DNA of 64,000 nucleotides from a virus: the IMG/VR virus record IMGVR_UViG_3300042541_003180, positions 1 through 64,000 of that record. One strand, given 5' to 3'. This document shows, piece after piece, positions 1-64,000 of the stretch. Each line of letters starts with the position of its first letter. Within the stretch, counting starts at the first letter, position 1. Both the position numbers and the translations under genes were made by a program. A model generated the notes under the pieces. The model saw only the letters and a program-made list of their open reading frames with translations, had not been told where the DNA came from and did no database searches.

Positions 1-109
1 GTGTTGCGATTTCTACAAATCCTTTTTTTGTAAAAAATTCTCTTAGTAGATTTACTGCCGTGTTGTAGGTAGTAATGTTTTGAATGTTTGTTCTTTTTGT
101 TTTTGACAT
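1..109 (-). CDS. Class II aminoacyl-tRNA synthetase-like protein, N-terminal fragment (cut by window edge)
   Basis: Only the first 36 codons are inside the window. The ATG is the complement of 107-109, and the frame stays open to base 1. After a basic stretch, the residues LLREFFTKKGFVEIAT resemble the motif 1 region of class II aminoacyl-tRNA synthetases of the Asp/Asn/Lys group, where a helix ending in F..(K/R)GFxEVxTP enters the catalytic core. Family members charge a tRNA or, as stand-alone paralogues such as asparagine synthetase A, activate amino acids. The rest of the gene lies to the left, so substrate and completeness cannot be judged. The homing endonuclease next door is typical of mobile insertion beside conserved genes. 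Confidence 0.45.
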   Translation of the reverse strand, partial: MSKTKRTNIQNITTYNTAVNLLREFFTKKGFVEIAT

Positions 110-176
110 ATATAATTTTTTTTTTAGACAGCAAAAATACTATCTAAAAATTATTCTATGTATATATACAAAAATG

Positions 177-998
177 TTAGTTTTGTTTTTGATAATCTTT
201 TAATTTTTCAATTTTTTTCAGTTTAAAGTTTTTTGAAATACCTTTATTTAAAATTCCATCTAAACTAACTCTATTTGGACCTTTTAGATTTTTATCTACA
301 TTAAAATTTTCAAGGTATTTTTTTAATTCTGATCTACTTTCAAATACTAATAATTCATCATCTATTTCAATAAAATAAACTTTTGAATTAGGATTACCTT
401 TACCTTTATTATTGTTACTCATTTTTTCAATGGATTCAATGTTATGTTTTCTACCTGGTCGACCTTTTAGAGTTTCTCTTATTTTATTTTTAACTTCTTC
501 TGTTCTAGGTATTCCTTTACCATATCCCTCATGTCCCATTAGACCATTACTAATTTTTTTTCTATACTCTTCACTCTTCATATATTCCTGAAATAAAGTA
601 TTATTTTTTAAAGAGTTTGATGTTTTTATTTTAGATTCCTCACTATGTTTAAATCCAGTTTGACCTTCTCCACCATCAGTAAGATTATTTAGAGGACCAC
701 CATTTATTTCTCTACCAATAATTTTTATTAGTCTTATTTCTTCATTATGTGCGTCCTTTTCTAATAGGTTATCAATAAGTATTTTATATAATGGTTTATA
801 ACCTTCTTTAAGAATTAGGTTTAATTTATTATGAAAGTGTGTTTTGCTATTTTTGTATGTATAAAGATGTTTTTTAACTCTATCATTTGTTCCTTTTCCA
901 ATGTATATTGGTTCATAATCAAATTGATAATCTCCATATTTGAATTTACCTGGTTTTCTATTATCAAAGTAGATATAGATATAAAATTTATTTTCCAT
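177..998 (-). CDS. GIY-YIG homing endonuclease with NUMOD3 repeats
   Basis: This 273-residue protein opens with a GIY-YIG nuclease domain: YIYIYFD and PIYIGKG at about residues 6-38 form the GIY..YIG core, and conserved R and E residues follow. Residues about 115-185 hold NUMOD3-type DNA-binding motifs, seen as GFKHSEESKIKTSNSLK and GIPRTEEVKNKIRETLKGR. The C-terminal part probably contributes further DNA binding. The layout matches free-standing phage homing endonucleases of the T4 Seg type, which cut phage lacking the gene and so spread it. It sits between the synthetase-like fragment and a run of small unknown genes, on the same strand as both. The length is complete and no frameshift is visible. 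Confidence 0.88.
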   Translation of the reverse strand: MENKFYIYIYFDNRKPGKFKYGDYQFDYEPIYIGKGTNDRVKKHLYTYKNSKTHFHNKLNLILKEGYKPLYKILIDNLLEKDAHNEEIRLIKIIGREINGGPLNNLTDGGEGQTGFKHSEESKIKTSNSLKNNTLFQEYMKSEEYRKKISNGLMGHEGYGKGIPRTEEVKNKIRETLKGRPGRKHNIESIEKMSNNNKGKGNPNSKVYFIEIDDELLVFESRSELKKYLENFNVDKNLKGPNRVSLDGILNKGISKNFKLKKIEKLKDYQKQN

Positions 999-1037
999 AT
1001 ACTATATATAAAAATTACATCCTCCCTGACTATGAAG

Positions 1038-1385
1038 TTATGTTAATAGATCAATCTTTAAATCTCTTCGATTTTCTATTGAATCGTTTTCGGCTTTTTG
1101 TACAAACCAATCTCTAACTATATCTTCATCTGTTCTTTGATAATCCAGCCAACAATTCTCTTTTGTACTATACTTCATAAATGTACTAAGTTCTTCACTA
1201 GTATATTTCTTTAGTTTCATATCTTTAATACGATTACCTTCTAATGTGATAATTATTCCACTATCGGTTATGTCTAAAATACCTAACCAAAAGTTAAATC
1301 TTTCTTGAAAAATCATACCTTTTTTAAATAGTCCATTATAAACTATTTCATTTGTTTCATTAGTTATCTTTGAATAATCTGCCAT
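1038..1385 (-). CDS. Hypothetical protein, 115 aa
   Basis: I do not recognise this 115-residue protein. It is charged, has no signal peptide or membrane segment, and ends in NRRDLKIDLLT, a loose version of the RDxKLxxL tail found on several small proteins of this window. Its ATG overlaps the last base of the stop of the next gene upstream (1385-1759), so the two are probably translated together. A WLDYQRTDEDIVRDWFVQKAE stretch near residue 80 is predicted helical by eye. Confidence 0.6.
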   Translation of the reverse strand: MADYSKITNETNEIVYNGLFKKGMIFQERFNFWLGILDITDSGIIITLEGNRIKDMKLKKYTSEELSTFMKYSTKENCWLDYQRTDEDIVRDWFVQKAENDSIENRRDLKIDLLT

Positions 1386-1759
1386 TATATACCAATTGAT
1401 TTAAGTTTGTCGTCTCTAATTTCTTTTTGTATATCTGATATATCAATAACATCTTTCAAAAGTTCAACAAGCTCGTCTCTTATATCAGTTCGTCTTTTTA
1501 AGAGTACATCACCACCAAGTGTGTTATAAACAAGGTTTTCATCCATTACACTATCACCACTTAAAGTAAACATTTTGTAAAATACATTATCAAATGTTCC
1601 TACACGTCTAGATAGTCTAGCCGCCTCAAAACTTTTTTTAATTTTGATGATTTGTTTTCTAACTTTAACAATTTTATCAATGTCTTTTCTTCGACCAAGT
1701 ATTTGGTCTATTAGTGTTCTACTAACTTCTGTGTGTTCCATATTTCCTAAATCTTCCAT
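1385..1759 (-). CDS. Hypothetical protein, 124 aa, with C-terminal RDDKLKSIGI tail
   Basis: A mostly helical, basic 124-residue protein of unknown function. Its last residues, IRDDKLKSIGI, match the tail shared with genes ending at 1784, 3714, 10145 and others. A TATATTTG element (complement of 1765-1772) ends six bases before the start codon. This fits a Bacteroidetes -7 box and implies a leaderless or nearly leaderless transcript. The gene leads a two-gene unit with 1038-1385. Confidence 0.62.
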   Translation of the reverse strand: MEDLGNMEHTEVSRTLIDQILGRRKDIDKIVKVRKQIIKIKKSFEAARLSRRVGTFDNVFYKMFTLSGDSVMDENLVYNTLGGDVLLKRRTDIRDELVELLKDVIDISDIQKEIRDDKLKSIGI

Positions 1760-1764
1760 ATGAA

Positions 1765-1772
1765 CAAATATA
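1765..1772 (-). promoter_or_regulatory. Host-type -7 element TATATTTG
   Basis: The complement reads TATATTTG, matching the Bacteroidetes primary-sigma -7 consensus TAnnTTTG. It lies directly before the ATG at 1759, so transcription would start at or very near the start codon. I see no convincing -33 TTTG. Confidence 0.45.
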
Positions 1773-1783
1773 CAAAATAAAAA

Positions 1784-2170
1784 TTAAACTCCAATAGAAT
1801 TTAACTTTTCATTCCTAAGATAAGATGTAAGTTTTTCTGATAATAATTCAAATGCTTTTATTTCAAAATCTTCAAGTTTAGAAACTTTGTATCTTAGTGA
1901 ACTACCAGAATTTTTATTTGAAAGAAGTTCTTGGTAAATCTGTACCATTTCTTCTTCTGTTGGTTCTATATCTTCTTTGAAGTTAGAAAAATCTAATTGA
2001 GAAATATGTGCACTTTTGTGATGTAAATCCTGTGTTAGTTCTGCTGATATTTTACCTGATAATCTAATAAATTGATTCCTCGAATGTTCATAAAAAATTG
2101 CTGTTAAAGTGTTTTTAATTGATTCTTGTTGATAAGTAATCTTGCAATTGATTAGAGTGGAGTTTGTCAT
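1784..2170 (-). CDS. Hypothetical protein, 128 aa, with C-terminal RNEKLNSIGV tail
   Basis: An unrecognised soluble 128-residue protein. The N-terminal half reads as beta strands (TLINCKITYQQESIKNTLTAIFYE), and the C-terminal half is acidic and helical. It ends YLRNEKLNSIGV, a variant of the shared small-protein tail. It lies between the CAP-domain lipoprotein gene and the leaderless pair on the same strand. There is no motif on which to base a function. Confidence 0.6.
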   Translation of the reverse strand: MTNSTLINCKITYQQESIKNTLTAIFYEHSRNQFIRLSGKISAELTQDLHHKSAHISQLDFSNFKEDIEPTEEEMVQIYQELLSNKNSGSSLRYKVSKLEDFEIKAFELLSEKLTSYLRNEKLNSIGV

Positions 2171-2208
2171 TTTATAAGTTTATTTTATATATTTGATAAT
2201 TTTTTTCT

Positions 2209-2676
2209 TTAAATTTTAACAAAAATAAAGGTATAGTATTTACGATTATTAGAGTTTGTATGTATGGCTAAACCAAAGTTAGTAAAATCTCCTTCAATTA
2301 TTTTTTTGTGTCCTGGTGAACTTAACCAAGCATTTAAAACAGATTGTGGATTACTATAATTATAAGCTAGAACTTCACCTACATGTTCCGCATGTAATGT
2401 TTTAATTAGGTTATCTGATCTTTGTTCAAAATGATCATGTGTCATTGTACCTTGTTCAATCATATAAATATTGTGTTCTTTACATATATATCCAATGTGT
2501 TCAATAGTTTTTAAAGTATCTAGTCCTATTTGATTTCTATAAACATTAGTAACATTCATTACTGCATTTTCTTGCTGACTGAAATTATAAGGATATTGTG
2601 TATATTTTTGATCTTGTGATTTTGAGCAAGATATAAGTAATAATGATATAAAAAATAGAATTATTTTTATTTTCAT
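2209..2676 (-). CDS. Secreted CAP/SCP-domain lipoprotein
   Basis: A lipoprotein signal peptide is clear: MKIKIILFFISLLLISCSKS, with lipobox LISC and Cys17. The mature part is a short CAP (SCP/PR-1) domain. Visible signatures are an ALN-like helix NVYRNQIGL, MTHDHFEQR with the first metal-type His, the E of GEVLAYNY, and NAWLSSPGHKKIIEGDFTNFGLAI, which matches the conserved W..SPGH..nil...f...G segment. Bacterial CAP proteins are exported and of poorly known function. A phage copy would be made in the infected cell and placed in the envelope, possibly for lysis or superinfection interference (inference). A TTAATATATA element sits four bases before the ATG. Confidence 0.82.
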   Translation of the reverse strand: MKIKIILFFISLLLISCSKSQDQKYTQYPYNFSQQENAVMNVTNVYRNQIGLDTLKTIEHIGYICKEHNIYMIEQGTMTHDHFEQRSDNLIKTLHAEHVGEVLAYNYSNPQSVLNAWLSSPGHKKIIEGDFTNFGLAIHTNSNNRKYYTFIFVKI

Positions 2677-2680
2677 TATT

Positions 2681-2690
2681 TATATATTAA
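2681..2690 (-). promoter_or_regulatory. Phage-type TTAATATATA element
   Basis: The complement reads TTAATATATA followed by AATA and the ATG at 2676. The same decamer at the same 4-5 base distance precedes many other genes here, so I call it a candidate phage promoter. Confidence 0.4.
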
Positions 2691-2697
2691 AAGAGTA

Positions 2698-2970
2698 TTA
2701 TTCCTCTTTTAATATATTTTTTAATGTTTCTTCTCTTTTAGTTGATAATTCCCAAGCTAAGTAATCTTCTTCGGACATTAGTTCAGACTCTTTAAAAAGA
2801 CGAGCATTTGAGGTTCTCCAATGTGATGATATGTTATCACACATATACTCACAATCATATTGATTTTCTGTATCTGGTTCATCCAGATTTGCTTCTAAAT
2901 AACGTTGTATAGACATTTTACCATAAGACTTATGGTAAACGGGTTGGCTAAGGTCAAATTTATTTCTCAT
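2698..2970 (-). CDS. Hypothetical protein, 90 aa
   Basis: A small acidic protein with no recognised domain. The start FDLSQPVYHKSYGKMSIQRYLE could form a small beta fold, while the rest is helical. It ends KREETLKNILKEE, which faintly resembles the recurrent tail. A TAACTTTG box (complement of 2975-2982) lies four bases upstream of the ATG, again suggesting a leaderless host-type promoter. Confidence 0.55.
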   Translation of the reverse strand: MRNKFDLSQPVYHKSYGKMSIQRYLEANLDEPDTENQYDCEYMCDNISSHWRTSNARLFKESELMSEEDYLAWELSTKREETLKNILKEE

Positions 2971-2974
2971 ACTA

Positions 2975-2982
2975 CAAAGTTA
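2975..2982 (-). promoter_or_regulatory. Host-type -7 element TAACTTTG
   Basis: The complement matches TAnnTTTG and sits just upstream of the start at 2970. The distance implies a leaderless transcript. Confidence 0.42.
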
Positions 2983-3021
2983 CATTTAATTTTTAATATA
3001 TACAAAAAAGTAATTTTTATA

Positions 3022-3717
3022 ATGAGATTTATACAAAAGTTTAAAATATTTGAATCTACACAAGATTTACCAGAAAAGGGTACTAAGTGGATCAATGATA
3101 AAGGTGAAAAGATATTTATATTGAGACCAGATCAATATGGTTATATTGGTTATTATAACTTATCCGATCCAGAATATAAGAGACATATTAGTCCAGAAAC
3201 ATTTTATAACGAGTATAAACCATTAGATAAACATATTTATAGAGACGATATTGAGTTTGATTTTGATAAAGCTACTTATTTATCAGATGAGAAAGCTATC
3301 ATTGCTGCTTATTTCATAACTAAAGAAAATGAAAAGTCTATTGAAATTCTAAATATAAAAGAATTTGCTGCTGATACGGCCACTTTTATGGATAATGCCA
3401 GACCTTATTCAGTTACTTTCCACAAAGGTACTTTACCGACTTCACAAATTGCTATTTTAGGAGAAGTTCCTGAAAAAGAAGGTTTCTTCTATGTTAAAGT
3501 TCCTTATTGGTTATACAAAGAAAACCCAGAGTTGAATATTAAAAGAATAGTTGGTGATTATCATCATATGAAAAGATTAGATCTTAGAGATTTTAGTTTA
3601 AGTAATAAAGAATTGATGTCTAATTTCAAAGATCCTAATGTAATTAAATACTTTGCTAGTTCTGATAAAGATAAGAGAACTCAACAACAAGTAATAAATT
3701 ACGGAAGACGTAGTTAA
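3022..3717 (+). CDS. Virion-type protein with N-terminal capsid-targeting-like peptide, 231 aa
   Basis: I start this gene at the ATG at 3022, giving MRFIQKFKIFESTQDLPE, because this restores the N-terminal peptide shared by about 20 proteins here; the longer frame from 2905 only adds non-coding upstream sequence. The LPE at residues 16-18 fits the (L/I)xE cleavage rule of T4 prohead protease. The rest (a beta-rich domain with WINDKGEKIFILRPDQYGYIGYY, then a helical C-terminus) is not recognised. It is predicted to be packaged in the head. It converges on the small gene 3714-3968 with a four-base overlap. Confidence 0.68.
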   Translation: MRFIQKFKIFESTQDLPEKGTKWINDKGEKIFILRPDQYGYIGYYNLSDPEYKRHISPETFYNEYKPLDKHIYRDDIEFDFDKATYLSDEKAIIAAYFITKENEKSIEILNIKEFAADTATFMDNARPYSVTFHKGTLPTSQIAILGEVPEKEGFFYVKVPYWLYKENPELNIKRIVGDYHHMKRLDLRDFSLSNKELMSNFKDPNVIKYFASSDKDKRTQQQVINYGRRS

Positions 3718-3968
3718 ATACCTAAATCATTTAATTTTTGATCTCTAATTTCTGAAACAAATAAACTATTAAAGGTTCCTTTTTCAGACCATACACGATC
3801 ATTTCTTGTATGAATTTTATTTTCAGTTTTTATAACACTATAGTAAATTTTAACCCAAGGTTTTCTTTCACTACTATAATCATCTATAACATTAATTATA
3901 ATTCTGTGATTTTTCTCAAGTTTAGTTAAATAATCTTTTACAATTATTTCTTTATTTTTTTCTGTCAT
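3714..3968 (-). CDS. Hypothetical protein, 84 aa, with C-terminal RDQKLNDLGI tail
   Basis: An unknown 84-residue protein. Its last residues, EIRDQKLNDLGI, are the clearest copy of the recurrent C-terminal tail. The central segment HRIIINVIDDYSSERKPWVKIYYSVIK looks like three beta strands. Its start overlaps the end of the dihydrofolate reductase gene by 17 bases, so the two are translated from one message. Confidence 0.62.
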   Translation of the reverse strand: MTEKNKEIIVKDYLTKLEKNHRIIINVIDDYSSERKPWVKIYYSVIKTENKIHTRNDRVWSEKGTFNSLFVSEIRDQKLNDLGI

Positions 3969-4434
3969 ATGTTAAGTAAGTAAAGTCATACTTATGTCTT
4001 TCATCTGATGGATGATATTCTTCTGAAACTAATTCCCATTCTTCACCAATTTCTGGAAAGAAAGTATCTGCTTCAAAATCTGAATGTACTCTTGTTAGTT
4101 CAATTCTATCTGCAATTCCCATAGATTGTTTATAGATTTCTCCACCACCAATTATCCAAATATCTTGATTGTCTGTAAAATCAATTGCTGATTGAATTGC
4201 ATCAAATACAAAACAATTTTCAGGTACTGAATAGTTATCTTGTCGAGTTATAATAAGGTGTTTTCTATTAGGTAGAGGTTTAGGGAACGTTTCAAACGTC
4301 TTTCTACCCATAAGTATATAATTACCTGATGTAAGTTCTTTAAATCTTTTAAAATCGTCTGGTAAGTGCCAAACTAAGTCATTGTCTTTACCTAAAGAAT
4401 TGTTTTCTCCGGCTGCTGCTATAATTGTTATCAT
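3952..4434 (-). CDS. folA: Dihydrofolate reductase
   Basis: A 160-residue dihydrofolate reductase of typical length. It reduces dihydrofolate to tetrahydrofolate with NADPH to support thymidylate synthesis during phage DNA replication. Visible landmarks are the N-terminal strand MITIIAAAGENNSLGKDNDLVWHLP with W..P, the catalytic acidic residue in LPDDFKRFK, the NADPH-binding GRKTFETFPKPLPNR, and WIIGGGEIYKQ with the GG of the second nucleotide-binding loop. Phages often carry folA. No thymidylate synthase is present in the window. It shares an operon with 3714-3968. Confidence 0.96.
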   Translation of the reverse strand: MITIIAAAGENNSLGKDNDLVWHLPDDFKRFKELTSGNYILMGRKTFETFPKPLPNRKHLIITRQDNYSVPENCFVFDAIQSAIDFTDNQDIWIIGGGEIYKQSMGIADRIELTRVHSDFEADTFFPEIGEEWELVSEEYHPSDERHKYDFTYLTYDRKK

Positions 4435-4463
4435 AAACTTTTTATGAAAAAAAATTAAAAAGT

Positions 4464-5861
4464 TTAACTACATTCATAACAAGAAACTCTACCGTCTCCC
4501 CCGCATTCTTGACATTCAGTTGTTCCATCTCCATCACATCTTGTACATTCTTCAAGTCCGCGACCACTACAATCATCACACTCTACTTTACAATTACCAT
4601 CGCATTTAGGACATTCTACTTGACCATCTTCACAATTATCACAAGGTATTTTACCAGAACCTTCACAATTATCACAAGATGAACCTTCAAACTCACCACT
4701 TGCATCACACTGAGGACAATCTATTTTAGCATAACCATCACACTGATTACAATCTACTGTTCCATCTCCATCACATCTACCACAATCATACTCACCATAC
4801 CCATCACACTCAGAACATTCTTGTTCTCCATTACCATCACATTTCCAACATCTGTATTCAGCAGAACCACCACAGTCTTCACATTCCCTGCTACCTGTAC
4901 CACCACATTCTGAGCAAGAACCATCACCACCTTCAGTATCAGTTAGTTCATATTCATATGAATCTGACCAGTTGTTTGTTAGTAAACTAGAGTGAGGAGT
5001 GTAATACTTTATCGTATCCATATAAGGATATTTACTAAAATCTCCACCGTGGTCTAAAGTAATATAAATCCAACTATCTTCTCTAGTTAATTCTTGTCCG
5101 TTAAACATAATTGGATCACCTGTTTGATAAGTTTGATTTTTCTTATAATAGAACCCATTATCGATTGCAAAATCTATAAATAGTTGAGTATCTGCAGAAT
5201 CTTGTATATAGATTCTGTCCATAAATTGTCTATCTTTGTTATCTAACCAAAGAAGAGCTCTACCGGTAATTTTAGTATCATCTGTTTTAGATTTTAAGAT
5301 TATTAAAGAACATCTTTCAGGATTACTAGAGTATATTTCTAAGAAGTCTCTACATTTTGAGTATCTCATACAAGAAGATCCTAATGTTCCCATTTCTCTT
5401 TCGTATTGACTATGATTATACCAATGTTTAATATCATTACCTTTAACTATTTCGAATCTTGTAAAAGCTTCTTTCTCAACTAAAATCGCGGCTTTATATT
5501 TATTTACAAAGTCTTCTAATTCTTTATTATCAACTTCACGACCGGCTTTAGTTAGAATTGCTCTTACAAATCTACCGACATTCATATCAGATTTTTTTAA
5601 TGTGTAAGGATCATCAACTTTTTTAGCTTTATCGTCTGGAATAAAGAAAACCTTATCTTCTTTTTCTAAATCAAATGTTATATAGTTATAGTTTGTATCA
5701 ACGTCTATACCATTTAACATTCTTAGATTTCTAGAAACAGGTGTATTTATTCTTTTAAGTAGGTTATTAAACTTGTCATCAAAAACAATTTTAGCTTCTA
5801 ACAACATTTGTATATCTTTTTCTAAAAGATACTCTTCGTATTTTGATAATTTATTCTTCAT
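4464..5861 (-). CDS. Capsid-targeting-like protein with 14 CxxC zinc-cluster units (paralogue 1 of 3)
   Basis: A 465-residue protein in three parts. The first is an N-terminal leader (MKNKLSKYEEYLLEKDIQMLLEAK) with LLE cleavage-like sites. The second is a central domain shared with 14736-16166 and 16220-17614, marked by GTLGSSCMRYSKC, a SLIILKS strand, GRALLWL and MDRIYIQD. The third is a C-terminal region of about 150 residues with 14 CxxC pairs and glycine/acid spacers, like an over-extended DnaJ-type zinc-binding repeat. DnaJ zinc clusters bind unfolded protein, but the function here is unknown. The central Ser-Cys-Met and GRA-LW layout recalls PcfJ-like phage or plasmid proteins; this is weak. 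I infer that it is packaged and possibly ejected. Confidence 0.68.
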   Translation of the reverse strand: MKNKLSKYEEYLLEKDIQMLLEAKIVFDDKFNNLLKRINTPVSRNLRMLNGIDVDTNYNYITFDLEKEDKVFFIPDDKAKKVDDPYTLKKSDMNVGRFVRAILTKAGREVDNKELEDFVNKYKAAILVEKEAFTRFEIVKGNDIKHWYNHSQYEREMGTLGSSCMRYSKCRDFLEIYSSNPERCSLIILKSKTDDTKITGRALLWLDNKDRQFMDRIYIQDSADTQLFIDFAIDNGFYYKKNQTYQTGDPIMFNGQELTREDSWIYITLDHGGDFSKYPYMDTIKYYTPHSSLLTNNWSDSYEYELTDTEGGDGSCSECGGTGSRECEDCGGSAEYRCWKCDGNGEQECSECDGYGEYDCGRCDGDGTVDCNQCDGYAKIDCPQCDASGEFEGSSCDNCEGSGKIPCDNCEDGQVECPKCDGNCKVECDDCSGRGLEECTRCDGDGTTECQECGGDGRVSCYECS

Positions 5862-5894
5862 ATTACTATATATTATTTTTTTGTGCTGAAAAAC

Positions 5895-5905
5895 TTAATA
5901 TATAC
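5895..5905 (+). promoter_or_regulatory. Phage-type TTAATATATAC element
   Basis: TTAATATATAC lies four bases before the ATG at 5910. It is a copy of the recurrent late-type element found before virion-type genes. Confidence 0.42.
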
Positions 5906-5909
5906 AAAT

Positions 5910-7511
5910 ATGAAATACTTAAAATTATTTGAAGAGATCGAACTTACTATAGGTGAGTTAGAAAAAGAAAGAGATGGTGAGGTACGTGGTAACAAGTTAG
6001 TTAAAAAACTAAAAGAAAGACCGGTAAAATTATCAATTAAAGGTAACGGTGAGAAAAATATAACTAAAGTAGAGGTAGATGGTAAAGAAGTTACACCTGC
6101 TGTTGCTGCTAAAGAAATTAGTACAAATGATAAGTATGATAAGGATAAGGGTAGAAAAGTATTTATTAAAAATAATAGATATGATGATGTTTTAATTTCT
6201 GGTAAAAAACACTTTAAACTTAATCAAGTAACAAAAACTCCGGAATTTGGTGCTGTTGGACCAGGTGTATTAACAAGACAATATGAAGCAATACAATGTT
6301 TATTTATAGCCTTTAAGTTAAGATATCCAGGTGAGATAGTAGATAAGGATAGAGTTATTGATTTTTGGGAAAAATATGTTAATAAAGATGATAAAGTTTT
6401 TAAAAGAATTGGTATTTATTTGGATCCTAAGTTTACTTTAACACGTGAAATGATAGATAGTTTATCAACTAATAGAGATTGGTTAAATACTTTCGTTAGA
6501 GTACCTGAACTTTTGATGAATTTTAAAGGTATTTTCCCTCGTGTTAATAATGCTAGAAAGTACTTAGTTTTCCTTGAGTCAAATAAGGATCCTATTTCAC
6601 CGGTTGTAAATATAGTCAAAAAGTATAATGAATTAAAGAAGATTGCTAAATCTTATGTTAATTTTTCTAAGTTTTGTCCAGCCGATGTTTATATTGTTAT
6701 TGAAAAATCTTTACCTACGATTAATAAAGAAATAAGTGCACAAACTTCTATTGAAGGTTTGGTTAAACTACTAGATCGTTATTTTGATAGTAATGAACTG
6801 ATACCGGTATCACTTAAAAAGCTTAATGAAGGTGATAGAGTTATTGTTAATAAAGAAAAAACAAAAAAACTACCAGATTTTACAATTGATAAATTTGTTA
6901 TAACTGATGATCCGTTAAAAGGAATTGCATCAAAACTAAAAGTTAAATCTGTTTGGATGTCAGAGACTCCTAATGGTGAAGAAGAGCCAGAACAACCATC
7001 GAGAGATATAATTTTTGACTCATCTGATACTGGTAAAGCTAGAAATATTGATGGTGATATTTTAGGAAGGTCTTCAAGACACGGTAAGATAGCATTAAAA
7101 TCAATTATTTCATTTTTTGAGAAGAATGGTTTTGTTGAACTATATGATTTAACACTTGATTTATATTCTAACCTAAGTACAAAGAGTGAAGATGAATTAA
7201 GAGAAATGATTTTATCTACACATAGTAATTTATTAGACTTAGTACCCGATATAACACAAGTACCAACAAGAACTAAAAGTGGTGGTGCTAATAAAATGTA
7301 TAGTGATTTGGTAGAAGGAAGTACGGTAAGTAATATTAAAAATAGATTAATATCCAAACTACAATCTCTTCAGTTATTAGTTGCGATTGCAACTATTCAA
7401 TCGGTAGAACCTACTGATGCAAATATAGCAATTACTGGTATTATGAGATATGCTCTTTCTATTCAAACAGAGCTTTTTAATGATACACCGAGATATTTAA
7501 GAATAATTTAA
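5910..7511 (+). CDS. Virion-type protein with capsid-targeting-like leader, 533 aa, CPADVYIV motif
   Basis: I choose the ATG at 5910 (MKYLKLFEEIELTIGELE) rather than the upstream GTG at 5883, because it restores the shared leader and its IGE site. The body is a large, globular, mixed alpha/beta protein. Residues about 255-262, CPADVYIV, resemble the (S/N/C)PADIWIV signature I associate with large uncharacterised phage virion proteins, but I cannot name a reaction. A basic segment (KSVWMSETPNGEEEPEQPSR) looks like a loop. It converges with 7508-7801, overlapping by four bases. It is likely packaged, perhaps as an enzyme. Confidence 0.66.
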   Translation: MKYLKLFEEIELTIGELEKERDGEVRGNKLVKKLKERPVKLSIKGNGEKNITKVEVDGKEVTPAVAAKEISTNDKYDKDKGRKVFIKNNRYDDVLISGKKHFKLNQVTKTPEFGAVGPGVLTRQYEAIQCLFIAFKLRYPGEIVDKDRVIDFWEKYVNKDDKVFKRIGIYLDPKFTLTREMIDSLSTNRDWLNTFVRVPELLMNFKGIFPRVNNARKYLVFLESNKDPISPVVNIVKKYNELKKIAKSYVNFSKFCPADVYIVIEKSLPTINKEISAQTSIEGLVKLLDRYFDSNELIPVSLKKLNEGDRVIVNKEKTKKLPDFTIDKFVITDDPLKGIASKLKVKSVWMSETPNGEEEPEQPSRDIIFDSSDTGKARNIDGDILGRSSRHGKIALKSIISFFEKNGFVELYDLTLDLYSNLSTKSEDELREMILSTHSNLLDLVPDITQVPTRTKSGGANKMYSDLVEGSTVSNIKNRLISKLQSLQLLVAIATIQSVEPTDANIAITGIMRYALSIQTELFNDTPRYLRII

Positions 7512-7801
7512 AAATATCTTTTGATATTACCCATTTTATCTATTATAAGATTCTTACCATCTCTTTTACGAACTAGAATATCTGTTCCTGAGAACCTAGC
7601 TTCTAATACACCTTGAGATAGTGTTCTTATTGGGTTACCCATTATATCTTTAGTTTCTAAACTTCCATTTACTTTAGTTATTAAAAAGATCTTTTGTGAT
7701 TCGTCGTATGTACCAAAGGCAACATTTTCAGATATTCTTCTTCCAAGATTACCAATTGAATCACATAAGTATAATGATTGATTAACTATTTTAAACATCA
7801 T
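7508..7801 (-). CDS. Hypothetical beta-rich protein, 97 aa
   Basis: A small protein built from repeated beta hairpins: NVAFGTYDESQKIFLITKVNG, then LEARFSGTDILVRKRDG and KNLIIDKMGN. This is the pattern of propeller blades or short beta-solenoid repeats. No catalytic motif is seen. Similar small propeller-like proteins are common in large phages, but their role is unknown. It ends inside the last codons of the convergent 533-residue gene. Confidence 0.6.
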   Translation of the reverse strand: MMFKIVNQSLYLCDSIGNLGRRISENVAFGTYDESQKIFLITKVNGSLETKDIMGNPIRTLSQGVLEARFSGTDILVRKRDGKNLIIDKMGNIKRYF

Positions 7802-7835
7802 AACTTTTATCTATTTTTATTATATATATAAATAT

Positions 7836-7982
7836 ATGGAAAGAGCAAATTTATATCTAATATTAGATGATGAAATTATAAAACGTTATAAAGAACATCT
7901 AGATGAGGTAGGTTATGATAAAAATAAACTATTTGAAAGAATAATTATTGATTTTTTAAAGAAAAATGATACTAAATCTTAA
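7836..7982 (+). CDS. Small hypothetical protein, 48 aa
   Basis: An open frame of 48 codons, ATG at 7836 and TAA at 7980-7982, lies between two genes, preceded by the A/T-rich start context usual here. The product (MERANLYLILDDEIIKRYKE then helices and a basic end LKKNDTKS) looks like a small ribbon-helix-helix-style or coiled peptide: one strand, then two helices. This could make it a small DNA-binding regulator. I cannot be sure it is expressed. Confidence 0.5.
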   Translation: MERANLYLILDDEIIKRYKEHLDEVGYDKNKLFERIIIDFLKKNDTKS

Positions 7983-8033
7983 AAAGTTCAATTTTTCATA
8001 TATTTTATTTATATATAGGATAACGAAAATTAT

Positions 8034-8243
8034 ATGAGGTACTTGAAAAGATTTAACGAAAATAAAGATGTATTCATGGAATACTTACTTGAGTTTACTG
8101 AGAACGGTAAGCCAGAAGAGCTATATAATACTAGATTAAGTAAATTACTTAGATTTGTAAGAATGGAAGGACTTAAAGATTACACAATATCAGGTCAAAC
8201 AAGTACTGGTGAATGGAAAATAATACTAAAAATAGGAAAATGA
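8034..8243 (+). CDS. Small virion-type protein with capsid-targeting-like leader, 69 aa
   Basis: A 69-residue protein starting MRYLKRFNENKDVFMEYLLEF, a close match to the recurrent leader, with LLE as the possible prohead-protease site. Only about 48 residues would remain after cleavage: a helix (NTRLSKLLRFVRMEGL) and two strands. T4 internal proteins are likewise small and basic after processing. A strong hairpin with T-run follows directly. Confidence 0.62.
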   Translation: MRYLKRFNENKDVFMEYLLEFTENGKPEELYNTRLSKLLRFVRMEGLKDYTISGQTSTGEWKIILKIGK

Positions 8244-8245
8244 AG

Positions 8246-8270
8246 AACCCACTCGAAAGTGGGTTTTTTT
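8246..8270. terminator. Bidirectional intrinsic terminator
   Basis: ACCCACT-CGAA-AGTGGGT with a seven-T run; the stem lies between the convergent genes 8034-8243 and 8269-9237 and can serve both. On the minus strand the loop is a stable TTCG. Confidence 0.85.
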
Positions 8271-9237
8271 AATTCATATAATCTGTAAAAAATTGTTCAA
8301 AGATCGCTTGCATTACTGGAACACATATTGAGTTTCCTGCCAAAGCTACGTGTTGTTTAGTTGATAAACTTGTAGTTAATAGCTTATCAATGTCTGCATC
8401 TTTAACCCCCATAAAACGATAACCTTCTCTTGCAGTTAGAGTTCTAATAGTTTTATCATCTAACATAATTTGTGGTGATCCTGATGTAGTTAAACAAGGT
8501 GAACATCCGTCAATTGAGTAAATACGTCTAGCTTGGTCATACCTCAAATCACTTCTACGAGCAATCATCTTACATACTGAGTTTAATCTAGGTGTATTGA
8601 TTTCATAAGGTGGTGTAATAAATAAACTATTATCGGCAGTTGTATCAATAAATGGTTTCATCGAAACTCTAGTTTTTTTGTGTTTATGAACACCCATCAT
8701 TTTATTAGAAACATCTAAAGAAGATTCTCCTAATACTGAAAACATAAAAACTCTCTCACGATTTTGAGGACAACCAAAGTCAGCACCATTAAGTACCATC
8801 CAAGCTGAACCATAACCTAAAGAGTTAAGTTTATCGATGTAGTCGTTAAATTTTTTAATATGGTTTTTGGAAACTAGATTTTTAACATTTTCCATTAAAA
8901 GATATTTTGGTTTATTATGTTCTACGATTCTTTCAACTTCGTACAATAAACCACTTCGAGTTCCTTTTTCAATACCACGTTGTACACCAGATATAGATAT
9001 ATCTTGACAAGGGAATGAATAAGTTAAAAAATCACAATGAGGGAATGTTTTTTCATCAACTTTTGATACATCACCTAAATTACCTTGTTCGGTAGTGTGT
9101 AGTGAGTCGTAAGCTTCATTTGCTGATTTAAGAATGTCACAATTTGCGACGTTACGGTATTTAATACCACTATACTTTAGTGCTAGTTCTTGGGTACCAT
9201 ACCCTGAGAATAGACTTATAATTTTTAATTCTTCCAT
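8269..9237 (-). CDS. DNA (cytosine-5-)-methyltransferase
   Basis: A 322-residue C5-cytosine methyltransferase that transfers a methyl group from AdoMet to cytosine in DNA, probably to protect phage DNA from host restriction. Ordered motifs are visible: I, SLFSGYGTQE (residues 8-17); IV, FPCQDIS with nucleophile Cys77; VI, ENVKN (116-120); VIII, QNRERVF (158-164); a target-recognition region around RSDLRYDQARRIYSID; IX, RTLTAREGYR; and X, LAGNSICVPV. The length is normal. No restriction endonuclease lies beside it, so it is an orphan in this window. Confidence 0.95.
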   Translation of the reverse strand: MEELKIISLFSGYGTQELALKYSGIKYRNVANCDILKSANEAYDSLHTTEQGNLGDVSKVDEKTFPHCDFLTYSFPCQDISISGVQRGIEKGTRSGLLYEVERIVEHNKPKYLLMENVKNLVSKNHIKKFNDYIDKLNSLGYGSAWMVLNGADFGCPQNRERVFMFSVLGESSLDVSNKMMGVHKHKKTRVSMKPFIDTTADNSLFITPPYEINTPRLNSVCKMIARRSDLRYDQARRIYSIDGCSPCLTTSGSPQIMLDDKTIRTLTAREGYRFMGVKDADIDKLLTTSLSTKQHVALAGNSICVPVMQAIFEQFFTDYMN

Positions 9238-9268
9238 ATGTGAATTATATGAAAGAATTAAAAAATGT

Positions 9269-9742
9269 TTAGTCTAAATGTCTAATATCTTTGTGTGAAG
9301 ATTTAGATTGATTCGAGTGTGACCATAATCTTGCAAATGGTGTAGTAAAGTAATCATTATAACATAAAGTATCATCAATATGAAGATTGATGTTATTTTC
9401 TTTACAATACTCTGCTTTGGTAGAATCCCATAAAACATCATCAAATTTTTTCTGAATAGTTCCATCTGGAAATTCTATTTCACCTAAGGTTTCTGCTGTT
9501 TTTAATAAGTGATCATAAACTGAGAATTTATGAGTATAGTTGATACCACTTAGTTGTTTTTCTAATTTTTCTGTCCATTCACCACCGGTTATAATGTGAA
9601 CTTCGCCATTATTTTTTATAACAGAGTCTGCTAAAAATACAAAGAACTCTGGAAGAGCATCGATTACTCCGTGTATATCGATACCTATTTTGAATTTTGC
9701 TGTTGAACTTTCGTTCACTATACTACTAAATTTTGTTATCAT
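9269..9742 (-). CDS. HAD-like phosphatase-type protein, 157 aa
   Basis: GIDIHGVIDALPEFF at residues 18-32 resembles HAD motif I, with Asp20 and a His in place of the second Asp. IITGGEW is like motif II, and HIDDTLCYNDYF near residue 126 is like motif IV. Substitution of the acid/base Asp suggests altered chemistry or a non-catalytic role. The start MITKFSSIVNESS loosely resembles the virion leader. A TTAATATATA element lies four bases upstream, so it may be a late, packaged member. The substrate is unknown. Confidence 0.62.
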   Translation of the reverse strand: MITKFSSIVNESSTAKFKIGIDIHGVIDALPEFFVFLADSVIKNNGEVHIITGGEWTEKLEKQLSGINYTHKFSVYDHLLKTAETLGEIEFPDGTIQKKFDDVLWDSTKAEYCKENNINLHIDDTLCYNDYFTTPFARLWSHSNQSKSSHKDIRHLD

Positions 9743-9746
9743 AATT

Positions 9747-9756
9747 TATATATTAA
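9747..9756 (-). promoter_or_regulatory. Phage-type TTAATATATA element
   Basis: The complement reads TTAATATATA, then AATT and the ATG at 9742. It overlaps the stop codon of the upstream gene 9753-10148. Confidence 0.4.
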
Positions 9757-10148
9757 ATTATCTCTTCAATTTTCTTATCTCTTAATTCTGCTGTAGATAA
9801 AATTTCTTGTACAAAGATATGAAAATATTTTGTATTATTAATTAAATCTAATGTAATATTTGTATGTGAACCCATACCATTTGTGTTTGATGATAATATT
9901 GGTTGAATATGTCTATCAGTGCCCCAATATTTGGAACCAGGTGGTGAATAATATTCTCCATTTGGATTAGATGTACTTTCCCAATGTTCTATTATAAATG
10001 ATTTGCTTTCTGTTTGTTCAGGATCACATTCATATAGAATCGTATATTGTCCATTATCATAGTTTACATTTAAAAGTTTACTATAAGCAGGAACTACAAA
10101 TGTAGCTTGATTATAGCTAATATATTGTGATTGTGTTCTTATTATCAT
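9753..10148 (-). CDS. Hypothetical protein, 131 aa, with C-terminal RDKKIEEII tail
   Basis: An unrecognised beta-rich protein (TQSQYISYNQATFVVPAYSK, then a proline/glycine-rich loop at residues 65-85). It ends AELRDKKIEEII, a divergent copy of the recurrent tail. Its ATG overlaps the stop of 10145-10510, and that gene in turn overlaps the HAD/tRNA-binding fusion. The three genes form one translationally coupled operon. Confidence 0.6.
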   Translation of the reverse strand: MIIRTQSQYISYNQATFVVPAYSKLLNVNYDNGQYTILYECDPEQTESKSFIIEHWESTSNPNGEYYSPPGSKYWGTDRHIQPILSSNTNGMGSHTNITLDLINNTKYFHIFVQEILSTAELRDKKIEEII

Positions 10149-10510
10149 ATTCCTAATTTAGTTAGTATTTTATCTCTATAGAAACTTATATCATCAACTA
10201 TAAAAAGGTTTGAATCCGTAATAATTAGATTATCAATAATCTCAATAATTTTTGATGTTGTTCTTAATGACATAGTTCCTACATTTTTATTACTTGTAAC
10301 GATTTGATTAATTTCTAATAAATCAACCTCTGCATTTTCTGTATTAACAATACCTTTACATTTTTGTATAGAATATTTATCTACAAATTCTTTATTATCT
10401 AGTATTTTTTTATAGTATTTATTTTCCATATCTACCATAACATAAGAAACCTCGGTAGATTTCCCACCGAGGTGATTATGAATTAAATCTCCTACTTTAA
10501 CTAATTTCAT
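10145..10510 (-). CDS. Hypothetical protein, 121 aa, with C-terminal RDKILTKLGI tail
   Basis: Unknown function. The N-terminus MKLVKVGDLIHNHLGGKSTEVSYVMVD reads like a small beta-barrel start, and the C-terminal helix ends SFYRDKILTKLGI, matching the recurrent tail. It sits between the HAD/tRNA-binding fusion upstream and 9753-10148 downstream, with one- and four-base overlaps. Confidence 0.6.
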   Translation of the reverse strand: MKLVKVGDLIHNHLGGKSTEVSYVMVDMENKYYKKILDNKEFVDKYSIQKCKGIVNTENAEVDLLEINQIVTSNKNVGTMSLRTTSKIIEIIDNLIITDSNLFIVDDISFYRDKILTKLGI

Positions 10511-11349
10511 TACAATATTGAAAGTCCTGGTTTAGAACTAATTATTGATAAATTTACATTACCATCCACATCGTAAAAACCTGGCATAATCATCGCTGTA
10601 GACTCAACACCCATCATTTTAACAGGTTTTAAGTTAGTAACAAACAAAACCGTTTTACCGGTTAACATATCTACGTAGTTCTCACCTAATGTAGGTTTAA
10701 TGTTTGTAACAACGGTTCTTAGTGTATCTTCTCCGAAATCAACTTCTAACTTAATAAGTTTATCTGATTTAGGTACGTCTGTTACACTTGTAATTGTACC
10801 TGGTTTAATTTCTAATTTAGATGAAATATCTAAAAACTCACTGAATTCAATTTTATCTTTCATGTTTAATATATTTATTGCTTTAATTTTACATTCTTCT
10901 TTTAGTCCTGGTATTCCTAATTTCCAGGGTTTTACTGGTTCTCCTGTTGAACAATTTACAAAATAATCTTGTTGCTCATCTAAGAAGTCTTGTATATCAT
11001 CTAAGATAACATATTGATTTACTTCTGGATGTCTATCTAACCAAAGTTTAATTTCGTGACCTCTTTTTACTTGGTCATAATAAATTATATCGGTTGCTTC
11101 ACATACATCTACACAATCTGGTGTTACATCAATAATTTCACCTGGTAGATTACGTTCTTTCCAAAGTGCCAACATTCGTTCTATTCCTTTATCTTTCCAA
11201 GTTGAAGAGATAACGATTTTTGCTCCTGTTTTTTCGATAACTTCCTTTAAATTCTGTACATATTCATCCCTGAAGATATGACCAAATTGGTCTCTATCTG
11301 CATAATCTACGTTTAAAACTCCATCAATGTCCAGAAATATCGTTTTCAT
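10510..11349 (-). CDS. HAD phosphatase fused to an EMAP/MetRS-C-type tRNA-binding domain
   Basis: A 279-residue two-domain protein. Residues 1 to about 155 are a HAD phosphatase: FLDIDGVLN (Asp7, Asp9) is motif I, IVISSTWK is motif II, and YVILDDIQDF is motif IV. This pattern is close to the HAD domains of RNA-repair proteins. Residues about 165-279 match the tRNA-binding OB fold of MetRS C-termini, CsaA and Arc1p: KIEFSEFLDISSKLEIKPG, SDKLIKLEVDFG, LTGKTVLFVTNLKPVKMMG and ESTAMIM. I infer phosphate removal from tRNA ends, perhaps repair after anticodon-nuclease attack. A host-type -7 box lies directly upstream. Confidence 0.85.
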   Translation of the reverse strand: MKTIFLDIDGVLNVDYADRDQFGHIFRDEYVQNLKEVIEKTGAKIVISSTWKDKGIERMLALWKERNLPGEIIDVTPDCVDVCEATDIIYYDQVKRGHEIKLWLDRHPEVNQYVILDDIQDFLDEQQDYFVNCSTGEPVKPWKLGIPGLKEECKIKAINILNMKDKIEFSEFLDISSKLEIKPGTITSVTDVPKSDKLIKLEVDFGEDTLRTVVTNIKPTLGENYVDMLTGKTVLFVTNLKPVKMMGVESTAMIMPGFYDVDGNVNLSIISSKPGLSIL

Positions 11350-11354
11350 AATGG

Positions 11355-11362
11355 CAAATATA
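11355..11362 (-). promoter_or_regulatory. Host-type -7 element TATATTTG
   Basis: The complement matches TAnnTTTG and ends six bases before the ATG at 11349, suggesting a leaderless start for the three-gene operon. Confidence 0.45.
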
Positions 11363-11366
11363 CAAC

Positions 11367-11609
11367 TTAATTTTGATTTATTAAAAGAATTTTTTGATTT
11401 CTTGTTAGTTGTTTAATTCTCCATTCTTCTTTTGCTGCCAAAGATTTTGTTTCAAAAGATTGTTGATAAACTAATTTTACTGGAGTTCTAGTCTTGGTGT
11501 ACTTTGCTCCTTTCTTCTTATTATGCGTATCAATTCTCTTTTCTACGTCATTACTGATGCCGGTATAAAGGGTCAAATCACTACACTCTAAAATATAAAC
11601 ATACCACAT
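11367..11609 (-). CDS. Small GIY-YIG domain protein (YhbQ/UPF0213-like)
   Basis: An 80-residue single-domain GIY-YIG protein: WYVYILECSDLTLYTGISND contains the two core strands, DVEKRIDTHN carries the conserved Arg, and AKYTKTRTPVKLVYQQ and AAKEEWRIKQLTR complete the fold with the catalytic-type Glu. Stand-alone proteins of this family occur widely in bacteria and may nick DNA or aid repair; their role is unsettled. It stands upstream of the HAD/tRNA-binding operon on the same strand. Confidence 0.9.
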   Translation of the reverse strand: MWYVYILECSDLTLYTGISNDVEKRIDTHNKKKGAKYTKTRTPVKLVYQQSFETKSLAAKEEWRIKQLTRNQKILLINQN

Positions 11610-11681
11610 TATCTATATATTCACTTTCATGCAACATCATGATATATAACTAATAAATATATATATTTTCGGATTTAAAAT

Positions 11682-11692
11682 TTAATATATAC
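11682..11692 (+). promoter_or_regulatory. Phage-type TTAATATATAC element
   Basis: TTAATATATAC lies four bases before the ATG at 11697, the same geometry as at 5895 and 63499. Confidence 0.42.
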
Positions 11693-11696
11693 TCTT

Positions 11697-12212
11697 ATGA
11701 AATACATAAAATTATTTGAAGGTATAGTTCCTGCACATCAAAGTGGTTCAGATTATAGAACTAGAAACACTGATGAAACAGTAGATGTTACTACATTAGA
11801 CAAAATGTCATTAAGATCACCAGTATATCAAAAAGGTGAAATAATTATCTGGTCAGATAATGTAAAGAATAAAGATGTTGACTATGACTTTGCAGAGAAA
11901 TTACTAAGAAGAGTAGGTCTTAAATTGATAGGTGAACCTTATGATGGTGGATTTTTAGTAAAATGTGAACCAGGTAAAGAAGTAGAAAGTGCTAAAATGG
12001 CAATTTCTAGATTTCCTGAATTCTTTGATAGTTACGAAAGAGAGGATATAAGAATGCCTTTTATATCAAATAAAGTAGAAGAAATAAAGGATAAAGTTGA
12101 AGATATAGAAAGATTTTTTGAGAGTTCTATAAAAAGAAATGTAAATGTAACTAAATATAATAAGTATATTGATGATATTATTAAAGACCTTGATAATCTA
12201 AAAATAAAATAA
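11697..12212 (+). CDS. Virion-type protein with capsid-targeting-like leader, 171 aa
   Basis: It starts MKYIKLFEGIVPAHQ, a strong match to the shared leader, although I see no clear LxE or IxE in the first 20 residues; cleavage could be absent or at a variant site. The middle (DYDFAEKLLRRVGLKLIGEPYDGGFLVKCEPGKE) looks like a small alpha/beta domain. The C-terminus is a charged coiled coil (NKVEEIKDKVEDIERFFES). It is a single-gene unit ended by a strong hairpin. It is predicted to be packaged. Confidence 0.62.
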   Translation: MKYIKLFEGIVPAHQSGSDYRTRNTDETVDVTTLDKMSLRSPVYQKGEIIIWSDNVKNKDVDYDFAEKLLRRVGLKLIGEPYDGGFLVKCEPGKEVESAKMAISRFPEFFDSYEREDIRMPFISNKVEEIKDKVEDIERFFESSIKRNVNVTKYNKYIDDIIKDLDNLKIK

Positions 12213-12238
12213 AAAAGTCCTTTTTCAAGGACTTTTTA
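12212..12238. terminator. Bidirectional intrinsic terminator
   Basis: AGTCCTT-TTTC-AAGGACT flanked by A-run and T-run, between the convergent genes 11697-12212 and 12252-12590. Confidence 0.82.
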
Positions 12239-12251
12239 TTTAGAAGTTGTG

Positions 12252-12590
12252 TTACTCACTAACCACAACTTCACGAATTTTTGTAAATTCACCATTACTT
12301 ACCGCTTTGGAGATCCACCTGTTTAAATCTGAACCTTTCATTTCTGACTCGAATGTAGTTGTGCCTAAGTCAGAAGATAATTGTAATGTTTCGATTGTTG
12401 GTTCATCGTCATATACACCTTCATTTTCAGGATTGAGATAAACAACTGATGTTTCGACTGTTGCAATAGGAAATTGATAAACACCGTCAGCTAACTCTAC
12501 TGTATAGTAAAGGTTACCACTAACATAGTGACTTAATTTTGCCATTGCTTTAGATTTATACAAATCTTTTTTAATTTCGTTTAATTCCAT
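12252..12590 (-). CDS. Hypothetical protein, 112 aa
   Basis: A soluble, acidic, mixed alpha/beta protein of unknown function. The N-terminal helix (LNEIKKDLYKSKAMAKLSHY) is followed by strands (NLYYTVELADGVYQFPIATVE). There is no signal peptide, tail motif or leader. It lies downstream of the tRNA gene on the same strand and may be co-transcribed with it. Confidence 0.58.
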   Translation of the reverse strand: MELNEIKKDLYKSKAMAKLSHYVSGNLYYTVELADGVYQFPIATVETSVVYLNPENEGVYDDEPTIETLQLSSDLGTTTFESEMKGSDLNRWISKAVSNGEFTKIREVVVSE

Positions 12591-12611
12591 TGTTATTTTG
12601 TATTTTTAATG

Positions 12612-12685
12612 TGGTCCCAGAGGGATTTGAACCCCCGGCCTCAAAATTATGAGTTTTTTGCTCTAACCAGCTGAGCTATGGGACC
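12612..12685 (-). tRNA. tRNA with CAU anticodon (tRNA-Met elongator, or Ile2)
   Basis: The complement folds as a complete cloverleaf: acceptor GGTCCCA/TGGGACC, D stem GCTC/GAGC with GGTTA loop, a weak A/T-rich anticodon stem (AAAAA/TTTTG, one mismatch) around loop CTCATAA, and T arm GGGGG-TTCAAAT-CCCTC. The anticodon is CAU. The paired G1-C72 end excludes an initiator tRNA. The remaining choices are elongator Met or lysidine-modified Ile2. The discriminator is A, and no CCA is encoded. The A-only anticodon stem is unusually weak. No other tRNA is seen in the window. Confidence 0.93.
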
Positions 12686-12775
12686 GTTATATATTTGAAT
12701 ATATTATACTTATTTTTCTTTATTTGTTTTATTTCGTTAGACTTAATTATAACTAATTTTTCACCATTTGTTTTA

Positions 12776-12783
12776 CAAAAGTA
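12776..12783 (-). promoter_or_regulatory. Host-type -7 element TACTTTTG upstream of the tRNA
   Basis: The complement matches TAnnTTTG about 90 bases before the tRNA 5' end. It is the only such box between the tRNA and the divergent gene at 12843. Confidence 0.35.
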
Positions 12784-12830
12784 CAAAAAATAATTGAAAG
12801 AAAAAATAAAATAAATAGAAAAAATTATAC

Positions 12831-12838
12831 TATCTTTG
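12831..12838 (+). promoter_or_regulatory. Host-type -7 element TATCTTTG
   Basis: This TAnnTTTG match ends four bases before the ATG at 12843. The implied transcript is leaderless and would cover the four-gene run to 14661. Confidence 0.45.
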
Positions 12839-12842
12839 TGAA

Positions 12843-13208
12843 ATGGAAATTATACAACGACATGGCATTGCCTTTAAAGTAATAGAAAGAAAGATGAATT
12901 TCCCTTTCATCACTGATTGTGATGATATGTTATGTGAAGATGTGAGTTCATTTTATTCAGATCCAAACACACAATCTATTGTTTTAATTAGAGATAACTA
13001 TTCTAAACCTATTATGACTTATCAAGATATTCTTGACGAGATAGAGTATCTATATGATAATAGTATTCGTTGGAGAAGTGAGCAAACAAGAGATAGTTTA
13101 AGAACTTACTATCATAAGATCTCTAATATAATGAAAACTTATAAAAGACAAGAACAAATAAATAAAGTATTAAATAGTAACGAATGTACATTATATCTAG
13201 CATGTTAA
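12843..13208 (+). CDS. Hypothetical protein, 121 aa
   Basis: The first gene of a four-gene run with a host-type promoter immediately upstream. The protein is soluble, with an N-terminal beta region (EIIQRHGIAFKVIERKMNF) and a helical C-terminus (LRTYYHKISNIMKTYKRQEQINK). I do not recognise a family. It overlaps the next gene through ATGTTAA. Confidence 0.6.
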   Translation: MEIIQRHGIAFKVIERKMNFPFITDCDDMLCEDVSSFYSDPNTQSIVLIRDNYSKPIMTYQDILDEIEYLYDNSIRWRSEQTRDSLRTYYHKISNIMKTYKRQEQINKVLNSNECTLYLAC

Positions 13209-13708
13209 AAAACAAATTATACTTATTTGATAAGTGGTTATCTAAAGATAGAAATACATTATTAATTCTATTATTTGTTGCTACCTCAACTATTATGATA
13301 CAATTTAAACCTTTTACCTTCTATGGTATTGGTTTACTTTCACTTATATGTTTCTATATAGTTTTTGTAAAAGCAAAGATTTTGGGTGGTCAGTGGAAAT
13401 TAGATAAATCAGTATATCATGTGCCACAAAAAGATGAAATTATAGTGACAACTAAAGACTTTTATTGGGATGGTTCATTAAAAAGTTATCATGTTCAAAG
13501 TCATACAAGTAAACCTAATACAGTTTTCATTGAGAAAGGTACAGAATTAAAAATTATACATCTAAAAGAAACCGATGATGATTGGTCTTTGATGTTAAAG
13601 AAAGGCAATGGTGAGATAATCATTACAGTAAATTATTTAGAGTCGAAAGATTACTATAAAACAAAGTCTCAAATAAGAGAAGATAAATTAAAGAAATTAT
13701 TAAAATAA
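13202..13708 (+). CDS. Membrane protein with SH3-like domain and C-terminal REDKLKKLLK tail, 168 aa
   Basis: I prefer the ATG at 13202 (MLKNKLYLFDKW), which overlaps the upstream stop as ATGTTAA, to the one at 13184. Two hydrophobic segments (about residues 20-35 and 45-60) are followed by a cytoplasmic or external beta domain containing DEIIVTTKDFYWDG, KGTELKIIHLKE and WSLMLKKGNGEIIITVN, which resembles a small SH3 barrel. The end, QIREDKLKKLLK, belongs to the recurrent tail family. This is the only clear membrane protein among tail carriers. Function unknown. Confidence 0.62.
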   Translation: MLKNKLYLFDKWLSKDRNTLLILLFVATSTIMIQFKPFTFYGIGLLSLICFYIVFVKAKILGGQWKLDKSVYHVPQKDEIIVTTKDFYWDGSLKSYHVQSHTSKPNTVFIEKGTELKIIHLKETDDDWSLMLKKGNGEIIITVNYLESKDYYKTKSQIREDKLKKLLK

Positions 13709-13714
13709 AATAAT

Positions 13715-14425
13715 ATGGTAAAATTACTACCCGCAACATTTAGATGGGTTCCTAAAGTAGATGATATAATTAAAATAGCAGGAATACATCCAAGTCGTGT
13801 ATTTAATGTTTATATTTTTGGTTCACAAGTATATGGTACTTATGATGCAAATTCTGACTGGGATATTATAATGGTAGCAAATAACTCGGTTGAAGCAGTT
13901 GAGTTAAATAAAACAGTTAAAGATGAATATTCATATAATTTACAAACTCGTAATATAAGATATAACATTCATGTTTATACACCAGATAGATTTCAAAAAG
14001 ATTTAGAGTGGCATCGTATGAATAACCTTGAATGTATCTTTGCACCAGAGTGGGCTATCTTAAAAGAAGATAAAAAATTTGATTTTCAGATAAACTTACC
14101 TAAGTTAAGACACGCAACTTCACACGTTAGTTCTAACTCATGGATAAAGTGTAAGAAAAAATTATTGATTGAAGGTGAGTATCGTACTGCGATAAAATCA
14201 TTCTTTCATTCAATTAGAATACCTATGTTTGCATCACAAATTGCACGAAGTGGTAAAATTACTGACTTTACTGCGGCTAATTTTATTTGGAATAGATTAA
14301 TATTTCAAGCATTACCTGCTTATCAAAGAAAGGATTCTAAATGGGATTGGAATTCTTTGAATCTAGAATTCAAAATAACATATAATCTTATGTTAAGTTT
14401 GTTCAGAAAAGTAACTACAAAATAA
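13715..14425 (+). CDS. Nucleotidyltransferase-fold protein, 236 aa
   Basis: Residues 30-52, YIFGSQVYGTYDANSDWDII, show the polymerase-beta-type nucleotidyltransferase signature GS(x)8SDxD, with the metal-binding acidic pair in SDWDI. A third acidic strand is likely at NIRYNIHVYT. The C-terminal half is helical and may be a substrate-binding or HEPN-like region (TAIKSFFHSIRIPMFASQIA). Such proteins transfer a nucleotide to RNA, protein or small molecules; the acceptor is unknown. The gene lies in one operon with its neighbours and overlaps the next gene by one base. Confidence 0.82.
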   Translation: MVKLLPATFRWVPKVDDIIKIAGIHPSRVFNVYIFGSQVYGTYDANSDWDIIMVANNSVEAVELNKTVKDEYSYNLQTRNIRYNIHVYTPDRFQKDLEWHRMNNLECIFAPEWAILKEDKKFDFQINLPKLRHATSHVSSNSWIKCKKKLLIEGEYRTAIKSFFHSIRIPMFASQIARSGKITDFTAANFIWNRLIFQALPAYQRKDSKWDWNSLNLEFKITYNLMLSLFRKVTTK

Positions 14426-14661
14426 TGGATGAAGAATTAGAGAAATTATATCAAGAGTTAATTAACAATCGAATAAATTATAGAGGTCAAGGTTTGGTAC
14501 AAGTTAGCCCACCACACCCACATCAAAATTTGATTGCTAATCCATTAATAGCTAATTATGATTTTACTTCTTTATATCCTTCTATTCAGAAGAGTTATTA
14601 TAAGATCAAACAAATTATTAGAAAAAGAAAAATACAAAGAATGTTTCAAAACCCATCTTAA
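14425..14661 (+). CDS. Small protein with a family-B polymerase motif A-like segment, 78 aa
   Basis: A 78-residue protein containing IANYDFTSLYPSIQKSY at about residues 43-59. This closely resembles motif A (DxxSLYPS) of family B DNA polymerases, where Asp binds metal and SLYP contacts the incoming nucleotide. Nothing else of a polymerase is present, so catalysis is impossible alone. It may be a mimic, a remnant or chance. A helical basic end (YYKIKQIIRKRKIQRMF) follows. The stop codon is inside a terminator hairpin. It is coupled to the nucleotidyltransferase gene by an ATGA-type overlap. Confidence 0.58.
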   Translation: MDEELEKLYQELINNRINYRGQGLVQVSPPHPHQNLIANPLIANYDFTSLYPSIQKSYYKIKQIIRKRKIQRMFQNPS

Positions 14662-14675
14662 TAGATGGGTTTTTT
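14648..14675 (+). terminator. Intrinsic terminator overlapping the stop of 14425-14661
   Basis: ACCCATCT-TAAT-AGATGGGT followed by a T-run. The TAA stop forms part of the loop. It ends the operon that starts at 12843. Confidence 0.85.
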
Positions 14676-14735
14676 ATTAAAGTTTGATTTTTGAGAATGA
14701 AATAATAATATATACTAAAAAATTATATTATAATA

Positions 14736-16166
14736 ATGTTAAAAAAATATATTGATTTTATAACAGAATCACATGATTTAATAACAGAATCTCAGTTGAT
14801 TGAAATGCTTTTAGAATCTGATGTTATGTTTTCTGATAACTTTAAGAAAGTATTAGGTAAAATAGACAATCCAGTTGCGAAAAAGATTTTAGGTTTAGAG
14901 AAAAAAGATTTACCAGTAGTGGCTAACTACTTTGATATAGATCCAAAAAGAAATGACTATGTTTATTTCACTCCAGATAGAAAAGCTCAAGAAATTTTAA
15001 ATGATCCAAAAGAATTATATCGTTTTGTAGGAAATAATGGTGGTTGGTTAACACATGGTGAAGCAAATAATGCAATTTTTGGTATATTAGGATATGTTCC
15101 ACAAGGTGATGTTTATAGACCTGATTCAACAGAAGTAGGAGAAGTTGTTGAAAAGATAGTTTCTGAAAAGTCTGGTAAAACTTGGATTTGGTTAAAATTT
15201 GCAAATGGACAAGGAGTTTTTAACTTAGAAAAATTGAGACCAGTAGATGATAGAAGTAAGTTAGTTTGGTCAAAAAATCGTCAAGATGTTAGAGTTGGTA
15301 GATCAATGAATGCTCTTTTGACTTTAGCTGCTAAAGATGATGATACTGCTAAGTTTAATGCGAGAGATATTGAAATATTTGTTAATTTATATAAAGCTCA
15401 AATAGATAAATTTAATGATAAGTTCTCTTTCTTTGAAGAAGTTAAGGGTAGAAGAATATATGATAAGTATCAATATGATAATTACTATGATGCGAGTGGA
15501 TCATTAGCTAACTCTTGTATGGCAGAAGCTGATTCGAGTTGGTTAGAACCATATACAGATAATATTGATACTGTTTCATTAGTTATTTTTAAAGCTACAG
15601 AAGATGAAGATATGATTATTGGTCGTGCTATTCTTTGGGAAACTTTAGATGGTAAAAAGGTAATGGATAGAATCTACACAAATAATGATTCTGATGTTGA
15701 ATTGTTTAGACAATATGCACAAGAAAATGGTTGGTGGTATAAATCAAACAATAATAGTGCTGCAAGAATCGAAGGTATTGGACCAGAAGGTCAAGATCAA
15801 AATCTATCTATTGACGTTCAATTGAAAAAAGATCATGAGAATTTCCCTTATATGGATACTCTGAAGTATTATTATCCAGCAACTGGAATTATAACAAATT
15901 CTAGAAAACCTAAAGGTTTCTTTTATTATTTAGAAGATACTGGTGGAGAATGGAGTCATTCAGATTGTAAAACTTGTGATGATAGTGAAGTTATGAAATG
16001 TCCTACTTGTAATGGAGATGGAGAAGAAGTTTGTATTGAATGTAATGGTGACGGAGAAATTGATGGTCAACAATGTTCAACTTGTGGTGGAGAAGGTAAG
16101 AAAACTTGTTCAAAATGTGATGGTGATGAGGAAGTAGCTTGTACAGACTGTGAAGAATATAGATAA
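14736..16166 (+). CDS. Capsid-targeting-like protein with CxxC zinc-cluster tail (paralogue 2 of 3)
   Basis: A 476-residue relative of 4464-5861 and 16220-17614. The leader MLKKYIDFITESHDLITES is very close to the T4 IP-type MKTYQEFI.EA leader and has two ITE sites. The shared middle domain carries ASGSLANSCMAEA, VSLVIFKA, GRAILWE and MDRIYTNND. It has an extra insert (about residues 85-185) absent from paralogue 1. The end has six CxxC units with glycine-rich spacers. It is followed by a terminator and then its tandem paralogue. I infer packaging; the biochemical role is unknown. Confidence 0.68.
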   Translation: MLKKYIDFITESHDLITESQLIEMLLESDVMFSDNFKKVLGKIDNPVAKKILGLEKKDLPVVANYFDIDPKRNDYVYFTPDRKAQEILNDPKELYRFVGNNGGWLTHGEANNAIFGILGYVPQGDVYRPDSTEVGEVVEKIVSEKSGKTWIWLKFANGQGVFNLEKLRPVDDRSKLVWSKNRQDVRVGRSMNALLTLAAKDDDTAKFNARDIEIFVNLYKAQIDKFNDKFSFFEEVKGRRIYDKYQYDNYYDASGSLANSCMAEADSSWLEPYTDNIDTVSLVIFKATEDEDMIIGRAILWETLDGKKVMDRIYTNNDSDVELFRQYAQENGWWYKSNNNSAARIEGIGPEGQDQNLSIDVQLKKDHENFPYMDTLKYYYPATGIITNSRKPKGFFYYLEDTGGEWSHSDCKTCDDSEVMKCPTCNGDGEEVCIECNGDGEIDGQQCSTCGGEGKKTCSKCDGDEEVACTDCEEYR

Positions 16167-16194
16167 AAAAAATCCCTCGATTGAGGGATTTTTT
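16167..16194 (+). terminator. Intrinsic terminator
   Basis: AATCCCTC-GATT-GAGGGATT with A-run and T-run, directly after the stop at 16166. Confidence 0.85.
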
Positions 16195-16205
16195 CATGAT
16201 ACAAT

Positions 16206-16215
16206 TTAATATATA
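16206..16215 (+). promoter_or_regulatory. Phage-type TTAATATATA element
   Basis: TTAATATATA plus GATA leads into the ATG at 16220. It lies right behind a terminator, so this gene must have its own promoter, which supports the call. Confidence 0.5.
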
Positions 16216-16219
16216 GATA

Positions 16220-17614
16220 ATGATTACAAACTACTACGATTATATAACAGAAAGTAAATTACAATTACTCTTAGAAGCTAAAATAGTATTTACTACTAAT
16301 TTTATGGAGGTCTTAGATAAAATAGAATCTCCTATAGCAAAAAAACTTATTTCACTTAGAGGTGAAGATAAAGATATTGATAGAAACTTTATTGATATTA
16401 ATAAAGAAAAGATAGATAGTGTTTTCTTTAAACCACAAGATAAAATAGATAAAGTAAAATATAAGATTTTAAATAAAGGATCTGTTTATGATAATTTATC
16501 TAAGGCTGCAAAAGGAATCATAAACAGGTTTGCTGAACCTAGAAATGGTGAACAAGGTATAATTACAAGAACAATGACTGTTGATGAATTAAATGAAATA
16601 TCACCTAGTGGTGTTTGGAGATATATGTATGATAATAGTGATGTTATGGTTGTTTTTCAATTTGGTTCAGGAAAGGATATTTTTGATGTACTTACACCTA
16701 AAAGTAATTTAACACCAGACTATGCTTCGATAAGAAGTACTGATGTAAATGTTGGTAGATTTGTTAGAGCGTTTTTGACAAAACTAGGTGAGAAGTTTAC
16801 AGATATAGAAATTGAAAGTTTTGTTGATCAATATAAGAAAGTAATGCAGATGAAAACAGATATATTTTCAAGATTTAAAGAAGTTAAAGGTGAAGATATA
16901 AAACATTGTTATTTAGTGGATAATTATGAATCAGAATCCGGTTCTTTAGGTGGTTCTTGTATGCGTCACAGTAGATGTCAAGATTATTTTGATATTTATG
17001 TTAATAATCCTGATAAGGTATCGTTGGTTATTTTATTAAGTGAACAAGATTCTTCAAAAATCGCAGGAAGAGCCATTCTTTGGCTAGATGATAATGATAG
17101 ACGAATTATGGATAGAATCTATATAATTAGAACTGCTGATATACTTTTATTTACAGAGTATTGTGATTCGAAAGGTTATCTTCATAAAGAAAGTCAAACT
17201 TATAGTTCAACCACACCACTTGTTGAAAATGGTATTGAATTGGATGAACATGATTCAAAAGTAGTTATTACTTTAAAGAAAGGTGAGTATAGTCCTTATC
17301 CTTATATGGACACGATGAAATATTATAGTCCAGAAACTGGAGTAATATCTAATCGTTATATTAGAACTGCAAATGGTTGTGTTGAACTAACTGATACTGA
17401 TGGTGGTCCTCATGAAGGATGTGATATATGTGATGGTAGCGGTCGAGTTGATTGTCCAGAGTGTGAGGGTAGAGAAGAAATAGATTGTACTAATTGTGAT
17501 GGATCGGGTGGAGATGCTAGTGGTGAAGCTTGTAGTGTGTGTCAAGGTGGTGGCATGGTTCGTTGTGATATATGTGATGGTAACGGTCGAGTTGATTGTC
17601 CAGAATGTAGTTAA
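16220..17614 (+). CDS. Capsid-targeting-like protein with CxxC zinc-cluster tail (paralogue 3 of 3)
   Basis: A 464-residue tandem paralogue of 14736-16166. The leader MITNYYDYITESKLQLLLEA has ITE and LLE sites. The shared domain shows SGSLGGSCMRHSRC, VSLVILLS, GRAILWL and MDRIYIIR, closer to paralogue 1 than to 2. A region at residues 80-170 corresponds to the insert of paralogue 2. The C-terminus has six CxxC units. Fourteen, six and six CxxC units across the paralogues show that the zinc array expands and contracts. It is predicted to be packaged and to act after ejection, but no target is known. Confidence 0.68.
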   Translation: MITNYYDYITESKLQLLLEAKIVFTTNFMEVLDKIESPIAKKLISLRGEDKDIDRNFIDINKEKIDSVFFKPQDKIDKVKYKILNKGSVYDNLSKAAKGIINRFAEPRNGEQGIITRTMTVDELNEISPSGVWRYMYDNSDVMVVFQFGSGKDIFDVLTPKSNLTPDYASIRSTDVNVGRFVRAFLTKLGEKFTDIEIESFVDQYKKVMQMKTDIFSRFKEVKGEDIKHCYLVDNYESESGSLGGSCMRHSRCQDYFDIYVNNPDKVSLVILLSEQDSSKIAGRAILWLDDNDRRIMDRIYIIRTADILLFTEYCDSKGYLHKESQTYSSTTPLVENGIELDEHDSKVVITLKKGEYSPYPYMDTMKYYSPETGVISNRYIRTANGCVELTDTDGGPHEGCDICDGSGRVDCPECEGREEIDCTNCDGSGGDASGEACSVCQGGGMVRCDICDGNGRVDCPECS

Positions 17615-17620
17615 AATAAA

Positions 17621-17644
17621 AAAACCCACTTTTCAGTGGGTTTT
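17621..17644. terminator. Bidirectional intrinsic terminator
   Basis: AAAACCCACT-TTTC-AGTGGGTTTT between the convergent genes 16220-17614 and 17647-18387. Confidence 0.83.
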
Positions 17645-17646
17645 AA

Positions 17647-18387
17647 TTATTTCTTTAAGATTTCTTTTGTATAGTAATCATCAAATCCATCAAGATAAGT
17701 AGAAATTGGTTTTGTTTTATCAGTAATAATAATTTCATCAATAAATCCAAAATCTAACGCTTCTTGTGAGTTTAACCATTTGTCTCTTCTTGCACTTTCA
17801 AGTACATAATCAAAATCTCTACCACTATTCTCTGCAAGCATCTTGAATAAGATATAGTTATATTTTTCTGATTCCATTTGGGAGATACGATTATCTTCAA
17901 CGTGTCCTGATGCACCAGAAGAAACTTGGTGAATCATTACTTTGGAAAAGTTCAAAGAAGAACGTTTTCCTTTAGTTCCTGATGATAAAAGAATAGAACC
18001 CATAGAAGCAGCCATACCAGTATTGATTGTGGCTACGTCAGAGTTGATATATCTCATTACGTCAACCATACCTAATCCAGCTAAAACTGAACCACCCGGT
18101 GAATCAACGTGCATTGTAATATCTTTTGTCTCAACTGAGTCTAAATACATTAATTGAGCTTGAACTACAGTTGACATTTGTGTATTTACTACACCGGCAA
18201 CCCATAATATACGGTCCCGCATAAGTCTACTAAAAATGTCCATCTGCGTTACTCTCATTTCTCTTTCTTCAAGAATGTAAGGTGTCATACTATTTTCTAG
18301 TAATCCTTTCTCGAAGTAATGTAGGTTCATAGAAGAAATACCTTCACTTAAAGCGTATTTTTTAAAATCTTTTCCAAAATCTGTCAT
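17647..18387 (-). CDS. clpP: ClpP-family serine protease
   Basis: A 246-residue S14 peptidase. The catalytic triad has the same spacing as E. coli ClpP: Ser128 in GMAASMGS, His153 in MIHQ and Asp202 in RRDKW (25 and 49 residues apart). The substrate-strand motif HVDSPGGSVLAG and the end LNSQEALDFGFIDEI are also typical. The extra 45 residues at the N-terminus are not ClpP-like. It could form a phage ClpP ring working with host ClpX/ClpA, a mixed or poisoning subunit, or a prohead maturation protease, since some phages use S14-type enzymes there. ClpS is encoded at 30189-30473. Confidence 0.92.
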   Translation of the reverse strand: MTDFGKDFKKYALSEGISSMNLHYFEKGLLENSMTPYILEEREMRVTQMDIFSRLMRDRILWVAGVVNTQMSTVVQAQLMYLDSVETKDITMHVDSPGGSVLAGLGMVDVMRYINSDVATINTGMAASMGSILLSSGTKGKRSSLNFSKVMIHQVSSGASGHVEDNRISQMESEKYNYILFKMLAENSGRDFDYVLESARRDKWLNSQEALDFGFIDEIIITDKTKPISTYLDGFDDYYTKEILKK

Positions 18388-18476
18388 ATTTTTAATTTAA
18401 AAGTTTATTGAATTGATATACTTAAAATGTATAAAAGTTTATTTAAAATAATTTTTTAATATCATTTACTTTTCCA

Positions 18477-18484
18477 TATCTTTG
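18477..18484 (+). promoter_or_regulatory. Host-type -7 element TATCTTTG
   Basis: This TAnnTTTG match lies 23 bases before the ATG at 18507. It heads the run from the site-2 protease gene to the lipoprotein gene. Confidence 0.5.
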
Positions 18485-18506
18485 CTTTTTAAACTAAAAA
18501 TTATAT

Positions 18507-19106
18507 ATGAAAAACGCTTTTAAGTTATTTGACTTTATGGGAACTCCAGTTTATTTAAAATACTGGTTCTTTATTTTACTTCCTTTATTTATGTTACAAA
18601 ATGATTTTAGTACCTCTATTGATTGGTTCTTATCTATTTTTGTTGCAGTCTTAGTACACGAATTGGCACATACCGCAGTTGCTAAGAAATTTAACCATTA
18701 TGTAGAACATGTTTATTTAGATGTATTTAATGGTGCCGCTGCGATTGATACTACTTATTCTCCTTATAATCAAACAATCTTAATTGTTGCTGCAGGTCCA
18801 CTATCTAATTTAGTATTGTGGTTTATTGGTTCTTATTTAGGATTGGATATATTTTCACAAGTGAATATGTTTTTATTTATATTTAATATTTTACCTATTT
18901 ATCCAATGGATGGTGGTAGAATTTGTAAAGCAATTTGTCAATGGATGACTAAACCTTCGATTGGAAGAAAAATCAATGGATATATTTCAATAGTTGCAAG
19001 TGGATTACTTTTCATTTTGTCAATTATGACTAGTAATATACTTATAGCCATATTTGCTGCCTTTTTTATCTTTCTTTCATATAAAGAAATAGAACAAAAA
19101 TATTAA
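18507..19106 (+). CDS. Site-2-protease-type (M50) intramembrane metalloprotease
   Basis: A 199-residue polytopic membrane protein with the two signatures of S2P proteases: HELAH (residues 51-55, zinc ligands and catalytic Glu) in a hydrophobic helix, and NILPIYPMDGGR (about 127-138), where Asp135 is the third ligand. About five to six membrane helices can be counted. This minimal form without PDZ or CBS domains is common in bacteria as SpoIVFB/YwhC-like proteins. Such enzymes cut membrane regulators such as anti-sigma factors within the bilayer. The phage could use it to trigger or silence an envelope stress path (inference). Confidence 0.92.
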   Translation: MKNAFKLFDFMGTPVYLKYWFFILLPLFMLQNDFSTSIDWFLSIFVAVLVHELAHTAVAKKFNHYVEHVYLDVFNGAAAIDTTYSPYNQTILIVAAGPLSNLVLWFIGSYLGLDIFSQVNMFLFIFNILPIYPMDGGRICKAICQWMTKPSIGRKINGYISIVASGLLFILSIMTSNILIAIFAAFFIFLSYKEIEQKY

Positions 19107-19109
19107 AAA

Positions 19110-19619
19110 ATGTTAGACATTGGTAAAACAAATCTTTTCTTAAATGATAAAGCTAAATATGTTGTTAGTAAACTAATAGACGATTATGATCTTATGGGTC
19201 ATAATTGTTTGTTTTTAACTCATAAGAATGACACACTACAACTTAAATGTGCTTCTTGTACTTATACTACTTATGATTCAATACCAGATATTTTATCTGA
19301 GAATTTATTTAGAGTGGATATTATTATTGTTGAGTCAAATAGAAAATTTAATTTTTTACTTGATTCTATAAGAGAAGTAACAGATTTACCAGTTATTATA
19401 GTTACTGATGATTTGTCATACGATTATCCAGATTATAAATTTGATTATATTTATAAACTTGAAAGAGATAGAACTTTTTCATTAAGTATGGATAAATTTG
19501 AAGAAGACTTTTTAAATAACTCACATATTAGTGATATTAAAAATAACTGGAATATGTCATTAGCAGGTTTAAGAACACAATACATTAGAGATAAAAAAAT
19601 TAACGATTTATTAAAATAA
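19110..19619 (+). CDS. Hypothetical protein, 169 aa, with C-terminal RDKKINDLLK tail
   Basis: An alpha/beta protein resembling a response-regulator-like or Rossmann-type fold: DNCLFLTHKND-type strands, VDIIIVESNRKF and LPVIIVTDDLSYDYP alternate with helices as in a receiver domain. No phosphoacceptor site can be assigned with certainty. It ends YIRDKKINDLLK, a full copy of the recurrent tail. The gene is three bases behind the S2P protease gene and before another tail carrier. Confidence 0.6.
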   Translation: MLDIGKTNLFLNDKAKYVVSKLIDDYDLMGHNCLFLTHKNDTLQLKCASCTYTTYDSIPDILSENLFRVDIIIVESNRKFNFLLDSIREVTDLPVIIVTDDLSYDYPDYKFDYIYKLERDRTFSLSMDKFEEDFLNNSHISDIKNNWNMSLAGLRTQYIRDKKINDLLK

Positions 19620-19622
19620 AAT

Positions 19623-20051
19623 ATGAAAGCACACGTAATTGTAAAAAAAGGTTATGAGTATGATGATAATATCTACTCAGAATCAGAGAGTGGTGGAGGA
19701 AGCCCAGAGTTGATTTGTTTCTCAAAAGAAGATGCAGAAACAAAGGTAAATGAATTAAATAAACAGGAGTTTAGAACAACTTCACTTAGTTATTATTCAT
19801 ATGATTTAGGTGATATATTAGATGTTGATGTTGACGAGTATCAGAAATTCAATGAATCTTTAGTTGAAAAGTATGGACCAATTAAAAAAGTTGGTTGGGG
19901 AGATACAGAAAACATTCTTCATCCCGATGCAAATGATGAAGAAACTGAACAATATATGAAGATGGTTTGTATAAGTTTTTATGAAGTAAAAGCTACAGAC
20001 ATTGATGTTCAAAGTTTTAGAGATTATAAAATTGATGAAGTTTTAAAATAA
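19623..20051 (+). CDS. Hypothetical protein, 142 aa, with C-terminal RDYKIDEVLK tail
   Basis: A soluble acidic protein with an N-terminal beta hairpin (KAHVIVKKGYEYDDNIYSE) and a glycine-rich loop (SGGGSPEL). It ends SFRDYKIDEVLK and is therefore the third such tail in this operon region. It is separated by three bases from the preceding gene. Function unknown. Confidence 0.6.
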   Translation: MKAHVIVKKGYEYDDNIYSESESGGGSPELICFSKEDAETKVNELNKQEFRTTSLSYYSYDLGDILDVDVDEYQKFNESLVEKYGPIKKVGWGDTENILHPDANDEETEQYMKMVCISFYEVKATDIDVQSFRDYKIDEVLK

Positions 20052-20080
20052 AATAAGATTTAAGAAAGAATATATAGATT

Positions 20081-20947
20081 ATGAGATATATATTCTTTCT
20101 TTTTTTATTTATGTTACTTTCTTGTAAAACTACAAAGAATACAGTTGTACCGACTCCACCTTTAGAAACTTTTTGTGATAGTGATGAAGATGGTGTTGAT
20201 GATATGTATGATAAATGTCCTGATATAAAAGGTAGAGTAGAAAATATGGGTTGTCCTGATATTGAGGAAAATGAAAAGTATTCCGGAACAAAAGATGATA
20301 TTGAAATTGTTGGATCACCAAAAGATACAGAACCTATAGTTACAAAAAATATTAAAACCAAAACTAAAATAAAAGAAGAGACACCGATAATTCAACCTAA
20401 AGAAGTTAGACCAAGAGGTTTAATAGCTTATTCTGTGCCGAATGAAATGCAGGTTGGTGAAGAATATTCAGTAAAGGTTAGGATAAGTAAACAAAATGAT
20501 AAAACTGTTTTATTGGTCGGTGATAGAGAAATACCTATATCTGATAATTTAGAAGAAGTTAAAGTTGAGTCAATTACTGTTTCCCCGGTAATGTCTGCCA
20601 GTTTATTATCAAGTAAAAAAGATTTTGAAATAACTCCATTATCAACTGATATTCAAAATATAGATGATGAAGGATATACGGAATGGGCTTGGAGTGTAAG
20701 TCCTTTACAAGGTGGTGAAAATAATTTAAAACTTAATGTAAAAATTAGAATAAAAGAAGATGGTAATGATTATTATAAAGACATTACCGTCTTTGAAAGG
20801 AAGATAAAAGTCAAGTCTAATCTAGGTTCTAGTATAAAAGACTTCGTATTCAATAACTGGGAGTGGTTTATGGGTGCAATTTTTATCCCTCTTTTTCAAT
20901 GGCTTTGGTTGTTGTGGAAGAGAAAAAAAGAAGAAAAAGATGTTTAA
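20081..20947 (+). CDS. Lipoprotein with thrombospondin type 3-like calcium motif and C-terminal membrane anchor
   Basis: A 288-residue protein. MRYIFFLFLFMLLSCKTT is a lipoprotein signal with lipobox LLSC (Cys15). CDSDEDGVDDMYDKCPDIKG is a thrombospondin-type 3 calcium-binding repeat, as found before OmpA domains in Bacteroidetes outer-membrane proteins. The middle beta domain (residues about 105-255) is unassigned. A C-terminal hydrophobic segment, WFMGAIFIPLFQWLWLLW, with a basic end indicates an inner-membrane anchor. A protein with both lipid and membrane anchor could bridge the envelope, as spanins do. Host origin is possible. Confidence 0.75.
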   Translation: MRYIFFLFLFMLLSCKTTKNTVVPTPPLETFCDSDEDGVDDMYDKCPDIKGRVENMGCPDIEENEKYSGTKDDIEIVGSPKDTEPIVTKNIKTKTKIKEETPIIQPKEVRPRGLIAYSVPNEMQVGEEYSVKVRISKQNDKTVLLVGDREIPISDNLEEVKVESITVSPVMSASLLSSKKDFEITPLSTDIQNIDDEGYTEWAWSVSPLQGGENNLKLNVKIRIKEDGNDYYKDITVFERKIKVKSNLGSSIKDFVFNNWEWFMGAIFIPLFQWLWLLWKRKKEEKDV

Positions 20948-20960
20948 TACATCTTTTTTT
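20934..20960. terminator. Intrinsic terminator overlapping the end of the lipoprotein gene
   Basis: AAAAAGATGT-TTAAT-ACATCTTTTT includes the last codons and stop of 20081-20947, with the T-run following. Confidence 0.7.
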
Positions 20961-21014
20961 ATTTTAAACATAATTGTATTATTTGAATACAAATAAAAAT
21001 ATAATATAAATACT

Positions 21015-22247
21015 ATGGATAATATAAATCTAATAGAGTCTTTTTCAGAGTTAAAAGACGTTAAAAACATTGATAAAGAATCAATGATTAAAGTAATGCA
21101 AGAAGTTTTCAAAACTATTATTGTTAAAAAATATGGTTCATCTGAAAATTTTGATATTATTGTGAATCCTAATAAAGGAGATTTAGAAATTTGGAGAAAT
21201 AGACTTGTTGTTGATGACAGTTATGATGAATTTGATGAAAATTTTCATATTAAATTTACTGATGTAAATAGAATCGAAGATGGATTTGAAGTTGGTGAAG
21301 AATTTGCTGATGAAATTAAAATTGTTGATTTTGGTAGACGTTCAATTTCATCAATTCGTCAAGTACTTAAATCTAAAATTATGGATTTAGGTAAAGAATC
21401 TTTGTACAAAAAATATAAAGATAGAGAAGGTGAAATTTTCACTTGTGAAGTTTACCAAATTTTAAGAAAAGAAGTTATCGTAACTGATGATGAAGGTAAT
21501 GAATTTGTTTTACCTAAAACAGAACAAATTCCAGGTGATTTCTTTAGAAAAGGTGATTCAATTAGAGCTATGTTACAAAGTGTCTCTATTGAAAATGGTA
21601 AACTTTATATGATTTTATCAAGAACTTCTAACAAGTTCTTAGAAAAATTATTTGAACTTGAGATACCTGAGGTATTTGACGGTTTAATTACAGTTAAAGC
21701 TGTTGTTAGAGAACCTGGTTCTAAAGCAAAAGTTGCAGTTGAGTCTTATGATGATAGAATTGATCCTGTTGGAACTTGTGTAGGTGTTAAAGGAAGTAGA
21801 ATTCACTCTATCGTAAGAGAGTTAAATAACGAAAACATTGATGTTATTACTTATACTACTAATAAATCGTTATACATAATGAGGGCATTAGGACAAAGTA
21901 AACCAAATGCTGAGATAAATGAAGAAAATAAAACCGCAAGTGTTATTATTCCTTCTGATACCATGTCTTTAGCAATTGGTAAAGGTGGTTTAAACATTAA
22001 ATTGGCTAGTAAATTGACTGGATACAAAATAAATGTATTCTCTGACGTTGACCATAATGAAGATGTCTTATTAGAAGATTTCTCAGATGAAATTGACGGT
22101 TGGATTATTGATGAACTTAAAAAGGTTGGTTATGATACAGCTAAAAGTGTTTTAAAGGCGGACTTTAATTTACTTGTTAAACAAACAGATTTAGAAGAAG
22201 AAACAATAAGAGAAGTTGTTAAGATTTTAAAATCTGAATTTGAATAA
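21015..22247 (+). CDS. nusA: Transcription factor NusA (phage-encoded)
   Basis: A 410-residue full-length NusA of the short Bacteroidetes form. The N-terminal RNA-polymerase-binding domain (IESFSELKDVKNIDKESMI, later DFGRRSISSIRQVLKSKI) runs to about residue 135. An S1 domain (EGEIFTCEVYQILRKEVIV) follows. KH1 shows the GVKGSRIHSIVREL loop with DPVGTCVG before it, KH2 shows AIGKGGLNIKLASKLTG, and the C-terminus has a short helical tail. NusA controls pausing, termination and antitermination. A phage copy could replace or compete with host NusA to modify termination on phage transcripts. It is a single-gene unit with a perfect palindromic terminator. Confidence 0.95.
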   Translation: MDNINLIESFSELKDVKNIDKESMIKVMQEVFKTIIVKKYGSSENFDIIVNPNKGDLEIWRNRLVVDDSYDEFDENFHIKFTDVNRIEDGFEVGEEFADEIKIVDFGRRSISSIRQVLKSKIMDLGKESLYKKYKDREGEIFTCEVYQILRKEVIVTDDEGNEFVLPKTEQIPGDFFRKGDSIRAMLQSVSIENGKLYMILSRTSNKFLEKLFELEIPEVFDGLITVKAVVREPGSKAKVAVESYDDRIDPVGTCVGVKGSRIHSIVRELNNENIDVITYTTNKSLYIMRALGQSKPNAEINEENKTASVIIPSDTMSLAIGKGGLNIKLASKLTGYKINVFSDVDHNEDVLLEDFSDEIDGWIIDELKKVGYDTAKSVLKADFNLLVKQTDLEEETIREVVKILKSEFE

Positions 22248-22280
22248 AAAAAGAGACTCAATATTGAGTCTCTTTTTTAT
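22244..22280. terminator. Bidirectional intrinsic terminator (24-base perfect palindrome)
   Basis: AAGAGACTCAAT/ATTGAGTCTCTT at 22251-22274 with A- and T-runs outside, between convergent nusA and the nuclease gene. Confidence 0.88.
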
Positions 22281-22861
22281 TTTACTAAGTAAAGTGTGTA
22301 GTTATTAGATTTTGGTTTCTCATTGATAAAGTAATATTTCTCAACTTTACCATCATATTTTATTGTTTTAATAAAGGCATCTGGTACTGTTGCTCCGGTT
22401 GGTAGTTTAATTGATTTATCTGAAAATATAATTTTTATTTCAACATCAACAATATACTTTTTAGCTAATTCTCTTTCATGTAATTCTAATAATCTCCAAG
22501 TACCTCTATTTAGGAATTGATCTTGTAAAGTACAGTTTAAATAAGTAAATGTTTTAAGTAACATTATTTTATCACAATTGAAATCTGCTGCTGGTGCACA
22601 ATGACCTTTGTCATAAATATTATTCTCATAATCTTTTGAATCTGATGTTTTGTAGCCTTTTTCGGTATAGAAGTCCATACCTTGTCTTGAAACTTTACCC
22701 TCTTGACAAAGAACACGGTACTTAACTCTTAATGGTTGTTCAAATTTTTCGGAATAACTGATTTCAAAAATGTCTGTTTTAACTAACACACTATCTCTAA
22801 CAACTTGAGAATAACTCATGAACGTTGTTATAAATAATAAAATTGATAATAATTTCTTCAT
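22277..22861 (-). CDS. Secreted DNA/RNA non-specific endonuclease (NUC1 family)
   Basis: A 194-residue protein with a cleavable signal peptide (MKKLLSILLFITTFMSYSQ). YDKGHCAPAADFN matches the DRGH active-site motif of NUC1 nucleases with Lys for Arg and catalytic His, and TYLNCTLQDQFLNRGTWRLLE matches the metal-binding N and following helix (N..PQ...lN...W..lE). NUC1 enzymes cut DNA and RNA with magnesium. Export from an infected cell would act on external or periplasmic nucleic acid, for example competing DNA or released slime DNA (inference). A TTAATATATAC element lies 24 bases upstream, back to back with one for the divergent gene. Confidence 0.87.
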   Translation of the reverse strand: MKKLLSILLFITTFMSYSQVVRDSVLVKTDIFEISYSEKFEQPLRVKYRVLCQEGKVSRQGMDFYTEKGYKTSDSKDYENNIYDKGHCAPAADFNCDKIMLLKTFTYLNCTLQDQFLNRGTWRLLELHERELAKKYIVDVEIKIIFSDKSIKLPTGATVPDAFIKTIKYDGKVEKYYFINEKPKSNNYTLYLVK

Positions 22862-22884
22862 TTGTTTTATATTTTTTTAACTTA

Positions 22885-22895
22885 GTATATATTAA
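22885..22895 (-). promoter_or_regulatory. Phage-type TTAATATATAC element (minus arm of a divergent pair)
   Basis: The complement reads TTAATATATAC and faces the nuclease gene starting at 22861; its plus-strand twin begins three bases away. Confidence 0.42.
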
Positions 22896-22897
22896 AA

Positions 22898-22907
22898 TTA
22901 ATATATA
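22898..22907 (+). promoter_or_regulatory. Phage-type TTAATATATA element (plus arm of a divergent pair)
   Basis: TTAATATATA is followed by AAAAT and the ATG at 22913, the usual short spacing. Confidence 0.42.
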
Positions 22908-22912
22908 AAAAT

Positions 22913-23068
22913 ATGAAGGTATTTGCTTATATTTTAATGGTGGTTTCTTTACTAATAGGTGTATTAGTTGATATGAATTTTTTCAGTGAGGTTCAATTTC
23001 CTATATTTAGTTCGTTTGTAATATTTCTAACAGCTATTTATATTTTATCTGTTAAAAAATCTAGTTAA
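22913..23068 (+). CDS. Small membrane protein, 51 aa
   Basis: A 51-codon frame encoding two hydrophobic segments (VFAYILMVVSLLIGVLV and PIFSSFVIFLTAIYIL) with a short polar link and a basic end KKSS. The promoter-like element upstream and the small dual-helix shape support a real gene. It could be a pinholin-type or accessory lysis protein, or an unrelated membrane peptide; I cannot choose. It overlaps the convergent 23061-23231 gene by eight bases. Confidence 0.58.
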   Translation: MKVFAYILMVVSLLIGVLVDMNFFSEVQFPIFSSFVIFLTAIYILSVKKSS

Positions 23069-23231
23069 CAACAACGTAAATCATAACTTTTGAGTGTTCT
23101 TTAATAAATTTAAGTTCACCATAGAAACCTTGTTCCTTGGCTTTTTGAGTGTATTTCTCATAAATTTCATCAAAATTATTATCCATAACTTTGACTTTTT
23201 CGATTCCCAGTTTTTTTAATAATAGTTCCAT
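23061..23231 (-). CDS. Small hypothetical protein, 56 aa
   Basis: A 56-codon frame on the minus strand, starting MELLLKKLGIEKVKVMDNNF and ending in a beta strand KVMIYVVVN. It shows codon use and start context like its neighbours and fills an otherwise empty gap. It resembles a small alpha/beta protein with no recognised family. Confidence 0.5.
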   Translation of the reverse strand: MELLLKKLGIEKVKVMDNNFDEIYEKYTQKAKEQGFYGELKFIKEHSKVMIYVVVN

Positions 23232-23282
23232 TTAGTATATATTTTAAATAACAACTCCTAAAAATAATTTAATATAATTAAA

Positions 23283-23792
23283 ATGAAATTAAAAGTTTAT
23301 ATTTCCGGATATGGTGCTGAAGTTACTCAGGGAACTCTAACAAATGAAAAGGTTGAACAAATTTATGAAAGTTACGACTCATTAGAAGAGTATTTTACTC
23401 AGTATATTGATGATGATTTTAGTTGGTATGAAATTGATGATAATTTTCATTGCTATGGTGCTTATTTAGCAGAATCACTTATTCAAGTTATAGATGGTGA
23501 TGGTAATACTATTTATGAAAATCCTTGTGATGAGTTAGTTACTACTGAATTGTTAACAAATGAAATTTATTCCGATGAAGAAAATTCTGCAATTACTTGT
23601 GTATCTATCGAAAAAGGAACATTCTTTGAGGGGGATTTTGAAGTAGATAATTTTGATCCCGAACTACTTACTTTAGAAATTAAAGTATTAGAAGGTTTTA
23701 GAATTATTTATAAAGTATTATATAATAATGATGAAATTGATGGTGATTTTGTATTCTCTACCGGAAAAGACTTTAATGTTTATATTGATTAA
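23283..23792 (+). CDS. Acidic hypothetical protein, 169 aa
   Basis: A very acidic, soluble protein (many D/E, few K/R) with beta-rich segments (KLKVYISGYGAEVTQGTL, ESLIQVIDGDGNTIYE). Strongly acidic phage proteins sometimes mimic DNA, but nothing more specific can be read. A partial TTAATATAA element precedes it. It overlaps the convergent gene 23789-24463 by four bases. Confidence 0.58.
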   Translation: MKLKVYISGYGAEVTQGTLTNEKVEQIYESYDSLEEYFTQYIDDDFSWYEIDDNFHCYGAYLAESLIQVIDGDGNTIYENPCDELVTTELLTNEIYSDEENSAITCVSIEKGTFFEGDFEVDNFDPELLTLEIKVLEGFRIIYKVLYNNDEIDGDFVFSTGKDFNVYID

Positions 23793-24463
23793 TTTTTCTT
23801 TAAAGGTATCTCAGGATCTATATCAAAATTATCATTAAGATATGTTTTTAATTCATTTTCTATATAATGATCTGGTACAACCTTATCATCGTCTTCTTGA
23901 CTCATTTTCTCACTAATAAATGTTGTAAACTCATTTACTACTTCTGGTTTAAGTGCTTCGATTAACCTATCAGATACTACAAATGCTCTTGAAAATCTAT
24001 CTTTTAAATTAACTTCTCCTTCTGGTAACTTCATATAAGTATCGATAGTTTTCTTTAAGAAGTCTGTATATTTAGATTGTGGTTCTAAGTAAGTAAATAT
24101 AGTATCAAATATTTTATGTACAATACGTGAAGATCCAAATATAGTACCTACTACTGCTAGTACAGGAAAGAAAGGTGCTAGTGATAAAGGAATTGCAATT
24201 GGTAATAAATTAAATATATTTTTCTTTAATGTAGTTTTCTTTTTAGCATCAATTGCATCTTTAAAAATCGCTTTAAGTAAACCAAAAGTAAACTTCTCTC
24301 CTTTTGAGTGTAGATAAGCTCCTAAGTGACCTTGTTTAGATAAAGTAATTTGTTTTTTTAATTCTTGTTTATCAGTCACACCCATTTTAATAAGTTGTGC
24401 TTTTATATTTTTATCATAATTTTCAAGGATTAAAAAGTCGTTATATTTTTTCAGTTTATTCAT
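23789..24463 (-). CDS. Virion-type membrane-segment protein with capsid-targeting-like leader, 224 aa
   Basis: It starts MNKLKKYNDFLILENYDK, the shared leader with an ILE site at residues 12-14. A strongly hydrophobic stretch (NLLPIAIPLSLAPFFPVLAVVGTIFG, about residues 85-110) suggests membrane insertion, unusual for a protein stored in a capsid. It resembles 33353-33928 and 50525-51622 in having a leader plus hydrophobic region. The rest is helical. Ejected proteins that enter or cross the inner membrane would fit this shape (inference). Confidence 0.66.
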   Translation of the reverse strand: MNKLKKYNDFLILENYDKNIKAQLIKMGVTDKQELKKQITLSKQGHLGAYLHSKGEKFTFGLLKAIFKDAIDAKKKTTLKKNIFNLLPIAIPLSLAPFFPVLAVVGTIFGSSRIVHKIFDTIFTYLEPQSKYTDFLKKTIDTYMKLPEGEVNLKDRFSRAFVVSDRLIEALKPEVVNEFTTFISEKMSQEDDDKVVPDHYIENELKTYLNDNFDIDPEIPLKKN

Positions 24464-24503
24464 TATCTAAAAACAAAGATTAATTTTTACTATATATAAA
24501 ATT

Positions 24504-25847
24504 ATGATGACAGAAAAAACGATTTCCGATTTCTTATCAAATGAGTATAAAGAGTTTGCAATGTACTCTATTGAAGGAAGAGCAATACCATCTGTTGTTG
24601 ATGGATTCAAACCAACACAGAGAAAAATCATTCATATTTCCAATCAAATTTGGAGAAATGGTAGTGAGAAAAATATAAAAGTATTCCAGTTAGCAGGTAA
24701 GGTTGCGTCTGATGCTTTTTACCACCACGGTAATACTTCATTAGAAAATGCTATTGTAACAATGGCACAAAAATTTAAAAATAATGCCGCCTTACTTGAA
24801 GAAGATGGACAATTTGGTTCATTACGTTCTCCACAACCGGGTGCGGCAAGATATATTGGAACTAAATTAAGTGAGAACTTTAGATTGATTTATAAAGATT
24901 TTGACTTACTTGATTATAAAGAAGAAGAAGGTGAAACAATTGAACCAAAATACTTTTTACCAATCATTCCGACAGTTCTATTAAATGGTTCTTCAGGAAT
25001 TGCAGTTGGTTTTGCTTCTAATGTTCTAAATAGAGACATTAAAAGCATTATTGATAGTTGTGTTAGAGTTATTGAAGGTAAAAAAATATCTAGTATTAAA
25101 CCGTCTTTAAATGAGTTTACAGGTGAATTCATACAAGATAAAGAAAATAGTAAAAGATGGATAATAAGAGGTCGTTTTCAAAAAGTAAATACTTCAACGG
25201 TTAAGATAAGTGAGTTACCACCTTCTATGACGTATGAAAAGTATGAAGAAATACTTGATAAACTGGTTGATAATAAAGATATAGTTTCATATGATGATAA
25301 TTGTAAAGATAATGTTGATTATACAATAAAGTTTAATAGAGCTGCTTTAGAGGGTTTAGATGATACTGCTTTAATAAAGCTTTTAAAGTTAGAAGAATCG
25401 TCAACAGAGATATTTACAACATTGGATGAGTTTGGTAAACTAAAAATATTTGAAACATCAGAAGAAATTATAGAATACTTTACCAAATTTAGATTAGAAT
25501 ACTATAATATAAGAAAACAACATACTTTGGATAAACTTAATAGAGAGTTAAAGATATTAAGTAATAGAGGTAGATTTATTAAAGCTATTCTAGATGAGAA
25601 GTTAAAAATAAACAATGTGTCTAAAAATGAGATTATCAACGGTATTGATTCATTAGGACTAGAACAAATAGATGATTCATATGATTACTTATTAAGAATG
25701 TCAATTTACTCTTTAACAAAAGAGTTATTTGAGAAAATGAAGCAGGACTTCACTGCTAAAAAAGAAGAGATTAAGATACTAGAAGATACTGATCCAAAAG
25801 ATATGTATCTCTTAGATTTAAGTGAATTAAAAAAGAAGTTTAAATAG
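24504..25847 (+). CDS. Type II DNA topoisomerase medium subunit (T4 gp52-like)
   Basis: A 447-residue breakage-rejoining subunit, the size of T4 gp52 (442) and much shorter than GyrA because the C-terminal wrapping domain is absent. Landmarks are IPSVVDGFKPTQRKII near the N-terminus, VASDAFYHHGNTSLENAIV, and the catalytic Tyr117 in GAARYIGTKL, almost the same number as in T4. The tower region has VLLNGSSGIAVGFASNV. It cuts and reseals both DNA strands to support replication. Its ATPase partner is not in this window. The first or second of two ATGs could start translation. Confidence 0.95.
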   Translation: MMTEKTISDFLSNEYKEFAMYSIEGRAIPSVVDGFKPTQRKIIHISNQIWRNGSEKNIKVFQLAGKVASDAFYHHGNTSLENAIVTMAQKFKNNAALLEEDGQFGSLRSPQPGAARYIGTKLSENFRLIYKDFDLLDYKEEEGETIEPKYFLPIIPTVLLNGSSGIAVGFASNVLNRDIKSIIDSCVRVIEGKKISSIKPSLNEFTGEFIQDKENSKRWIIRGRFQKVNTSTVKISELPPSMTYEKYEEILDKLVDNKDIVSYDDNCKDNVDYTIKFNRAALEGLDDTALIKLLKLEESSTEIFTTLDEFGKLKIFETSEEIIEYFTKFRLEYYNIRKQHTLDKLNRELKILSNRGRFIKAILDEKLKINNVSKNEIINGIDSLGLEQIDDSYDYLLRMSIYSLTKELFEKMKQDFTAKKEEIKILEDTDPKDMYLLDLSELKKKFK

Positions 25848-25877
25848 TTGAACATTTGATTTTTTTCACTATATTTG
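25847..25877 (+). promoter_or_regulatory. Host-type promoter: GTTG, 19-base spacer, TATATTTG
   Basis: This is the best full match to the Bacteroidetes pattern TTTG-N19-TAnnTTTG: GTTG at 25847-25850 and TATATTTG at 25870-25877, 19 bases before the ATG at 25897. It would drive three overlapping genes to 28007. Confidence 0.6.
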
Positions 25878-25896
25878 TAAAAATTATATAATAGAA

Positions 25897-27051
25897 ATGA
25901 AAGAACAATTACTAAAACTTATAAATGAAAGATCTCCTGGTGCTATACCACTTTTCTTGGTGGTTAGAGGTTCACATGCTTATGGAACTAACATAGAGAC
26001 ATCCGATACTGACTTTGCAGGTGTATTTATACAACCAATGGATGATATTATGGGGTTTAAATATAAACAACAAATAAATGATGATAATAATGATATTGTA
26101 ATCTATGAGATACGTAGATTTTTAGAATTGTTGGCTAGTAATAATCCAACAGTTTTGGAATTGCTTAATACTCCAGAAGATTGTATTATTTATAAAGATC
26201 CTATTTTTGATTTGATATTGGAAGATAGAGACCAATTTATTACTAAAATCTGTGCAAACTCTTTTGGTGGTTATGCTAGAGCTCAAATTGGTAAAGCTAA
26301 AGGTCAAAACAAGAAACAAAACTGGGAGAAAGATAAAGTAGTTCGTAAAGACTTACTTGACTTCTGTTATGTTATTGATGGTGAGAAAACAATACCTTTT
26401 AAGAAATCGAAATATGGTTCTGATTACAAAGGTGATTTCTTACATAAACTATTTGGTAGGAAATATGATATAAGAATGTTTGGATTAACAAATGTTCCAC
26501 ATGCTAAAGACGTTTATGCGGTTTACTACAATGATAAACCAGGTTTTTACAAAGGACTTGTAAAAGTAGGTGATGAAGGTTTAGAAACACCTAATTTAGG
26601 TATTTCAAATCAGTTAAGATTGTCTTCTATACCAAAAGGTGAAGTCTCATTGTGTAACATTATTTATAATAAAGATGGTTACTCTGAACACTGTAAAGAC
26701 TTTAGAGAATATGAAGAATGGTTAGAAAAGAGAAATCTTCAAAGATGGGTTGATGTTAAGTCACACGGTCAACAAATTGACGGGAAAAACATGTTACATT
26801 GTCGTAGATTGATGGACATGGCTCGTGAAATTGCAGAGGGTAAGGGTATACTTGTTAGAAGATCAAATGCTCAAGAGCTTCTTGCAATTAGAAGAGGTGA
26901 GGTAGATTTACAAACTTTGATTGACCACGTTGAAAGTGAGATTAAAGAAGTAGATACTTTGTTTAAAGAATCAAATTTACCGGAAAAGGTAGATGAAAAA
27001 TTTATAAATAGTTTATTAGTAAAAATTAGAAAATCAGTATATGGTATATAG
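25897..27051 (+). CDS. Predicted nucleotidyltransferase (COG3541/YcgL-like)
   Basis: A 384-residue protein whose N-terminus, FLVVRGSHAYGTNIETSDTD (residues 19-38), carries the GSxxYGT...SDxD signature of a polymerase-beta-type nucleotidyltransferase, with a further acidic strand at DNNDIVIYEIRRFLELL. The long helical remainder with HCRRLMDMAREIAEG matches the large nucleotidyltransferases often found in jumbo phages. The natural acceptor is not established. It differs from the smaller protein at 13715-14425, so the phage has two. It overlaps the next gene by 11 bases. Confidence 0.85.
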   Translation: MKEQLLKLINERSPGAIPLFLVVRGSHAYGTNIETSDTDFAGVFIQPMDDIMGFKYKQQINDDNNDIVIYEIRRFLELLASNNPTVLELLNTPEDCIIYKDPIFDLILEDRDQFITKICANSFGGYARAQIGKAKGQNKKQNWEKDKVVRKDLLDFCYVIDGEKTIPFKKSKYGSDYKGDFLHKLFGRKYDIRMFGLTNVPHAKDVYAVYYNDKPGFYKGLVKVGDEGLETPNLGISNQLRLSSIPKGEVSLCNIIYNKDGYSEHCKDFREYEEWLEKRNLQRWVDVKSHGQQIDGKNMLHCRRLMDMAREIAEGKGILVRRSNAQELLAIRRGEVDLQTLIDHVESEIKEVDTLFKESNLPEKVDEKFINSLLVKIRKSVYGI

Positions 27052-27673
27052 TAACGCTACGATTATAGCAATTATTTTAGGTTTCTTTGCATTAGGTTAT
27101 TTATTTAATAATCTTTTAAGAAAGATTCTTGATGTTTATAATGAAAAAAATTATAAAAAAGAAATAAATGATATTTTTCAAGGAATATTGGATAATATTT
27201 ACACACATAAGACGAGTTTTAATAGCCGTATCAATAATACTGTTAGTGTTATGACTGAATTAGAGAATCTTGGTTCGATAAATATTGTTTATTTGATGGA
27301 TAGAAAGGATATTGCGGTATTTAAAGGAGATAAATGTATTTATACATCTGATTCTGCTGAAAAGACTTTAGTGGAGGAAATTATTATGGGTGTAGAAATT
27401 TTTTATAAGCATGAAATCAATGATGTTGTAAATGTGATGGGAATGGTTTTTTCTCGTGATGAATTTGAGAAAAAGTTTGGTGTTAAAGTAGAGGATATAA
27501 AGAAAGGTAATTTCAGAGGGTTGAAAGAAGAAATGTCTGATATTGAAAAAATCAAAAAAAGAAATTCGGTTAAATTCAATATAGATGAAATATTAGATAG
27601 AATTAGTTCTGTTGGTATAGAAAATCTTACACCAGAAGAAAGAAACTTCTTAGATAATTATAATAATGAATAA
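27041..27673 (+). CDS. Membrane-anchored hypothetical protein with DUF6576-like C-terminus, 210 aa
   Basis: One N-terminal membrane helix (ATIIAIILGFFALGYLF), a basic stop-transfer, then a soluble domain of unknown type (residues about 50-165). The last 30 residues, DEILDRISSVGIENLTPEE, belong to a short module typically found at the end of Bacteroidetes membrane proteins such as rhomboid relatives. Two other genes here (37312-37893 and 63586 onwards) carry the same module. It is in one operon with the nucleotidyltransferase. Confidence 0.62.
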   Translation: MVYSNATIIAIILGFFALGYLFNNLLRKILDVYNEKNYKKEINDIFQGILDNIYTHKTSFNSRINNTVSVMTELENLGSINIVYLMDRKDIAVFKGDKCIYTSDSAEKTLVEEIIMGVEIFYKHEINDVVNVMGMVFSRDEFEKKFGVKVEDIKKGNFRGLKEEMSDIEKIKKRNSVKFNIDEILDRISSVGIENLTPEERNFLDNYNNE

Positions 27674-28007
27674 TCTTGAGTTAAATTCTTTTAGTTCAGA
27701 CTTTGGAGATTTTAAAATAGTTTCTATTTTAAGTGACTATAGTAATCACTGGGTATTGGGTTTAACATCTGTTATACTTGAGAAAGACGAATTATACTAT
27801 TACATTCAAGAAGAAAAAGAAAAGATTAGTGATGTTTCTAATATGCCACTTTATATTAAAGAAGATTGGATAAATTATAATAAACATGATTTAACTTTAG
27901 ATATTATCAATAAACATATTAAGTATTATAATAATGATGATGAAGATATGTTTAATTTATTAATGACGATACGTAGAGATTTTATTCTTAATAAGTATAT
28001 AAAATAA
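27666..28007 (+). CDS. Hypothetical protein, 113 aa
   Basis: Last gene of the operon from 25897, overlapping the previous stop by eight bases. It is a soluble, acidic alpha/beta protein: strands GDFKIVSILSDYSNHWVLGL and helices after. The end TIRRDFILNKYIK recalls the recurrent RDxKLxx tail but departs from it. Function unknown. Confidence 0.58.
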   Translation: MNNLELNSFSSDFGDFKIVSILSDYSNHWVLGLTSVILEKDELYYYIQEEKEKISDVSNMPLYIKEDWINYNKHDLTLDIINKHIKYYNNDDEDMFNLLMTIRRDFILNKYIK

Positions 28008-28037
28008 AAAAACCACTCATTTGAGTGGTTTTCTTTT
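28008..28037. terminator. Bidirectional intrinsic terminator
   Basis: AACCACTCA-TT-TGAGTGGTT with A- and T-runs between convergent 27666-28007 and 28050-28616. Confidence 0.83.
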
Positions 28038-28049
28038 TATATTTAAAGA

Positions 28050-28616
28050 TTAAAGTGGTAATTCTTCTTCCTCTTCTTCCTCTTCTTCTTTTTGACCTTG
28101 TGCAGGTTCTTGAACTTCTCCTTGTGCAGGTTCTTGAGCTTGTCCTTCAACTGGAGTTTGAGCTTGTGGCTCTTCAAATTCTCCTTCTGGAGTTTGACCT
28201 TGTGCAGGTGCTTGAGCTTCTCCTTGTACAGGTGCTTGACCTTGTGCTTGTGGTTCAGCTTGTCCTTGAGTTTGTGCTTGTGGTTCAGTTTGAACTTGTA
28301 CTTGCCCTTGTCCTTGAGTTTGAGCTTGAGTTTGACCACCCATTATTGCACCACCAGGAATTTTATCAATATCTAAAAATGTAGTAGTTACATATTTAAT
28401 TATCTCTTCAGCAATATCTACGTCTCCAAAGAACTGACGTAAGTTTTTACCAGTAGTATCTTTTACTTTTTTAACATAAGCGTTTATTAAAGACTGAGGT
28501 AAATCAATCATAGTTTTTACTTTATAAAGATCGTTAACTTGGAAAACAGATTCTTTGATAATCTCTTCTCTATTTTTTTGAATACGAAATTTTTCAAATG
28601 CTTTAACGTGTTTCAT
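28050..28616 (-). CDS. Virion-type protein with capsid-targeting-like leader and Gln/Gly/Pro-rich repeat tail, 188 aa
   Basis: It starts MKHVKAFEKFRIQKNREEII and has IKE at residues 20-22. A compact helical part follows to residue about 92 (LINAYVKKVKDTTGKNLRQFFGD). The last 95 residues are low complexity: repeated QAQ, GQ, PAQGQ and EPQAQ units, ending in a run of glutamates and LPL. This tail is disordered and carries strong negative charge. It may interact with DNA-bound cations or other core proteins inside the head. The matching repeat DNA creates long false frames on both strands. Confidence 0.66.
   Translation of the reverse strand: MKHVKAFEKFRIQKNREEIIKESVFQVNDLYKVKTMIDLPQSLINAYVKKVKDTTGKNLRQFFGDVDIAEEIIKYVTTTFLDIDKIPGGAIMGGQTQAQTQGQGQVQVQTEPQAQTQGQAEPQAQGQAPVQGEAQAPAQGQTPEGEFEEPQAQTPVEGQAQEPAQGEVQEPAQGQKEEEEEEEEELPL
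28052..28335 (-). repeat. Short in-frame tandem repeats (Gln/Gly/Pro/Glu codons)
   Basis: Degenerate units encoding AQ, GQ and PAQGQ, such as complement copies of TGACCTTGTGCAGG and TTCTTGAACTTCTCC, form the 3' half of 28050-28616. Length variation between isolates is likely. Confidence 0.7.
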
Positions 28617-28641
28617 GTTTTTGTTTATTTTTTATATGATT

Positions 28642-28651
28642 TATATATTAA
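28642..28651 (-). promoter_or_regulatory. Phage-type TTAATATATA element
   Basis: The complement reads TTAATATATA 26 bases upstream of the ATG at 28616, one of the longer-spaced examples. Confidence 0.38.
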
Positions 28652-28678
28652 GTATAAAAAGTCATTTTTTGTACTTTT

Positions 28679-29188
28679 TTAGAAAACTCCTAATACTGAC
28701 AATAATAAACCAACTATTACTACGGAACCACCAATTCCACCTACAACCATCTTAGTTTTTAACCTTGATAATTGTTTATCTTTTTCATCAATTACTTGTT
28801 GTCTATTGGCTAATTGTTTTTCTAATACATTATTTTTTTCCATCCAAGCAATTATCTCACCTTGTAAAGCTTTGATTTTATCATCCTTTACTATTATTTG
28901 TTGGTCTAATTTAGTTATAGTAACATCTAATCTAGCAATTACTTCATCTTTTTCATTAACTACTTTAATACACATATCTTCATAGTCTTTCATTTCTTGT
29001 GATAGTTTTTCAAATTTTTCTAATATATTTGAATTATTATTAAGTTTCATGGCTTGTGGTATAGTCATAACTATAACTTTTTGTCCAAGTGAATCTTTTT
29101 CAAATCTTGGATATTTGATTTCTTGTGTAACTTGTGAAAACATTGTTGTGAAAATCAATGTCATTAATATTGTAAATAACTTTCTCAT
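28679..29188 (-). CDS. Exported coiled-coil protein with C-terminal membrane helix, 169 aa
   Basis: An N-terminal signal sequence (MRKLFTILMTLIFTTMFSQ), a long heptad-rich coiled coil (about residues 55-140) and a C-terminal helix VVGGIGGSVVIVGLLLSVLGVF. Together with the adjacent 29192-29605 gene, four bases away, it has the form of a two-component spanin or another envelope-spanning pair. This is inferred from topology only, because there is no lipobox and the C-terminal helix is unusual. Confidence 0.62.
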   Translation of the reverse strand: MRKLFTILMTLIFTTMFSQVTQEIKYPRFEKDSLGQKVIVMTIPQAMKLNNNSNILEKFEKLSQEMKDYEDMCIKVVNEKDEVIARLDVTITKLDQQIIVKDDKIKALQGEIIAWMEKNNVLEKQLANRQQVIDEKDKQLSRLKTKMVVGGIGGSVVIVGLLLSVLGVF

Positions 29189-29191
29189 ATC

Positions 29192-29605
29192 TTATTTTAT
29201 ATTTTTTATTAAATCTTCTAAAAGTTCATCATCAGTTAGTACTTTTGGATTATTTTTCATATCTTCAATTTCCTTTCTTGTTTCTTCCATTCCACCTTTT
29301 AATTCTGTTAACTCGGCTTTGGCTTTTTCTGCATTTTGTTTTGCAATTAAAACATCAGCTTTTGCTTTTCCTACTTCAATTGCGAGTTTTTTGTCTTTCG
29401 CATCTTTTTGGTCATAGATTTCTTTCCAAGCGGCAACTTTTGCCTCAGCAGCTTCTTTTTCTTGTTCTAACTTTTTATATTTTTCTTCAAGTTCTTTAAC
29501 TTTTTCTTTAGAAGAATCATATCCTCCTAAGTACCAAGTAAGTCCAAACCCTGTAGAAGATATTAGTAAAAATAAAATAGCAATTTTTCTAAAATCAATT
29601 TTCAT
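29192..29605 (-). CDS. Membrane-anchored coiled-coil protein, 137 aa (possible inner spanin)
   Basis: One N-terminal hydrophobic helix (IAILFLLISSTGFGLTWYLGG) followed by about 90 residues of alanine/lysine/glutamate coiled coil (EEKYKKLEQEKEAAEAKV). This is the topology of an i-spanin (type II inner-membrane protein with periplasmic coil). It starts an operon with 28679-29188. A TTAATATATA element lies 20 bases upstream. Alternatives are a T4 RI-type or tail-assembly membrane factor. Confidence 0.6.
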   Translation of the reverse strand: MKIDFRKIAILFLLISSTGFGLTWYLGGYDSSKEKVKELEEKYKKLEQEKEAAEAKVAAWKEIYDQKDAKDKKLAIEVGKAKADVLIAKQNAEKAKAELTELKGGMEETRKEIEDMKNNPKVLTDDELLEDLIKNIK

Positions 29606-29624
29606 ACTTTTATTTATTTTTTTA

Positions 29625-29634
29625 TATATATTAA
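29625..29634 (-). promoter_or_regulatory. Phage-type TTAATATATA element
   Basis: The complement reads TTAATATATA before the two-gene coiled-coil operon starting at 29605, consistent with late lysis-time expression. Confidence 0.4.
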
Positions 29635-29645
29635 AAAATTATATA

Positions 29646-29653
29646 TATCTTTG
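29646..29653 (+). promoter_or_regulatory. Host-type -7 element TATCTTTG
   Basis: TAnnTTTG match 20 bases before the ATG at 29673, for the HAD-clpS pair. Confidence 0.5.
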
Positions 29654-29672
29654 TATAAAATTATAAAAAAAT

Positions 29673-30185
29673 ATGGAAATAAAAAAATTAGTATGTTTTG
29701 ACTTTGATGATACTTTATGTAACACAGTTAAACATGACGATGGAAAAGTTATATGGAGAGATAAGTTTGGTGTTGAATATCCTCACAGAGGATGGTGGTC
29801 AAAACCAGAAAGTTTAGATATGGATATTTTTCCAGTCACGGTAAATCCTTATGTTTACCAAGAATATTTAAAAGCAGTTTCTGATCCAGATAATTATGTT
29901 ATTTTGGCAACAGGTCGTATAGAGAAATTAAGACCAGAGGTAGAGGCAATTTTAGATAATCTGAACTTAGCATTTGATGCAGTTTATTTAAACACAGGTG
30001 GTGATACTTTTACCTTTAAAAGAAGATTATTTGAAAAAATGATTTCAAAGGTTAATCCACAAGAATTTATAATGTATGACGACCGTTACGAGCATTTAGA
30101 GGAATTTGAGAAATGGGCTAAAACAATTGACTGTCGAATTACTATAATAGACGTAAAGAACAAAACAACAAAAATATTCAAATAA
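29673..30185 (+). CDS. HAD-family phosphatase, 170 aa
   Basis: Clear HAD motifs: FDFDDTLCNT (Asp10 and Asp12) is motif I, ILATGR near residue 80 is motif II, a Lys near KRRLFEKM is motif III, and IMYDDRYEHLEEF near residue 130 is motif IV. The arrangement is close to HAD domains seen in RNA-repair or nucleotide-processing proteins of phages. It probably removes a phosphate from a nucleotide or polynucleotide end. The gene sits three bases before clpS in one operon. It is the third HAD protein in the window. Confidence 0.85.
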   Translation: MEIKKLVCFDFDDTLCNTVKHDDGKVIWRDKFGVEYPHRGWWSKPESLDMDIFPVTVNPYVYQEYLKAVSDPDNYVILATGRIEKLRPEVEAILDNLNLAFDAVYLNTGGDTFTFKRRLFEKMISKVNPQEFIMYDDRYEHLEEFEKWAKTIDCRITIIDVKNKTTKIFK

Positions 30186-30188
30186 GAT

Positions 30189-30473
30189 ATGCCAACTATT
30201 ACTAAGAAAAAAACACAATCTAAAGTACAGGAGATTTTATCTAAACCTTACAAACTAATACTTCATAATGATGATTATAACTCATTTGATTGGGTTATTG
30301 AATGTCTTATGAAAGTATGTAAGCATGAATATGAACAAGCAACACAATGTGCTCATATTGTTCACAATAATGGTAAGTGTGATGTTAAGTATGGTGACTT
30401 AGAAACCATTTCAGAAATGAAGAATTTACTAAAATCGGCGGGACTCTCAGTCACTATGGAAGTGAATGAATAA
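30189..30473 (+). CDS. clpS: ClpS-type N-degron adaptor
   Basis: A 94-residue ClpS homologue of normal length. A flexible N-terminus is followed by YKLILHNDDYNSFDWVIECL, matching the hallmark V.L.NDD(Y/F)T...FV...L, where Asn and two Asp contact the N-terminal residue of the substrate. AHIVHNNGKC matches the A..VH..G.(C/A) region, and AGLSVTMEVNE the end. ClpS hands N-degron substrates to ClpA(C)P. A phage copy could redirect host ClpAP/ClpCP, perhaps with the phage ClpP at 17647-18387. Confidence 0.93.
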   Translation: MPTITKKKTQSKVQEILSKPYKLILHNDDYNSFDWVIECLMKVCKHEYEQATQCAHIVHNNGKCDVKYGDLETISEMKNLLKSAGLSVTMEVNE

Positions 30474-30500
30474 AAAAAGACATCTGATGATGTCTTTTTT
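30473..30500. terminator. Bidirectional intrinsic terminator
   Basis: GACATC-TGAT-GATGTC inside A- and T-runs between convergent clpS and the terminase gene. Confidence 0.83.
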
Positions 30501-32647
30501 TATTTACTACCACTATTAAACCAGTTTATACCCGTACTATTAACATCATTAACAGTTTTATTTCTACCTAAAACTTTTCTTCTAACACTTAATAATTGTG
30601 AATAATCAACAGTTTCACTATATTCAAGATTTTTTAAGCAATCTTCAACATGGTTCTTAAATGTAGGATCTTTTTGTAAAGTATCTTCAACCATTTCTTT
30701 AAAATCATTTTTTGAAAATATTGAAGTTGTATTAACAATAGTCATTACACAATCATCGTGTCCTACATCAGCAGCATACCTGGTATTACCAGCAGTTGTT
30801 GTGTGTTTAACAAATGTTGTAATCTCTCTAACAGTTTCTTCATTATTAATAGAGAATCCTTTAGAAATCATTAAATCTTGATAATCTTTAACCATCATAT
30901 TTTTATTCTCACCTACTTTTAATCCAACTTTTTCTTCAGTTGCATCTGCTCTATGTTTATATCTAAAGAAAATAGATGAACCATATTGATTATTACCATC
31001 AAAAACGTGTGGTAACTCAGCTAATAAGGTATTACCATAGTTATTTAACTCTAAAACTATTTTAACATTATCTGGATTGAAGTATTCAAAGGCTAATATG
31101 TAAAGTATTTCAGCTAATTGTTTAACTGAGATTAAATTACTTCTAAATAAACCAAATTGTTCCAATCTAATAAAGTCGGTAACTGATTTATAGGAAGCTT
31201 TCTGTGATTCAATTAAATCCATATCTTTTTTAGATATTTTAAATATGTTCATAATAGAATAATCTTGTCCTAATCCTTCAGATATATCGACTGATATAAT
31301 AACCTTCTCAGTTTTTCTATTAATAGGTAGAAATATTTCATCATCATCAACCCATCTCAAATCTTTATAGCTAAATCTTAGTTTATTTTCAAATTCAAAA
31401 ATCTCTTCAAACTTATAATTTTTCTTATTATTTAAAAGACTATCAATAATGGCTTCGTTTAATAACGATTTACTTGAGTTAATAAAACGTAATCCATATT
31501 CTTGGTTAAACGCATCTTCACCACCAATATCTTTTACTGCTTCTTCTTTCCAAGTTGTCATCTCACCAATAGCTCTTAAAGGAACTTCAAATCCTTTTGA
31601 ATCAATGAAAGTTAGATTTTTAACATCTTCATCAGTACATTGTTCATTATTAAATACTGATATAATATCTTTTTGGAAATCTGAATTGAATCCCATATGA
31701 GTTTTAGTTATTTTCTCTGGATATCTTTGTTTAATACCTTCAAATATTTCTTCTTTAGTTACACCGTGTTCATATAATCTATGATTATTTAATCTTAGAT
31801 AAGTAACAAATCTACCGGGAACTTGATGCCAGTAAACCCTCATAGGTTTATAGTTATTTTTAAGTGGATCTCCTTCCGGTCTCTCTGCATCGGTTAACAA
31901 CTTGTGGAATAAATTCATACCATTTGGTGTTGATGTAATAATAATCTTTGAGTTTTGTACTGCAGACACGGTTGGATAAGCTGCTGTATAGTAAGGTTCT
32001 ATAATATTTGATGGAATGTGTGCAAACTCATCAAGATAAAGTACGTCAATGGTAAAACCGATTGCTGGTGTTTTAGATCTTGCAGATGTTTTTATTCTAC
32101 ATCCATTCTCAAATGTTAGAGACTTTTGATTCCAAGTTTTAATACCTGGTTTTAAAAAGAATGGTAGTAATGAGTAGATGGATTTAATTTTATCTACAAT
32201 CTCTACTGCGGTATCTCCTTTATTTGCAACAATCATTATATTCTTATCATTGCTAAATAAGATAGTATGCAACATGAAGATTGATGCTGAGATTGTTTTA
32301 CCAACCTGACGAGAAGCCATTAAAATATTAAATCTACTATTAACGAAGTTATCTAATATTTCTTTTTGGTATTCTCTTAGTTTAATGTTATTTATCGAAC
32401 CATCTTCAGTTTTCACTTTACAATATGTTTCTGTAAAGTAATGTACATCTAATGCACACTTAATATACTCTGCTTGTTCTTCTGGAGACATTCTAAATGA
32501 AACCCCTGCTCTTCTTAGACCTACCTCAGATTTTAACCAAGGATTTTGGTATCTTTTTATAACGATACCGTCATTGATTTTATCAGAAGCTTCATCTACC
32601 AGACGAGTGGTAAATATCATTTGTTTCTCTATTATTTCTTTTGCCAT
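30500..32647 (-). CDS. Terminase large subunit (T4 gp17-like)
   Basis: A 715-residue packaging motor. The ATPase domain has Walker A ASRQVGKT (111-118), Walker B VLYLDE (202-207) with catalytic Glu in LDEFAHI, and the coupling motif IITSTPNG (236-243). The nuclease domain shows VIISVDISEG (Asp454), VLELNNYG (Glu533) and HDDC (about 630-633), the metal-binding acids of the RNase H-like fold. It pumps DNA into proheads and cuts concatemers. It is divergent from the possible small subunit gene at 32696. The length is somewhat above T4 gp17 (610). Confidence 0.96.
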   Translation of the reverse strand: MAKEIIEKQMIFTTRLVDEASDKINDGIVIKRYQNPWLKSEVGLRRAGVSFRMSPEEQAEYIKCALDVHYFTETYCKVKTEDGSINNIKLREYQKEILDNFVNSRFNILMASRQVGKTISASIFMLHTILFSNDKNIMIVANKGDTAVEIVDKIKSIYSLLPFFLKPGIKTWNQKSLTFENGCRIKTSARSKTPAIGFTIDVLYLDEFAHIPSNIIEPYYTAAYPTVSAVQNSKIIITSTPNGMNLFHKLLTDAERPEGDPLKNNYKPMRVYWHQVPGRFVTYLRLNNHRLYEHGVTKEEIFEGIKQRYPEKITKTHMGFNSDFQKDIISVFNNEQCTDEDVKNLTFIDSKGFEVPLRAIGEMTTWKEEAVKDIGGEDAFNQEYGLRFINSSKSLLNEAIIDSLLNNKKNYKFEEIFEFENKLRFSYKDLRWVDDDEIFLPINRKTEKVIISVDISEGLGQDYSIMNIFKISKKDMDLIESQKASYKSVTDFIRLEQFGLFRSNLISVKQLAEILYILAFEYFNPDNVKIVLELNNYGNTLLAELPHVFDGNNQYGSSIFFRYKHRADATEEKVGLKVGENKNMMVKDYQDLMISKGFSINNEETVREITTFVKHTTTAGNTRYAADVGHDDCVMTIVNTTSIFSKNDFKEMVEDTLQKDPTFKNHVEDCLKNLEYSETVDYSQLLSVRRKVLGRNKTVNDVNSTGINWFNSGSK

Positions 32648-32695
32648 AAATTGGACTTTACTTTTTTTATATATATTGTAAAAAACCGTTTACTT

Positions 32696-33319
32696 ATGTC
32701 AAAAAGTGAAGAACAAAGAATTAGACTACAAGATGAATTCGATCAAATCCAGTCAGAAAACTCGGAATTCGACATTTCTCTACACTTAGCCAAGCCAGAA
32801 GATTTACCTGATTTAGGTGAAATCGAGATATATGATTATGATGCTGATTTAACTGTGGCAACACAACAATCAATGGATGTATTAGAATCATTGGTTGATT
32901 TATATCTAAGTGATATACCAAAATTAAAAGAACATTCTTATATTAGAAATAAGATGAGAGAAGACGCTATGGTTTACGCTGAAGCAATTTTCTTATCAAA
33001 GATGACTAGAAAAAACTTTCTATCTCAATTGAGACAAGTTGATAATGGTGATAACGCAGCAAGAATGCATGAAGTTGTCAATCAAACAATTGGTCAAATT
33101 AGAGAGAATGGTAAGTTTTTATCAAATCAAAGAACTGAATTAGAGAAGTTCTATAAAACATTAAGAAAAGACTTAGGTTATAACGAAATTGAAAACCCTG
33201 AAGTTAAACAAGCTGAGGCAGAAAGTCAAGCTGATACATCTACTGATGGTTTGGTTACAAATAATCGAGATCTAAATGAAATGATTAAGAATGCGATGAG
33301 TAAGAAAGATGAGAAATAA
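32696..33319 (+). CDS. Helical protein divergent from terL, possible terminase small subunit, 207 aa
   Basis: I choose the ATG at 32696 (MSKSEEQRIRLQDEFDQ); the open frame further upstream runs into the terL control region and lacks coding character. The protein is acidic at the start and helical throughout, with a coiled coil around residues 110-165 (REDAMVYAEAIFLSKMTRKN). T4 gp16-type small terminases are similarly sized, helical and coiled, and lie beside gp17. Sequence similarity cannot be claimed from reading, so the assignment is by position and shape only. Confidence 0.55.
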   Translation: MSKSEEQRIRLQDEFDQIQSENSEFDISLHLAKPEDLPDLGEIEIYDYDADLTVATQQSMDVLESLVDLYLSDIPKLKEHSYIRNKMREDAMVYAEAIFLSKMTRKNFLSQLRQVDNGDNAARMHEVVNQTIGQIRENGKFLSNQRTELEKFYKTLRKDLGYNEIENPEVKQAEAESQADTSTDGLVTNNRDLNEMIKNAMSKKDEK

Positions 33320-33350
33320 AAAAAAGACTAACATTTGTTAGTCTTTTTTT
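33318..33350. terminator. Bidirectional intrinsic terminator
   Basis: AAGACTAAC-ATTT-GTTAGTCTT with A- and T-runs between convergent 32696-33319 and 33353-33928. Confidence 0.84.
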
Positions 33351-33352
33351 AT

Positions 33353-33928
33353 TTATCTTCTACCATTTGGATTTTGTTCTTGTGCTAGTAATGTATTTAG
33401 ACGATCTTGAAACTCAGTTCTAATAGGCTCACGTGCGGCAACTTCTCCGGTTACATCACGTCTTTCTATTAGATCATAAACTTTTGTAAGTTCGGCAACC
33501 ACCTGCATCGCACTCATTTGTCTAGGTTCATAATCCCAGATTTGAGTTCTTAGATAATCTCTATTTTTAAAGTTATATAAAGGAGCTTTTTTACTTACTT
33601 CTTGTTTATAGATTTGTAAAGTTGGATATTTCTCTTTAACTTTCTTTAAATCTTTCAATTTTGAAATAACTTTTTTTCTTTCAACATCAGTAATATCTCT
33701 CTTTCTTGAAATATTTTCTAATGTAGTTATTAAAGTATCAATATTTGCATAAATGTCTAAAAGTCTTTCTTTGATTACCTTTGAAATGGTTCTACCACCA
33801 ACAAACTGCATTGTTAATAATCCAAGTATAGTTATAGGAAATGATAAAATAGATTTTATTATTCCTCCTAGTGATTCGTTTATTTCTTCTCCTTGAGAGA
33901 ATGATTCAAATGTTTTAATGTTTTTCAT
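33353..33928 (-). CDS. Virion-type membrane-segment protein with capsid-targeting-like leader, 191 aa
   Basis: The leader MKNIKTFESFSQGEEINES ends in INE, a perfect (L/I)xE site. It is followed at once by a hydrophobic helix (IIKSILSFPITILGLLTMQF) and then helical and basic regions (ERLLDIYANIDTLITTLENI). Cleavage after INE would leave a protein with an N-terminal membrane anchor. The same plan is seen in 23789-24463 and 34807-35226. Confidence 0.67.
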   Translation of the reverse strand: MKNIKTFESFSQGEEINESLGGIIKSILSFPITILGLLTMQFVGGRTISKVIKERLLDIYANIDTLITTLENISRKRDITDVERKKVISKLKDLKKVKEKYPTLQIYKQEVSKKAPLYNFKNRDYLRTQIWDYEPRQMSAMQVVAELTKVYDLIERRDVTGEVAAREPIRTEFQDRLNTLLAQEQNPNGRR

Positions 33929-33938
33929 ACATTATATA

Positions 33939-34787
33939 TTATTTTTTATAATTAAAATTTTCAAAGGTTCTTACAATTTTATGTAGATTTAACTCTACTT
34001 TTGTTGTAATAAATGTATTTACCTTATTGAATGTAACTTGATTTATAATCAATTCACACTCTTCCATTTTAAGTACTTCTTTTACTTTCTCTTTAACTTC
34101 ATCATCACTGTTCTTAACTAAGAATTGAAGCACATCATTTACACCTTTAGCTAGTTTGACTGTATTAAGATCATCGTCATATAAAGAAACTTCATCATAT
34201 TTAGTTATTTCTTCTTCTGTAAACTTCGTATCAGCGGTTTTTAAACCAATTATATGTTGGAGTACCAATCTCACTTTTTTGTGTACTATATCGTCTCTAT
34301 CTCTGTTATAGAATGTTTCTGATATGTAATAGAAGTTCTTTATTTTTAATCCAAAGTCTAATAATTTTTCTTCTAACTTTTCAATTAGTGATTCATAACT
34401 TCTTTTAGAGTTTTTAGAACAAATAACATAGATGTCGTCTTGACTATTTTTAAGATGTCTAATATTTTCTAAGTGTATTGTAAAGTCACCATTATCAATT
34501 ATGTCTTTACTCATAAATTCCTGCATTGAGAATGCTAAATCTGATACATCTACATTGGCATTTTTTGCTTTAATTTTAATTCTGTTTAAAAGTTCTTCAC
34601 TGAACCAATAAGATTCCCCAGACATATCAAATTTGATATTATCTTTTCTATAAACACCTTTTCTTAAAAGGTTAAATTCTGATTTAGATATTCTTAACAA
34701 AGGTTTATTAGGATTTAGTTTATTAACTATCCAAACTTTACTATTCATAGTAATTAAACTGTTAAGGTCAAAGAAATGTGCATTCAT
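33939..34787 (-). CDS. Hypothetical protein, 282 aa
   Basis: I start at the ATG at 34787 (MNAHFFDLNSLITMNSK), because the longer frame from 34856 would overlap the end of the neighbouring gene by 50 bases; translation could also begin 15 codons later at MNSKVWIV. The protein is soluble and alpha/beta (IYVICSKNSKRSYESLIEKLEEKLLDFG suggests a Rossmann-like unit). No catalytic signature is seen. Its position is between two leader-bearing genes, but it has no leader itself. Confidence 0.58.
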   Translation of the reverse strand: MNAHFFDLNSLITMNSKVWIVNKLNPNKPLLRISKSEFNLLRKGVYRKDNIKFDMSGESYWFSEELLNRIKIKAKNANVDVSDLAFSMQEFMSKDIIDNGDFTIHLENIRHLKNSQDDIYVICSKNSKRSYESLIEKLEEKLLDFGLKIKNFYYISETFYNRDRDDIVHKKVRLVLQHIIGLKTADTKFTEEEITKYDEVSLYDDDLNTVKLAKGVNDVLQFLVKNSDDEVKEKVKEVLKMEECELIINQVTFNKVNTFITTKVELNLHKIVRTFENFNYKK

Positions 34788-34806
34788 TAGTGAGTTTTTG
34801 TTTTTA

Positions 34807-35226
34807 TTACCAGAATGATCCACCTGGATGTCTGTGAGATTTTTTATCATAATCATCCTTTAAATAAACTTCCGCAGATTTACCTTTCTCGTCAAATACA
34901 AGTTTTATACTATCTCCTGCCTTTGGTGTATCTTCTCTCCAAAATCCATTTGGATATATAGTAGTTTCTATTTTATTGCCATTATTATCAATGAATTGAA
35001 TTCTTAATTTACCCTTACTATGTCTTTCTATATCTTTTATAGTACCAGTAGATGTTTTATTTGCATAATCTATATTTTCAATATCATTACCATTTTTATC
35101 TTCTATACCAACAAAGGTACAAGAACCAAATAATAGACCAAGTGCCGCAACCATACCGGTTGCCACTGATCTTAATCCTTCATCAATATTTTCAAAATCT
35201 TCATTATATTTTTTAATGTATTTCAT
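34807..35226 (-). CDS. Virion-type protein with capsid-targeting-like leader and hydrophobic segment, 139 aa
   Basis: MKYIKKYNEDFENIDEG is the shared leader, with IDE as cleavage site at residues 14-16. Next comes a hydrophobic stretch TGMVAALGLLFGSCTFVG that contains a lipobox-like LFGSC, although it is internal in the precursor. The remainder is a beta-rich domain (TGTIKDIERHSKGKLRIQFIDNNGN) like an OB or SH3 barrel, with a His/Gly-rich end. If cleaved, the segment would become N-terminal and might act as a signal or membrane anchor (inference). Confidence 0.64.
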   Translation of the reverse strand: MKYIKKYNEDFENIDEGLRSVATGMVAALGLLFGSCTFVGIEDKNGNDIENIDYANKTSTGTIKDIERHSKGKLRIQFIDNNGNKIETTIYPNGFWREDTPKAGDSIKLVFDEKGKSAEVYLKDDYDKKSHRHPGGSFW

Positions 35227-35243
35227 AAAAGTTTATTTTTTTA

Positions 35244-35253
35244 TATATATTAA
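35244..35253 (-). promoter_or_regulatory. Phage-type TTAATATATA element
   Basis: The complement reads TTAATATATA between a terminator and the ATG at 35226. Placement behind the terminator supports a promoter role. Confidence 0.45.
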
Positions 35254-35256
35254 ATA

Positions 35257-35283
35257 AAAAAACTCACTAAAAAGTGAGTTTTT
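35257..35283 (-). terminator. Intrinsic terminator for 35290-35745
   Basis: AACTCACT-AAAA-AGTGAGTT within A/T-runs just downstream of the 35290 stop in the minus direction. Confidence 0.8.
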
Positions 35284-35289
35284 AATTTT

Positions 35290-35745
35290 TTATCTTAATA
35301 ATTTTCTACTTAGTGCAAAATCATATAATACTGGTAAGTTTAAGTATTCTATAAAGTGTTTTCTCATTTCTTCCAGTGTTCTAGATCTATTTATTATACT
35401 TATTACTAAAAATCCAAACTCTTCTTGAAACTCTAAATAACAATCACACCAAGGTCTGTTATAATGTTCTAATGTTTTCCATTCTCTTTCACCACCTGAT
35501 AACCAGTATAAACTTTTTTCTGGTGATACATTATCTGTATCTATATCTCTAGTTTCTAGTTGCCAAATTGGATCATTTGCATCACAATTTCTTAATAATA
35601 ATGAAACTGCCTCACCTAAATCTGTCGTTAACTCTTTTCCTATTTCAAAGAACCATTCATTTCCTTCTCTGCTTATTATAATTGTGTTATTGTCATAAAT
35701 AATTTTAGTTCCAATTTCTTTCAGTAAAGTTCTTTTTCTTTTCAT
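35290..35745 (-). CDS. Hypothetical protein, 151 aa
   Basis: A soluble, tryptophan-containing alpha/beta protein (WFFEIGKELTTDLGEAVSLLLR, YLEFQEEFGFLVISIINRS). The ordered strand-helix pattern suggests an immunity- or T4-accessory-like fold, but I do not recognise a family. It ends DFALSRKLLR. It has no leader and no complete tail motif. Its own terminator follows. Confidence 0.57.
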   Translation of the reverse strand: MKRKRTLLKEIGTKIIYDNNTIIISREGNEWFFEIGKELTTDLGEAVSLLLRNCDANDPIWQLETRDIDTDNVSPEKSLYWLSGGEREWKTLEHYNRPWCDCYLEFQEEFGFLVISIINRSRTLEEMRKHFIEYLNLPVLYDFALSRKLLR

Positions 35746-35764
35746 AGTAATTAATTATTTTTAT

Positions 35765-36055
35765 CTAGATAGGTTTGTTTAACCCACTCTTCCAAGTTCC
35801 TTTGAAGACTCCTTTCTCCCAAATACCATTCTCCCACGTTCCATAGAATCCACCATTTTTAAATATGCCGTATTTCCAATTACCAAATTTATAAATACCT
35901 TCGTGCCAAATTAAAGTATCTTTCTTAATTTCTACAATAGCATCTTCAACCTCAGAATCAATTAGCCAATTGAATCCCAGTTCTTTTAATTTCTTTAAAA
36001 TTTCTGATTTTGTTGTGATAGATTTATCGTTATACTTAAATTCTTTAATTCCCAT
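35765..36055 (-). CDS. Protein with WxxGxFxxG repeats, 96 aa
   Basis: The second half (residues 50-93) consists of repeated ten-residue units: WHEGIYKFG, NWKYGIFKNG, GFYGTWENG, IWEKGVFKG and TWKSG. Trp/Gly/Phe spacing of this type forms an extended beta-sheet or beta-solenoid. Similar GxWxxGxF repeats occur in large-phage proteins and in MORN-like repeats. The first half is a short alpha/beta unit (LKKLKELGFNWLIDSEVEDA). The ligand is unknown. Confidence 0.62.
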   Translation of the reverse strand: MGIKEFKYNDKSITTKSEILKKLKELGFNWLIDSEVEDAIVEIKKDTLIWHEGIYKFGNWKYGIFKNGGFYGTWENGIWEKGVFKGTWKSGLNKPI

Positions 36056-36170
36056 TTTGAATAATCTTTTTACGAGTATATATATTTTTTAACGTCTGAC
36101 ATTCTTTTTCTTTTTCTCTAATTTTTACTTAAAAATGAAGATTTTACTTTGAAAAAAAATAAAATAAATG

Positions 36171-36198
36171 AAAAAACCGAGATAGTTCTCGGTTTTTT
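36171..36198 (-). terminator. Intrinsic terminator for the 36775/36197 operon
   Basis: ACCGAGA-TAGT-TCTCGGT in A/T-runs at the 3' end of 36197-36772. The 140 bases upstream to 36056 hold no gene I can support. Confidence 0.82.
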
Positions 36199-36772
36199 AT
36201 AATAATTTGAATATAACATTTACTTCAGAAGTTATTATATCAAAAGATAATTTTTCAAAATCTTCTTTACTTAGTTTATGTGACTTCCCTTCAGTTGTAA
36301 GATCTCTCATGTTTGGTAAAGGTATTTCTTCATCATCTCCATACATAAGTTTCATTTGTTCTTTATAAATAAAATAAACATCTAATATATTATAATGTTT
36401 CATAACACGATCTACCATAAATAGTAATTGATCTTTAACATCATCAATAATAAATTTAGTTTCTTCTATACCACCTTCATCACCATGTCTAACTTGTTTC
36501 TGTACTCTAATTCTAGCTTCTGTTTTTCTCTCACCATGTATAGTTTCACCACTATGTCCTCTTTCAAATGAGCTTTCTACAAATGATATAGTTATAGTAA
36601 AGTCATCCTGTAAATAAGTAATAGAATCCAGTATAAACTCTTTAAATTTGGATTGTTTTTCTTCTGAACCAGTTAGGTTATTTTCGGTATTGGGTTCTTG
36701 TTCTTTGATTTTATCTTTTATAAATGTTTTAACCTTATTGATAAATCCTTCGTGTGTTTGTAAATACTTCAT
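36197..36772 (-). CDS. Virion-type protein with capsid-targeting-like leader, 191 aa
   Basis: It starts MKYLQTHEGFINKVKTFIKD, a somewhat divergent leader with no sharp (L/I)xE in the first 20 residues; the site may be absent or later. The body shares a plan with 36775-37272: SITYLQDDFTITISFVESSF, then KTEARIRVQKQVRHGDEGG and a helix with DQLLFMVDRVMKHY; the second gene has YLSDDDRFNILVGFSE, KTIFRVNISRTE and DFILLTSQLVEKTYDK. These are diverged tandem paralogues, three bases apart. Function unknown. Confidence 0.63.
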   Translation of the reverse strand: MKYLQTHEGFINKVKTFIKDKIKEQEPNTENNLTGSEEKQSKFKEFILDSITYLQDDFTITISFVESSFERGHSGETIHGERKTEARIRVQKQVRHGDEGGIEETKFIIDDVKDQLLFMVDRVMKHYNILDVYFIYKEQMKLMYGDDEEIPLPNMRDLTTEGKSHKLSKEDFEKLSFDIITSEVNVIFKLL

Positions 36773-36774
36773 AA

Positions 36775-37272
36775 TTAATATATTTTTATAAGAAAAGTTA
36801 CTTCTTCAACTTCATCATTATCTGATAATTCTTCAAACTCTTCTATTGATACTTTTTCTTCTTTTATTTTAGCTAACATTTTAACCTTATCATAAGTTTT
36901 TTCAACTAATTGTGATGTTAGTAAAATAAAATCTTTAATTTCTGATAATTTAAAACTTTCTTTTTCGGTTCTACTAATATTTACTCTAAATATAGTTTTG
37001 TATTTACCTGTAACTAATTCACCTTCTTTATTTACATAAATATCATTTTCACTAAATCCAACTAATATATTAAATCTATCATCATCTGAGAGATAAGATA
37101 CTTCATTTCTAATTAATTGTGATAAATCTTTTTTTGGAAAGTCGTCTGGTAGAGTAGGTTTTAATTCAAATAAAATACCAACTAGTTCAACAACTTCTTG
37201 AGTATCAAGATCTTCGGGTCTAGTATATTTTATTTTACCGGAGAAGTTCTCATATAATTTTAAGTTTTTCAT
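36775..37272 (-). CDS. Virion-type protein with capsid-targeting-like leader, 165 aa (paralogue of 36197-36772)
   Basis: The leader MKNLKLYENFSGKIKYTRPE matches the shared peptide; no classic LxE occurs early, though residues 17-25 (RPEDLDTQE) are candidates. The body aligns by eye with the next gene downstream in order of strands and helices, ending in a beta segment EEVTFLIKIY as the other ends EVNVIFKLL. A TTTATATATAC element lies four bases before the ATG. Confidence 0.62.
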   Translation of the reverse strand: MKNLKLYENFSGKIKYTRPEDLDTQEVVELVGILFELKPTLPDDFPKKDLSQLIRNEVSYLSDDDRFNILVGFSENDIYVNKEGELVTGKYKTIFRVNISRTEKESFKLSEIKDFILLTSQLVEKTYDKVKMLAKIKEEKVSIEEFEELSDNDEVEEVTFLIKIY

Positions 37273-37276
37273 ATGA

Positions 37277-37287
37277 GTATATATAAA
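37277..37287 (-). promoter_or_regulatory. Phage-type TTTATATATAC element
   Basis: One-mismatch copy of TTAATATATAC, four bases before the ATG at 37272 and just behind a terminator. Confidence 0.4.
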
Positions 37288-37315
37288 AAAAACCAGGTGA
37301 TTTACCTGGTTTTAT
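37285..37315 (-). terminator. Intrinsic terminator for 37312-37893
   Basis: AACCAGGT-GATTT-ACCTGGTT with A/T-runs, overlapping the stop of 37312-37893 in the minus direction. Confidence 0.8.
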
Positions 37316-37893
37316 AAATTATCTAAAAATTCCTTTTCTTCTTTTGTTAAAGAGTCAATACCACTTTCGTTTATTTTATCTAAGATTGTATCGATTTCTA
37401 AACTAACTTGTTTTTTAGTTTTGGATTTAACCTCGCTAACTACTTTAGTTTGTTCAACCTCTGTATTTTTTTCTTGGTTATTTCTTATATGTTCAATCTT
37501 TCTATCTAGAGAAGGCATTTTTATATCATATCCTTTTTCAATATAGAATAAATAAGAGTTTAAAGTATCATCATTCTTAGATACTTTAGGAATTACTACC
37601 GGTTTCATTCTAAATACTCTATCATACTCTTTTTTTGTTACAGGACATACTTCAGGGAAGAAGAAAAACTCTTTATCAAGTAGCTCACCTGTAAATTTAT
37701 TTATATCTTGTTGTTCAACTGCTACAGTCATACCAGTTTCTTGACAAATCCATAATTTTAAGCAACGTTGATTCTTGTATTTTAAAAGAATTTCAAAATC
37801 TATTGAAAGTGTAGTTGATGCTATAAATAGTTGTCTTTGATCCATTGCCTTTAAGTTAAGACAGATTACTTTATTAATATTAAATAAACTCAT
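37312..37893 (-). CDS. Hypothetical protein with DUF6576-like C-terminus, 193 aa
   Basis: An unknown N-terminal domain (about residues 1-130: strands and helices with LKLWICQETGMTVAVEQQD), a lysine-rich linker, and a C-terminal DTILDKINESGIDSLTKEE module. That module is the same as at the end of 27041-27673 and near the start of the gene at 63586. In Bacteroidetes it is a frequent C-terminal add-on of membrane proteins. A TATATTTG box (complement of 37911-37918) lies 18 bases upstream. Confidence 0.6.
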   Translation of the reverse strand: MSLFNINKVICLNLKAMDQRQLFIASTTLSIDFEILLKYKNQRCLKLWICQETGMTVAVEQQDINKFTGELLDKEFFFFPEVCPVTKKEYDRVFRMKPVVIPKVSKNDDTLNSYLFYIEKGYDIKMPSLDRKIEHIRNNQEKNTEVEQTKVVSEVKSKTKKQVSLEIDTILDKINESGIDSLTKEEKEFLDNL

Positions 37894-37910
37894 ACTCTAT
37901 TTTATTTTTA

Positions 37911-37918
37911 CAAATATA
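37911..37918 (-). promoter_or_regulatory. Host-type -7 element TATATTTG
   Basis: TAnnTTTG on the minus strand, 18 bases before the ATG at 37893. Confidence 0.45.
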
Positions 37919-37991
37919 CTGATAATTTTTAAAATATCAAAAATTGATACTTATTATTTTATATATATACTAAAAAATTTTTTATATCATA

Positions 37992-40703
37992 ATGAGATAT
38001 TTGAATAAAAGAGAGGATTTTCTTAGAGAAAAAAACTCTAACTCTATAAATAAAATCAAGTCAATAAACGAAGAAGCCGAATTTAACAGTGGACCATTTG
38101 CAAATGACGTTGGCTGGAATGACTCTTTATTGGGTCGTTTGATTAATCATATTATTAGAAAAGCAAGAATTGCTAGAAAAGTTGGACAAATTAAAAAATT
38201 AATAGAAAGGTTACAAGAACAATTTGATTATCTTGTAGATCAATCTACTGTTTTCTCGTTAGGTGATGATAGTCAATTATTATTACTTAGAATAACACTT
38301 TCTTCTTTCTTTAAAGAGTTGATATTTGCGGTTGAGAATGGACGTCCAGTATCTGAATTAATTGGATTAACAGATGGTGCAATCAAAGTGGTTAATAATG
38401 TAAAGGATTTAGATAAGAAAGATGTTTTATTAGAGGAACTTAAAAAATTTAGAGAGTTTTTAAATCAATTTAAAGATGAAGAAGGTTCTGGTGATGATAG
38501 TGGAGAGAATTCTGAAAGTGGTTCTGGTGATGCAGATGCAGAAGGTATAGTTGCAAATAGTTATGGTTTAATGGTTAAGAATTTAAAAGCACTTGCTTTA
38601 ATTTTGGCTAACTATAAAAAAGTTAATACTGGGGCATCAACTGGTACAACTGGTAAACCAAAAGTAACATATATTACTAAAAATGGTGATAAATTAAATC
38701 TAATTCAAAGTGATAATACTAAAAATCCTAAAAAATTAGATATTGCTACTATTAGAAGTAAAAACCCTAAACTAAGTACATATGCAAAAGATGATCAATC
38801 ACTTCCTTCTGGAATGGTTCTTCTTATGGAGGCAGCTGATTCATTTGGTACTGGTGGTTCTGCAAATAGAGGTAAAACTGTTGTTGGTGAAGATCACCTA
38901 ACACAAGCATTCAATAAATTGAAAAAGGATATTGAGGTGTTAATTTCACCTAAAGAAAAAGGTATAGCGGTTGATTATACTTTAATAAATGATATTGCAA
39001 CAAATTCAAATAATACTGATAGTAAAAAACTTATAAAAAATCTTTATAATGAAGTAAATAGATATTTGGTTGGTGATAAGAAAGCAACAATACAAGAAAA
39101 AGATAAACTTTATAACGAGGGTATTGAAATTTTAAATGATAAAAATAAGATTGTTATTATTGCTGAAAAAATTGCTAGATTTTCAAAAAGAGCTCTTCAA
39201 TTTCAGAAAGAAAATTTATATGGTGGTTTAGGAGATTTAAAAGTTCCTTTACAAACATTTGTAACTACTTTACTAGAGATAAATAAAGTACCTATAGTTA
39301 CTGCTAAAAAGGAATCTTTATTTAATTACTCTTCATTTTTAGAAGCAAAAAATATATTACCTTCTGGAACACCAAATTCTAATCCTGGTGCAACTGCGGC
39401 TGTTCCTCAAGGTGGTACTGCAAGTGGTGATGCACAAGGTAAAGAAGGTGATGATGCACAAGGTAAAGAAGGTGGTGATCAAAGTAAAAAAATCTTAGAG
39501 TTTTTTAATCAAACTTGTATAGAAGTTAGAGCATTTACTGCAACTGACGAAGAGATTACTAAATTAAGAGAAGAATTAGAAACCAAGAAGAAAGAGGGTG
39601 GTGAAGTGATTATGAGTATGGATCCTATTATTGAAATAATGAATCTTTTTATCAAAGCTTATAAATTATATACAGTTCAAACAATTACAAAAAGAAGTGA
39701 GAAGGTTGATACAAATACATTATCTGAATATACTTCATTTGGTGGTAATTCAAGTGATGGTGGTGATAGTGGTAGAAATGGTCCTTATAGAAATAATAAA
39801 TTATTTGATGCTTGGGAAGAAGGTGTTAATGAAATAAGAAAAAATCGTAAGTATCAAGTTTTCTTTACTAAGAATGCTAAGTTAAGATTACCAACTGTAC
39901 CTGATCCTAATCCTGCTAAAGCAGATGATTGGGAAATTAAAGATAATGCTGGTATTAACTTTAATAGATTTATAAATGACATATTAGATGGTGAGAAGTT
40001 GTATAAAAGTGGATCTGAAAGAGGTAAAGTTGCAGTATTTGTTGATTCATATTTTGGAGAAGGTGCAGTAACTAAAAACGGTGAGGGTGCCATGGCAACA
40101 TTAGATGAGAAGGATCTTACTGATGCTGCTACATTAGAAAATTCTAAACAGAAATTGAGTTTAGAATTAGGTAAAATTAATCCTGCTCTTAAAGGAGTTG
40201 ATTTAAAGGCAAACACAATTTTTACAATTACTTATAAAAACGAAGATGATGTAGTTAAACAAAGAACATTTTTAATTCATGAAGTTTCAGGTGGTAATAT
40301 ATATATGTCATATACCTTAATTAATTATTATAAAAATAAGTACTTGAATAGAATGAATGGAACTCAAAAAGATATACTCAAAGGAACATTTCCTGTGAAT
40401 TTGGCAAATGATGGTACACTAGCTCCTAAATATACTATGGTTAAGGTAAATGAGTTTGATAACATTTTCAAACCAAATAATACAATAACTGTTTCTTCAG
40501 TTGATAATGATGGTACAGTAACTTCACCTGTATTTAAAGGTATTTCTGAGATTTATTGGTTAGTTTATACAGAAAATAAAAAGATTTATACTATTGATGA
40601 TACTACTGAACCAAAATTAGCTAATCTTATTTTACAAGCAGGTAATAAACCTTGTAAAACAACAGTTAATTCTAAATCTGGTATTCAAATTAAAAAATCA
40701 TAA
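37992..40703 (+). CDS. Large virion-type protein with capsid-targeting-like leader, 903 aa
   Basis: The leader MRYLNKREDFLREKNSNSIN is followed by KIKSINEEAE, where INE gives a good prohead-protease site near residue 27. The rest is large and mostly helical or low complexity, with Gly/Ser/Asp linkers (GDDSGENSESGSGDADAE and GKEGDDAQGKEGGD) that separate domains. The C-terminal 150 residues are beta-rich (FTITYKNEDDVVKQRTFLIHE, SEIYWLVYTENKKIYTI). No enzyme motif is seen. Its size suggests a major inner-head or core protein. It overlaps the next leader gene by one base and lies upstream of the tail sheath gene. Confidence 0.66.
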   Translation: MRYLNKREDFLREKNSNSINKIKSINEEAEFNSGPFANDVGWNDSLLGRLINHIIRKARIARKVGQIKKLIERLQEQFDYLVDQSTVFSLGDDSQLLLLRITLSSFFKELIFAVENGRPVSELIGLTDGAIKVVNNVKDLDKKDVLLEELKKFREFLNQFKDEEGSGDDSGENSESGSGDADAEGIVANSYGLMVKNLKALALILANYKKVNTGASTGTTGKPKVTYITKNGDKLNLIQSDNTKNPKKLDIATIRSKNPKLSTYAKDDQSLPSGMVLLMEAADSFGTGGSANRGKTVVGEDHLTQAFNKLKKDIEVLISPKEKGIAVDYTLINDIATNSNNTDSKKLIKNLYNEVNRYLVGDKKATIQEKDKLYNEGIEILNDKNKIVIIAEKIARFSKRALQFQKENLYGGLGDLKVPLQTFVTTLLEINKVPIVTAKKESLFNYSSFLEAKNILPSGTPNSNPGATAAVPQGGTASGDAQGKEGDDAQGKEGGDQSKKILEFFNQTCIEVRAFTATDEEITKLREELETKKKEGGEVIMSMDPIIEIMNLFIKAYKLYTVQTITKRSEKVDTNTLSEYTSFGGNSSDGGDSGRNGPYRNNKLFDAWEEGVNEIRKNRKYQVFFTKNAKLRLPTVPDPNPAKADDWEIKDNAGINFNRFINDILDGEKLYKSGSERGKVAVFVDSYFGEGAVTKNGEGAMATLDEKDLTDAATLENSKQKLSLELGKINPALKGVDLKANTIFTITYKNEDDVVKQRTFLIHEVSGGNIYMSYTLINYYKNKYLNRMNGTQKDILKGTFPVNLANDGTLAPKYTMVKVNEFDNIFKPNNTITVSSVDNDGTVTSPVFKGISEIYWLVYTENKKIYTIDDTTEPKLANLILQAGNKPCKTTVNSKSGIQIKKS

Positions 40704-41233
40704 TGAGACATTTAAAGAATTATAAGTTATTTTTAGAAGCAGATGGTATAAGTATTCCAATTGAACAAACTGATCCAGTTGATATTAAGATGAATAAACA
40801 AAGTATGGAAACTCTTAGTAAACAACTAGCTGATTATAAAACTAAACGACCTCAAATTGATAATGTTTACAAAAACATTAAAGATTCAGTTCAATTAGAA
40901 AGAGAATTGGTTAGAATATTAGGAGATCAAGCAATTCAAAATGGTCCTGATAGAAATCCATTTCTTGTTGAATATTCAACTTTAGCTAGAATGCAAAGTG
41001 ATTTATTAAAAATGGAACAAGAAAATAAAAATTATCAAGAAGAGCTAAAATTATCTACTGATGCTACTACAAAACAAGCTGTTAATACAAAGATACAAGA
41101 GTTGGTACAGAAAGTTAATAAAACAAAGACTGATTTTACGTTCGCTGAGAAGAAGCACAAAGATAATTTAGCTAAAATTGAAAAGGATATGAAAGAAAAT
41201 ATCACAAAAATATCTAATGTTAATCAAAAATAG
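40703..41233 (+). CDS. Virion-type coiled-coil protein with capsid-targeting-like leader, 176 aa
   Basis: It starts MRHLKNYKLFLEADGISIPIE. FLE or IPIE could serve as cleavage point. The remainder is almost entirely coiled coil (QSMETLSKQLADYKTKRPQI and LVQKVNKTKTDFTFAEKKHK), rich in K and E like T4 gp22 or internal-core proteins. It is coupled to the 903-residue gene by a TAATG overlap. I infer it is part of the prohead core. Confidence 0.63.
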   Translation: MRHLKNYKLFLEADGISIPIEQTDPVDIKMNKQSMETLSKQLADYKTKRPQIDNVYKNIKDSVQLERELVRILGDQAIQNGPDRNPFLVEYSTLARMQSDLLKMEQENKNYQEELKLSTDATTKQAVNTKIQELVQKVNKTKTDFTFAEKKHKDNLAKIEKDMKENITKISNVNQK

Positions 41234-41254
41234 AAAAAATATGATTTTTTTCTT

Positions 41255-41265
41255 TTAATATATAC
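41255..41265 (+). promoter_or_regulatory. Phage-type TTAATATATAC element
   Basis: TTAATATATAC 28 bases before the sheath ATG at 41293, with an ACTAAAAAATTA stretch between, also seen before 14736 and 37992. Confidence 0.45.
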
Positions 41266-41292
41266 ATTAAACTAAAAAATTAAAATAAAAAT

Positions 41293-44200
41293 ATGGCAAT
41301 TCAAATTGGAAAATACAAAAGACCTGGTATCTTCATCGAAGAAATTGACAAGTCAGTATTCAGCACACCTACAGTAGAAGGAATAACTAACCTTATAATA
41401 GGAGTTTCTAAAAAAGGACCTGTTAATACACCGATTAGATTAACAACGGTTAACGACTTAGAAGCGGTTTATGGTCAATTAGATAGAAACTTGGAAAGAA
41501 AAGGATCTTTTTTCCACAGAACTGTTTCTAAAATGTTAGAATCATCTCCTGTTTTTGCGATGAACGTGTTATTAACGGATGATACATTAGATGTTATTGA
41601 GTATAAATCATTATCTTCTTCTGCACGTTATCTTAATGATATTAAAAGAGAAGGTCCTTATAGAAGATTCTTTGATACAACTGGTTTCTGGAAGAGAGAT
41701 ACTGAGGCTTTCATTAATCTAACAAAAAATAACTCTGGTTATGCAGAAAGAGCATTAAGCTTTACTAACTTATCAGACAGATACGTTACTGTATTTGCTG
41801 TTAAAACACAAGTTAGTGGATTTGATAGAACATTACTTGAATGGTATGGTTCTATTGAGAAACTACCACCTTATGTTAATGCTTCAGATTATGCATCTGA
41901 CTATATGGTTGACGTGGTTGTAATCGCAGGTGACTGGTCAGATTACAGAAACTTAGCTGTAGATAACAGATGGGGTCAATATTTTAATTCTGATGGTTTA
42001 ATTAAAGGTGAATTAAGAAACTTTGCAAATGATAGAAATGTTACTTTGTTAGCATATTACGAAGGATTATCATTAATTCCTTACTTTAGAGATTTAGAAG
42101 GAAGAAATATCTTTATTGAAACTACGATTAACAGAGGTACTGATACAACTGGTTTATATTGTGCATTCAATGCTGATTTAGTTGAAGAAGATTACTATAC
42201 AGGTTTAGTTGACCTTATCGGTGGTACTTTAATTGACTCTGCTAATCCATTAATAACACAACAAAAAGAAATTGATTTCTTATCATATAAAGAAACTATT
42301 ATTGAATCAGTTCCATTTACTGCAACTCCTTTGGATTTACCAGGGAACGTTGTTGCATTATTTGGTACAGTATCAAATAATAATAGTGGTTTAGAAGGTC
42401 AAATGCCACACGCTTTTGGTAATCCAAAAGAAACAGGTGTTGTTGTTCATCACTCTAATAGAACTGCTTGGTTTACAGAAGGTGCCGTAGTTGGTGTCAA
42501 TCTTGCTACTGGTGCTAATGTAGATACAGATGGACATTTTAATCATACAAAAACTGGTTCAGGTACATCATCTATATTAAATGTTAAATATACTTCAACT
42601 AACTTTATTGATAATGGATTTGATGTAAGTCCTTACGCTGTAATTGGTGGTCAGTATATTCCTGTTACATATGGTACATATTCATTTAATGTTAAATCTA
42701 CTGACTTTACATACTCTACGTCTGTAGCAACTTACTCAACAGTATTCACATTAAATACAAGTGGAGTTATCTCTAGTGTTACTAGTTATACACCAAATGT
42801 TAGACCAAGTGTATCAACATCTGATATAGTATTGGGTTATATTTCATATAATGTTATAAATGGTGGTTTCTCTGGAACGGCATCATTTCAAGAGATTACT
42901 ATTGCATCAGACCCTACACTAGAAGAATATGTTATTCCTGGTTATGGAGATGATGTATATTTCCAAGCAGGTACAACACCATACCAAGATTTAACTTATG
43001 GTACTAATTCAACAGTACATGATTATTATGTTTATGATTTAAGTAACGAGGTTGGTTATTCACAAGGTGATGTTAGATTGGTGTTCTGGGGAACAGCAGG
43101 ATCTGATGTTAAAAACTATGTACAGTTTAGAAAACTTAAAATGTTTAATAAAATTACTGAGTTTTTAGGTACTTATAAAGATCAAGCAACTATGATTATT
43201 AGTGTAGATGGTTCTGGTAAAGAAGTTAAGAAAAGTTTAGCTTCTATGACAGTTACTGAAGTAGTAACTTCTTCAACACAAAATAAATCTTTGGTATTAA
43301 AAACTGGATTATCAAATGTTTCTTATATCTCTGGTGCAAATGGTGGTGTATTTAAAATCTATAAAAACGATAATGAGTTTATTTTAGGTAGTGATAAATT
43401 ACGTACTAAAGATGAACCTGCAAATACTAATATTGGTGTTGTTGGTAAGTATTCAACTTTCTACCAAAAATACTTTAATGGTTTAATTAGTGATGGTGAT
43501 TATTTCTATGCAAATAGATTATTAACTACTGCAGATAAAGATACATTGAACGATGAGTTTGTAGATGGTGGTGGTAATTTTACAACTACTATAAATGTTA
43601 CATTTGTTAATGGTGAGGCAACTCCTGATCCTACAGTAATTAATATTACAAGTCCTTATGCAGGATATAACTATGTTGTATTTGAAACTCCAAGTGTCAG
43701 TGCTTCAACTGCAGTAAGTAATTTAGATTTACAAATTTTAGATCAAATTTTATTCCCTGTATCACTTAATAATACTACTTCATTAACAATACAACAAAAT
43801 AGTGTTAATTCTTCACAGGGTGCTGTTGCTTTAGCAACTGCTTTAGGGTTTACCGGTAGTAATTTCTTCGCATATGAGGTAGCAGAGAATGTTACTTACG
43901 AAGAATTAACAGGAGTTACTATGATGTATAATACATTAGAAAGTGCTGCAATGAAGTCTTATTTACAAATGTTTGTAGATTTAGATGGTTTATTAGAAGT
44001 TTCATTTACTAGTGATGATTTAATATCAATTAATTCAATTGAACCAGTTGCTAACTATACATTTAATGTTCAATCTGAATTAAGTAACTTAAAACAAACA
44101 CTTGAGATTGAATTACCTACTGGATATACTCAAGTACAAAACAAAATATTAGTTAATGCATCAAGATATAGTGAAGTAAAAGTTGGTGATTTCTTATTAG

Positions 44201-45459
44201 CAGATAATAGTGATTTCACTCCTGCATTAGGACAAACAAACCTAAGAAACTTAACAAGAATCTTGAGTAAAAGACAATATGCTGGTGATACTAGTTTAAC
44301 TGAGATTACTTGTGATGCTAAAATCTTAAAAACATCATATACTAATCCTCTAACTGGTTTATTAGATTATCAAACAACAAGATACTCAACAGTTGACCAA
44401 TATACAACGACATATAAAGGTATTTCTTTAAAAGGATTTAGAGTTAGACAAGCTTCTTTACCTGATGGTACTGAAACTAAACAAAATCAAATCTTAAACT
44501 TGATTGCAAAAGGAACACCATTGTTCAAAGCGTTAATTAATAAAGAAGCATTTGACTTTAGATATTTAGTTGACTCATTTGGTTTAGGTTTAACTGAAAG
44601 ATCAAAACAACAATTAGTAGATATTTGTGGTGAGAGATTGAATGTATTTGGTTTCATTAATATGCCATCATTAAAATCATTCAAAAACTCTTCATCTCCA
44701 AGTTTCGTAAACACAGAAGGAGTATTACAAGTAGATTTTATTGCTAAAGGTGGAGACCCAGAAAGTAATCCTGCATTCCTTTACTCATTCGGTGATGGAA
44801 ATGGAGTATCAACAGTTGGTTATTTCACTCCTTATGTAACAGTAAATGATAATGGTAGACCATTAGATTTTCCACCTGCTGCATATGTTGCGACAACTTA
44901 TATGAGAAAACATACTTCTATTGTAAGTAATATTACACCTTGGACAATTGCTGCTGGTGTTACAAATGGTAGAGTTACTAATATTGCTGGTGTTGAACAC
45001 GATTTCAACCCAACAGATATTGAGTTCTTAAACCAAGCACAAATGAACCCAATTGTATTGAAAAGAAACAGAGGATATGTAATTGAGACTGAGAATACTG
45101 CATTAACAATCTACAAATCAGCATTATCTTTAATCCACGTGAGAGAAGTATTAGTTGAGTTAGAAAGAGAACTTGCTGCAATGTTGCTTGATTACCAATG
45201 GAAGTTTAATACTCCTGATGTTAGAGCTGAAATTAAATTAAGAGCTGATGTTATTTGTGAAACTTATGTAAACAAAAATGGTTTATATAACTACTTCAAC
45301 AAAATGGATGACGAGAATAATACAGTTGATATTATCGATAGTCAAATTGGAGTTCTTGATACTTATGTAGAACCAATCAAAGGTATGGGTATCATTGTAA
45401 ACAATGTTACAATTTTAAGAACTGGTGCTATTGCAGCTGGTGGTTTCATCAACGCATAA
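41293..45459 (+). CDS. Tail sheath protein (contractile tail), 1388 aa
   Basis: N-terminal residues GIFIEEIDKSVFSTPTVEG and ITNLIIGVSKKGPVNTPIRL followed by DLEAVYGQL are the conserved opening of myovirus sheath proteins. The C-terminal 280 residues hold the conserved sheath core: PPAAYVATTYMRKH, AGVTNGRVTNIAG, LNQAQMNPIVLKRNRGYVIE and a final beta hairpin GMGIIVNNVTILRTG. At 1388 residues it is about twice T4 gp18, with a beta-rich central insertion (about residues 400-1000) that probably forms surface domains. It is a single-gene unit with a strong terminator. Confidence 0.95.
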   Translation: MAIQIGKYKRPGIFIEEIDKSVFSTPTVEGITNLIIGVSKKGPVNTPIRLTTVNDLEAVYGQLDRNLERKGSFFHRTVSKMLESSPVFAMNVLLTDDTLDVIEYKSLSSSARYLNDIKREGPYRRFFDTTGFWKRDTEAFINLTKNNSGYAERALSFTNLSDRYVTVFAVKTQVSGFDRTLLEWYGSIEKLPPYVNASDYASDYMVDVVVIAGDWSDYRNLAVDNRWGQYFNSDGLIKGELRNFANDRNVTLLAYYEGLSLIPYFRDLEGRNIFIETTINRGTDTTGLYCAFNADLVEEDYYTGLVDLIGGTLIDSANPLITQQKEIDFLSYKETIIESVPFTATPLDLPGNVVALFGTVSNNNSGLEGQMPHAFGNPKETGVVVHHSNRTAWFTEGAVVGVNLATGANVDTDGHFNHTKTGSGTSSILNVKYTSTNFIDNGFDVSPYAVIGGQYIPVTYGTYSFNVKSTDFTYSTSVATYSTVFTLNTSGVISSVTSYTPNVRPSVSTSDIVLGYISYNVINGGFSGTASFQEITIASDPTLEEYVIPGYGDDVYFQAGTTPYQDLTYGTNSTVHDYYVYDLSNEVGYSQGDVRLVFWGTAGSDVKNYVQFRKLKMFNKITEFLGTYKDQATMIISVDGSGKEVKKSLASMTVTEVVTSSTQNKSLVLKTGLSNVSYISGANGGVFKIYKNDNEFILGSDKLRTKDEPANTNIGVVGKYSTFYQKYFNGLISDGDYFYANRLLTTADKDTLNDEFVDGGGNFTTTINVTFVNGEATPDPTVINITSPYAGYNYVVFETPSVSASTAVSNLDLQILDQILFPVSLNNTTSLTIQQNSVNSSQGAVALATALGFTGSNFFAYEVAENVTYEELTGVTMMYNTLESAAMKSYLQMFVDLDGLLEVSFTSDDLISINSIEPVANYTFNVQSELSNLKQTLEIELPTGYTQVQNKILVNASRYSEVKVGDFLLADNSDFTPALGQTNLRNLTRILSKRQYAGDTSLTEITCDAKILKTSYTNPLTGLLDYQTTRYSTVDQYTTTYKGISLKGFRVRQASLPDGTETKQNQILNLIAKGTPLFKALINKEAFDFRYLVDSFGLGLTERSKQQLVDICGERLNVFGFINMPSLKSFKNSSSPSFVNTEGVLQVDFIAKGGDPESNPAFLYSFGDGNGVSTVGYFTPYVTVNDNGRPLDFPPAAYVATTYMRKHTSIVSNITPWTIAAGVTNGRVTNIAGVEHDFNPTDIEFLNQAQMNPIVLKRNRGYVIETENTALTIYKSALSLIHVREVLVELERELAAMLLDYQWKFNTPDVRAEIKLRADVICETYVNKNGLYNYFNKMDDENNTVDIIDSQIGVLDTYVEPIKGMGIIVNNVTILRTGAIAAGGFINA

Positions 45460-45475
45460 TCACTTAATAAATATT

Positions 45476-45508
45476 AAAAACCCTTAGAGAAATCTAAGGG
45501 TTTTTTAT
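45476..45508 (+). terminator. Intrinsic terminator after the tail sheath gene
   Basis: CCCTTAGA-GAAA-TCTAAGGG with A- and T-runs, a GNRA-type loop. Nearly the same stem follows the 2015-residue gene. Confidence 0.87.
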
Positions 45509-45586
45509 TTTAAACCAATTTGTTATTATTTAATATAATAGAGACATTGATTATGTCAATATATAAATAAAAAATAATAATTAATT

Positions 45587-46528
45587 ATGTCAGATACAAA
45601 TAAAGATATGAGCGAAGAAGATTACTTAATGAGACACTTAGGTGATATAGAAGCTGGTAAAAAAAATACAAACACATTTTCTGATAATGTTGCGGAACCT
45701 GTTATTGAAAGTACACGAACAAGTGACTTACAATACTTAACATTTGATGTTAGAGACTTTCCTTGTGGTAAATTCTATCCTGTTGGAACTATGTTTATGG
45801 TTAGAGCTGCACAAGTTAGAGAAATTCAAGCTTACTCTATGGTAGATGATAATAACTTCTATGATGTTGTTGAGAAGATGAATGATATGTTACAAGCTTG
45901 TGTAAGAATTAAATATACTGATGGTAGAGTTGGTTCTTTCTTAGAAGTAAAAGATCAAGATAGAATTTACTTAATCTTTTTAATTAGAGAATTAACATTC
46001 CAACAAGGTAATTCATTATCTGCAAATGCAAAATGTACTTGTGGACAGGATGTTGCAATTGAATTAAAAAGAGAAAACTTTAGATTTCATAAAATAGATG
46101 AGAAATTGGATAGATTCTATTCACCTGCATCAAATTCGTTCTCATTTAAAACAATTAATGGAGGTCAGTTTGAAGTTACTCCACCAAATATAGGATTACA
46201 AAAAGCATTTACTGATTATATTATCAAAGAAAATAATGAGAAAAAAGCTCCTAATTTATCTTTCTTAAAAATCATTCCATTTATGTTAAATGGAAGAACA
46301 TCTATTACTATGGATGGTATTAAAGCAAAGTTAACAGAGTTTGAACAAATGGATGATATTTCATTCCAGTTCTTAAATGCTGCAATCGGTAAAATGACTT
46401 TTGGAATCGAAAAATTAGGTAAGATTTGTAGTTGTGGTGAGGAGGTTACCACAGAAATGCAGTTTCCCAACGGAACGTCAGGTATTTTCGTTATTCATGA
46501 TGCCTTTGAAGCATATATTAAAGAATAA
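45587..46528 (+). CDS. T4 gp26/gp51-like baseplate or tail-assembly factor with two CxCG zinc knuckles, 313 aa
   Basis: FDVRDFPCGKFYPVGTMFMV and GNSLSANAKCTCGQDVAIEL lead into a paired second knuckle, GKICSCGEEVTTEMQFPNG, near the C-terminus. Together the four Cys could bind one zinc. Proteins of this plan in T4-like phages act in baseplate hub assembly or as tail chaperones. Its location between sheath and tube genes fits. The short frame that follows (46533-46751) begins almost at the stop and may be joined to it by frameshifting, as in lambda G/GT. Confidence 0.68.
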   Translation: MSDTNKDMSEEDYLMRHLGDIEAGKKNTNTFSDNVAEPVIESTRTSDLQYLTFDVRDFPCGKFYPVGTMFMVRAAQVREIQAYSMVDDNNFYDVVEKMNDMLQACVRIKYTDGRVGSFLEVKDQDRIYLIFLIRELTFQQGNSLSANAKCTCGQDVAIELKRENFRFHKIDEKLDRFYSPASNSFSFKTINGGQFEVTPPNIGLQKAFTDYIIKENNEKKAPNLSFLKIIPFMLNGRTSITMDGIKAKLTEFEQMDDISFQFLNAAIGKMTFGIEKLGKICSCGEEVTTEMQFPNGTSGIFVIHDAFEAYIKE

Positions 46529-46532
46529 ATTA

Positions 46533-46751
46533 TTGCTTCAAAAACACTTCCATACACAAGAATCCGCAATGGATTTGTGGCCTTTTTGGATGCTTGAAGA
46601 AAACATTAAATTAGTTAATGAAATTCTTGAAGAAGAAGATAGTAATAAGAAGAAGGAAGAAGAATCTCAAAGAGGTTCAATGCCAGATACGAGTTCTATG
46701 ATGAGAAATGCTCAGAGTATGACAAACAATATGCAAATGCCAAAATTCTAA
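46533..46751 (+). CDS. Small downstream frame with HFHTQESAMDLWPFW, possible frameshift extension or coupled gene
   Basis: This +1 frame is open across the stop of 45587-46528 and encodes LLQKHFHTQESAMDLWPFW, a hydrophobic, conserved-looking segment, then an acidic helix (LVNEILEEEDSNKKKEEE) and a Met/Gln/Ser tail. The first ATG is at 46569; TTG at 46533 would include the full segment. Because the strongest sequence precedes the ATG, I favour +1 frameshifting near the AAAGAATAAA stop, or reinitiation at TTG. It would give a G/GT-style tail chaperone extension. Confidence 0.52.
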   Translation: MLQKHFHTQESAMDLWPFWMLEENIKLVNEILEEEDSNKKKEEESQRGSMPDTSSMMRNAQSMTNNMQMPKF

Positions 46752-46754
46752 AAT

Positions 46755-46787
46755 AAAAAAAACTCATCGAAAGATGAGTTTTTTATT
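46755..46787. terminator. Bidirectional intrinsic terminator
   Basis: AACTCATC-GAAA-GATGAGTT in A/T-runs between the convergent baseplate-factor region and the tail tube gene. Confidence 0.86.
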
Positions 46788-46802
46788 TTTATAAAGTTCT
46801 TA

Positions 46803-47426
46803 TTAATAACCTGAAACCAACGGTGGGCTGATTGTAAAGTTGTTATCAATATACTCATCAATGAAGTAATCATATGTGAAATCTGCTAATACAGTTTCAA
46901 TGATGTTATTTTGTGACCAGTCTAAGTCATAACCTTGTAATTTAGTTATTTGACAGTTTTGGAATGTTACTCTTCTTAATACAACACCTTTTTTATCGTG
47001 TTGATTAACAATAATAGTACCAATAATATCACTCTTATAACTAAGAGCTCCATTTTGAGAGTTAAATACTAAGTCATACCAAGCTTTCATTGTATTCCAA
47101 TTCTCCATAGATCCTTGTTGATTAACATTTACCTGTACAGGTATTTGTATAGTCCCAGAAGTTTTGGTAGGAGTTGTAACGAACTCTCTTGTAGAGTATT
47201 TGAACCTTTGTTGTTTAGTGGCAACACCTTCAAACTCAGTTAAGTTTAAAGAAACTTTAGTTGCATTTTGTAACAACAAGATCGGGTCTCTACCTTGTGC
47301 TTGTAAGATAACAGGTAATATAAATGTTATCTCAAATAGGTTTAAATATACTACTTCATCTGGTAGTGTACCTGGCCCCCCAGGTGAACCTACTCCTTGT
47401 AATTGGGTAAAGTGAGGTAATGGCAT
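46803..47426 (-). CDS. Tail tube protein (T4 gp19-like)
   Basis: A 207-residue protein with the tube-fold order: an N-terminal strand NLFEITFILPVILQAQGRDP, a middle YSTREFVTTPTKTSGTIQIP..V, MENWNTMKAWYDLVFN as the conserved helix, IVNQHDKKGVVLRRVTFQNC, and the last strands WSQNNIIETVLADFTYDYF. gp19-like proteins stack in hexamers under the sheath. It is encoded opposite to the sheath, unlike the T4 order, which shows that local rearrangement has occurred. Confidence 0.86.
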   Translation of the reverse strand: MPLPHFTQLQGVGSPGGPGTLPDEVVYLNLFEITFILPVILQAQGRDPILLLQNATKVSLNLTEFEGVATKQQRFKYSTREFVTTPTKTSGTIQIPVQVNVNQQGSMENWNTMKAWYDLVFNSQNGALSYKSDIIGTIIVNQHDKKGVVLRRVTFQNCQITKLQGYDLDWSQNNIIETVLADFTYDYFIDEYIDNNFTISPPLVSGY

Positions 47427-47538
47427 GTCTTTTTTAATTATTTTTTGTTTAACTTGATTAACAAATTATTAAAATTATATATTAATCTTTTGGTATTCTC
47501 TATGATGTATATATTATAATAAAAAAGTGATTTTTTTC

Positions 47539-47546
47539 TAACTTTG
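47539..47546 (+). promoter_or_regulatory. Host-type -7 element TAACTTTG
   Basis: TAnnTTTG match 38 bases before the ATG at 47585. The 158-base gap from the tail tube gene holds nothing else I can support. Confidence 0.45.
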
Positions 47547-47584
47547 TAGATAAATATCATATAAATAAAAAAGAATTTTTATTA

Positions 47585-48703
47585 ATGAGAGTTTTTATGA
47601 TAACTGACACTCATTTCGGTATTTATCTTAATAATTTAGATAAGTGGTTGAATATGATGGAGTCAACATTTTATGAGTTTGTTATTCCTTACTTAAAAGA
47701 AAATGTAAAAGAAGGTGATGTTCTAATACACCTTGGTGATTTATTTGATAATAGAACTAGTTTACCTATTATTGTTTTAAATAAGGTAGAGAAGATACTT
47801 AGAGAACTAGCCGAAATTCTTCCTGTTCATATAATGGTTGGAAATCATGATCTTTGGAATAAAGGATCTAATGAAGTAAACTCTGTTAGATTATATGGTT
47901 ATATCGATAACATTACAGTATATGAAGAAACGACAACATTAGATTTAGGTGGTCAAAGAATCGTTTTAATGCCTTGGGTTGAGAAACGTTTAGATATGGT
48001 AAATGAGATTAGATCTAATCAAGGAGATTATCTAATGTGTCACTCTGATTTGAATGGATGTAAAATGCACCTTAATTCAGTTGCTCATAGAAACGCTGAT
48101 AAGATTGATGTAGAAGATTTTAAGTCATATAAGAGAGCTTTTTCTGGTCACATACATATTCGTCAAGAGAATAGTAATTTCACGTTTATAGGATCTTTAT
48201 ATCAAATGGATAGAAATGATTATGGTGATCAAAAGGGAATAACAATGTTAGATCTATCTGATGATGAAGTTAGCTTTATTCCAAATACATATTCACCCGT
48301 ATTCAGAAAATATAATGTTATTTCAGAAACTGATGTTGATGGATTAGATGCTTTAAGAAATTCAAAAGATTATATTGATTTGTCTATTTCAAATAACTTA
48401 CTTATTAGTAATAGAAAATTAAGAAGAAAATTAGAAGTTCTATTGGAAAATAGTGGATTCTCTTCAGTTGATTATATTGATGATATAGTTACTAAGGTTG
48501 ACGAATCAGTTGACTCAACACCTGATGAAGAATTTGATGAAGAAAAATTAGACATTTCTATACAACTTGATTATGCCGATTATATAAAAGAGTATATAAA
48601 TAAACAAAAGTATGATAATGATACTTTTAGAGAAGGAGTGGTAACTGAATATGATGAGGTTATTAGAATTTATAACGAGAACTATAGTTCTAAAAAAGAT
48701 TAA
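47585..48703 (+). CDS. Recombination endonuclease subunit, SbcD/Mre11-like (T4 gp47-like)
   Basis: A 372-residue calcineurin-type phosphoesterase with all metal motifs: DTH (residues 8-10), GDLFD (51-55), GNHD (86-89), a CHSD segment at 152-155 and GHIHIR (188-193). The C-terminal domain is helical and acidic, for binding of the SMC-like partner (gp46/SbcC), which is not in this window. It processes DNA ends for recombination-dependent replication. It is followed by a 66-residue gene two bases downstream. Confidence 0.92.
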   Translation: MRVFMITDTHFGIYLNNLDKWLNMMESTFYEFVIPYLKENVKEGDVLIHLGDLFDNRTSLPIIVLNKVEKILRELAEILPVHIMVGNHDLWNKGSNEVNSVRLYGYIDNITVYEETTTLDLGGQRIVLMPWVEKRLDMVNEIRSNQGDYLMCHSDLNGCKMHLNSVAHRNADKIDVEDFKSYKRAFSGHIHIRQENSNFTFIGSLYQMDRNDYGDQKGITMLDLSDDEVSFIPNTYSPVFRKYNVISETDVDGLDALRNSKDYIDLSISNNLLISNRKLRRKLEVLLENSGFSSVDYIDDIVTKVDESVDSTPDEEFDEEKLDISIQLDYADYIKEYINKQKYDNDTFREGVVTEYDEVIRIYNENYSSKKD

Positions 48704-48705
48704 AA

Positions 48706-48906
48706 ATGAGAGCAGAAAACGTATTTGAAAGAATTACAAATGGAATACTATACAATCGTAATTTAAAAGTTTATACAAAGGATTATTTACAAGGAATTGT
48801 AATAGAACTTGAACAACAAGAGCAGTTTGAGAAATGTATAGAACTAAATGATTTTATAAGTAAAAGATTTAGTCACGAACTAAATTACAAAAACCCTATT
48901 AAATAA
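48706..48906 (+). CDS. Small helical protein with UVR-like motif, 66 aa
   Basis: A 66-residue protein coupled to the gp47-like gene. IVIELEQQEQFEKCIELNDF resembles the short helical-hairpin UVR motif (A...E.YE.A..LRD.I), which mediates protein contacts in UvrB and ClpC. T4 has a similarly placed small gene between 47 and 46. The stop codon is inside a terminator hairpin. Confidence 0.58.
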   Translation: MRAENVFERITNGILYNRNLKVYTKDYLQGIVIELEQQEQFEKCIELNDFISKRFSHELNYKNPIK

Positions 48907-48918
48907 TAGGGTTTTTAT
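48888..48918. terminator. Bidirectional intrinsic terminator
   Basis: AACCCTATT-AAAT-AATAGGGTT in A/T-runs, including the stop of 48706-48906 and facing the stop of 48921-49679. Confidence 0.83.
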
Positions 48919-48920
48919 TT

Positions 48921-49679
48921 TTAAAATTTTATAAATAATACTTGTACTGGTATACCAAGTTGAAGAGCTATAGTAGACCTTTTGTGTCCTCCAATCAATC
49001 TATTATCATTACCTTGATTGTCCTTTAAGTTTATAACAAAGGGCGTGGGTAAAGATATTTTACCATTATTTTTAATCAAATCATCATAAGTTATTAAGTA
49101 TCGTTCAACATCTGCTTTAATTGGACAAGTAGGTAATGCACTTTTTAGTTCTTCAATACCTTTTATACCTTTATTTTTAACTTGAAAAGAACCTTTCCAT
49201 CCTCCCTTTCCAGATGTACTACCGAATATTTTTGTTAAATCTCCCATATTTCCGGTTGAATCAACATCTTTCCAAGTAACTACACTACATGATTTTATAA
49301 AATTTGATACTTCTTTTATACAAGTTGGATCACCGCCCTCTACAATACCATCTTTATCTGGAACACCAACTATATCCTTTTTAAATTCAATGTTTCCAAA
49401 TCCTAAACTTTCAGGATTTTTATTTAACAATAGTTTTTTAATTTCTTCCTTATCGGTTGTTTCTTTTTTAAGATAATTTTTTACTACATAATGAAAAACA
49501 CTAGGTATTTTAGCATAAACCCTATCAAAGTTATCTGGTTTAAAAAACAACTCCATATTATTTATCAACTCATGTAGTTCTGATAAAATTGTTTTATCAT
49601 CTGGTGTAACCCAATCGATTTCAAATTTCATCTCATTTTCATCTAGTATGAATGATTCATATACTTTTAAATACCTCAT
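48921..49679 (-). CDS. Virion-type protein with capsid-targeting-like leader and ParB-like C-terminal domain, 252 aa
   Basis: The leader MRYLKVYESFILDENEM has ILDE near residue 14. The C-terminal 70 residues contain SLPTPFVINLKDNQGNDNR and LIGGHKRSTIALQLGIPVQV, the ParB/Srx core (xGHxRxxAAxxLGxxxVPV) with nuclease-type GxHR variant GGHKR. Some ParB-like proteins bind or cut DNA or hydrolyse CTP. A copy packed in the head could act on DNA during or just after entry (inference). The gene heads the downstream part of a five-gene minus operon. Confidence 0.7.
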   Translation of the reverse strand: MRYLKVYESFILDENEMKFEIDWVTPDDKTILSELHELINNMELFFKPDNFDRVYAKIPSVFHYVVKNYLKKETTDKEEIKKLLLNKNPESLGFGNIEFKKDIVGVPDKDGIVEGGDPTCIKEVSNFIKSCSVVTWKDVDSTGNMGDLTKIFGSTSGKGGWKGSFQVKNKGIKGIEELKSALPTCPIKADVERYLITYDDLIKNNGKISLPTPFVINLKDNQGNDNRLIGGHKRSTIALQLGIPVQVLFIKF

Positions 49680-49936
49680 AATTTTTGTAATTTTATTTTC
49701 AAATCTCCAGTTCCTTTTATAACTCTGTGATAAACTCCCATTGGTATAAAAACTTCACCTTGAATAACTTTTGGTAATTCATCATCTAATTGTACTTGCC
49801 AATCTGTTTCACCAATAGATTCAATTATCCTATCTTCTCTATCTCTGTGCCATTGATAATCTCCAGAGTCAGTATTTTGTTTAAACTCTCTGATAAATAT
49901 ATTATCTGATATTATTTCTTCTTTAAACGGTAACAT
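49676..49936 (-). CDS. Cupin-like small protein, 86 aa
   Basis: YQWHRDREDRIIESIGETDW then LPKVIQGEVFIPMGVYHRVI suggests a compact jelly-roll: His and acidic residues on one strand, and PMGVYHRV on the closing strand, as in cupins or small dioxygenase folds. Metal binding by His29, Asp/Glu and His74-like positions is plausible. It overlaps both neighbours by one to four bases. The substrate is unknown. Confidence 0.62.
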   Translation of the reverse strand: MLPFKEEIISDNIFIREFKQNTDSGDYQWHRDREDRIIESIGETDWQVQLDDELPKVIQGEVFIPMGVYHRVIKGTGDLKIKLQKL

Positions 49937-50520
49937 TATAAAATCTTATTAATTTTTTCAATTGAGGATTCATCAAATATTGCCACATTTTTAGAACCTC
50001 TTTCTGCAACCATAAATCCATCATATCCTTTTGACTTTATTTGATTGATAATTGGATCACATTCTATTATTTGCCAAGAACCATTCTTTATTAGCCAAAG
50101 ATAGTTATAAACAGTTTGTGAAAAATCTTCTAAATCAAATTCCTTTTCGGTATCATAATCAAATCCTTTGAATCCTTTACCTCTATTTGCTATAAATTTT
50201 TTACCATTTGTAGGATCTTCATATTTATCATCTATCATTTTTTGTAATATTGATTTAAGTTCTAACTCTTTCATAGTCTTTACTTGCATCGGATCACATA
50301 TTTTTAGATTTGACTTTATTTTTATTTCCCAAACGGCTCCTTCTGGAAATTGTTCTCTTTCATCGAATCCTGCAAAGTTTTTTGCAAAGTCTAAATTACT
50401 TGTTAAAAATATAGCACCTGCAAATCTTTTTCTCTTTGGTGGAAAATCTCCTTTTCTATTACCATGATATAACTTTTCTTCTATAGATTCAAATATTTTG
50501 TATTCTTTTAAGTATTTCAT
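49936..50520 (-). CDS. ADP-ribosyltransferase-like protein with capsid-targeting-like leader, 194 aa
   Basis: The leader MKYLKEYKIFESIEEK is followed directly by LYHGNRKGD (His19), like strand 1 of H-Y-E type ADP-ribosyltransferases. GAIFLTSNLDFAKNFAG resembles the STS/aromatic region, and the end KGYDGFMVAERGSKNVAIFD resembles the last strand with the catalytic acidic or Q position. This pattern occurs in ART-type domains of phage polyvalent proteins. T4 Alt is a packaged ADP-ribosyltransferase with a cleaved leader that modifies host RNA polymerase; this may be an analogue. Catalytic residues cannot be proven by reading. Confidence 0.65.
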   Translation of the reverse strand: MKYLKEYKIFESIEEKLYHGNRKGDFPPKRKRFAGAIFLTSNLDFAKNFAGFDEREQFPEGAVWEIKIKSNLKICDPMQVKTMKELELKSILQKMIDDKYEDPTNGKKFIANRGKGFKGFDYDTEKEFDLEDFSQTVYNYLWLIKNGSWQIIECDPIINQIKSKGYDGFMVAERGSKNVAIFDESSIEKINKIL

Positions 50521-50524
50521 TCTA

Positions 50525-51622
50525 TTATGTTATTTTTATTGCATCAAGCTTTGGTTTTACTATCATATAGATACCCACAGATATTACCAATGTGTCTAAT
50601 ACATTTAGTATTGAACCAACGTATGGTATTTTCATAACTGCGGCTTTTATACCTTTTGTAATATCTTCTCCATTAAATCCTACCATTTTCCAAACTTCAT
50701 CCATCGATTTATCTTGTATTGAGTTAGTTAGTTCATCAAAACCACTTGCCTTTGAGACAAAATCTTTAAATTTATTTATACTACCTAAAACTTTATAAAA
50801 AATATATAACTCTAATATTTGAAATAGAAATACGAAAGATTTTCCAAATCTACTCATAGATTCTGATTTACCTGTTGTCAACCAACAAAAAAATTTATCC
50901 ATTAGTTGTGATAGTTTACTTATTCCTTGTTTCATTAAATCCTCGATTTTTGGAATCCAATTAAATGGTGGATAAGTCATTATTTTCTCACCTAATCTTT
51001 GTAAAAATGATTTTTTTTCTTCTTCACCATTATCCTCTAATAAAAAATTATCATCTAAATAAATAAGTCCTTCATTAGTTCCTAAGTTTAATACACCTGA
51101 AAATGTTTCTGATAATCTAGTCACTAAATCTGTTATAATTTGACCTGATGCTATATATTTTAGTAGTTCTGATATACTCGTTATATAAGATTTTAGTTTA
51201 ATTAGTTTTTTATTTTCTATAAATTCGATTAGTGGTTCTATAAATCCACTATCTTTTAACGCATGTTCTTTTATTTTCTGTTCCATTGATAAAAATTGTG
51301 TCTTAACATAATTACCAATTTGTCCTGCTAGTGATTTTGCAAAATCTAATACATCTTTTGCTTTTTTTGCTAAATCAACTAATAGTTCACCTGCTTTAGA
51401 TTTTACTGCTAAAACTCCTCTCTTACCTTTATCTACTAAATCAGAAAACCAGGATTCATTTATCATACCATAGTTAGAGTCTATTAGTATTTTCTCATTT
51501 ATAGTTAAATGACTTTCATATAATGAATTGAATATCATAGTAAAGTTAGATATATCATTACTATCAATACCCTCTAATATATTTACTTCTGAAAAATTCT
51601 CGTATGTCTTTAAGTATCTCAT
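50525..51622 (-). CDS. Virion-type membrane-segment protein with capsid-targeting-like leader, 365 aa
   Basis: The leader MRYLKTYENFSEVNILEG has ILE at residues 15-17. Amphipathic helices (VKSKAGELLVDLAKKAKDVL) follow. Hydrophobic helices occur near residues 265-290 (FVFLFQILELYIFYKVLG) and at the C-terminus (VGSILNVLDTLVISVGIYMIV). It resembles 33353 and 23789 in combining packaging leader and membrane segments. Ejected proteins that build a channel, as in podoviruses, would have such features (inference). Confidence 0.65.
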   Translation of the reverse strand: MRYLKTYENFSEVNILEGIDSNDISNFTMIFNSLYESHLTINEKILIDSNYGMINESWFSDLVDKGKRGVLAVKSKAGELLVDLAKKAKDVLDFAKSLAGQIGNYVKTQFLSMEQKIKEHALKDSGFIEPLIEFIENKKLIKLKSYITSISELLKYIASGQIITDLVTRLSETFSGVLNLGTNEGLIYLDDNFLLEDNGEEEKKSFLQRLGEKIMTYPPFNWIPKIEDLMKQGISKLSQLMDKFFCWLTTGKSESMSRFGKSFVFLFQILELYIFYKVLGSINKFKDFVSKASGFDELTNSIQDKSMDEVWKMVGFNGEDITKGIKAAVMKIPYVGSILNVLDTLVISVGIYMIVKPKLDAIKIT

Positions 51623-51637
51623 ATTATTATAAATTTT

Positions 51638-52216
51638 TTACCAGAAGCCGGGGTACGTACGTCCACCCCACAGATGTCCGTATTTATTTATTCTGCATGC
51701 CCAATAACCTGCAGTAGTTTTATCTTTCTTAGTATCACACTTATGTCTTGCTGCAAATGATTTTCTTGCTTTAGGATCACTTACCTTAGCAGTTAGACCA
51801 CCATGAACATCTCCAAAGGCAATCTTTTTAACATTTCCAGTTTTAGGATTTCTAACATAAACATGGTATTTCTTAGTACCACCTCTCATAGGTTTATTCA
51901 ACTCTACTTCTCTACCTTTGTATTCTGCTTCGTTTAATTCTTCAATAGTTTCCATTGGTAAATCTAAAGGAACTATTTGACCTTCATATTCGGCAAATCG
52001 ACCTATATCAGTTGATTCAAATAATTCGGTATCTAATTCAGATAATTCGATTTGATTTGCATCAAATAATTGTCTTGCTTCTTTAATTAGGTTAAAGTAT
52101 TGATTAGATCCAGGTCTAAATACATTTTCAACAATAGGTTTATTATTATCGATGTGATATTGTAGATTTTCTGATATTCTACCAGAGAATGATTCAAATA
52201 GTTTTAAGTACTTCAT
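51638..52216 (-). CDS. Virion-type protein with capsid-targeting-like leader and conserved phage C-terminal domain, 192 aa
   Basis: The leader MKYLKLFESFSGRISEN, the best consensus copy, has ISE at residues 14-16. The last 80 residues (KKYHVYVRNPKTGNVKKIAF, FAARHKCDTKKDKTTAGYWA, and CRINKYGHLWGG) form a domain I recall from many marine T4-like phages, with one Cys pair and a basic, aromatic end; its function is undescribed. A TTAATATATAC element lies about 20 bases upstream. It heads the five-gene minus operon. Confidence 0.7.
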   Translation of the reverse strand: MKYLKLFESFSGRISENLQYHIDNNKPIVENVFRPGSNQYFNLIKEARQLFDANQIELSELDTELFESTDIGRFAEYEGQIVPLDLPMETIEELNEAEYKGREVELNKPMRGGTKKYHVYVRNPKTGNVKKIAFGDVHGGLTAKVSDPKARKSFAARHKCDTKKDKTTAGYWACRINKYGHLWGGRTYPGFW

Positions 52217-52236
52217 ATTAAGTAAATAATTTTTTA

Positions 52237-52247
52237 GTATATATTAA
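52237..52247 (-). promoter_or_regulatory. Phage-type TTAATATATAC element
   Basis: The complement reads TTAATATATAC and then TAAAAAATT, 20 bases before the ATG at 52216. The same extended sequence precedes 37992. Confidence 0.45.
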
Positions 52248-52265
52248 TTATCAAGAACTCAAAAT

Positions 52266-52275
52266 TTAATATATA
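52266..52275 (+). promoter_or_regulatory. Phage-type TTAATATATA element
   Basis: TTAATATATA 21 bases before the ATG at 52297. With 52237-52247 it forms a divergent promoter region for virion genes. Confidence 0.45.
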
Positions 52276-52296
52276 ATCAAAACTCAATAAAATTAA

Positions 52297-55200
52297 ATGT
52301 CTAGTCACGAAAACTTATATTTCTTTAATAAACAAGGAGATGCTCTAAACTTTAGATATGATGATACAACTCAACTATTCCAAGGAGATATTCTATTTGA
52401 TGAAAATTCAAACGATACTTTTAAAACATTTGCTCTTTATACATTAGAGCGAATTGAAGCATTTGATTTTGAATCACCTGGTGATTTAGGAACTAATAAA
52501 TTTCAGTTATTTAATGAGTATGGACTACATTATTATGGATGTACTAATTCATCTCAACAACAAATAACTAAAATAGAACCTGCTAATAATGATCCTGATT
52601 TTTATTCTAAATGGATCTATGGACAGAATTTTGAGTCTAAGTTTCCCGTTGGAACTTTAATTGTATTTAATCAAAATCTATTAGAGTTTACAAATATAAA
52701 TCAAACGTTTGTTGTTGTTGGAACTAAAAAGAATGCTATTTTAATTATTTCAACGGTTGATAACTCTACATTTGAAAGTACATATTATAATGATTATATA
52801 AATAATTCTTTATATTCTGGAAAAACAATATCTGGTATTGATGCAATTGGTATTTATAACTATATTGATACAAATTATGTTAATAATTTATCACCTTGGA
52901 ATGAACCTAATTTTTATGATAAAGTTTATAAAGGTAAGAAATTAAATATTATAAACAGTAAATCAAATGATGGTACTTATACTATTAAGGGTCCTGAAAT
53001 TACTGATATTATGCATTTTGAATATTCGCTTAGTCAAGCAGTTCTACCAGTAGATTCTGATTTAATTATTGAAGTTGTTTTAGGTACAGATTTACCTAAA
53101 TTATATGATGGTGGTTTGAATATAACTGGTGATAATAGAATATTAGTAAATGATTATATACATTATCCAAGGTTATTACGAGCAGGACAAGAGTTTAAAA
53201 TAGTTGGTTCAGTTCTTAATGAAAACTTTTTAACAGTTGCGGATATTTATGATTTTGAATCAATTTATACTACTAAACATTATGAGTTAGACGATCAAAT
53301 ATACTTTCAAGGTAAATTATATCAATGTATTTTAGGTTATACACATAGTTATACTGATGATGCTACTAGATATTTAACTCCTAATGTAGATACCACTCAC
53401 TGGTCTAATCCAACTTATATTAAAGTAAATGAAACTACGACTGTTGAACCTTTACTTTTTGCTCAGTTATATTTAACAAAAGAAAAGTATTATTATGATT
53501 ATGGTTATACACAATCTGCTTCGGTAACATTGGCTTCTGCTGCGGAAAAATATAAAACAGATTTAAGTATATTTAATGTTGATCTTTATTATGATAAAGG
53601 ATATTTAAAAGCAGACTTAGTTTATCCTAGTAGATACGCTAGAGTTAATTTTTATCATACCTCAGTTGATCCTCTAAACACTATAGGAACAGAATACAGA
53701 TCATTTGAGAGACTTTTACAAGTAAATGAGACACTTACTCCGGAGTTCAATTATGATTACTCAGAGAACTTTAAATACAATATTGTATTTACTGATTTAG
53801 ATGAATATGGTTTAAAGTTAATTATAAATAAACAAGTTTACGAAGAAGAAATTTCATATGTTTATAGTGGTATTGGTCTAGATATGCCTAGAACGATTGA
53901 TAAAACACTTAGAAATTGGTTAACAAGAAATTATCTTACCTTATATAAATTAGGACTTGATGTAGAGTTGGCTTATACTTATGTTCCAAACTTAGGATTA
54001 CCTATTAACTCATTGTTTTACAACTCAATTGTGGTAAGAACGGAATATCCAAATGTTCCAGTTGATATAAGTGATGTTTTAGTTGGAACAACTGCTAATT
54101 ATTTCATTGAGCACTCAAGAGTACTTTTTAATGATTTAGGACCTTCTTTGAATATAAAGATAAATAATAAGGATCATATTATACAAACATCAAACTTTTA
54201 TGTATTAAATATAAATGCTAATTTATTACCACTTAATAGTGAAGTTATTGGTGCGACTGCTGGAACATATAGTACAATATTTAGTACAGGTGATACTGCA
54301 AATATATCTGTTGGTATTGATGGAAAGGTATCATCAATTGTACTTTCATCAGTTGGTAATATTGGATATTCAATAGGTTCGACATTTAGTTTAGAATTTG
54401 GTGGTATAAATGGTACGTCATCTATTTTATTTGAAGTTGGTGTCAACGATTTACAAATAAAGGCCGACGTTCCAAAAACATTACAATCTTGGATTGACTT
54501 ATATGCAACTGATTTATTAGAATATGGTTTTATTGTTACAAATATAAATAGTGTTTTAAAGTTTGATGTTAAACAAACAGACGTTGCTTTTGATTACACA
54601 ATAAAAACTGGTAAAGTTAATTTACCTGGGTTATCAGATTATGTGATAACTAATAAAATGAGAGGTAATTTTGGTGGTTTAATTACTTCTAATGAAGTTA
54701 TACTTTCTGCAACCTCTTCATATTCATTTGAACAAGAAGGATTTGCAACTGGTATGGTATTTTCAATTAATAATACATTCTGGCCTTTAATGAATGTCGA
54801 ATATAACATTCAATACTTAGATCCATTAGTACTTAATTTAAGTTATGAAGGTCCTTTCTGGGATTACAATAATACAATCTGTGATAAATCTCCATTTGTT
54901 ACGATTGCATTTAATTTGGGATTTGGTCAAACTGGTTGTGGTGCTATTAGTTCCACCGGGATTGGAGGTCAATTTAATCAGTATCAATTTGATGATACTC
55001 AGTTTAATATTGTTTTCTATCCAAATACTTATCAAATAAGTGATTATGCTTCTACTACTAATTTAGTTGATATTAAATATATTCAATTATCAAACACAAT
55101 TTTATCATATGGTGATAATTTGGTTGTACACGACTCTTATACTGGTACTTTCTTAATAGAAATTGAGTTGGTTGGTAATGTCGATAGTATTAAAATGGAA

Positions 55201-58200
55201 TATAACCCAGTAAACAACTATGTTTATTGTTTATCTAAAAATATTGTTTGGATAGTTGATCCTTCTACAAATCTTTTACTTACGTCATTTACTTTAAGTT
55301 ATGATGCTGTTGATTTACAAATAAATCCTATTAATGGTGATGTTTATATTACTTATAGTAATTTATCTCAAGTACATATTTTCTATTCTACGACATTTAA
55401 TGGAGTTCTAGATGATTATATAGTATCAACATTTGGTAATACTGGTAAAATGGCTTTTAGTGAGTTTGAACAAGATATGTATGTTGTTACAACTAATAAT
55501 GTTTTAAGAATTAATGGTACAAATAGAACTTTACTAACATCTTATAGTGTTCCTGGTGCAATTGATGTCATTGTATATGAACCAGTTAATGAGTCAATAT
55601 ATGTTTATGGTGCTAGTAATTTATACCAAATAGATAATGGTTCTATTAATAGTATATCTGTTACAACAGAGTCATTTAATGATATTATCTTTAATAATTT
55701 AACTGGAGATATGAATATATCTGATTCTTCTAATCAGATTAAGAGATTAAGTTTAGATGGTACAATAGTTAATGATGTTAATATTTCTAATCACGGTTAT
55801 ATGGCTTTAAATCAATATGATGGAGCTATTTATATATCATCTCAAAATACCAATTCGGTTATTGTTGTTGATTCGATTACTAACCAATTGGTATATATGA
55901 ATAGTTTAATTGCACCAACGACAAAATTATGTTATAATCCTGATAGAAAATCTATATGGGTATTACAACCATCACTTAACCAATTAGTTGAGATATTAGT
56001 TGAATTAAAAAATGAAATAACAACTGAACCTGCTGTAGTGGAAGAAGTTATAGTAGATAATTTATATGGAACGTTACATCCTTCGTTTAAAGAAAGAGAT
56101 GATATGTGGTTAAAAACTAGAGATTATTTTAGAAGACCTAGAGAAAACTTTAATACGGACTATAGAGTTAAGTATTATTGGAAATGGTTCTCTGATAATA
56201 TTCCTCAGTTCTTTATGTATGATTTTTCCGGAGAACAATTATCACAAACAACAACTGGTTCATACTCGTATGTTGGACCAACACCATTATCTACGGTTGT
56301 TTTAAATAAAAAATCAAACAAGGATGTTACTAAGGTTTCTCTTCCTGAGTATCAACAAACAATATTTGATAAAATTGAGTATCCATTGAGTTATATTGAT
56401 GACGAACTTGATATTTCAACCGATGTTGAACCTTTACAATTATTCATTGGGTTTAGAGCTGATAATGAGGGTGCTTTACGTTCTTTACTTCAGTTATATA
56501 AAAAAGAAGATATTTCTTTAAAAATTAATTCTAATAACTATAATCAAGTTTATTTAGAAACATTAGATGTAAATGGTCCTGATAAGAGAGGTATGATTTC
56601 ATTAGGTCAGTATTCTACCGCATCATTTGTAGATAGTGGATTAAAATCTGGTCAGCATATTGTTATTTATCTTAAAGACAATCAAAATAGAAGAAATCAA
56701 TATATTTCTAATAATAATGGTAGTATATTTAAAATTAGAGACGTTTATACTAGTCAAATAATAGTAGATTTCTTTAATATTACTAATGATATAATTGATA
56801 CAGAGACTTCAATAATTGTTGATTATCCAAAATCTGGTGAAACTACATATTTAGATTTCACTATTGAAGTTATTGATAAGGAAATTGGTAGATTCTTTAC
56901 TTATGGTCAAACAGAAGAAGAAGATATACGTTTTAAGATCGAATTAGGAAATGTTGGTAAGTTAATTGCACCAGATGATGTATTTATATTTAAACAATAT
57001 GATATAGAAGAAGGTGGTATTGATTGGTTATATCTTAATAAGAAGAGAAAGGAGATGTTGATGATGAAACATTTAATTTATCCTTATATTGGCTCTTATA
57101 AGTCAATTATTAATGCAATTAACTTCTTTGGATATAATGATTTACAATTAAATGAATATTATAGAAATATAGATCCTAGTGCCGTTAACTTTACTAAGTT
57201 GTTTAAAGTTGAAATACCTGATATTTTTGACAATACAGTTGAAGGCTGGACTGAAAATGATTTTATCAAACATACAATGCCAAATGATAATTTTGAAGAA
57301 ACTAACTTATTTAACTTAACTTACTTTATTACTGATAAAGAGGGTAATAATATTTTAAACTATACGTTAGATGAGATTATTATAAAATTACAGGGATTAA
57401 AATACTGGTTAAAGAAAAATATAATTCCGTTAACACATAAAATACTTGATATTACAGGAAGTGCATACTTTACGGGTGGTACTCAAATACAACATAGATT
57501 ACACGATATAAGAATAGTTAATATTTATGATAATATGACACCTATTACATTTAAGTTAAATGAAGCTTATCTTATGCCAGTTAATAGTGGTTCTACTGTT
57601 TATAATTGTGTATTGGATTTTTATAGTATTATACCAGATGTTGGTGCAGATAAAACTAAAACAGGTTTAGTTGTACCACCAACTCCATTTAATGGCAAAA
57701 CCTTAGTTTTACCCGACTATTTTACTGTTAAGATTAGAACTTATAAAACATATAAAGAGTGGGCACCATTCGCTACGTATGATTTGGGTGACAGAGTGAC
57801 TTACTATGGTAAGTTATATGAATCTGCGACTTCTTCAAATAAAGTCAATTCTCCAAGAGAGTATGAAACGGTTACTCCTTGGTTATCTGGTGATGTGTAT
57901 GATTTAACAAGTATAGTAGAGTATAATAGAAATATTTATGTATTTACTAAAAATGCAACTGCATCAACTATTACTCCTTATGCAGATAATTTTAATTGGA
58001 ATCAAATTAATAAATGGATAGAAATTGATTGGTCACCAGTTCAAACTATTTCTGAGTTTAGATCAGGTAATAATTTACTTCCTTTTAACTTTACATTGGA
58101 CTCAAATATAGATCCTTTTGTTACGGTGGAAGTTATTTCTGATAATGGTTATGGATGTGTTTATAATGATAAGAAAAACTATGAAATAAGAGGTTTAAAA

Positions 58201-58344
58201 GACTTAACTTTACCATATAAAGATATTGAGCCGGTTGGACCATTTGAACCTATTATATTGAATACTATTCAACCAACTGTTCAACCTAAAAAGAATTTGA
58301 CTTTTAATCCTGGGTTAAATACTGTGGCAATTGAATCACCTTAA
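52297..58344 (+). CDS. Giant tail/baseplate structural protein with seven-repeat beta-propeller, 2015 aa
   Basis: The largest gene here. It is beta-rich throughout. Residues about 965-1225 contain seven regular units of about 38 residues with the pattern NPxNxxVYxxxxN (for example YNPVNNYVYCLSKN, INPINGDVYITYSN, YEPVNESIYVYGASN, YNPDRKSIWVLQPSLN), as expected for a YVTN/NHL-type seven-bladed propeller. After residue 1255 (ERDDMWLKTRDYFRRPRENF) comes a domain typical of large phage baseplate or fibre-base proteins, ending with beta modules. It may form a baseplate periphery, with the propeller as a receptor or glycan reader (inference). Confidence 0.72.
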   Translation: MSSHENLYFFNKQGDALNFRYDDTTQLFQGDILFDENSNDTFKTFALYTLERIEAFDFESPGDLGTNKFQLFNEYGLHYYGCTNSSQQQITKIEPANNDPDFYSKWIYGQNFESKFPVGTLIVFNQNLLEFTNINQTFVVVGTKKNAILIISTVDNSTFESTYYNDYINNSLYSGKTISGIDAIGIYNYIDTNYVNNLSPWNEPNFYDKVYKGKKLNIINSKSNDGTYTIKGPEITDIMHFEYSLSQAVLPVDSDLIIEVVLGTDLPKLYDGGLNITGDNRILVNDYIHYPRLLRAGQEFKIVGSVLNENFLTVADIYDFESIYTTKHYELDDQIYFQGKLYQCILGYTHSYTDDATRYLTPNVDTTHWSNPTYIKVNETTTVEPLLFAQLYLTKEKYYYDYGYTQSASVTLASAAEKYKTDLSIFNVDLYYDKGYLKADLVYPSRYARVNFYHTSVDPLNTIGTEYRSFERLLQVNETLTPEFNYDYSENFKYNIVFTDLDEYGLKLIINKQVYEEEISYVYSGIGLDMPRTIDKTLRNWLTRNYLTLYKLGLDVELAYTYVPNLGLPINSLFYNSIVVRTEYPNVPVDISDVLVGTTANYFIEHSRVLFNDLGPSLNIKINNKDHIIQTSNFYVLNINANLLPLNSEVIGATAGTYSTIFSTGDTANISVGIDGKVSSIVLSSVGNIGYSIGSTFSLEFGGINGTSSILFEVGVNDLQIKADVPKTLQSWIDLYATDLLEYGFIVTNINSVLKFDVKQTDVAFDYTIKTGKVNLPGLSDYVITNKMRGNFGGLITSNEVILSATSSYSFEQEGFATGMVFSINNTFWPLMNVEYNIQYLDPLVLNLSYEGPFWDYNNTICDKSPFVTIAFNLGFGQTGCGAISSTGIGGQFNQYQFDDTQFNIVFYPNTYQISDYASTTNLVDIKYIQLSNTILSYGDNLVVHDSYTGTFLIEIELVGNVDSIKMEYNPVNNYVYCLSKNIVWIVDPSTNLLLTSFTLSYDAVDLQINPINGDVYITYSNLSQVHIFYSTTFNGVLDDYIVSTFGNTGKMAFSEFEQDMYVVTTNNVLRINGTNRTLLTSYSVPGAIDVIVYEPVNESIYVYGASNLYQIDNGSINSISVTTESFNDIIFNNLTGDMNISDSSNQIKRLSLDGTIVNDVNISNHGYMALNQYDGAIYISSQNTNSVIVVDSITNQLVYMNSLIAPTTKLCYNPDRKSIWVLQPSLNQLVEILVELKNEITTEPAVVEEVIVDNLYGTLHPSFKERDDMWLKTRDYFRRPRENFNTDYRVKYYWKWFSDNIPQFFMYDFSGEQLSQTTTGSYSYVGPTPLSTVVLNKKSNKDVTKVSLPEYQQTIFDKIEYPLSYIDDELDISTDVEPLQLFIGFRADNEGALRSLLQLYKKEDISLKINSNNYNQVYLETLDVNGPDKRGMISLGQYSTASFVDSGLKSGQHIVIYLKDNQNRRNQYISNNNGSIFKIRDVYTSQIIVDFFNITNDIIDTETSIIVDYPKSGETTYLDFTIEVIDKEIGRFFTYGQTEEEDIRFKIELGNVGKLIAPDDVFIFKQYDIEEGGIDWLYLNKKRKEMLMMKHLIYPYIGSYKSIINAINFFGYNDLQLNEYYRNIDPSAVNFTKLFKVEIPDIFDNTVEGWTENDFIKHTMPNDNFEETNLFNLTYFITDKEGNNILNYTLDEIIIKLQGLKYWLKKNIIPLTHKILDITGSAYFTGGTQIQHRLHDIRIVNIYDNMTPITFKLNEAYLMPVNSGSTVYNCVLDFYSIIPDVGADKTKTGLVVPPTPFNGKTLVLPDYFTVKIRTYKTYKEWAPFATYDLGDRVTYYGKLYESATSSNKVNSPREYETVTPWLSGDVYDLTSIVEYNRNIYVFTKNATASTITPYADNFNWNQINKWIEIDWSPVQTISEFRSGNNLLPFNFTLDSNIDPFVTVEVISDNGYGCVYNDKKNYEIRGLKDLTLPYKDIEPVGPFEPIILNTIQPTVQPKKNLTFNPGLNTVAIESP

Positions 58345-58348
58345 AAAA

Positions 58349-58380
58349 TAAAACCCTTAGATTTCTCTAAGGGTTTTTTA
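58349..58380. terminator. Bidirectional intrinsic terminator
   Basis: CCCTTAGA-TTTC-TCTAAGGG in A/T-runs between convergent 52297-58344 and 58381-59049. Confidence 0.86.
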
Positions 58381-59049
58381 TTACTTAACTTCTTCAAACT
58401 CAATTTCTGTTTGTATACTTTTAGGTTGTTCCATTGCAACATTATCATCAAAGCAAGCTACCCAGTCTTGAATGTCTGCTGCTAGATTTTTACCAATTGT
58501 ATCATAGTAATTAAAAACTTTACTAACTGCGCCAATTCTTTTAAGAATTTCAGAGAAAGTATAAGTATCTTTAGTTAATCCTTTAACTTTATGTTCTGCA
58601 ATTAAGTGATAGATATAAGTTATTTCTGTTGCATTAACTAGAAATGCAAATGAATCATTATCATTATTGAAAACTTTACTGTCTTCTCTCATTGTACCTA
58701 ATACTTCTGTTAGTTCAATTGCAATGAATACAGTGTTAATATCATATTCTAACTTACCTTGAATTAAATCACTTAAATATTTCCATTGTGCTCTATTTAA
58801 GTTAAAGTTATACTTTGTTGATTTTAGTGCATTCGTGTAATCTGCCCAAAGTTGTTGTGCATCTTTGTAAAGATTATCTTTTTCTAAATCACTTTTACCT
58901 TTACCATTATTATTTTTGGTGAAGTCTAATACTGCTTGATACTTAGTATCTAAGTTATTCTCAAAATCCTCTCCAATATTTCTATAGTCAATATCATTCT
59001 CCGTGAAAATAACACTTGGTTTAACTACATTTGTTTGTATATCTGACAT
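58381..59049 (-). CDS. Hypothetical tail-region protein, 222 aa
   Basis: A helical, acidic soluble protein (ELTEVLGTMREDSKVFNNDN and a long helix before it). It belongs to a minus-strand run with 59066-59491, 59541-59969 and the tape-measure-like gene, so a role in tail assembly is likely from context. No motif is recognised. It lacks both the N-terminal leader and the C-terminal tail. Confidence 0.6.
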   Translation of the reverse strand: MSDIQTNVVKPSVIFTENDIDYRNIGEDFENNLDTKYQAVLDFTKNNNGKGKSDLEKDNLYKDAQQLWADYTNALKSTKYNFNLNRAQWKYLSDLIQGKLEYDINTVFIAIELTEVLGTMREDSKVFNNDNDSFAFLVNATEITYIYHLIAEHKVKGLTKDTYTFSEILKRIGAVSKVFNYYDTIGKNLAADIQDWVACFDDNVAMEQPKSIQTEIEFEEVK

Positions 59050-59065
59050 ATTTATTTAATTATTT

Positions 59066-59491
59066 TTATACGATAAAATCGTTATCTTGGTCTTCTTTTT
59101 GTTCAACAAAAAGTGCTTCAACTTGATTAGCTCTACTAACTTTTTCAACTCCGTATTTTACTACGATTGATGAGAATGTATTGAAGTCAGTTCCTACTAA
59201 TTTAATTTTACCACTTTCTAAATTCATGTTGATTTTATCAATTTCTTGTTCAATTAGAATGGTTCTTGATTCTTCATCAAACGCATCCATTAAATCTTCA
59301 TTGATAGTAACTTTTAAATCTTTTTTAAGAACAAATGCGTAATCATCTGCAATCTTAGCGATTTTAATAAGTTGTTTTTGTTTTTTTACTCCGATAAATT
59401 GAAAGTCAATTTGTACAGGAAATGTTTTTTTATTAAAAACATCAAAAAAATCATTTATTGTATCCTCCGATAGCTCATAAAAATTATCCAT
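59066..59491 (-). CDS. Hypothetical tail-region protein, 141 aa
   Basis: A compact alpha/beta protein. The order (FPVQIDFQFIGVKKQKQLIK, DLKVTINEDLMDAF, TILIEQEIDKINMN, then TDFNTFSSIVVKYGVE) resembles the layout of phage putative metallopeptidases, but the zinc-binding HExxH is replaced by IEQEID, so it cannot be an active metalloprotease of that kind. Function unknown. It is in the same minus run as the tape measure gene. Confidence 0.58.
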   Translation of the reverse strand: MDNFYELSEDTINDFFDVFNKKTFPVQIDFQFIGVKKQKQLIKIAKIADDYAFVLKKDLKVTINEDLMDAFDEESRTILIEQEIDKINMNLESGKIKLVGTDFNTFSSIVVKYGVEKVSRANQVEALFVEQKEDQDNDFIV

Positions 59492-59540
59492 ATTATATTT
59501 ATATTTTTATATTATAAAAAATAATGTGAAAAAGTTTTAC

Positions 59541-59969
59541 TTATCTGAATAAAAAATAGGTTATAGTACTTAGAAATAGTACACTTGGTATGACTTTATA
59601 ATAAAGATTATTATAAAGTTTAGGTGTCTCAATTAATGAGAAACCAATTACAATTAAATATGAGTATTTATCTACCTTTTTAATCTCATAAGTTCTAAAA
59701 AGTTCCATTAAACCTTTTGTATTTAATAGTTTTGATACTTCAAATATATATTCTCTGATATAAGTTTCTGATATTCTATCAATATCAGATTTTTTCAGTG
59801 AGTAAGCTTCACCAATTAATTCTTCAGGAACATTTAAAACAGTGTATAATCGTTGTGCATTATCAACTCTAATATTTAATGATCTTTCAAGTTCTAGTTT
59901 ATTTTGTTTAACTATTTTCTTATAATTTAAAAATAGTTTTAATTTTTTAAAAAATGATAATTTATTCAT
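59541..59969 (-). CDS. Hypothetical protein with C-terminal hydrophobic segment, 142 aa
   Basis: A basic helical N-terminus (FFKKLKLFLNYKKIVKQNKL), a middle domain (NVPEELIGEAYSLKKSDIDR) and a C-terminal membrane helix YYKVIPSVLFLSTITYFLF. It lies between the tape measure gene and 59066-59491 on the same strand. T4-like tails contain few membrane-type proteins, so this may be a tail completion or terminator factor, or unrelated. Confidence 0.55.
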   Translation of the reverse strand: MNKLSFFKKLKLFLNYKKIVKQNKLELERSLNIRVDNAQRLYTVLNVPEELIGEAYSLKKSDIDRISETYIREYIFEVSKLLNTKGLMELFRTYEIKKVDKYSYLIVIGFSLIETPKLYNNLYYKVIPSVLFLSTITYFLFR

Positions 59970-60002
59970 AAATAATTATATTATTTTTTTTATAATAAGT
60001 TG

Positions 60003-63000
60003 TTATTGACTTTTTTGATCTGCACTTGCAGTACTTCTACCTTTAGATTCAATATATTCGTCAACACCACTTGTTGATTGATCTATTTTAGATAAAAGTC
60101 CTATAATTACATCAAGTTGTTGATGAGTATCACCATATTTCGATTTAGGTTTAGCTGTTCCTCCTTTTGCTGCTACTACACCTTGTTTTTTATCACCAAC
60201 AGATGGTCTCTTAGTTTTCTCATTATCAACATCTAATAATTTACTAAACACACTTGCCTTATCTTCAAGTGTTTGCATCATATCTTCAAATGCATTTTGA
60301 TTCAGAGCTGCTAATACTGCCAAATTACCCGTTAATCTTCTTATTAGATTAACTTTGTCTCCATCAATACTTTTTAAAGCACCACCAAATTTTTTCAGAG
60401 AGGTTGCTAATTTATCATAAGCTCCCGCAATTTTAACCATTCCACGTGCTGCTTGAGAAATTGGATCCATACCAATTAATGATTTAACTCCACTTAACAT
60501 ACCCATTCCAGTTATACTATTAGCTAGATTAACATAATCTAATACATTTTTAGATACATTACTCATATAGTTAGGATCGATAGTCTTAGAAAAGTATTTA
60601 CTACCGGATGCCAATGTTTTTGCAACACCTACCATTGACAATGCAACTATATTAGTTTTTGCAATCTTTAATAATTTTGCACCGGATACTATTTCTACTA
60701 TGTCCACATATCCAGATATTGATGATTTTGTACCATCAATCCATTTTTTTGGTGGGTATGAGTTCCAAGTTGATTTACCAAGATCAAATATTGCCGCCAC
60801 TGCAACCATTGATGTTGCAATTATATTAATTTTAGCAATTTGATTTAACTTGGTATTAGATGTTATTTCTACTATGTCCACATATCCAGATATTGATGAT
60901 TTTGTACCATCAATCCATTTTTCTGGTGGATAAAAATCCCAAACTGCTTTATCTACAAGTGTAAATAATTGTGCTACTCCAACAATTGCAAGTGATATGG
61001 CACCTATTCCATAGACCATGTCATTAACTGCACTTTTATTAGACTTCCAAAAACCACTACCTTTCATAAATTCAAATACTGGTGCAAATGCTTGTAAAGA
61101 GGCACCAACATTTTCACCCCATTCTTTAGAAGGAACTTTTGTTAAATCAAACTTGGCTATGTTTGTACCAAATTTTTCAGCGGCCGCTATTATACCATCC
61201 GATATAGTAAGTATAGCACTCTTCATATCCTCTGCAGAAACATTTGCTCCAAAGAAACCTGTATCCATAAGTGCTGCATATACTGGTGAGAATGCACTAA
61301 TTGCAGTACCAACACCTTCTGCCCACTCTTTACTTGGTCCATTTTTGAATGCTACTTTTACTCCTGCAAAGTATGTTGCTGCATCTACAATACCTCTTGA
61401 TACTGTTCTTATTGCTTTGGCAAAATCTTCTGGTCCAACTCCTCCACCAAGTAAACTCATTATTTTATTTGCTGCTAACATTGCATATACTGGTGAAAAA
61501 GCACCTAATGCTAGTGCTATACCTTCTGCCCAAGCTTTGGTAGGTCCACCTGTATAATTACCTTTTCTTAAAATAAATGAAGTATCAACTATGGTTTGTG
61601 CTATTAGTAAAACAGCTTCACCACCTGCAATTAATGCAATCATTCCTAATCCAAGAGTTCCTAATATAAATGTACCAAGTCCTCCCATTGCCAACCCAAA
61701 TGCGGTCATACTTAATCCTACACTAAATGACCATTCATAAGATGGAAATTTGTCATACTTACCTAAACCAAGAATGTATGATGTTGCTACAATAGTAGCT
61801 GCCACTAACATTACTGCCACTGCACCAATTGCAAGTGCTGCTAACCCTAAACCACCTGTTTCCATTATTAAGGCACCTAATACTAAAGCTGCCCCACCAA
61901 ATGCAATCAATGATAATCCAACCCCAAGTGCCCACTTCCAACTAGGATATTTATCATACTTACCTAATGCTAATATATGTGAAGAAATTGCAATTGCGGC
62001 AGCAATCATAATAACTCCTATAATACCCAATGCTAAGTCTGCTATAGGCATTTTGCCCATAAGTATAACTGCGGGTGTCATTAATAATGTTACAATCGCT
62101 AAAGTTGCTCCAAGTAGAAGTATTTTAAGAATTAACATAAATGGTAGATCTGCTGTGCCTTGTAATATTATAGATGATAATGCTATTGCTGTGGCTAATG
62201 CAACTAATACTAATGGAATTAAATATATCTTACCTTTTCCTAGATATTTTTCAATTATTGTTATACCAATTGCCAAGTCAGTCATAAAATAAGACATTAA
62301 CGCAAAAACTAAAGCTATTCCTAATACAGTTAAAAACTGCCAAAATCCGATAGGTTGTACATATGATAATACCCAAGAAGATACAGTAATTGCAGCCGCT
62401 ATACCAACTAAAACTAATAACAGATCTGTTGCTTTAACACCGGTTCTTTTAAAAGCAATAACTCCTATTGCTATTTTATCCATATTAAACGCAATTACTG
62501 CAAACATAGCGGCTATTAGGATACCCGTTATGGCTTGTCCAAATGACATTGGTTTAATAAATGCAAGTATAAAGGACGATGCAGTAATTGCTAGTGCGAT
62601 ACCAACTAAAACTTTTACTAACTCGAATGTACTTATATTAAGACTTTGAAATAGCACTACTCCTAATGCGATTTTATGTAAACTATATGAAATTACTGCA
62701 AACATAGCGGCGATTAATATAGCAGTAATTGATTGTCCTAGTGTCATTGGTTTAATAAATGCCAGTATAAAGGAAGACGCAGTAATTGCTAGTGATATGG
62801 CAACTAAAGATTTTACTAACTGGAATGGACTAACATTTAGTTTTCCAAATATAATTGATGCGATGAATATATTCTCTAAGTAGTTTGAAAGTACTGCAAA
62901 CATTGCTGCAATTAATACCGCAGTTAATAGTTGTGTGAATCCAATTGGTTCTATAAATGCCATTATCCAAGAAGCCATTGTAACCGCAACTGCCATCATT

Positions 63001-63494
63001 ACAATAACTAATGATGCGTTAAATGCTTCTTTTATGGATAGATTTAGTTTTGCTATTTTTTCAAATGCAATTGCCATTAAGACTACGGCTAAACTTAGAC
63101 CAACTACTGATAAAAAGTCTATTTTACCAACTAGTTTGAATGCCAAACCAATCGCCAATACTGCAACAGCAATTAAAAGTATTGTGGTAACACCTTTTTT
63201 TATCTGCCCTTCTTTTTTTGGATCGTCAGATTCTTCAAATAGTCCAGTTTTTTTATCATTCTCTTTCTTCTTCTGCATTGAAAGAATGGTATTCTGTTGA
63301 GCAAGAATCTTTGTTGTATCTGATTTAATAGACTTTAAACTAACATTAATTTCAGTTAATTGTTTTGAGAAGTCACCACTTTGTAATGCGTTTGTAGTTG
63401 TAGTATTACTAGTACCCTTTTTATCAAGGGCTTGAGCAATCATTTCAAGTGATTGTGATAGATTATTTAAAGCATCTAATAACTGTTTGTCCAT
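60003..63494 (-). CDS. Tape-measure-like tail protein with many hydrophobic helices, 1163 aa
   Basis: I start at the ATG at 63494 (MDKQLLDALNNLSQSLEMIA), five bases behind a TTAATATATAC element, rather than 12 codons upstream. A coiled coil (to residue about 90) is followed by some 15-20 hydrophobic segments in diverged repeats (ASSFILAFIKP, ILIAAMFAVI, SYILGLGKYDK), then amphipathic repeats including two copies of KWIDGTKSSISGYVDIVEI. Repeated hydrophobic helices in a long virion protein are the mark of tape measure proteins, which set tail length and enter the membrane at ejection. T4 gp29 is the analogue by role, not by sequence. Confidence 0.75.
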   Translation of the reverse strand: MDKQLLDALNNLSQSLEMIAQALDKKGTSNTTTTNALQSGDFSKQLTEINVSLKSIKSDTTKILAQQNTILSMQKKKENDKKTGLFEESDDPKKEGQIKKGVTTILLIAVAVLAIGLAFKLVGKIDFLSVVGLSLAVVLMAIAFEKIAKLNLSIKEAFNASLVIVMMAVAVTMASWIMAFIEPIGFTQLLTAVLIAAMFAVLSNYLENIFIASIIFGKLNVSPFQLVKSLVAISLAITASSFILAFIKPMTLGQSITAILIAAMFAVISYSLHKIALGVVLFQSLNISTFELVKVLVGIALAITASSFILAFIKPMSFGQAITGILIAAMFAVIAFNMDKIAIGVIAFKRTGVKATDLLLVLVGIAAAITVSSWVLSYVQPIGFWQFLTVLGIALVFALMSYFMTDLAIGITIIEKYLGKGKIYLIPLVLVALATAIALSSIILQGTADLPFMLILKILLLGATLAIVTLLMTPAVILMGKMPIADLALGIIGVIMIAAAIAISSHILALGKYDKYPSWKWALGVGLSLIAFGGAALVLGALIMETGGLGLAALAIGAVAVMLVAATIVATSYILGLGKYDKFPSYEWSFSVGLSMTAFGLAMGGLGTFILGTLGLGMIALIAGGEAVLLIAQTIVDTSFILRKGNYTGGPTKAWAEGIALALGAFSPVYAMLAANKIMSLLGGGVGPEDFAKAIRTVSRGIVDAATYFAGVKVAFKNGPSKEWAEGVGTAISAFSPVYAALMDTGFFGANVSAEDMKSAILTISDGIIAAAEKFGTNIAKFDLTKVPSKEWGENVGASLQAFAPVFEFMKGSGFWKSNKSAVNDMVYGIGAISLAIVGVAQLFTLVDKAVWDFYPPEKWIDGTKSSISGYVDIVEITSNTKLNQIAKINIIATSMVAVAAIFDLGKSTWNSYPPKKWIDGTKSSISGYVDIVEIVSGAKLLKIAKTNIVALSMVGVAKTLASGSKYFSKTIDPNYMSNVSKNVLDYVNLANSITGMGMLSGVKSLIGMDPISQAARGMVKIAGAYDKLATSLKKFGGALKSIDGDKVNLIRRLTGNLAVLAALNQNAFEDMMQTLEDKASVFSKLLDVDNEKTKRPSVGDKKQGVVAAKGGTAKPKSKYGDTHQQLDVIIGLLSKIDQSTSGVDEYIESKGRSTASADQKSQ
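60691..60748 (-). repeat. 58-base perfect direct repeat, copy 1 (in the tape-measure-like gene)
   Basis: Identical to 60865-60922, offset 174 bases (58 codons), encoding the second KWIDGTKSSISGYVDIVEI copy. Exact identity at DNA level in a diverged repeat array points to a recent duplication or gene conversion. Confidence 0.85.
60865..60922 (-). repeat. 58-base perfect direct repeat, copy 2 (in the tape-measure-like gene)
   Basis: Partner of 60691-60748. Recombination between the copies would delete or add 58 codons in frame. Confidence 0.85.
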
Positions 63495-63498
63495 AAAA

Positions 63499-63509
63499 GT
63501 ATATATTAA
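63499..63509 (-). promoter_or_regulatory. Phage-type TTAATATATAC element
   Basis: The complement reads TTAATATATAC, then TTTT and the ATG at 63494. Confidence 0.45.
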
Positions 63510-63585
63510 AAATCTTAATCCTTTTAACATTTTATCTATTTTTTACTATAATAAAAAATAATATATAACTTATAAAACAAATCGT

Positions 63586-64000
63586 ATGGAAATGGGACTA
63601 AAAAAGACTTTGAAGTACTATATTCTCGGTGAATCTCTAAAGGAAATTGAAGCCAATCGTATATTGGACAAAATTTCTAAAAAGAAGTCACTTTCTGATA
63701 GAGAAAAGAGGTTTTTGGAATTGTATAATCACAAAACTGAAGAAACTCCTAAAGACCATATGTATTTGTCTAAGAATACAACTTGTGAAAGAGTTAAAAC
63801 TTTAATTGATAGTGGTAAATCAGTAATTTGTGATTTACATGATAGAAATGGTAAAATTGGATTACAGATTGTAGATATAGATAATAAACATGCTGATGAT
63901 GATTGTACTATATTTATGAGAGGTAATGAAACATATAAATTGGAAGATAGATTTTTATACAATTTAATTTACAATCAAAAATCAAATAAGTATTCTCTTC
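63586..64000 (+). CDS. Protein with N-terminal DUF6576-like module, cut by window edge
   Basis: ATG at 63586, open to the right edge (138 codons seen). Residues about 22-46, EANRILDKISKKKSLSDREK followed by RFLELYN, match the module seen at the C-termini of 27041-27673 and 37312-37893, here near the N-terminus. A beta-rich domain follows (GKSVICDLHDRNGKIGLQIV, CTIFMRGNETYKLEDRFLYN). Function unknown. An opposite-strand frame inside this region is a shadow. Confidence 0.62.
   Translation, partial: MEMGLKKTLKYYILGESLKEIEANRILDKISKKKSLSDREKRFLELYNHKTEETPKDHMYLSKNTTCERVKTLIDSGKSVICDLHDRNGKIGLQIVDIDNKHADDDCTIFMRGNETYKLEDRFLYNLIYNQKSNKYSL

What the first reader, a model, noticed from the sequence alone, without database searches (positions are those of the whole stretch)
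3022..52216. About 20 unrelated proteins share a T4-like capsid-targeting N-terminus
Genes starting at 3022, 5861(-), 5910, 8034, 11697, 14736, 16220, 24463(-), 28616(-), 33928(-), 35226(-), 36772(-), 37272(-), 37992, 40703, 49679(-), 50520(-), 51622(-) and 52216(-), and loosely 9742(-), begin with variants of MKYLKxFESF. Most are followed within 30 residues by LxE or IxE (for example ISE, INE, IDE, ILE, ITE). T4 internal proteins begin MKTYQEFI.EA and are cleaved by gp21 after (L/I)xE. The bodies are unrelated, so the peptide is an address label. The window alone would supply a very large packaged-effector set.
Basis: partly seen in the sequence, partly recalled or inferred. Interest (0 to 1): 0.92.

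Follow-up and report, generated by a model that had tools for sequence, protein, structure and literature searches.

The report
Megaphage capsid-targeting leader on many proteins
A fragment of a giant bacterial virus related to the largest phages known carries about twenty mostly unrelated proteins that begin with one short peptide, which matches the tag phage T4 uses to load proteins into its head; relatives carry 35 to 150 such tagged proteins each, suggesting that these viruses deliver a large kit of ready-made proteins together with their DNA.

Summary
The window is 64 kb of an 85-kb IMG/VR record related to the 462-735 kb 'huge phages' (sheath 39-59% identical). A leader model trained on relatives of the 20 listed starts, a T4-like variant more; 5861 and 24463 are borderline. 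The record has 20 type-A carriers where shuffled N-termini give about 0. Five relatives carry about 35-150 carriers each (5-16% of ORFs).

It is best read as a T4-type capsid-targeting sequence (CTS). The core [YF]xx[FY][IL]xE matches the residues that T4 genetics assigns to targeting (4, 7) and processing (8, 10). A model trained only on megaphage N-termini retrieves T4 IPII, IPIII and the gp23 cleavage site. All relatives have a gp21-family protease and a gp23-family capsid gene. The protease is fused to a scaffold-like array of 10-14 14-residue units (LDKNIAYSEYIAEN) that show the same core. Bodies keep the leader across genomes while its type swaps. Leader genes share a TTAATATATA upstream box.

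The (L/I)xE signal lies at residues 8-13, not spread over 30; some bodies are paralogous. Packaging, cleavage and injection are inferred: no virion proteomics exists here.

The parts
3022..3717 (+). leader gene, MRFIQKFKIFES (KIFES form); internal ATG of a longer frame
   Evidence: type-A score 14.8, p<0.001
4464..5861 (-). 465-aa protein with a diverged T4-like leader (MKNKLSKYEEYLLE); paralog of 14736 and 16220, C-terminal CxxCxGxG zinc-finger repeats
   Evidence: B score 5.0, p 0.04; 46% identical to the 16220 protein
5910..7511 (+). leader gene MKYLKLFEEI; body in phrog_1462 (unknown function)
   Evidence: type-A 19.2; PHROG E 1.6e-9
5895..5904 (+). TTAATATATA box upstream of 5910 (example of the carrier-type upstream box)
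   Evidence: box enriched upstream of carriers
8034..8243 (+). leader gene MRYLKRFNEN (YNE form)
   Evidence: type-A 7.7, p 0.0007
9269..9742 (-). T4-like leader MITKFSSIVNE on a phrog_13623 body (HAD-like by motif, inferred); the W04 homolog has the same body without the leader
   Evidence: B 10.4, p 0.0003; homolog comparison; PHROG E 1.4e-20
11697..12212 (+). leader gene MKYIKLFEGI
   Evidence: type-A 15.1
14736..16166 (+). T4-like leader MLKKYIDFITES; member of the multi-copy 440-aa family
   Evidence: B 10.6, p 0.0003
16206..16215 (+). TTAATATATA box upstream of 16220
   Evidence: sequence read
16220..17614 (+). T4-like leader MITNYYDYITES; same family, DnaJ/BSD2-type zinc-finger tail, core only weakly GNAT-like
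   Evidence: B 10.4, p 0.0013; AF2 pLDDT 76.9; Foldseek
23789..24463 (-). borderline leader MNKLKKYNDFLILE
   Evidence: type-A 5.1, p 0.005
28050..28616 (-). leader gene MKHVKAFEKF; leader also in W01 and W02 orthologs
   Evidence: type-A 15.3
33353..33928 (-). leader gene MKNIKTFESFSQGEEINE
   Evidence: type-A 20.1
34807..35226 (-). leader gene MKYIKKYNED
   Evidence: type-A 8.8
36197..36772 (-). leader gene MKYLQTHEGF
   Evidence: type-A 15.3
36775..37272 (-). leader gene MKNLKLYENF
   Evidence: type-A 19.1
37992..40703 (+). 903-aa leader protein MRYLNKREDF, two genes upstream of the sheath; leader conserved in the W02 relative (797 aa); possibly a structural head protein
   Evidence: type-A 10.0
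40703..41233 (+). leader gene MRHLKNYKLFLEAD next to the sheath; leader conserved in W01 and W02; weak head-protein PHROG
   Evidence: type-A 18.3
48921..49679 (-). leader gene MRYLKVYESF
   Evidence: type-A 15.2
49936..50520 (-). leader gene MKYLKEYKIFES; body resembles an ADP-ribosyltransferase by eye only (unconfirmed); leader kept in all 8 aligned homologs
   Evidence: type-A 22.3; alignment A4; AF2 pLDDT 54
50525..51622 (-). leader gene MRYLKTYENF
   Evidence: type-A 23.0
51638..52216 (-). leader gene MKYLKLFESF; body in phrog_7595
   Evidence: type-A 22.8; PHROG E 1.7e-13
3952..4434 (-). DHFR, no leader (negative control)
   Evidence: Pfam E 8.4e-57
21015..22247 (+). NusA, no leader (negative control)
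   Evidence: Pfam E 2.1e-24
30500..32647 (-). T4-type large terminase, no leader
   Evidence: Pfam E 1.3e-20
41293..45459 (+). 1388-aa tail sheath, no leader; links the record to the huge phages

Best explanation
The peptide is a capsid-targeting sequence of the T4 kind in a megaphage. The mature body is an arbitrary cargo protein. During prohead assembly the leader's aromatic pair ([YF]xx[FY/I]) docks into the core. In these phages the core is probably built by the gp21-like protease itself, whose C-terminal part is a tandem array of 14-residue units with the same pattern (Y-S-E-Y-I-A-E-N); the leader is in effect one detached unit of that scaffold. The protease then cuts after (I/L/M)xE: at ...H-S-I-N-E|N-A in the capsid protein, through the scaffold array, and in leaders that have the site at residues 8-13. 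Cargo is thereby freed inside the head and delivered with the DNA. Shown here: leader statistics, homology and motifs of protease, capsid protein and scaffold array, conservation and swapping of leaders, upstream signature. Inferred: docking, cleavage, packaging, injection, and that many cargoes act early against the host.
For: 1) Held-out enrichment over shuffled N-termini: 20/107, 95/921, 122/959, 39/912 and 28/667 ORFs, expected <=0.3 each. 2) The 735-kb relative W03 instead uses the T4 form [YF]xxFINE(A/S), 56 carriers. 3) T4 genetics: CTS residues 4 and 7 set targeting, 8 and 10 set processing (PMC9026906); these are the conserved positions. 4) A model trained only on W03 N-termini ranks T4 IPIII and IPII 3rd and 4th of 274 T4 ORFs and gives gp23's cleavage site FGSFLTE|A as its best site in gp23. 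5) Peptidase_S77 and Gp23 genes sit close together in W01-W05; catalytic His (GEFDHP) and Ser (VSSRAAG) motifs conserved. 6) The same model hits the protease ORF 7-9 times in W01-W04 (expected about 0.2): tandem 14-aa units, confirmed in 73 IMG/VR homologs with 10-14 units. 7) Capsid protein reads H[SA]INE|NA in 56 IMG/VR copies. 8) Mini-proteins made of a leader plus the capsid protein's mature N-arm, joined at the cleavage site, in W01, W02, W03 and T4 (E 1e-6, in register). 9) Leader state conserved in reciprocal best hits: W01/W02 36 both, 21 one, 370 neither (p 1.6e-33), with A/B swaps on 60-84% identical bodies. 10) Leader codons follow genome usage, so selection is on protein. 11) Upstream box at 11-13 bp: 108/260 carriers vs 102/1153 others; host-type TATATTTG 1/260 vs 108/1158 in W01+W02.
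Against: No virion mass spectrometry exists for these uncultured phages. The window's own record is a fragment without the head genes; protease and capsid evidence comes from relatives, though one contig carries both a 79% homolog of the 50520 gene and the protease-scaffold gene. The commonest window form, FExF, lacks an immediate (I/L)xE, so processing may be later or absent. T4 IPI and Alt are not recovered by the blind model. W05 and Lak-C1 lack a clear array. Some enzymes usually thought intracellular carry the leader. The upstream box enrichment is absent in W03 and W05.
Confidence: 0.85

Rival explanations
1. The leader is a targeting peptide for another phage-made compartment or for the membrane (for example a replication compartment or an injection complex), not the capsid.
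For: A conserved N-terminal peptide on many bodies fits any sorting system; jumbo phages of another group have protein import into a phage nucleus (established knowledge).
Against: The pattern equals the T4 CTS determinants and T4 IPII/IPIII are recovered blind; the same core recurs in the scaffold-protease array and leaders join capsid N-arms at the cleavage site; clear replication proteins in the record lack it.
Confidence: 0.07
2. The peptide is a translation or expression feature: an AT-rich, K-rich start that helps translation behind a short 5' leader.
For: Leader genes share an upstream TTAATATATA box 11-13 bp from the ATG; phage N-termini are generally lysine-rich.
Against: Synonymous codon use in the leader is that of the genome; the conserved features are aromatic, Ile and Glu residues at fixed spacing; the lineage form changes from MKYLKxFExF to IKKYxxFINE on the same bodies; many carriers lack the box.
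Confidence: 0.03
3. Leader proteins dock in the prohead core as assembly or structural factors and are kept or degraded there; few are delivered effectors.
For: Carriers include genes beside head and tail genes (37992, 40703) and mini capsid-arm proteins, and leader-like starts occur right next to the capsid gene (W01 202508 and 204294); in T4 some internal proteins have assembly roles (PMC9026906).
Against: The repertoire is highly variable (371 body families, 308 singletons) and rich in enzymes that make sense in a host: anti-CBASS Acb1-like 2H phosphoesterase, RNA ligase, NUDIX, SET, methyltransferase, PPK2, lysozyme.
Confidence: 0.25
4. The shared start is common descent of one gene family with diverged bodies.
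For: There are real paralog groups (the 440-aa family, small DDGF-type proteins in W02).
Against: Folds of the bodies differ (NUDIX, SET, RNA ligase, LRR, lysozyme and others); leader types swap on 60-84% identical bodies, and homologs exist without the leader.
Confidence: 0.02

Closest known systems
T4 internal-protein capsid-targeting sequence (IPII/IPIII, MKTYQEFIAE|A) with gp21 processing (Mullaney and Black; reviewed in PMC9026906)
   Same: Short N-terminal peptide with an aromatic pair three residues apart followed by [IL]xE and A/S/N; variable bodies; gp21-family protease close to a gp23-family capsid gene; capsid protein with a similar predicted site
   Different: Several hundred carriers over six records instead of a handful per phage; an extended lineage form MKYLKx[FY]ExF; protease fused to a tandem array of leader-like units where T4 has separate gp21 and gp22; a distinct upstream box; cargoes include RNA ligase, NUDIX and Acb1-like proteins, which in T4 are not known to be packaged
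phiKZ/SPN3US ejection proteins with prohead-protease propeptides (PMC5694885, PMC7411985)
   Same: Giant phages that fill the head with many proteins processed after xxE and deliver them
   Different: There the propeptides are mostly over 100 residues and are not one shared 10-15-residue label
P1 head-delivered antirestriction proteins DarA/Hdf (PMC12810830)
   Same: Anti-defence proteins carried in the head
   Different: Few proteins; no comparable shared leader was tested here
Mahaphage clade, 'Clades of huge phages' (PMC7162821)
   Same: The relatives W01-W04 match the sizes of its four largest genomes (634, 636, 642, 735 kb)
   Different: A term search of that paper found no mention of internal or capsid-targeted proteins

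Membership tests
T4-type capsid-targeting sequence (CTS) | Short N-terminal peptide with aromatic residues at the positions equivalent to T4 residues 4 and 7 (targeting determinants) | tested here: met
   [YF]xx[FY/I] in both leader forms; held-out enrichment; determinants from PMC9026906
T4-type capsid-targeting sequence (CTS) | (I/L)xE processing site right after the aromatic pair (T4 residues 8 and 10) | tested here: inconclusive
   Met in the T4-like form and enriched at residues 8-13 in the MKYLK form, but many FExF leaders lack it
T4-type capsid-targeting sequence (CTS) | Shared by proteins with unrelated bodies | tested here: met
   371 body families among 476 carriers; diverse Pfam domains
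T4-type capsid-targeting sequence (CTS) | Leader sufficient for incorporation into heads | not testable with these tools
   Needs fusion experiments or proteomics
T4-type capsid-targeting sequence (CTS) | Leader removed in mature virions | not testable with these tools
   Needs semi-tryptic mass spectrometry
Peptidase S77 (T4 gp21) prohead protease | Pfam Peptidase_S77 match with catalytic His and Ser | tested here: met
   E 1e-4 to 3e-16 in six relatives, above the curated cut-off in two; GE[FL][DN]HP and SSR[AG] aligned to T4 gp21. Not in the 85-kb fragment itself
gp23-like major capsid protein | Pfam Gp23 match close to the protease | tested here: met
   E 1e-22 to 1e-34 in W01-W05, neighbouring genes
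gp23-like major capsid protein | N-terminal propeptide ending in (I/L)xE | tested here: inconclusive
   Conserved H-x-[ILM]-x-E|N in W01-W04 (ELYE in W05) and H[SA]INENA in 56 IMG/VR copies; actual cleavage not shown
ADP-ribosyltransferase (for the 50520 body) | ART fold or profile match | tested here: inconclusive
   No PHROG, Pfam or credible PDB hit; AF2 model too poor

The most novel reading that the evidence does not exclude
In the largest phages the prohead protease is fused to a scaffold made of 10-14 tandem copies of the targeting peptide itself, and 5-16% of the genome's proteins carry one copy of that unit as a removable tag. The head thus becomes a general-purpose protein delivery compartment that injects tens to over a hundred different proteins, including RNA-repair, anti-CBASS-like and nucleotide enzymes, before any phage gene is expressed.
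Probability: 0.5. Interest if true: 0.9.

Novelty: new variant of a known kind. Interest (0 to 1): 0.82.

Why it matters
Most proteins of megaphages have no assigned function. A sequence tag that marks head-delivered proteins turns hundreds of anonymous genes into predicted injected proteins and gives a simple genome-scale filter for phage factors that act in the first minutes of infection. If the scaffold array is the docking partner, it would suggest what the T4 CTS binds in the core, and a use for large heads beyond genome storage. The predictions are directly testable by virion proteomics.

Tried and rejected
- Unsupervised motif EM on N-termini: drifted to the general lysine-rich start in most genomes; replaced by held-out models.
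- Downstream-box or codon explanation: rejected by codon usage.
- T4 late promoter TATAAATA upstream of carriers: not enriched; the enriched box is TTAATATATA.
- Gp23 match in the window's own record at 65636: spans a stop, not a capsid gene, discarded.
- ADP-ribosyltransferase reading of 50520: no sequence hit, AF2 pLDDT 54, so no fold search was run.
- Fold of the 16220 family: pLDDT 77; best PDB hit is the zinc-finger tail (BSD2, E 1.5e-3), the core only weakly GNAT-like; no function claimed.
- A related-loci query with the diverse family alignment failed and was replaced by single-protein queries.
- A scaffold array in Lak-C1: not seen; an acidic linker is there instead.
- Nicotinamidase reading of G000 78927 ('VVDVQKSF'): no Pfam hit, so not claimed.
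Full report
WHAT THE WINDOW IS. The window is bases 1-64000 of an 85,311-base virus record. Its 1388-aa tail sheath is 59, 56, 42, 50 and 39% identical (over 58-100% of its length) to sheaths of public huge-phage records of 634,780, 642,428, 735,411, 636,363 and 462,018 bases. These are called here W01 (LR745206), W02 (LR756502), W03 (LR756501), W04 (LR756504) and W05 (LR756500). The first four match in size the four largest complete genomes of 'Clades of huge phages', which that paper places in its Mahaphage clade and predicts to infect Bacteroidetes (PMC7162821). I fetched these five records and the rest of the window's record and called ATG-start ORFs of at least 50 codons.

THE TWO FORMS ARE ONE FAMILY. 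Mixed leaders such as MKYIKDYNDFINEA and MKHLKRFKTFINES occur. Bodies keep a leader while its type changes: W01 363366 (MIIKKYIKFINEEFDHLKSRGVDPERTYFVHD) and W02 385173 (MKYLRTYEGFDHLSERGIDPKRTYFVHD) are 84% identical behind different leaders; W01 145881 (type A) and W02 63708 (type B) are 60% identical. Homologs with and without the leader also exist: the W01 268303 protein, homolog of window 9269-9742, starts MISKFSDMVNENISSKFKLGIDVHG, and its W04 homolog starts MNKSFKLGIDWHG. Among reciprocal best hits, W01 and W02 share the leader in 36 pairs, differ in 21 and both lack it in 370 (p 1.6e-33); for W01 and W03 the counts are 6, 8 and 149 (p 1e-6), with the form changed from A to B in several. 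Synonymous codon choice inside leaders is that of the genome, so selection acts on protein.

WHY CAPSID TARGETING. In T4, genetics of the IPIII leader MKTYQEFIAE|A put targeting at residues 4 and 7 and processing at 8 and 10 (PMC9026906). The megaphage core keeps these spacings. The model trained only on W03 N-termini was then run on T4: of 274 T4 ORFs it ranks IPIII and IPII 3rd and 4th, and in gp23 its best site is the processing site FGSFLTE|A. It misses IPI and Alt. All five huge-phage relatives and Lak-C1 have a Peptidase_S77 (gp21) match and a Gp23 match; in W01-W05 the two genes are close neighbours, with catalytic His and Ser motifs conserved. The capsid protein's N-terminus ends in a conserved H-x-[ILM]-x-E|N in all five, and 56 IMG/VR copies read H[SA]INE|NA. 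Small proteins in W01 (93266), W02 (80294) and W03 (730457) consist of a leader joined to the capsid protein's mature N-arm at this site. T4 has the same design: a 54-aa ORF starting MKTFKEFIKE aligns without gaps to gp23 across its processing site (E 1e-6).

THE SCAFFOLD-PROTEASE ARRAY. The S77 ORF is 632-807 aa, against 212 for T4 gp21. Behind the protease domain, W01-W04 have about ten to twelve tandem 14-residue units such as LDKNIAYSEYIAEN. The leader model, which never saw this protein, scores 7-9 sites per ORF above a threshold that 0.03% of other residues reach (expected 0.2). In IMG/VR, 73 homologous ORFs have 10-14 units. W05 has diverged units with the same period and Lak-C1 has none. 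The simplest reading is that protease and scaffold are fused and that the leader is one detached unit of the scaffold, which would explain both docking and cutting. This is inference. The window's record is a fragment without these genes, but one IMG/VR contig (3300028027_000090) carries both a 79% identical homolog of the 50520 gene and the protease-scaffold gene.

WHERE THE xxE IS. In type-A carriers [ILVMF]xE is enriched only at residues 8-13 (for example 21% versus 3% ending at residue 11), then falls to near background. The leaders divide into KIFE[SA], [YF]NE[SN] and FEx[FY] forms; the last has no immediate site, so its processing is uncertain. T4 shows that targeting can occur without processing (PMC9026906).

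WHAT IS CARRIED. 476 carriers in six records form 371 body families, 308 of them single. Identified domains include an Acb1-like 2H phosphoesterase (anti-CBASS family), T4-type RNA ligase, polynucleotide 3'-phosphatase, NUDIX, PPK2, SET, GNAT, methyltransferases, lysozyme, SLT transglycosylase, M15 peptidase, LRR repeats and one glutamyl-tRNA synthetase. Most have no known domain. In the window's record the leader is absent from DHFR, NusA, terminase, sheath, topoisomerase, clamp loader, cytosine methylase and ClpS.

EXPRESSION SIGNATURE. TAATATATA lies within 120 bp upstream of 42-50% of carriers in W01, W02, W04 and the window's record, against 9-17% of other genes (p 5e-3 to 9e-15); it is not enriched in W03 or W05. 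In W01 and W02 an ATWTATA box sits 11-13 bp before the ATG in 108 of 260 carriers versus 102 of 1153 others. Similar boxes lie 28-58 bp upstream of several structural genes, while TATATTTG, which resembles the Bacteroidetes host -7 element (my knowledge), is almost absent upstream of carriers. This fits late expression with head genes but is not proof.

VERDICT. The leader is real, protein-level, modular and T4-CTS-like. I put capsid targeting at 0.85, removal by the S77 protease for most carriers at about 0.65, and delivery of many of them into the host at about 0.6. The kind is known from T4; the scale, the lineage form and the fused scaffold array are, as far as four literature searches went, not described.

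Noticed in passing
L335:18952-19116 (-) (phage T4, KJ477685): A 54-aa T4 ORF starts MKTFKEFIKE and its body matches the gp23 mature N-arm in register across the processing site (E 1e-6), so T4 itself seems to have a CTS-tagged capsid-arm mini-protein.
   Followed up: partly
W02 (LR756502) about 10-62 kb: A dense cluster of small (about 150 aa) leader proteins, many with a recurring 'DILLELxDDGFxVxV' body, which looks like a large paralog expansion.
   Followed up: no
window 4464-5861 (-), 14736-16166, 16220-17614: Members of a family with dozens of copies across the five genomes, some without leader, with a C-terminal DnaJ/BSD2-type CxxCxGxG zinc-finger array and a core only weakly GNAT-like in an AF2 model.
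   Followed up: partly
L036:2508-2894 (+) (W01 202508-202897): An NFACT-R (RqcH-type) domain protein with a leader-like start lies next to the capsid gene.
   Followed up: no
L048:8260-9573 (-) (W01) and L142:13776-14312 (-) (W02): Acb1-like 2H phosphoesterases (anti-CBASS family) carry the T4-like leader, suggesting anti-CBASS activity delivered with the DNA.
   Followed up: partly
W01 460435-460686 (-): A stand-alone 83-aa protein made largely of the scaffold-type YSEYISE units.
   Followed up: no
upstream regions genome-wide (W01, W02, W04, window record): Two upstream classes: TTAATATATA close to the ATG, favoured by leader genes, and TATATTTG, almost absent from leader genes; they may be phage-specific and host-type promoters, the former giving very short 5' leaders.
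   Followed up: partly
window 41293-45459: The tail sheath protein is 1388 aa, about twice the usual size.
   Followed up: no
W04 263081-264682 (+): A glutamyl-tRNA synthetase with an N-terminal extension that resembles the leader; the W01 homolog lacks it.
   Followed up: no
W05 13446-15077 and 180972-181730: Leucine-rich-repeat proteins with the leader, six copies in the 462-kb phage.
   Followed up: no

What the first reader, a model, noticed from the sequence alone, without database searches (positions are those of the whole stretch)
10510..11349. HAD phosphatase fused to a MetRS/EMAP-type tRNA-binding domain
Both halves are recognisable in one frame: DxDG HAD motifs and the SDKLIKLEVDFG...NLKPVKMMG OB fold. 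This joins end-healing-type chemistry to tRNA recognition. It suggests tRNA end repair or processing, perhaps against anticodon nucleases, and it is the lead gene of an operon with two tail-motif proteins.
Basis: partly seen in the sequence, partly recalled or inferred. Interest (0 to 1): 0.8.

Follow-up and report, generated by a model that had tools for sequence, protein, structure and literature searches.

The report
Phage phosphatase fused to tRNA-binding domain
A group of large phages carries a single protein that joins an RNA-end-repair-type phosphatase to a small domain that in other proteins grips the 3' tip of tRNA; it is probably a tool for mending or unblocking tRNAs that the bacterium damages to stop infection, though neither activity has been tested.

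Summary
The minus-strand ORF 10510-11349 (279 aa) is one intact protein: HAD_SAK_2 phosphatase (Pfam E 6e-27) followed by a Trbp111/EMAPII-type tRNA_bind OB fold (E 5e-16). It lies on an 85-kb phage fragment. Eight IMG/VR relatives (84-100% identity) keep the in-frame fusion; both halves are under purifying selection; catalytic residues are invariant; AlphaFold gives pLDDT 91 and Foldseek recovers both folds. The join is exact: stand-alone phage HADs end '..KAIRILN' (plus 0-2 residues), stand-alone phage OB genes start like 'MKEQIEF', and the fusion reads '..KAINILN|MKDKIEF'. I found the fusion in no other phage group. One unrelated phage encodes the two as overlapping neighbours. A 179-kb relative also carries PNK-phosphatase, Rnl2-type ligase, RlaP, PTH2 and aaRS-like genes, so a tRNA-repair role is well supported by context. 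The OB family binds the tRNA 3' CA end, not the elbow or anticodon; three of five key contact residues are kept. Best reading: a tRNA-directed end phosphatase of a phage RNA-repair set. Whether it acts at anticodon nicks or at the 3' CCA end is open. The 'two tail-motif proteins' claim is not supported.

The parts
10510..11349 (-). HAD_SAK_2 / tRNA_bind fusion gene, 279 aa, stop codon included
10864..11349 (-). HAD_SAK_2 half (aa 1-162); motif I D7/D9 at 11323-11331, motif II S48/S49 at 11203-11208, R96 at 11062-11064, D117/D118 at 10996-11001
   Evidence: these residues invariant in 38 of 38 aligned proteins
10513..10863 (-). tRNA_bind OB half (aa 163-279); tRNA 3'-CA contact equivalents K197 (10759-10761), S250 (10600-10602), M253 (10591-10593)
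   Evidence: with PMC11286949; invariant in 23 of 23 aligned proteins
10861..10863 (-). Fusion junction: M163, equivalent to the start Met of stand-alone phage OB genes
11355..11362 (-). TATATTTG, a TAnnTTTG promoter-like box 5 nt before the ATG, kept in all nine records
   Evidence: the box as a Bacteroidota promoter element is from general knowledge
10145..10510 (-). Operon gene 2 (121 aa, no known family), coupled by TAATG
9753..10148 (-). Operon gene 3 (131 aa, no known family, fast-evolving), coupled by ATGA
9269..9742 (-). Operon gene 4 (157 aa), PHROG 13623; HAD-like motifs by eye (DIHGV, ITGG, IDD)
8269..9237 (-). C5 cytosine DNA methylase, next gene in the same direction
11367..11609 (-). 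GIY-YIG domain protein immediately upstream
12611..12685 (-). tRNA with CAT anticodon; no CCA encoded at its 3' end
13715..14425 (+). Nucleotidyltransferase (NTP_transf_2)
   Evidence: 29.6% identical homologue lies near a stand-alone OB gene in L048
25897..27051 (+). RlaP, RNA-repair-associated polymerase-beta-type nucleotidyltransferase
   Evidence: E 4.9e-21

Best explanation
It is a phage tRNA-end phosphatase. The HAD_SAK_2 half hydrolyses a terminal phosphate left on tRNA by host attack (a 3'- or 2'-phosphate at a cut, or a phosphate blocking the 3' end). The Trbp111-like OB half holds the substrate by its single-stranded 3' CA end and so aims the enzyme at tRNA. The cleaned end is then rebuilt and sealed by the phage's own RlaP, PNK and Rnl2-type ligase. 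Shown here: the fusion, its conservation, intact catalytic motifs, kept tRNA-contact residues, and the repair genes in the same phage group. Inferred: phosphatase activity, tRNA binding, and which end is acted on. Of the 0.55 below, about 0.35 goes to repair of nuclease-cut tRNA and 0.2 to 3'-CCA-end deblocking.
For: HAD active-site residues invariant in 38 of 38 proteins. OB contact residues K33, S82, M85 of Trbp111 kept in 23 of 23. Fusion kept in 9 records under purifying selection. PNK-HAD, Rnl2-type ligase, RlaP, PTH2 and HD_4 in the same phage group. Split version as overlapping genes HAD - OB - HAD in L041. Stand-alone phage OB genes neighbour RtcB, PTH2, a CCA-enzyme-type head domain, SmpB, HD_4, NADAR and Nudix genes. 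SAK HADs are predicted RNA-end phosphatases (PMC7824862).
Against: No activity or binding measured. R75, the most important Trbp111 residue, is Val here and F78 is Met. The phage group already has a PNK-linked phosphatase. If the OB holds CCA, an anticodon nick is far away on the tRNA. HAD_SAK_2 and OB genes seldom share a record (1 of 37; 4 of 16). Context evidence has no matched control. The window's own record is a fragment and shows only RlaP of the repair set.
Confidence: 0.55

Rival explanations
1. tRNA 3'-CCA deblocking (sub-model of the best explanation, counted within its confidence): the enzyme reverses 3'-end phosphorylation or pyrophosphorylation of tRNA by toxSAS/CapRel-type defence enzymes, alone or after an HD or Nudix enzyme has removed the outer phosphate.
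For: The OB family binds the 3' CA end (PMC11286949). A phage HD hydrolase is reported to remove the toxSAS modification (PMC11559606), and phage OB genes neighbour HD_4, Nudix and HAD genes.
Against: A 3'-phosphate weakens Trbp111 binding. No toxSAS link was tested. The HD_4, Nudix and HAD neighbours occur in different phages, not in this window.
Confidence: 0.2
2. The HAD acts on a nucleotide or other small molecule and the OB fold serves for dimerisation or loose nucleic-acid binding, not for aiming at tRNA.
For: HAD phosphatases are substrate-diverse; Foldseek's best solved HAD match is a sugar-bisphosphate phosphatase (GmhB). Trbp111 is a strong dimer (PMC11286949). R75 and F78 are not kept.
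Against: K33, S82 and M85 equivalents are invariant; repair-gene context; the Pfam family is named for RNA repair proteins.
Confidence: 0.25
3. The fusion is a neutral joining of two adjacent genes by stop-codon loss, and the halves still work independently.
For: The junction lies exactly at a gene border, with the old start Met kept. The OB half evolves faster than the HAD half. A split neighbouring pair exists in L041.
Against: The fusion is kept in all 9 records at about 85% identity. The predicted linker is short. The L041 HAD is not the nearest relative of the fused HAD, so the pairing probably arose more than once.
Confidence: 0.15

Closest known systems
HAD_SAK_2 (PF18143), 'Swiss-army-knife' HAD phosphatases of phages (PMC7824862)
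   Same: Whole domain over the Pfam cut-off; all catalytic motifs kept; nearest relatives are stand-alone phage proteins at 43-54% identity
   Different: Described as tending to be stand-alone in jumbo phages; here fused to an OB fold
Trbp111 / EMAPII / MetRS C-terminal tRNA_bind OB fold (PF01588; 8vtz)
   Same: Over the Pfam cut-off; fold match TM 0.83 by target length; K33, S82, M85 equivalents kept
   Different: R75 and F78 equivalents changed; a 4-residue insertion shared only with a phage clade; attached to a phosphatase, not an aaRS
T4-type Pnkp (kinase plus HAD 3'-phosphatase)
   Same: A HAD phosphatase in a phage RNA-repair setting; one is present in G001
   Different: No kinase domain in this protein; different HAD family; OB fold in place of the kinase
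Phage small alarmone hydrolases (HD) that reverse toxSAS tRNA pyrophosphorylation (PMC11559606)
   Same: Would work alike only if the CCA-deblocking rival is right
   Different: HD fold, not HAD; no OB fusion

Membership tests
HAD_SAK_2 | Pfam profile over the curated cut-off | tested here: met
   95.1 bits against 27.5
HAD_SAK_2 | HAD catalytic motifs (DxD, Ser/Thr, Lys/Arg, Asp-Asp) | tested here: met
   D7, D9, S48, S49, R96, D117, D118 in 38 of 38
HAD_SAK_2 | Phosphatase activity on RNA ends | not testable with these tools
   Predicted in PMC7824862; needs an assay
Trbp111/EMAPII tRNA_bind | Pfam profile and OB fold | tested here: met
   59.1 bits against 27; Foldseek to 8vtz
Trbp111/EMAPII tRNA_bind | tRNA 3'-CA contact residues K33, R75, F78, S82, M85 | tested here: inconclusive
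   K33, S82, M85 kept; F78 is Met; R75 is Val
Trbp111/EMAPII tRNA_bind | Binding to the tRNA 3' end | not testable with these tools
   Needs a binding assay
MetRS beta subunit (TIGR00399) | NCBIfam curated cut-off | tested here: not met
   71.3 bits against 116.65
T4-type Pnkp | P-loop kinase domain beside the HAD | tested here: not met
   No kinase match in the fusion
Phage RNA-repair system | RNA ligase, PNK and RlaP in the same phage group | tested here: met
   the window's own record is a fragment and shows only RlaP

The most novel reading that the evidence does not exclude
Phages use a Trbp-like OB fold as a general tRNA 3'-end targeting module for several unrelated phosphohydrolases (HAD_SAK_2 fused or adjacent; another HAD with Nudix; HD_4 with PTH2), which reverse 3'-CCA modifications laid down by host defence such as toxSAS/CapRel. 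The fusion studied here is the case that exposes this class of counter-defence.
Probability: 0.15. Interest if true: 0.8.

Novelty: new variant of a known kind. Interest (0 to 1): 0.55.

Why it matters
Phage SAK HADs have been called RNA-end phosphatases without an identified RNA target in the papers I read. A natural fusion to a domain whose tRNA 3'-end recognition has been solved makes a direct, testable prediction of substrate (tRNA) and docking site. It also points to a family of stand-alone phage tRNA-binding proteins sitting among tRNA-repair and ribosome-rescue genes, which I did not find described in the papers I could search.

Tried and rejected
Artefact or frameshift: rejected, 9 records agree. 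Origin of the OB half from a host MetRS: not supported; it nests in a phage stand-alone clade with L040 (98/86) and L041 (92/78), and Parabacteroides MetRS lies outside. 'Phage MetRS missing its C-terminal domain': followed because a G001 gene matches tRNA-synt_1g, but it matches the general I/L/M/V family equally well and looked LeuRS-like by eye, so the idea was dropped. Gene 9269-9742 as a second HAD_SAK_2: not supported. T4 Rnl1 (PF09511) search in the family records: no match, but the controls were silent too, so uninformative. First AlphaFold job with 9 near-identical rows gave pLDDT 53 and was discarded. The one genome-contig scan used two narrow peptide patterns and returned only OB-domain matches, no fusion. 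The first OB tree held one wrongly framed row (L023) and was rebuilt without it, without the long CsaA row and without L022. PADLOC: no match for the fusion.

Full report
What is there. The window is 64 kb of an 85,311-base IMG/VR phage record. At 10510-11349, minus strand, one ORF of 279 aa carries HAD_SAK_2 (aa 3-134, E 6.2e-27) and tRNA_bind (aa 184-255, E 4.7e-16).

Is it a real fusion? Eight further IMG/VR records encode the same protein at 84-100% identity with no stop between the halves. Both halves are under purifying selection: dN/dS 0.05-0.09 for the HAD, 0.26-0.35 for the OB fold. A deep alignment (A10, 56 rows) gave an AlphaFold2 model with mean pLDDT 91 and pTM 0.72. Foldseek matched the C-terminal half to MetRS-related protein 2cwp, CsaA and Trbp111 (8vtz, TM 0.83 by target length), and the N-terminal half to viral HAD proteins and, more weakly, GmhB; no listed match was a good match over both domains.

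How it arose. The nearest HADs in other phages (43-54% identity; L093-L122) are mostly stand-alone proteins of about 162 aa ending '..KAIRILN' or similar, with a stop codon and often a new ATG within a few bases. The nearest OB proteins are phage proteins without the HAD: L040 (62%), 113 aa, starting 'MKEQIEF', and L041 (61%), with 'MKDQIEF' after a short N-terminal extension. The fusion reads '..KAINILN|MKDKIEF', so it looks like loss of the stop codon at a gene border with the old initiator Met kept as M163; this history is inferred. In the OB tree the fused domain groups with L040 (98/86) and L041 (92/78) inside a phage clade supported at 100/99 that excludes the bacterial MetRS- and LysRS-type domains and a second set of phage OB proteins. 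Most of that clade shares a 4-residue insertion ('EFLEIEKKL').

How restricted it is. tblastn of 50,697 phage records found matches in 298 records, none covering 80% of the protein; 72,556 plasmids gave none either. Pattern scans of IMG/VR found the fusion only in this one phage group. A review of jumbo phages states that SAK HADs tend to occur as a stand-alone domain (PMC7824862). The scans are not exhaustive.

A split version. In contig L041, HAD_SAK_2 (2253-2849), tRNA_bind (2830-3336) and a second HAD_SAK_2 (3333-3899) are consecutive and overlapping. This HAD is only about 33% identical to the fused one, so the pairing probably arose separately. It is one case: HAD_SAK_2 and OB genes otherwise seldom share a record (1 of 37 and 4 of 16), though many records are fragments.

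Active site and tRNA contacts. HAD residues D7, D9, S48, S49, R96, D117 and D118 are invariant in 38 of 38 proteins. The co-crystal of Aquifex Trbp111 shows that this OB family captures the tRNA 3' CA and not the elbow or anticodon; K33, R75, F78, S82 and M85 matter, with R75A nearly abolishing binding, and a 3'-phosphate weakens binding (PMC11286949). By alignment, K33, S82 and M85 correspond to K197, S250 and M253, invariant in 23 of 23 fused and stand-alone phage proteins; F78 is Met in all; R75 is Val here and Ser, Val, Arg or Thr in others. CA-end binding is therefore likely but not assured.

Setting. The fusion leads a tight operon: TAATG joins it to the next gene and ATGA joins that to the third, followed by a HAD-like gene and a C5 DNA methylase; this order is kept in the relatives as far as their loci reach. 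A TAnnTTTG box 5 nt before the ATG is kept in all nine records; with the T9SS sorting domain (Por_Secre_tail) found in G001 it hints at a Bacteroidota host. The 179,626-base relative G001, largely syntenic, encodes PNK-HAD, a 214-aa Rnl2-type ligase, a PTH2-domain protein, an HD_4 protein, class I and class II aaRS-like proteins, IF3, NFACT-R, RNB, NADAR, HAD_SAK_1 and 2H-SAK hits, and T4-like portal and capsid proteins. PNK and the ligase recur in G004 and G005, and RlaP is in the window at 25897-27051. The published model groups ligases, PNK, RlaP, 2H and HAD enzymes as phage RNA-repair functions.

What the OB proteins do elsewhere. Stand-alone phage OB genes sit beside RtcB (L084); a PolyA_pol head domain of CCA-enzyme type, a nucleotidyltransferase, PTH2 and SmpB (L048); PTH2 and HD_4 (L049, with the same arrangement by similarity in L051, L052 and L055); NADAR and ADP-ribosylglycohydrolase (L071); and a HAD-like gene with Nudix and, in some, Smr (L069 and similar). 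Of 53 selected neighbours scanned: NUDIX 6, HD_4 4, PTH2 4, GIY-YIG 4. They were picked as neighbours without a matched control, so this is context and not statistical proof.

Mechanism. I commit to a tRNA-directed end phosphatase of a phage RNA-repair set (0.55). Two sub-models remain. In the first, the OB fold holds the intact CCA of a nuclease-cut tRNA and the HAD cleans the cut end for RlaP, PNK and the ligase. In the second, the enzyme acts at the CCA end itself, for example after toxSAS-type pyrophosphorylation, which a phage HD hydrolase is reported to reverse (PMC11559606). Against the first: distance, and the separate PNK phosphatase. Against the second: poor tolerance of a 3'-phosphate by Trbp111. 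A small-molecule phosphatase with an OB dimerisation domain remains possible.

Verdict. Observation confirmed; interpretation partly supported; a new variant (a new fusion of two known phage-borne families) rather than a new kind of system.

Noticed in passing
window, N-termini of e.g. 5910-7511, 8034-8243, 14736-16166, 16220-17614, 33353-33928, 48921-49679, 51638-52216: Many unrelated proteins share an N-terminal peptide like M+YLKLFEEF or M..Y.DFITES. A loose pattern hits 23 of 98 N-termini against 10% of internal windows. It resembles T4 capsid-targeting peptides, from memory only.
   Followed up: partly
9269-9742 (-): HAD-like protein in the same operon with DIHGV where DxD is usual (second Asp replaced by His); PHROG 13623, E 1.4e-20; no profile link to HAD_SAK_2.
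   Followed up: partly
L011:14462-15337 (-) in G001: PTH2 domain (aa 1-68) joined to a C-terminal half with HD-like HxxxHD-type pattern seen by eye; only PTH2 was confirmed.
   Followed up: partly
L011:10208-11044, L011:16498-17757, L012:2044-2898 in G001: Shortened aminoacyl-tRNA-synthetase-like genes: GluRS-like by eye (278 aa), class I I/L/M/V type (419 aa) and class II D/K/N type (284 aa) (for the last two).
   Followed up: no
L044-L047, L050, L069, L072: Recurrent small cluster: HAD-like gene (DFDGT), stand-alone OB gene, Nudix gene, often Smr. The HAD-like gene has no Pfam match in the members scanned and has a homologue in G001, L010:6362-6739.
   Followed up: partly
L101, L116, L131, L143, L145, L150, L151: HAD_SAK_2 genes often occur as two adjacent paralogues, e.g. 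a DIDGVLN type and a DHDGVIC type; in L041 the OB gene sits between such a pair.
   Followed up: partly
12611-12685 (-) and G001 tRNAs: The window tRNA and two of three G001 tRNAs do not encode CCA.
   Followed up: no
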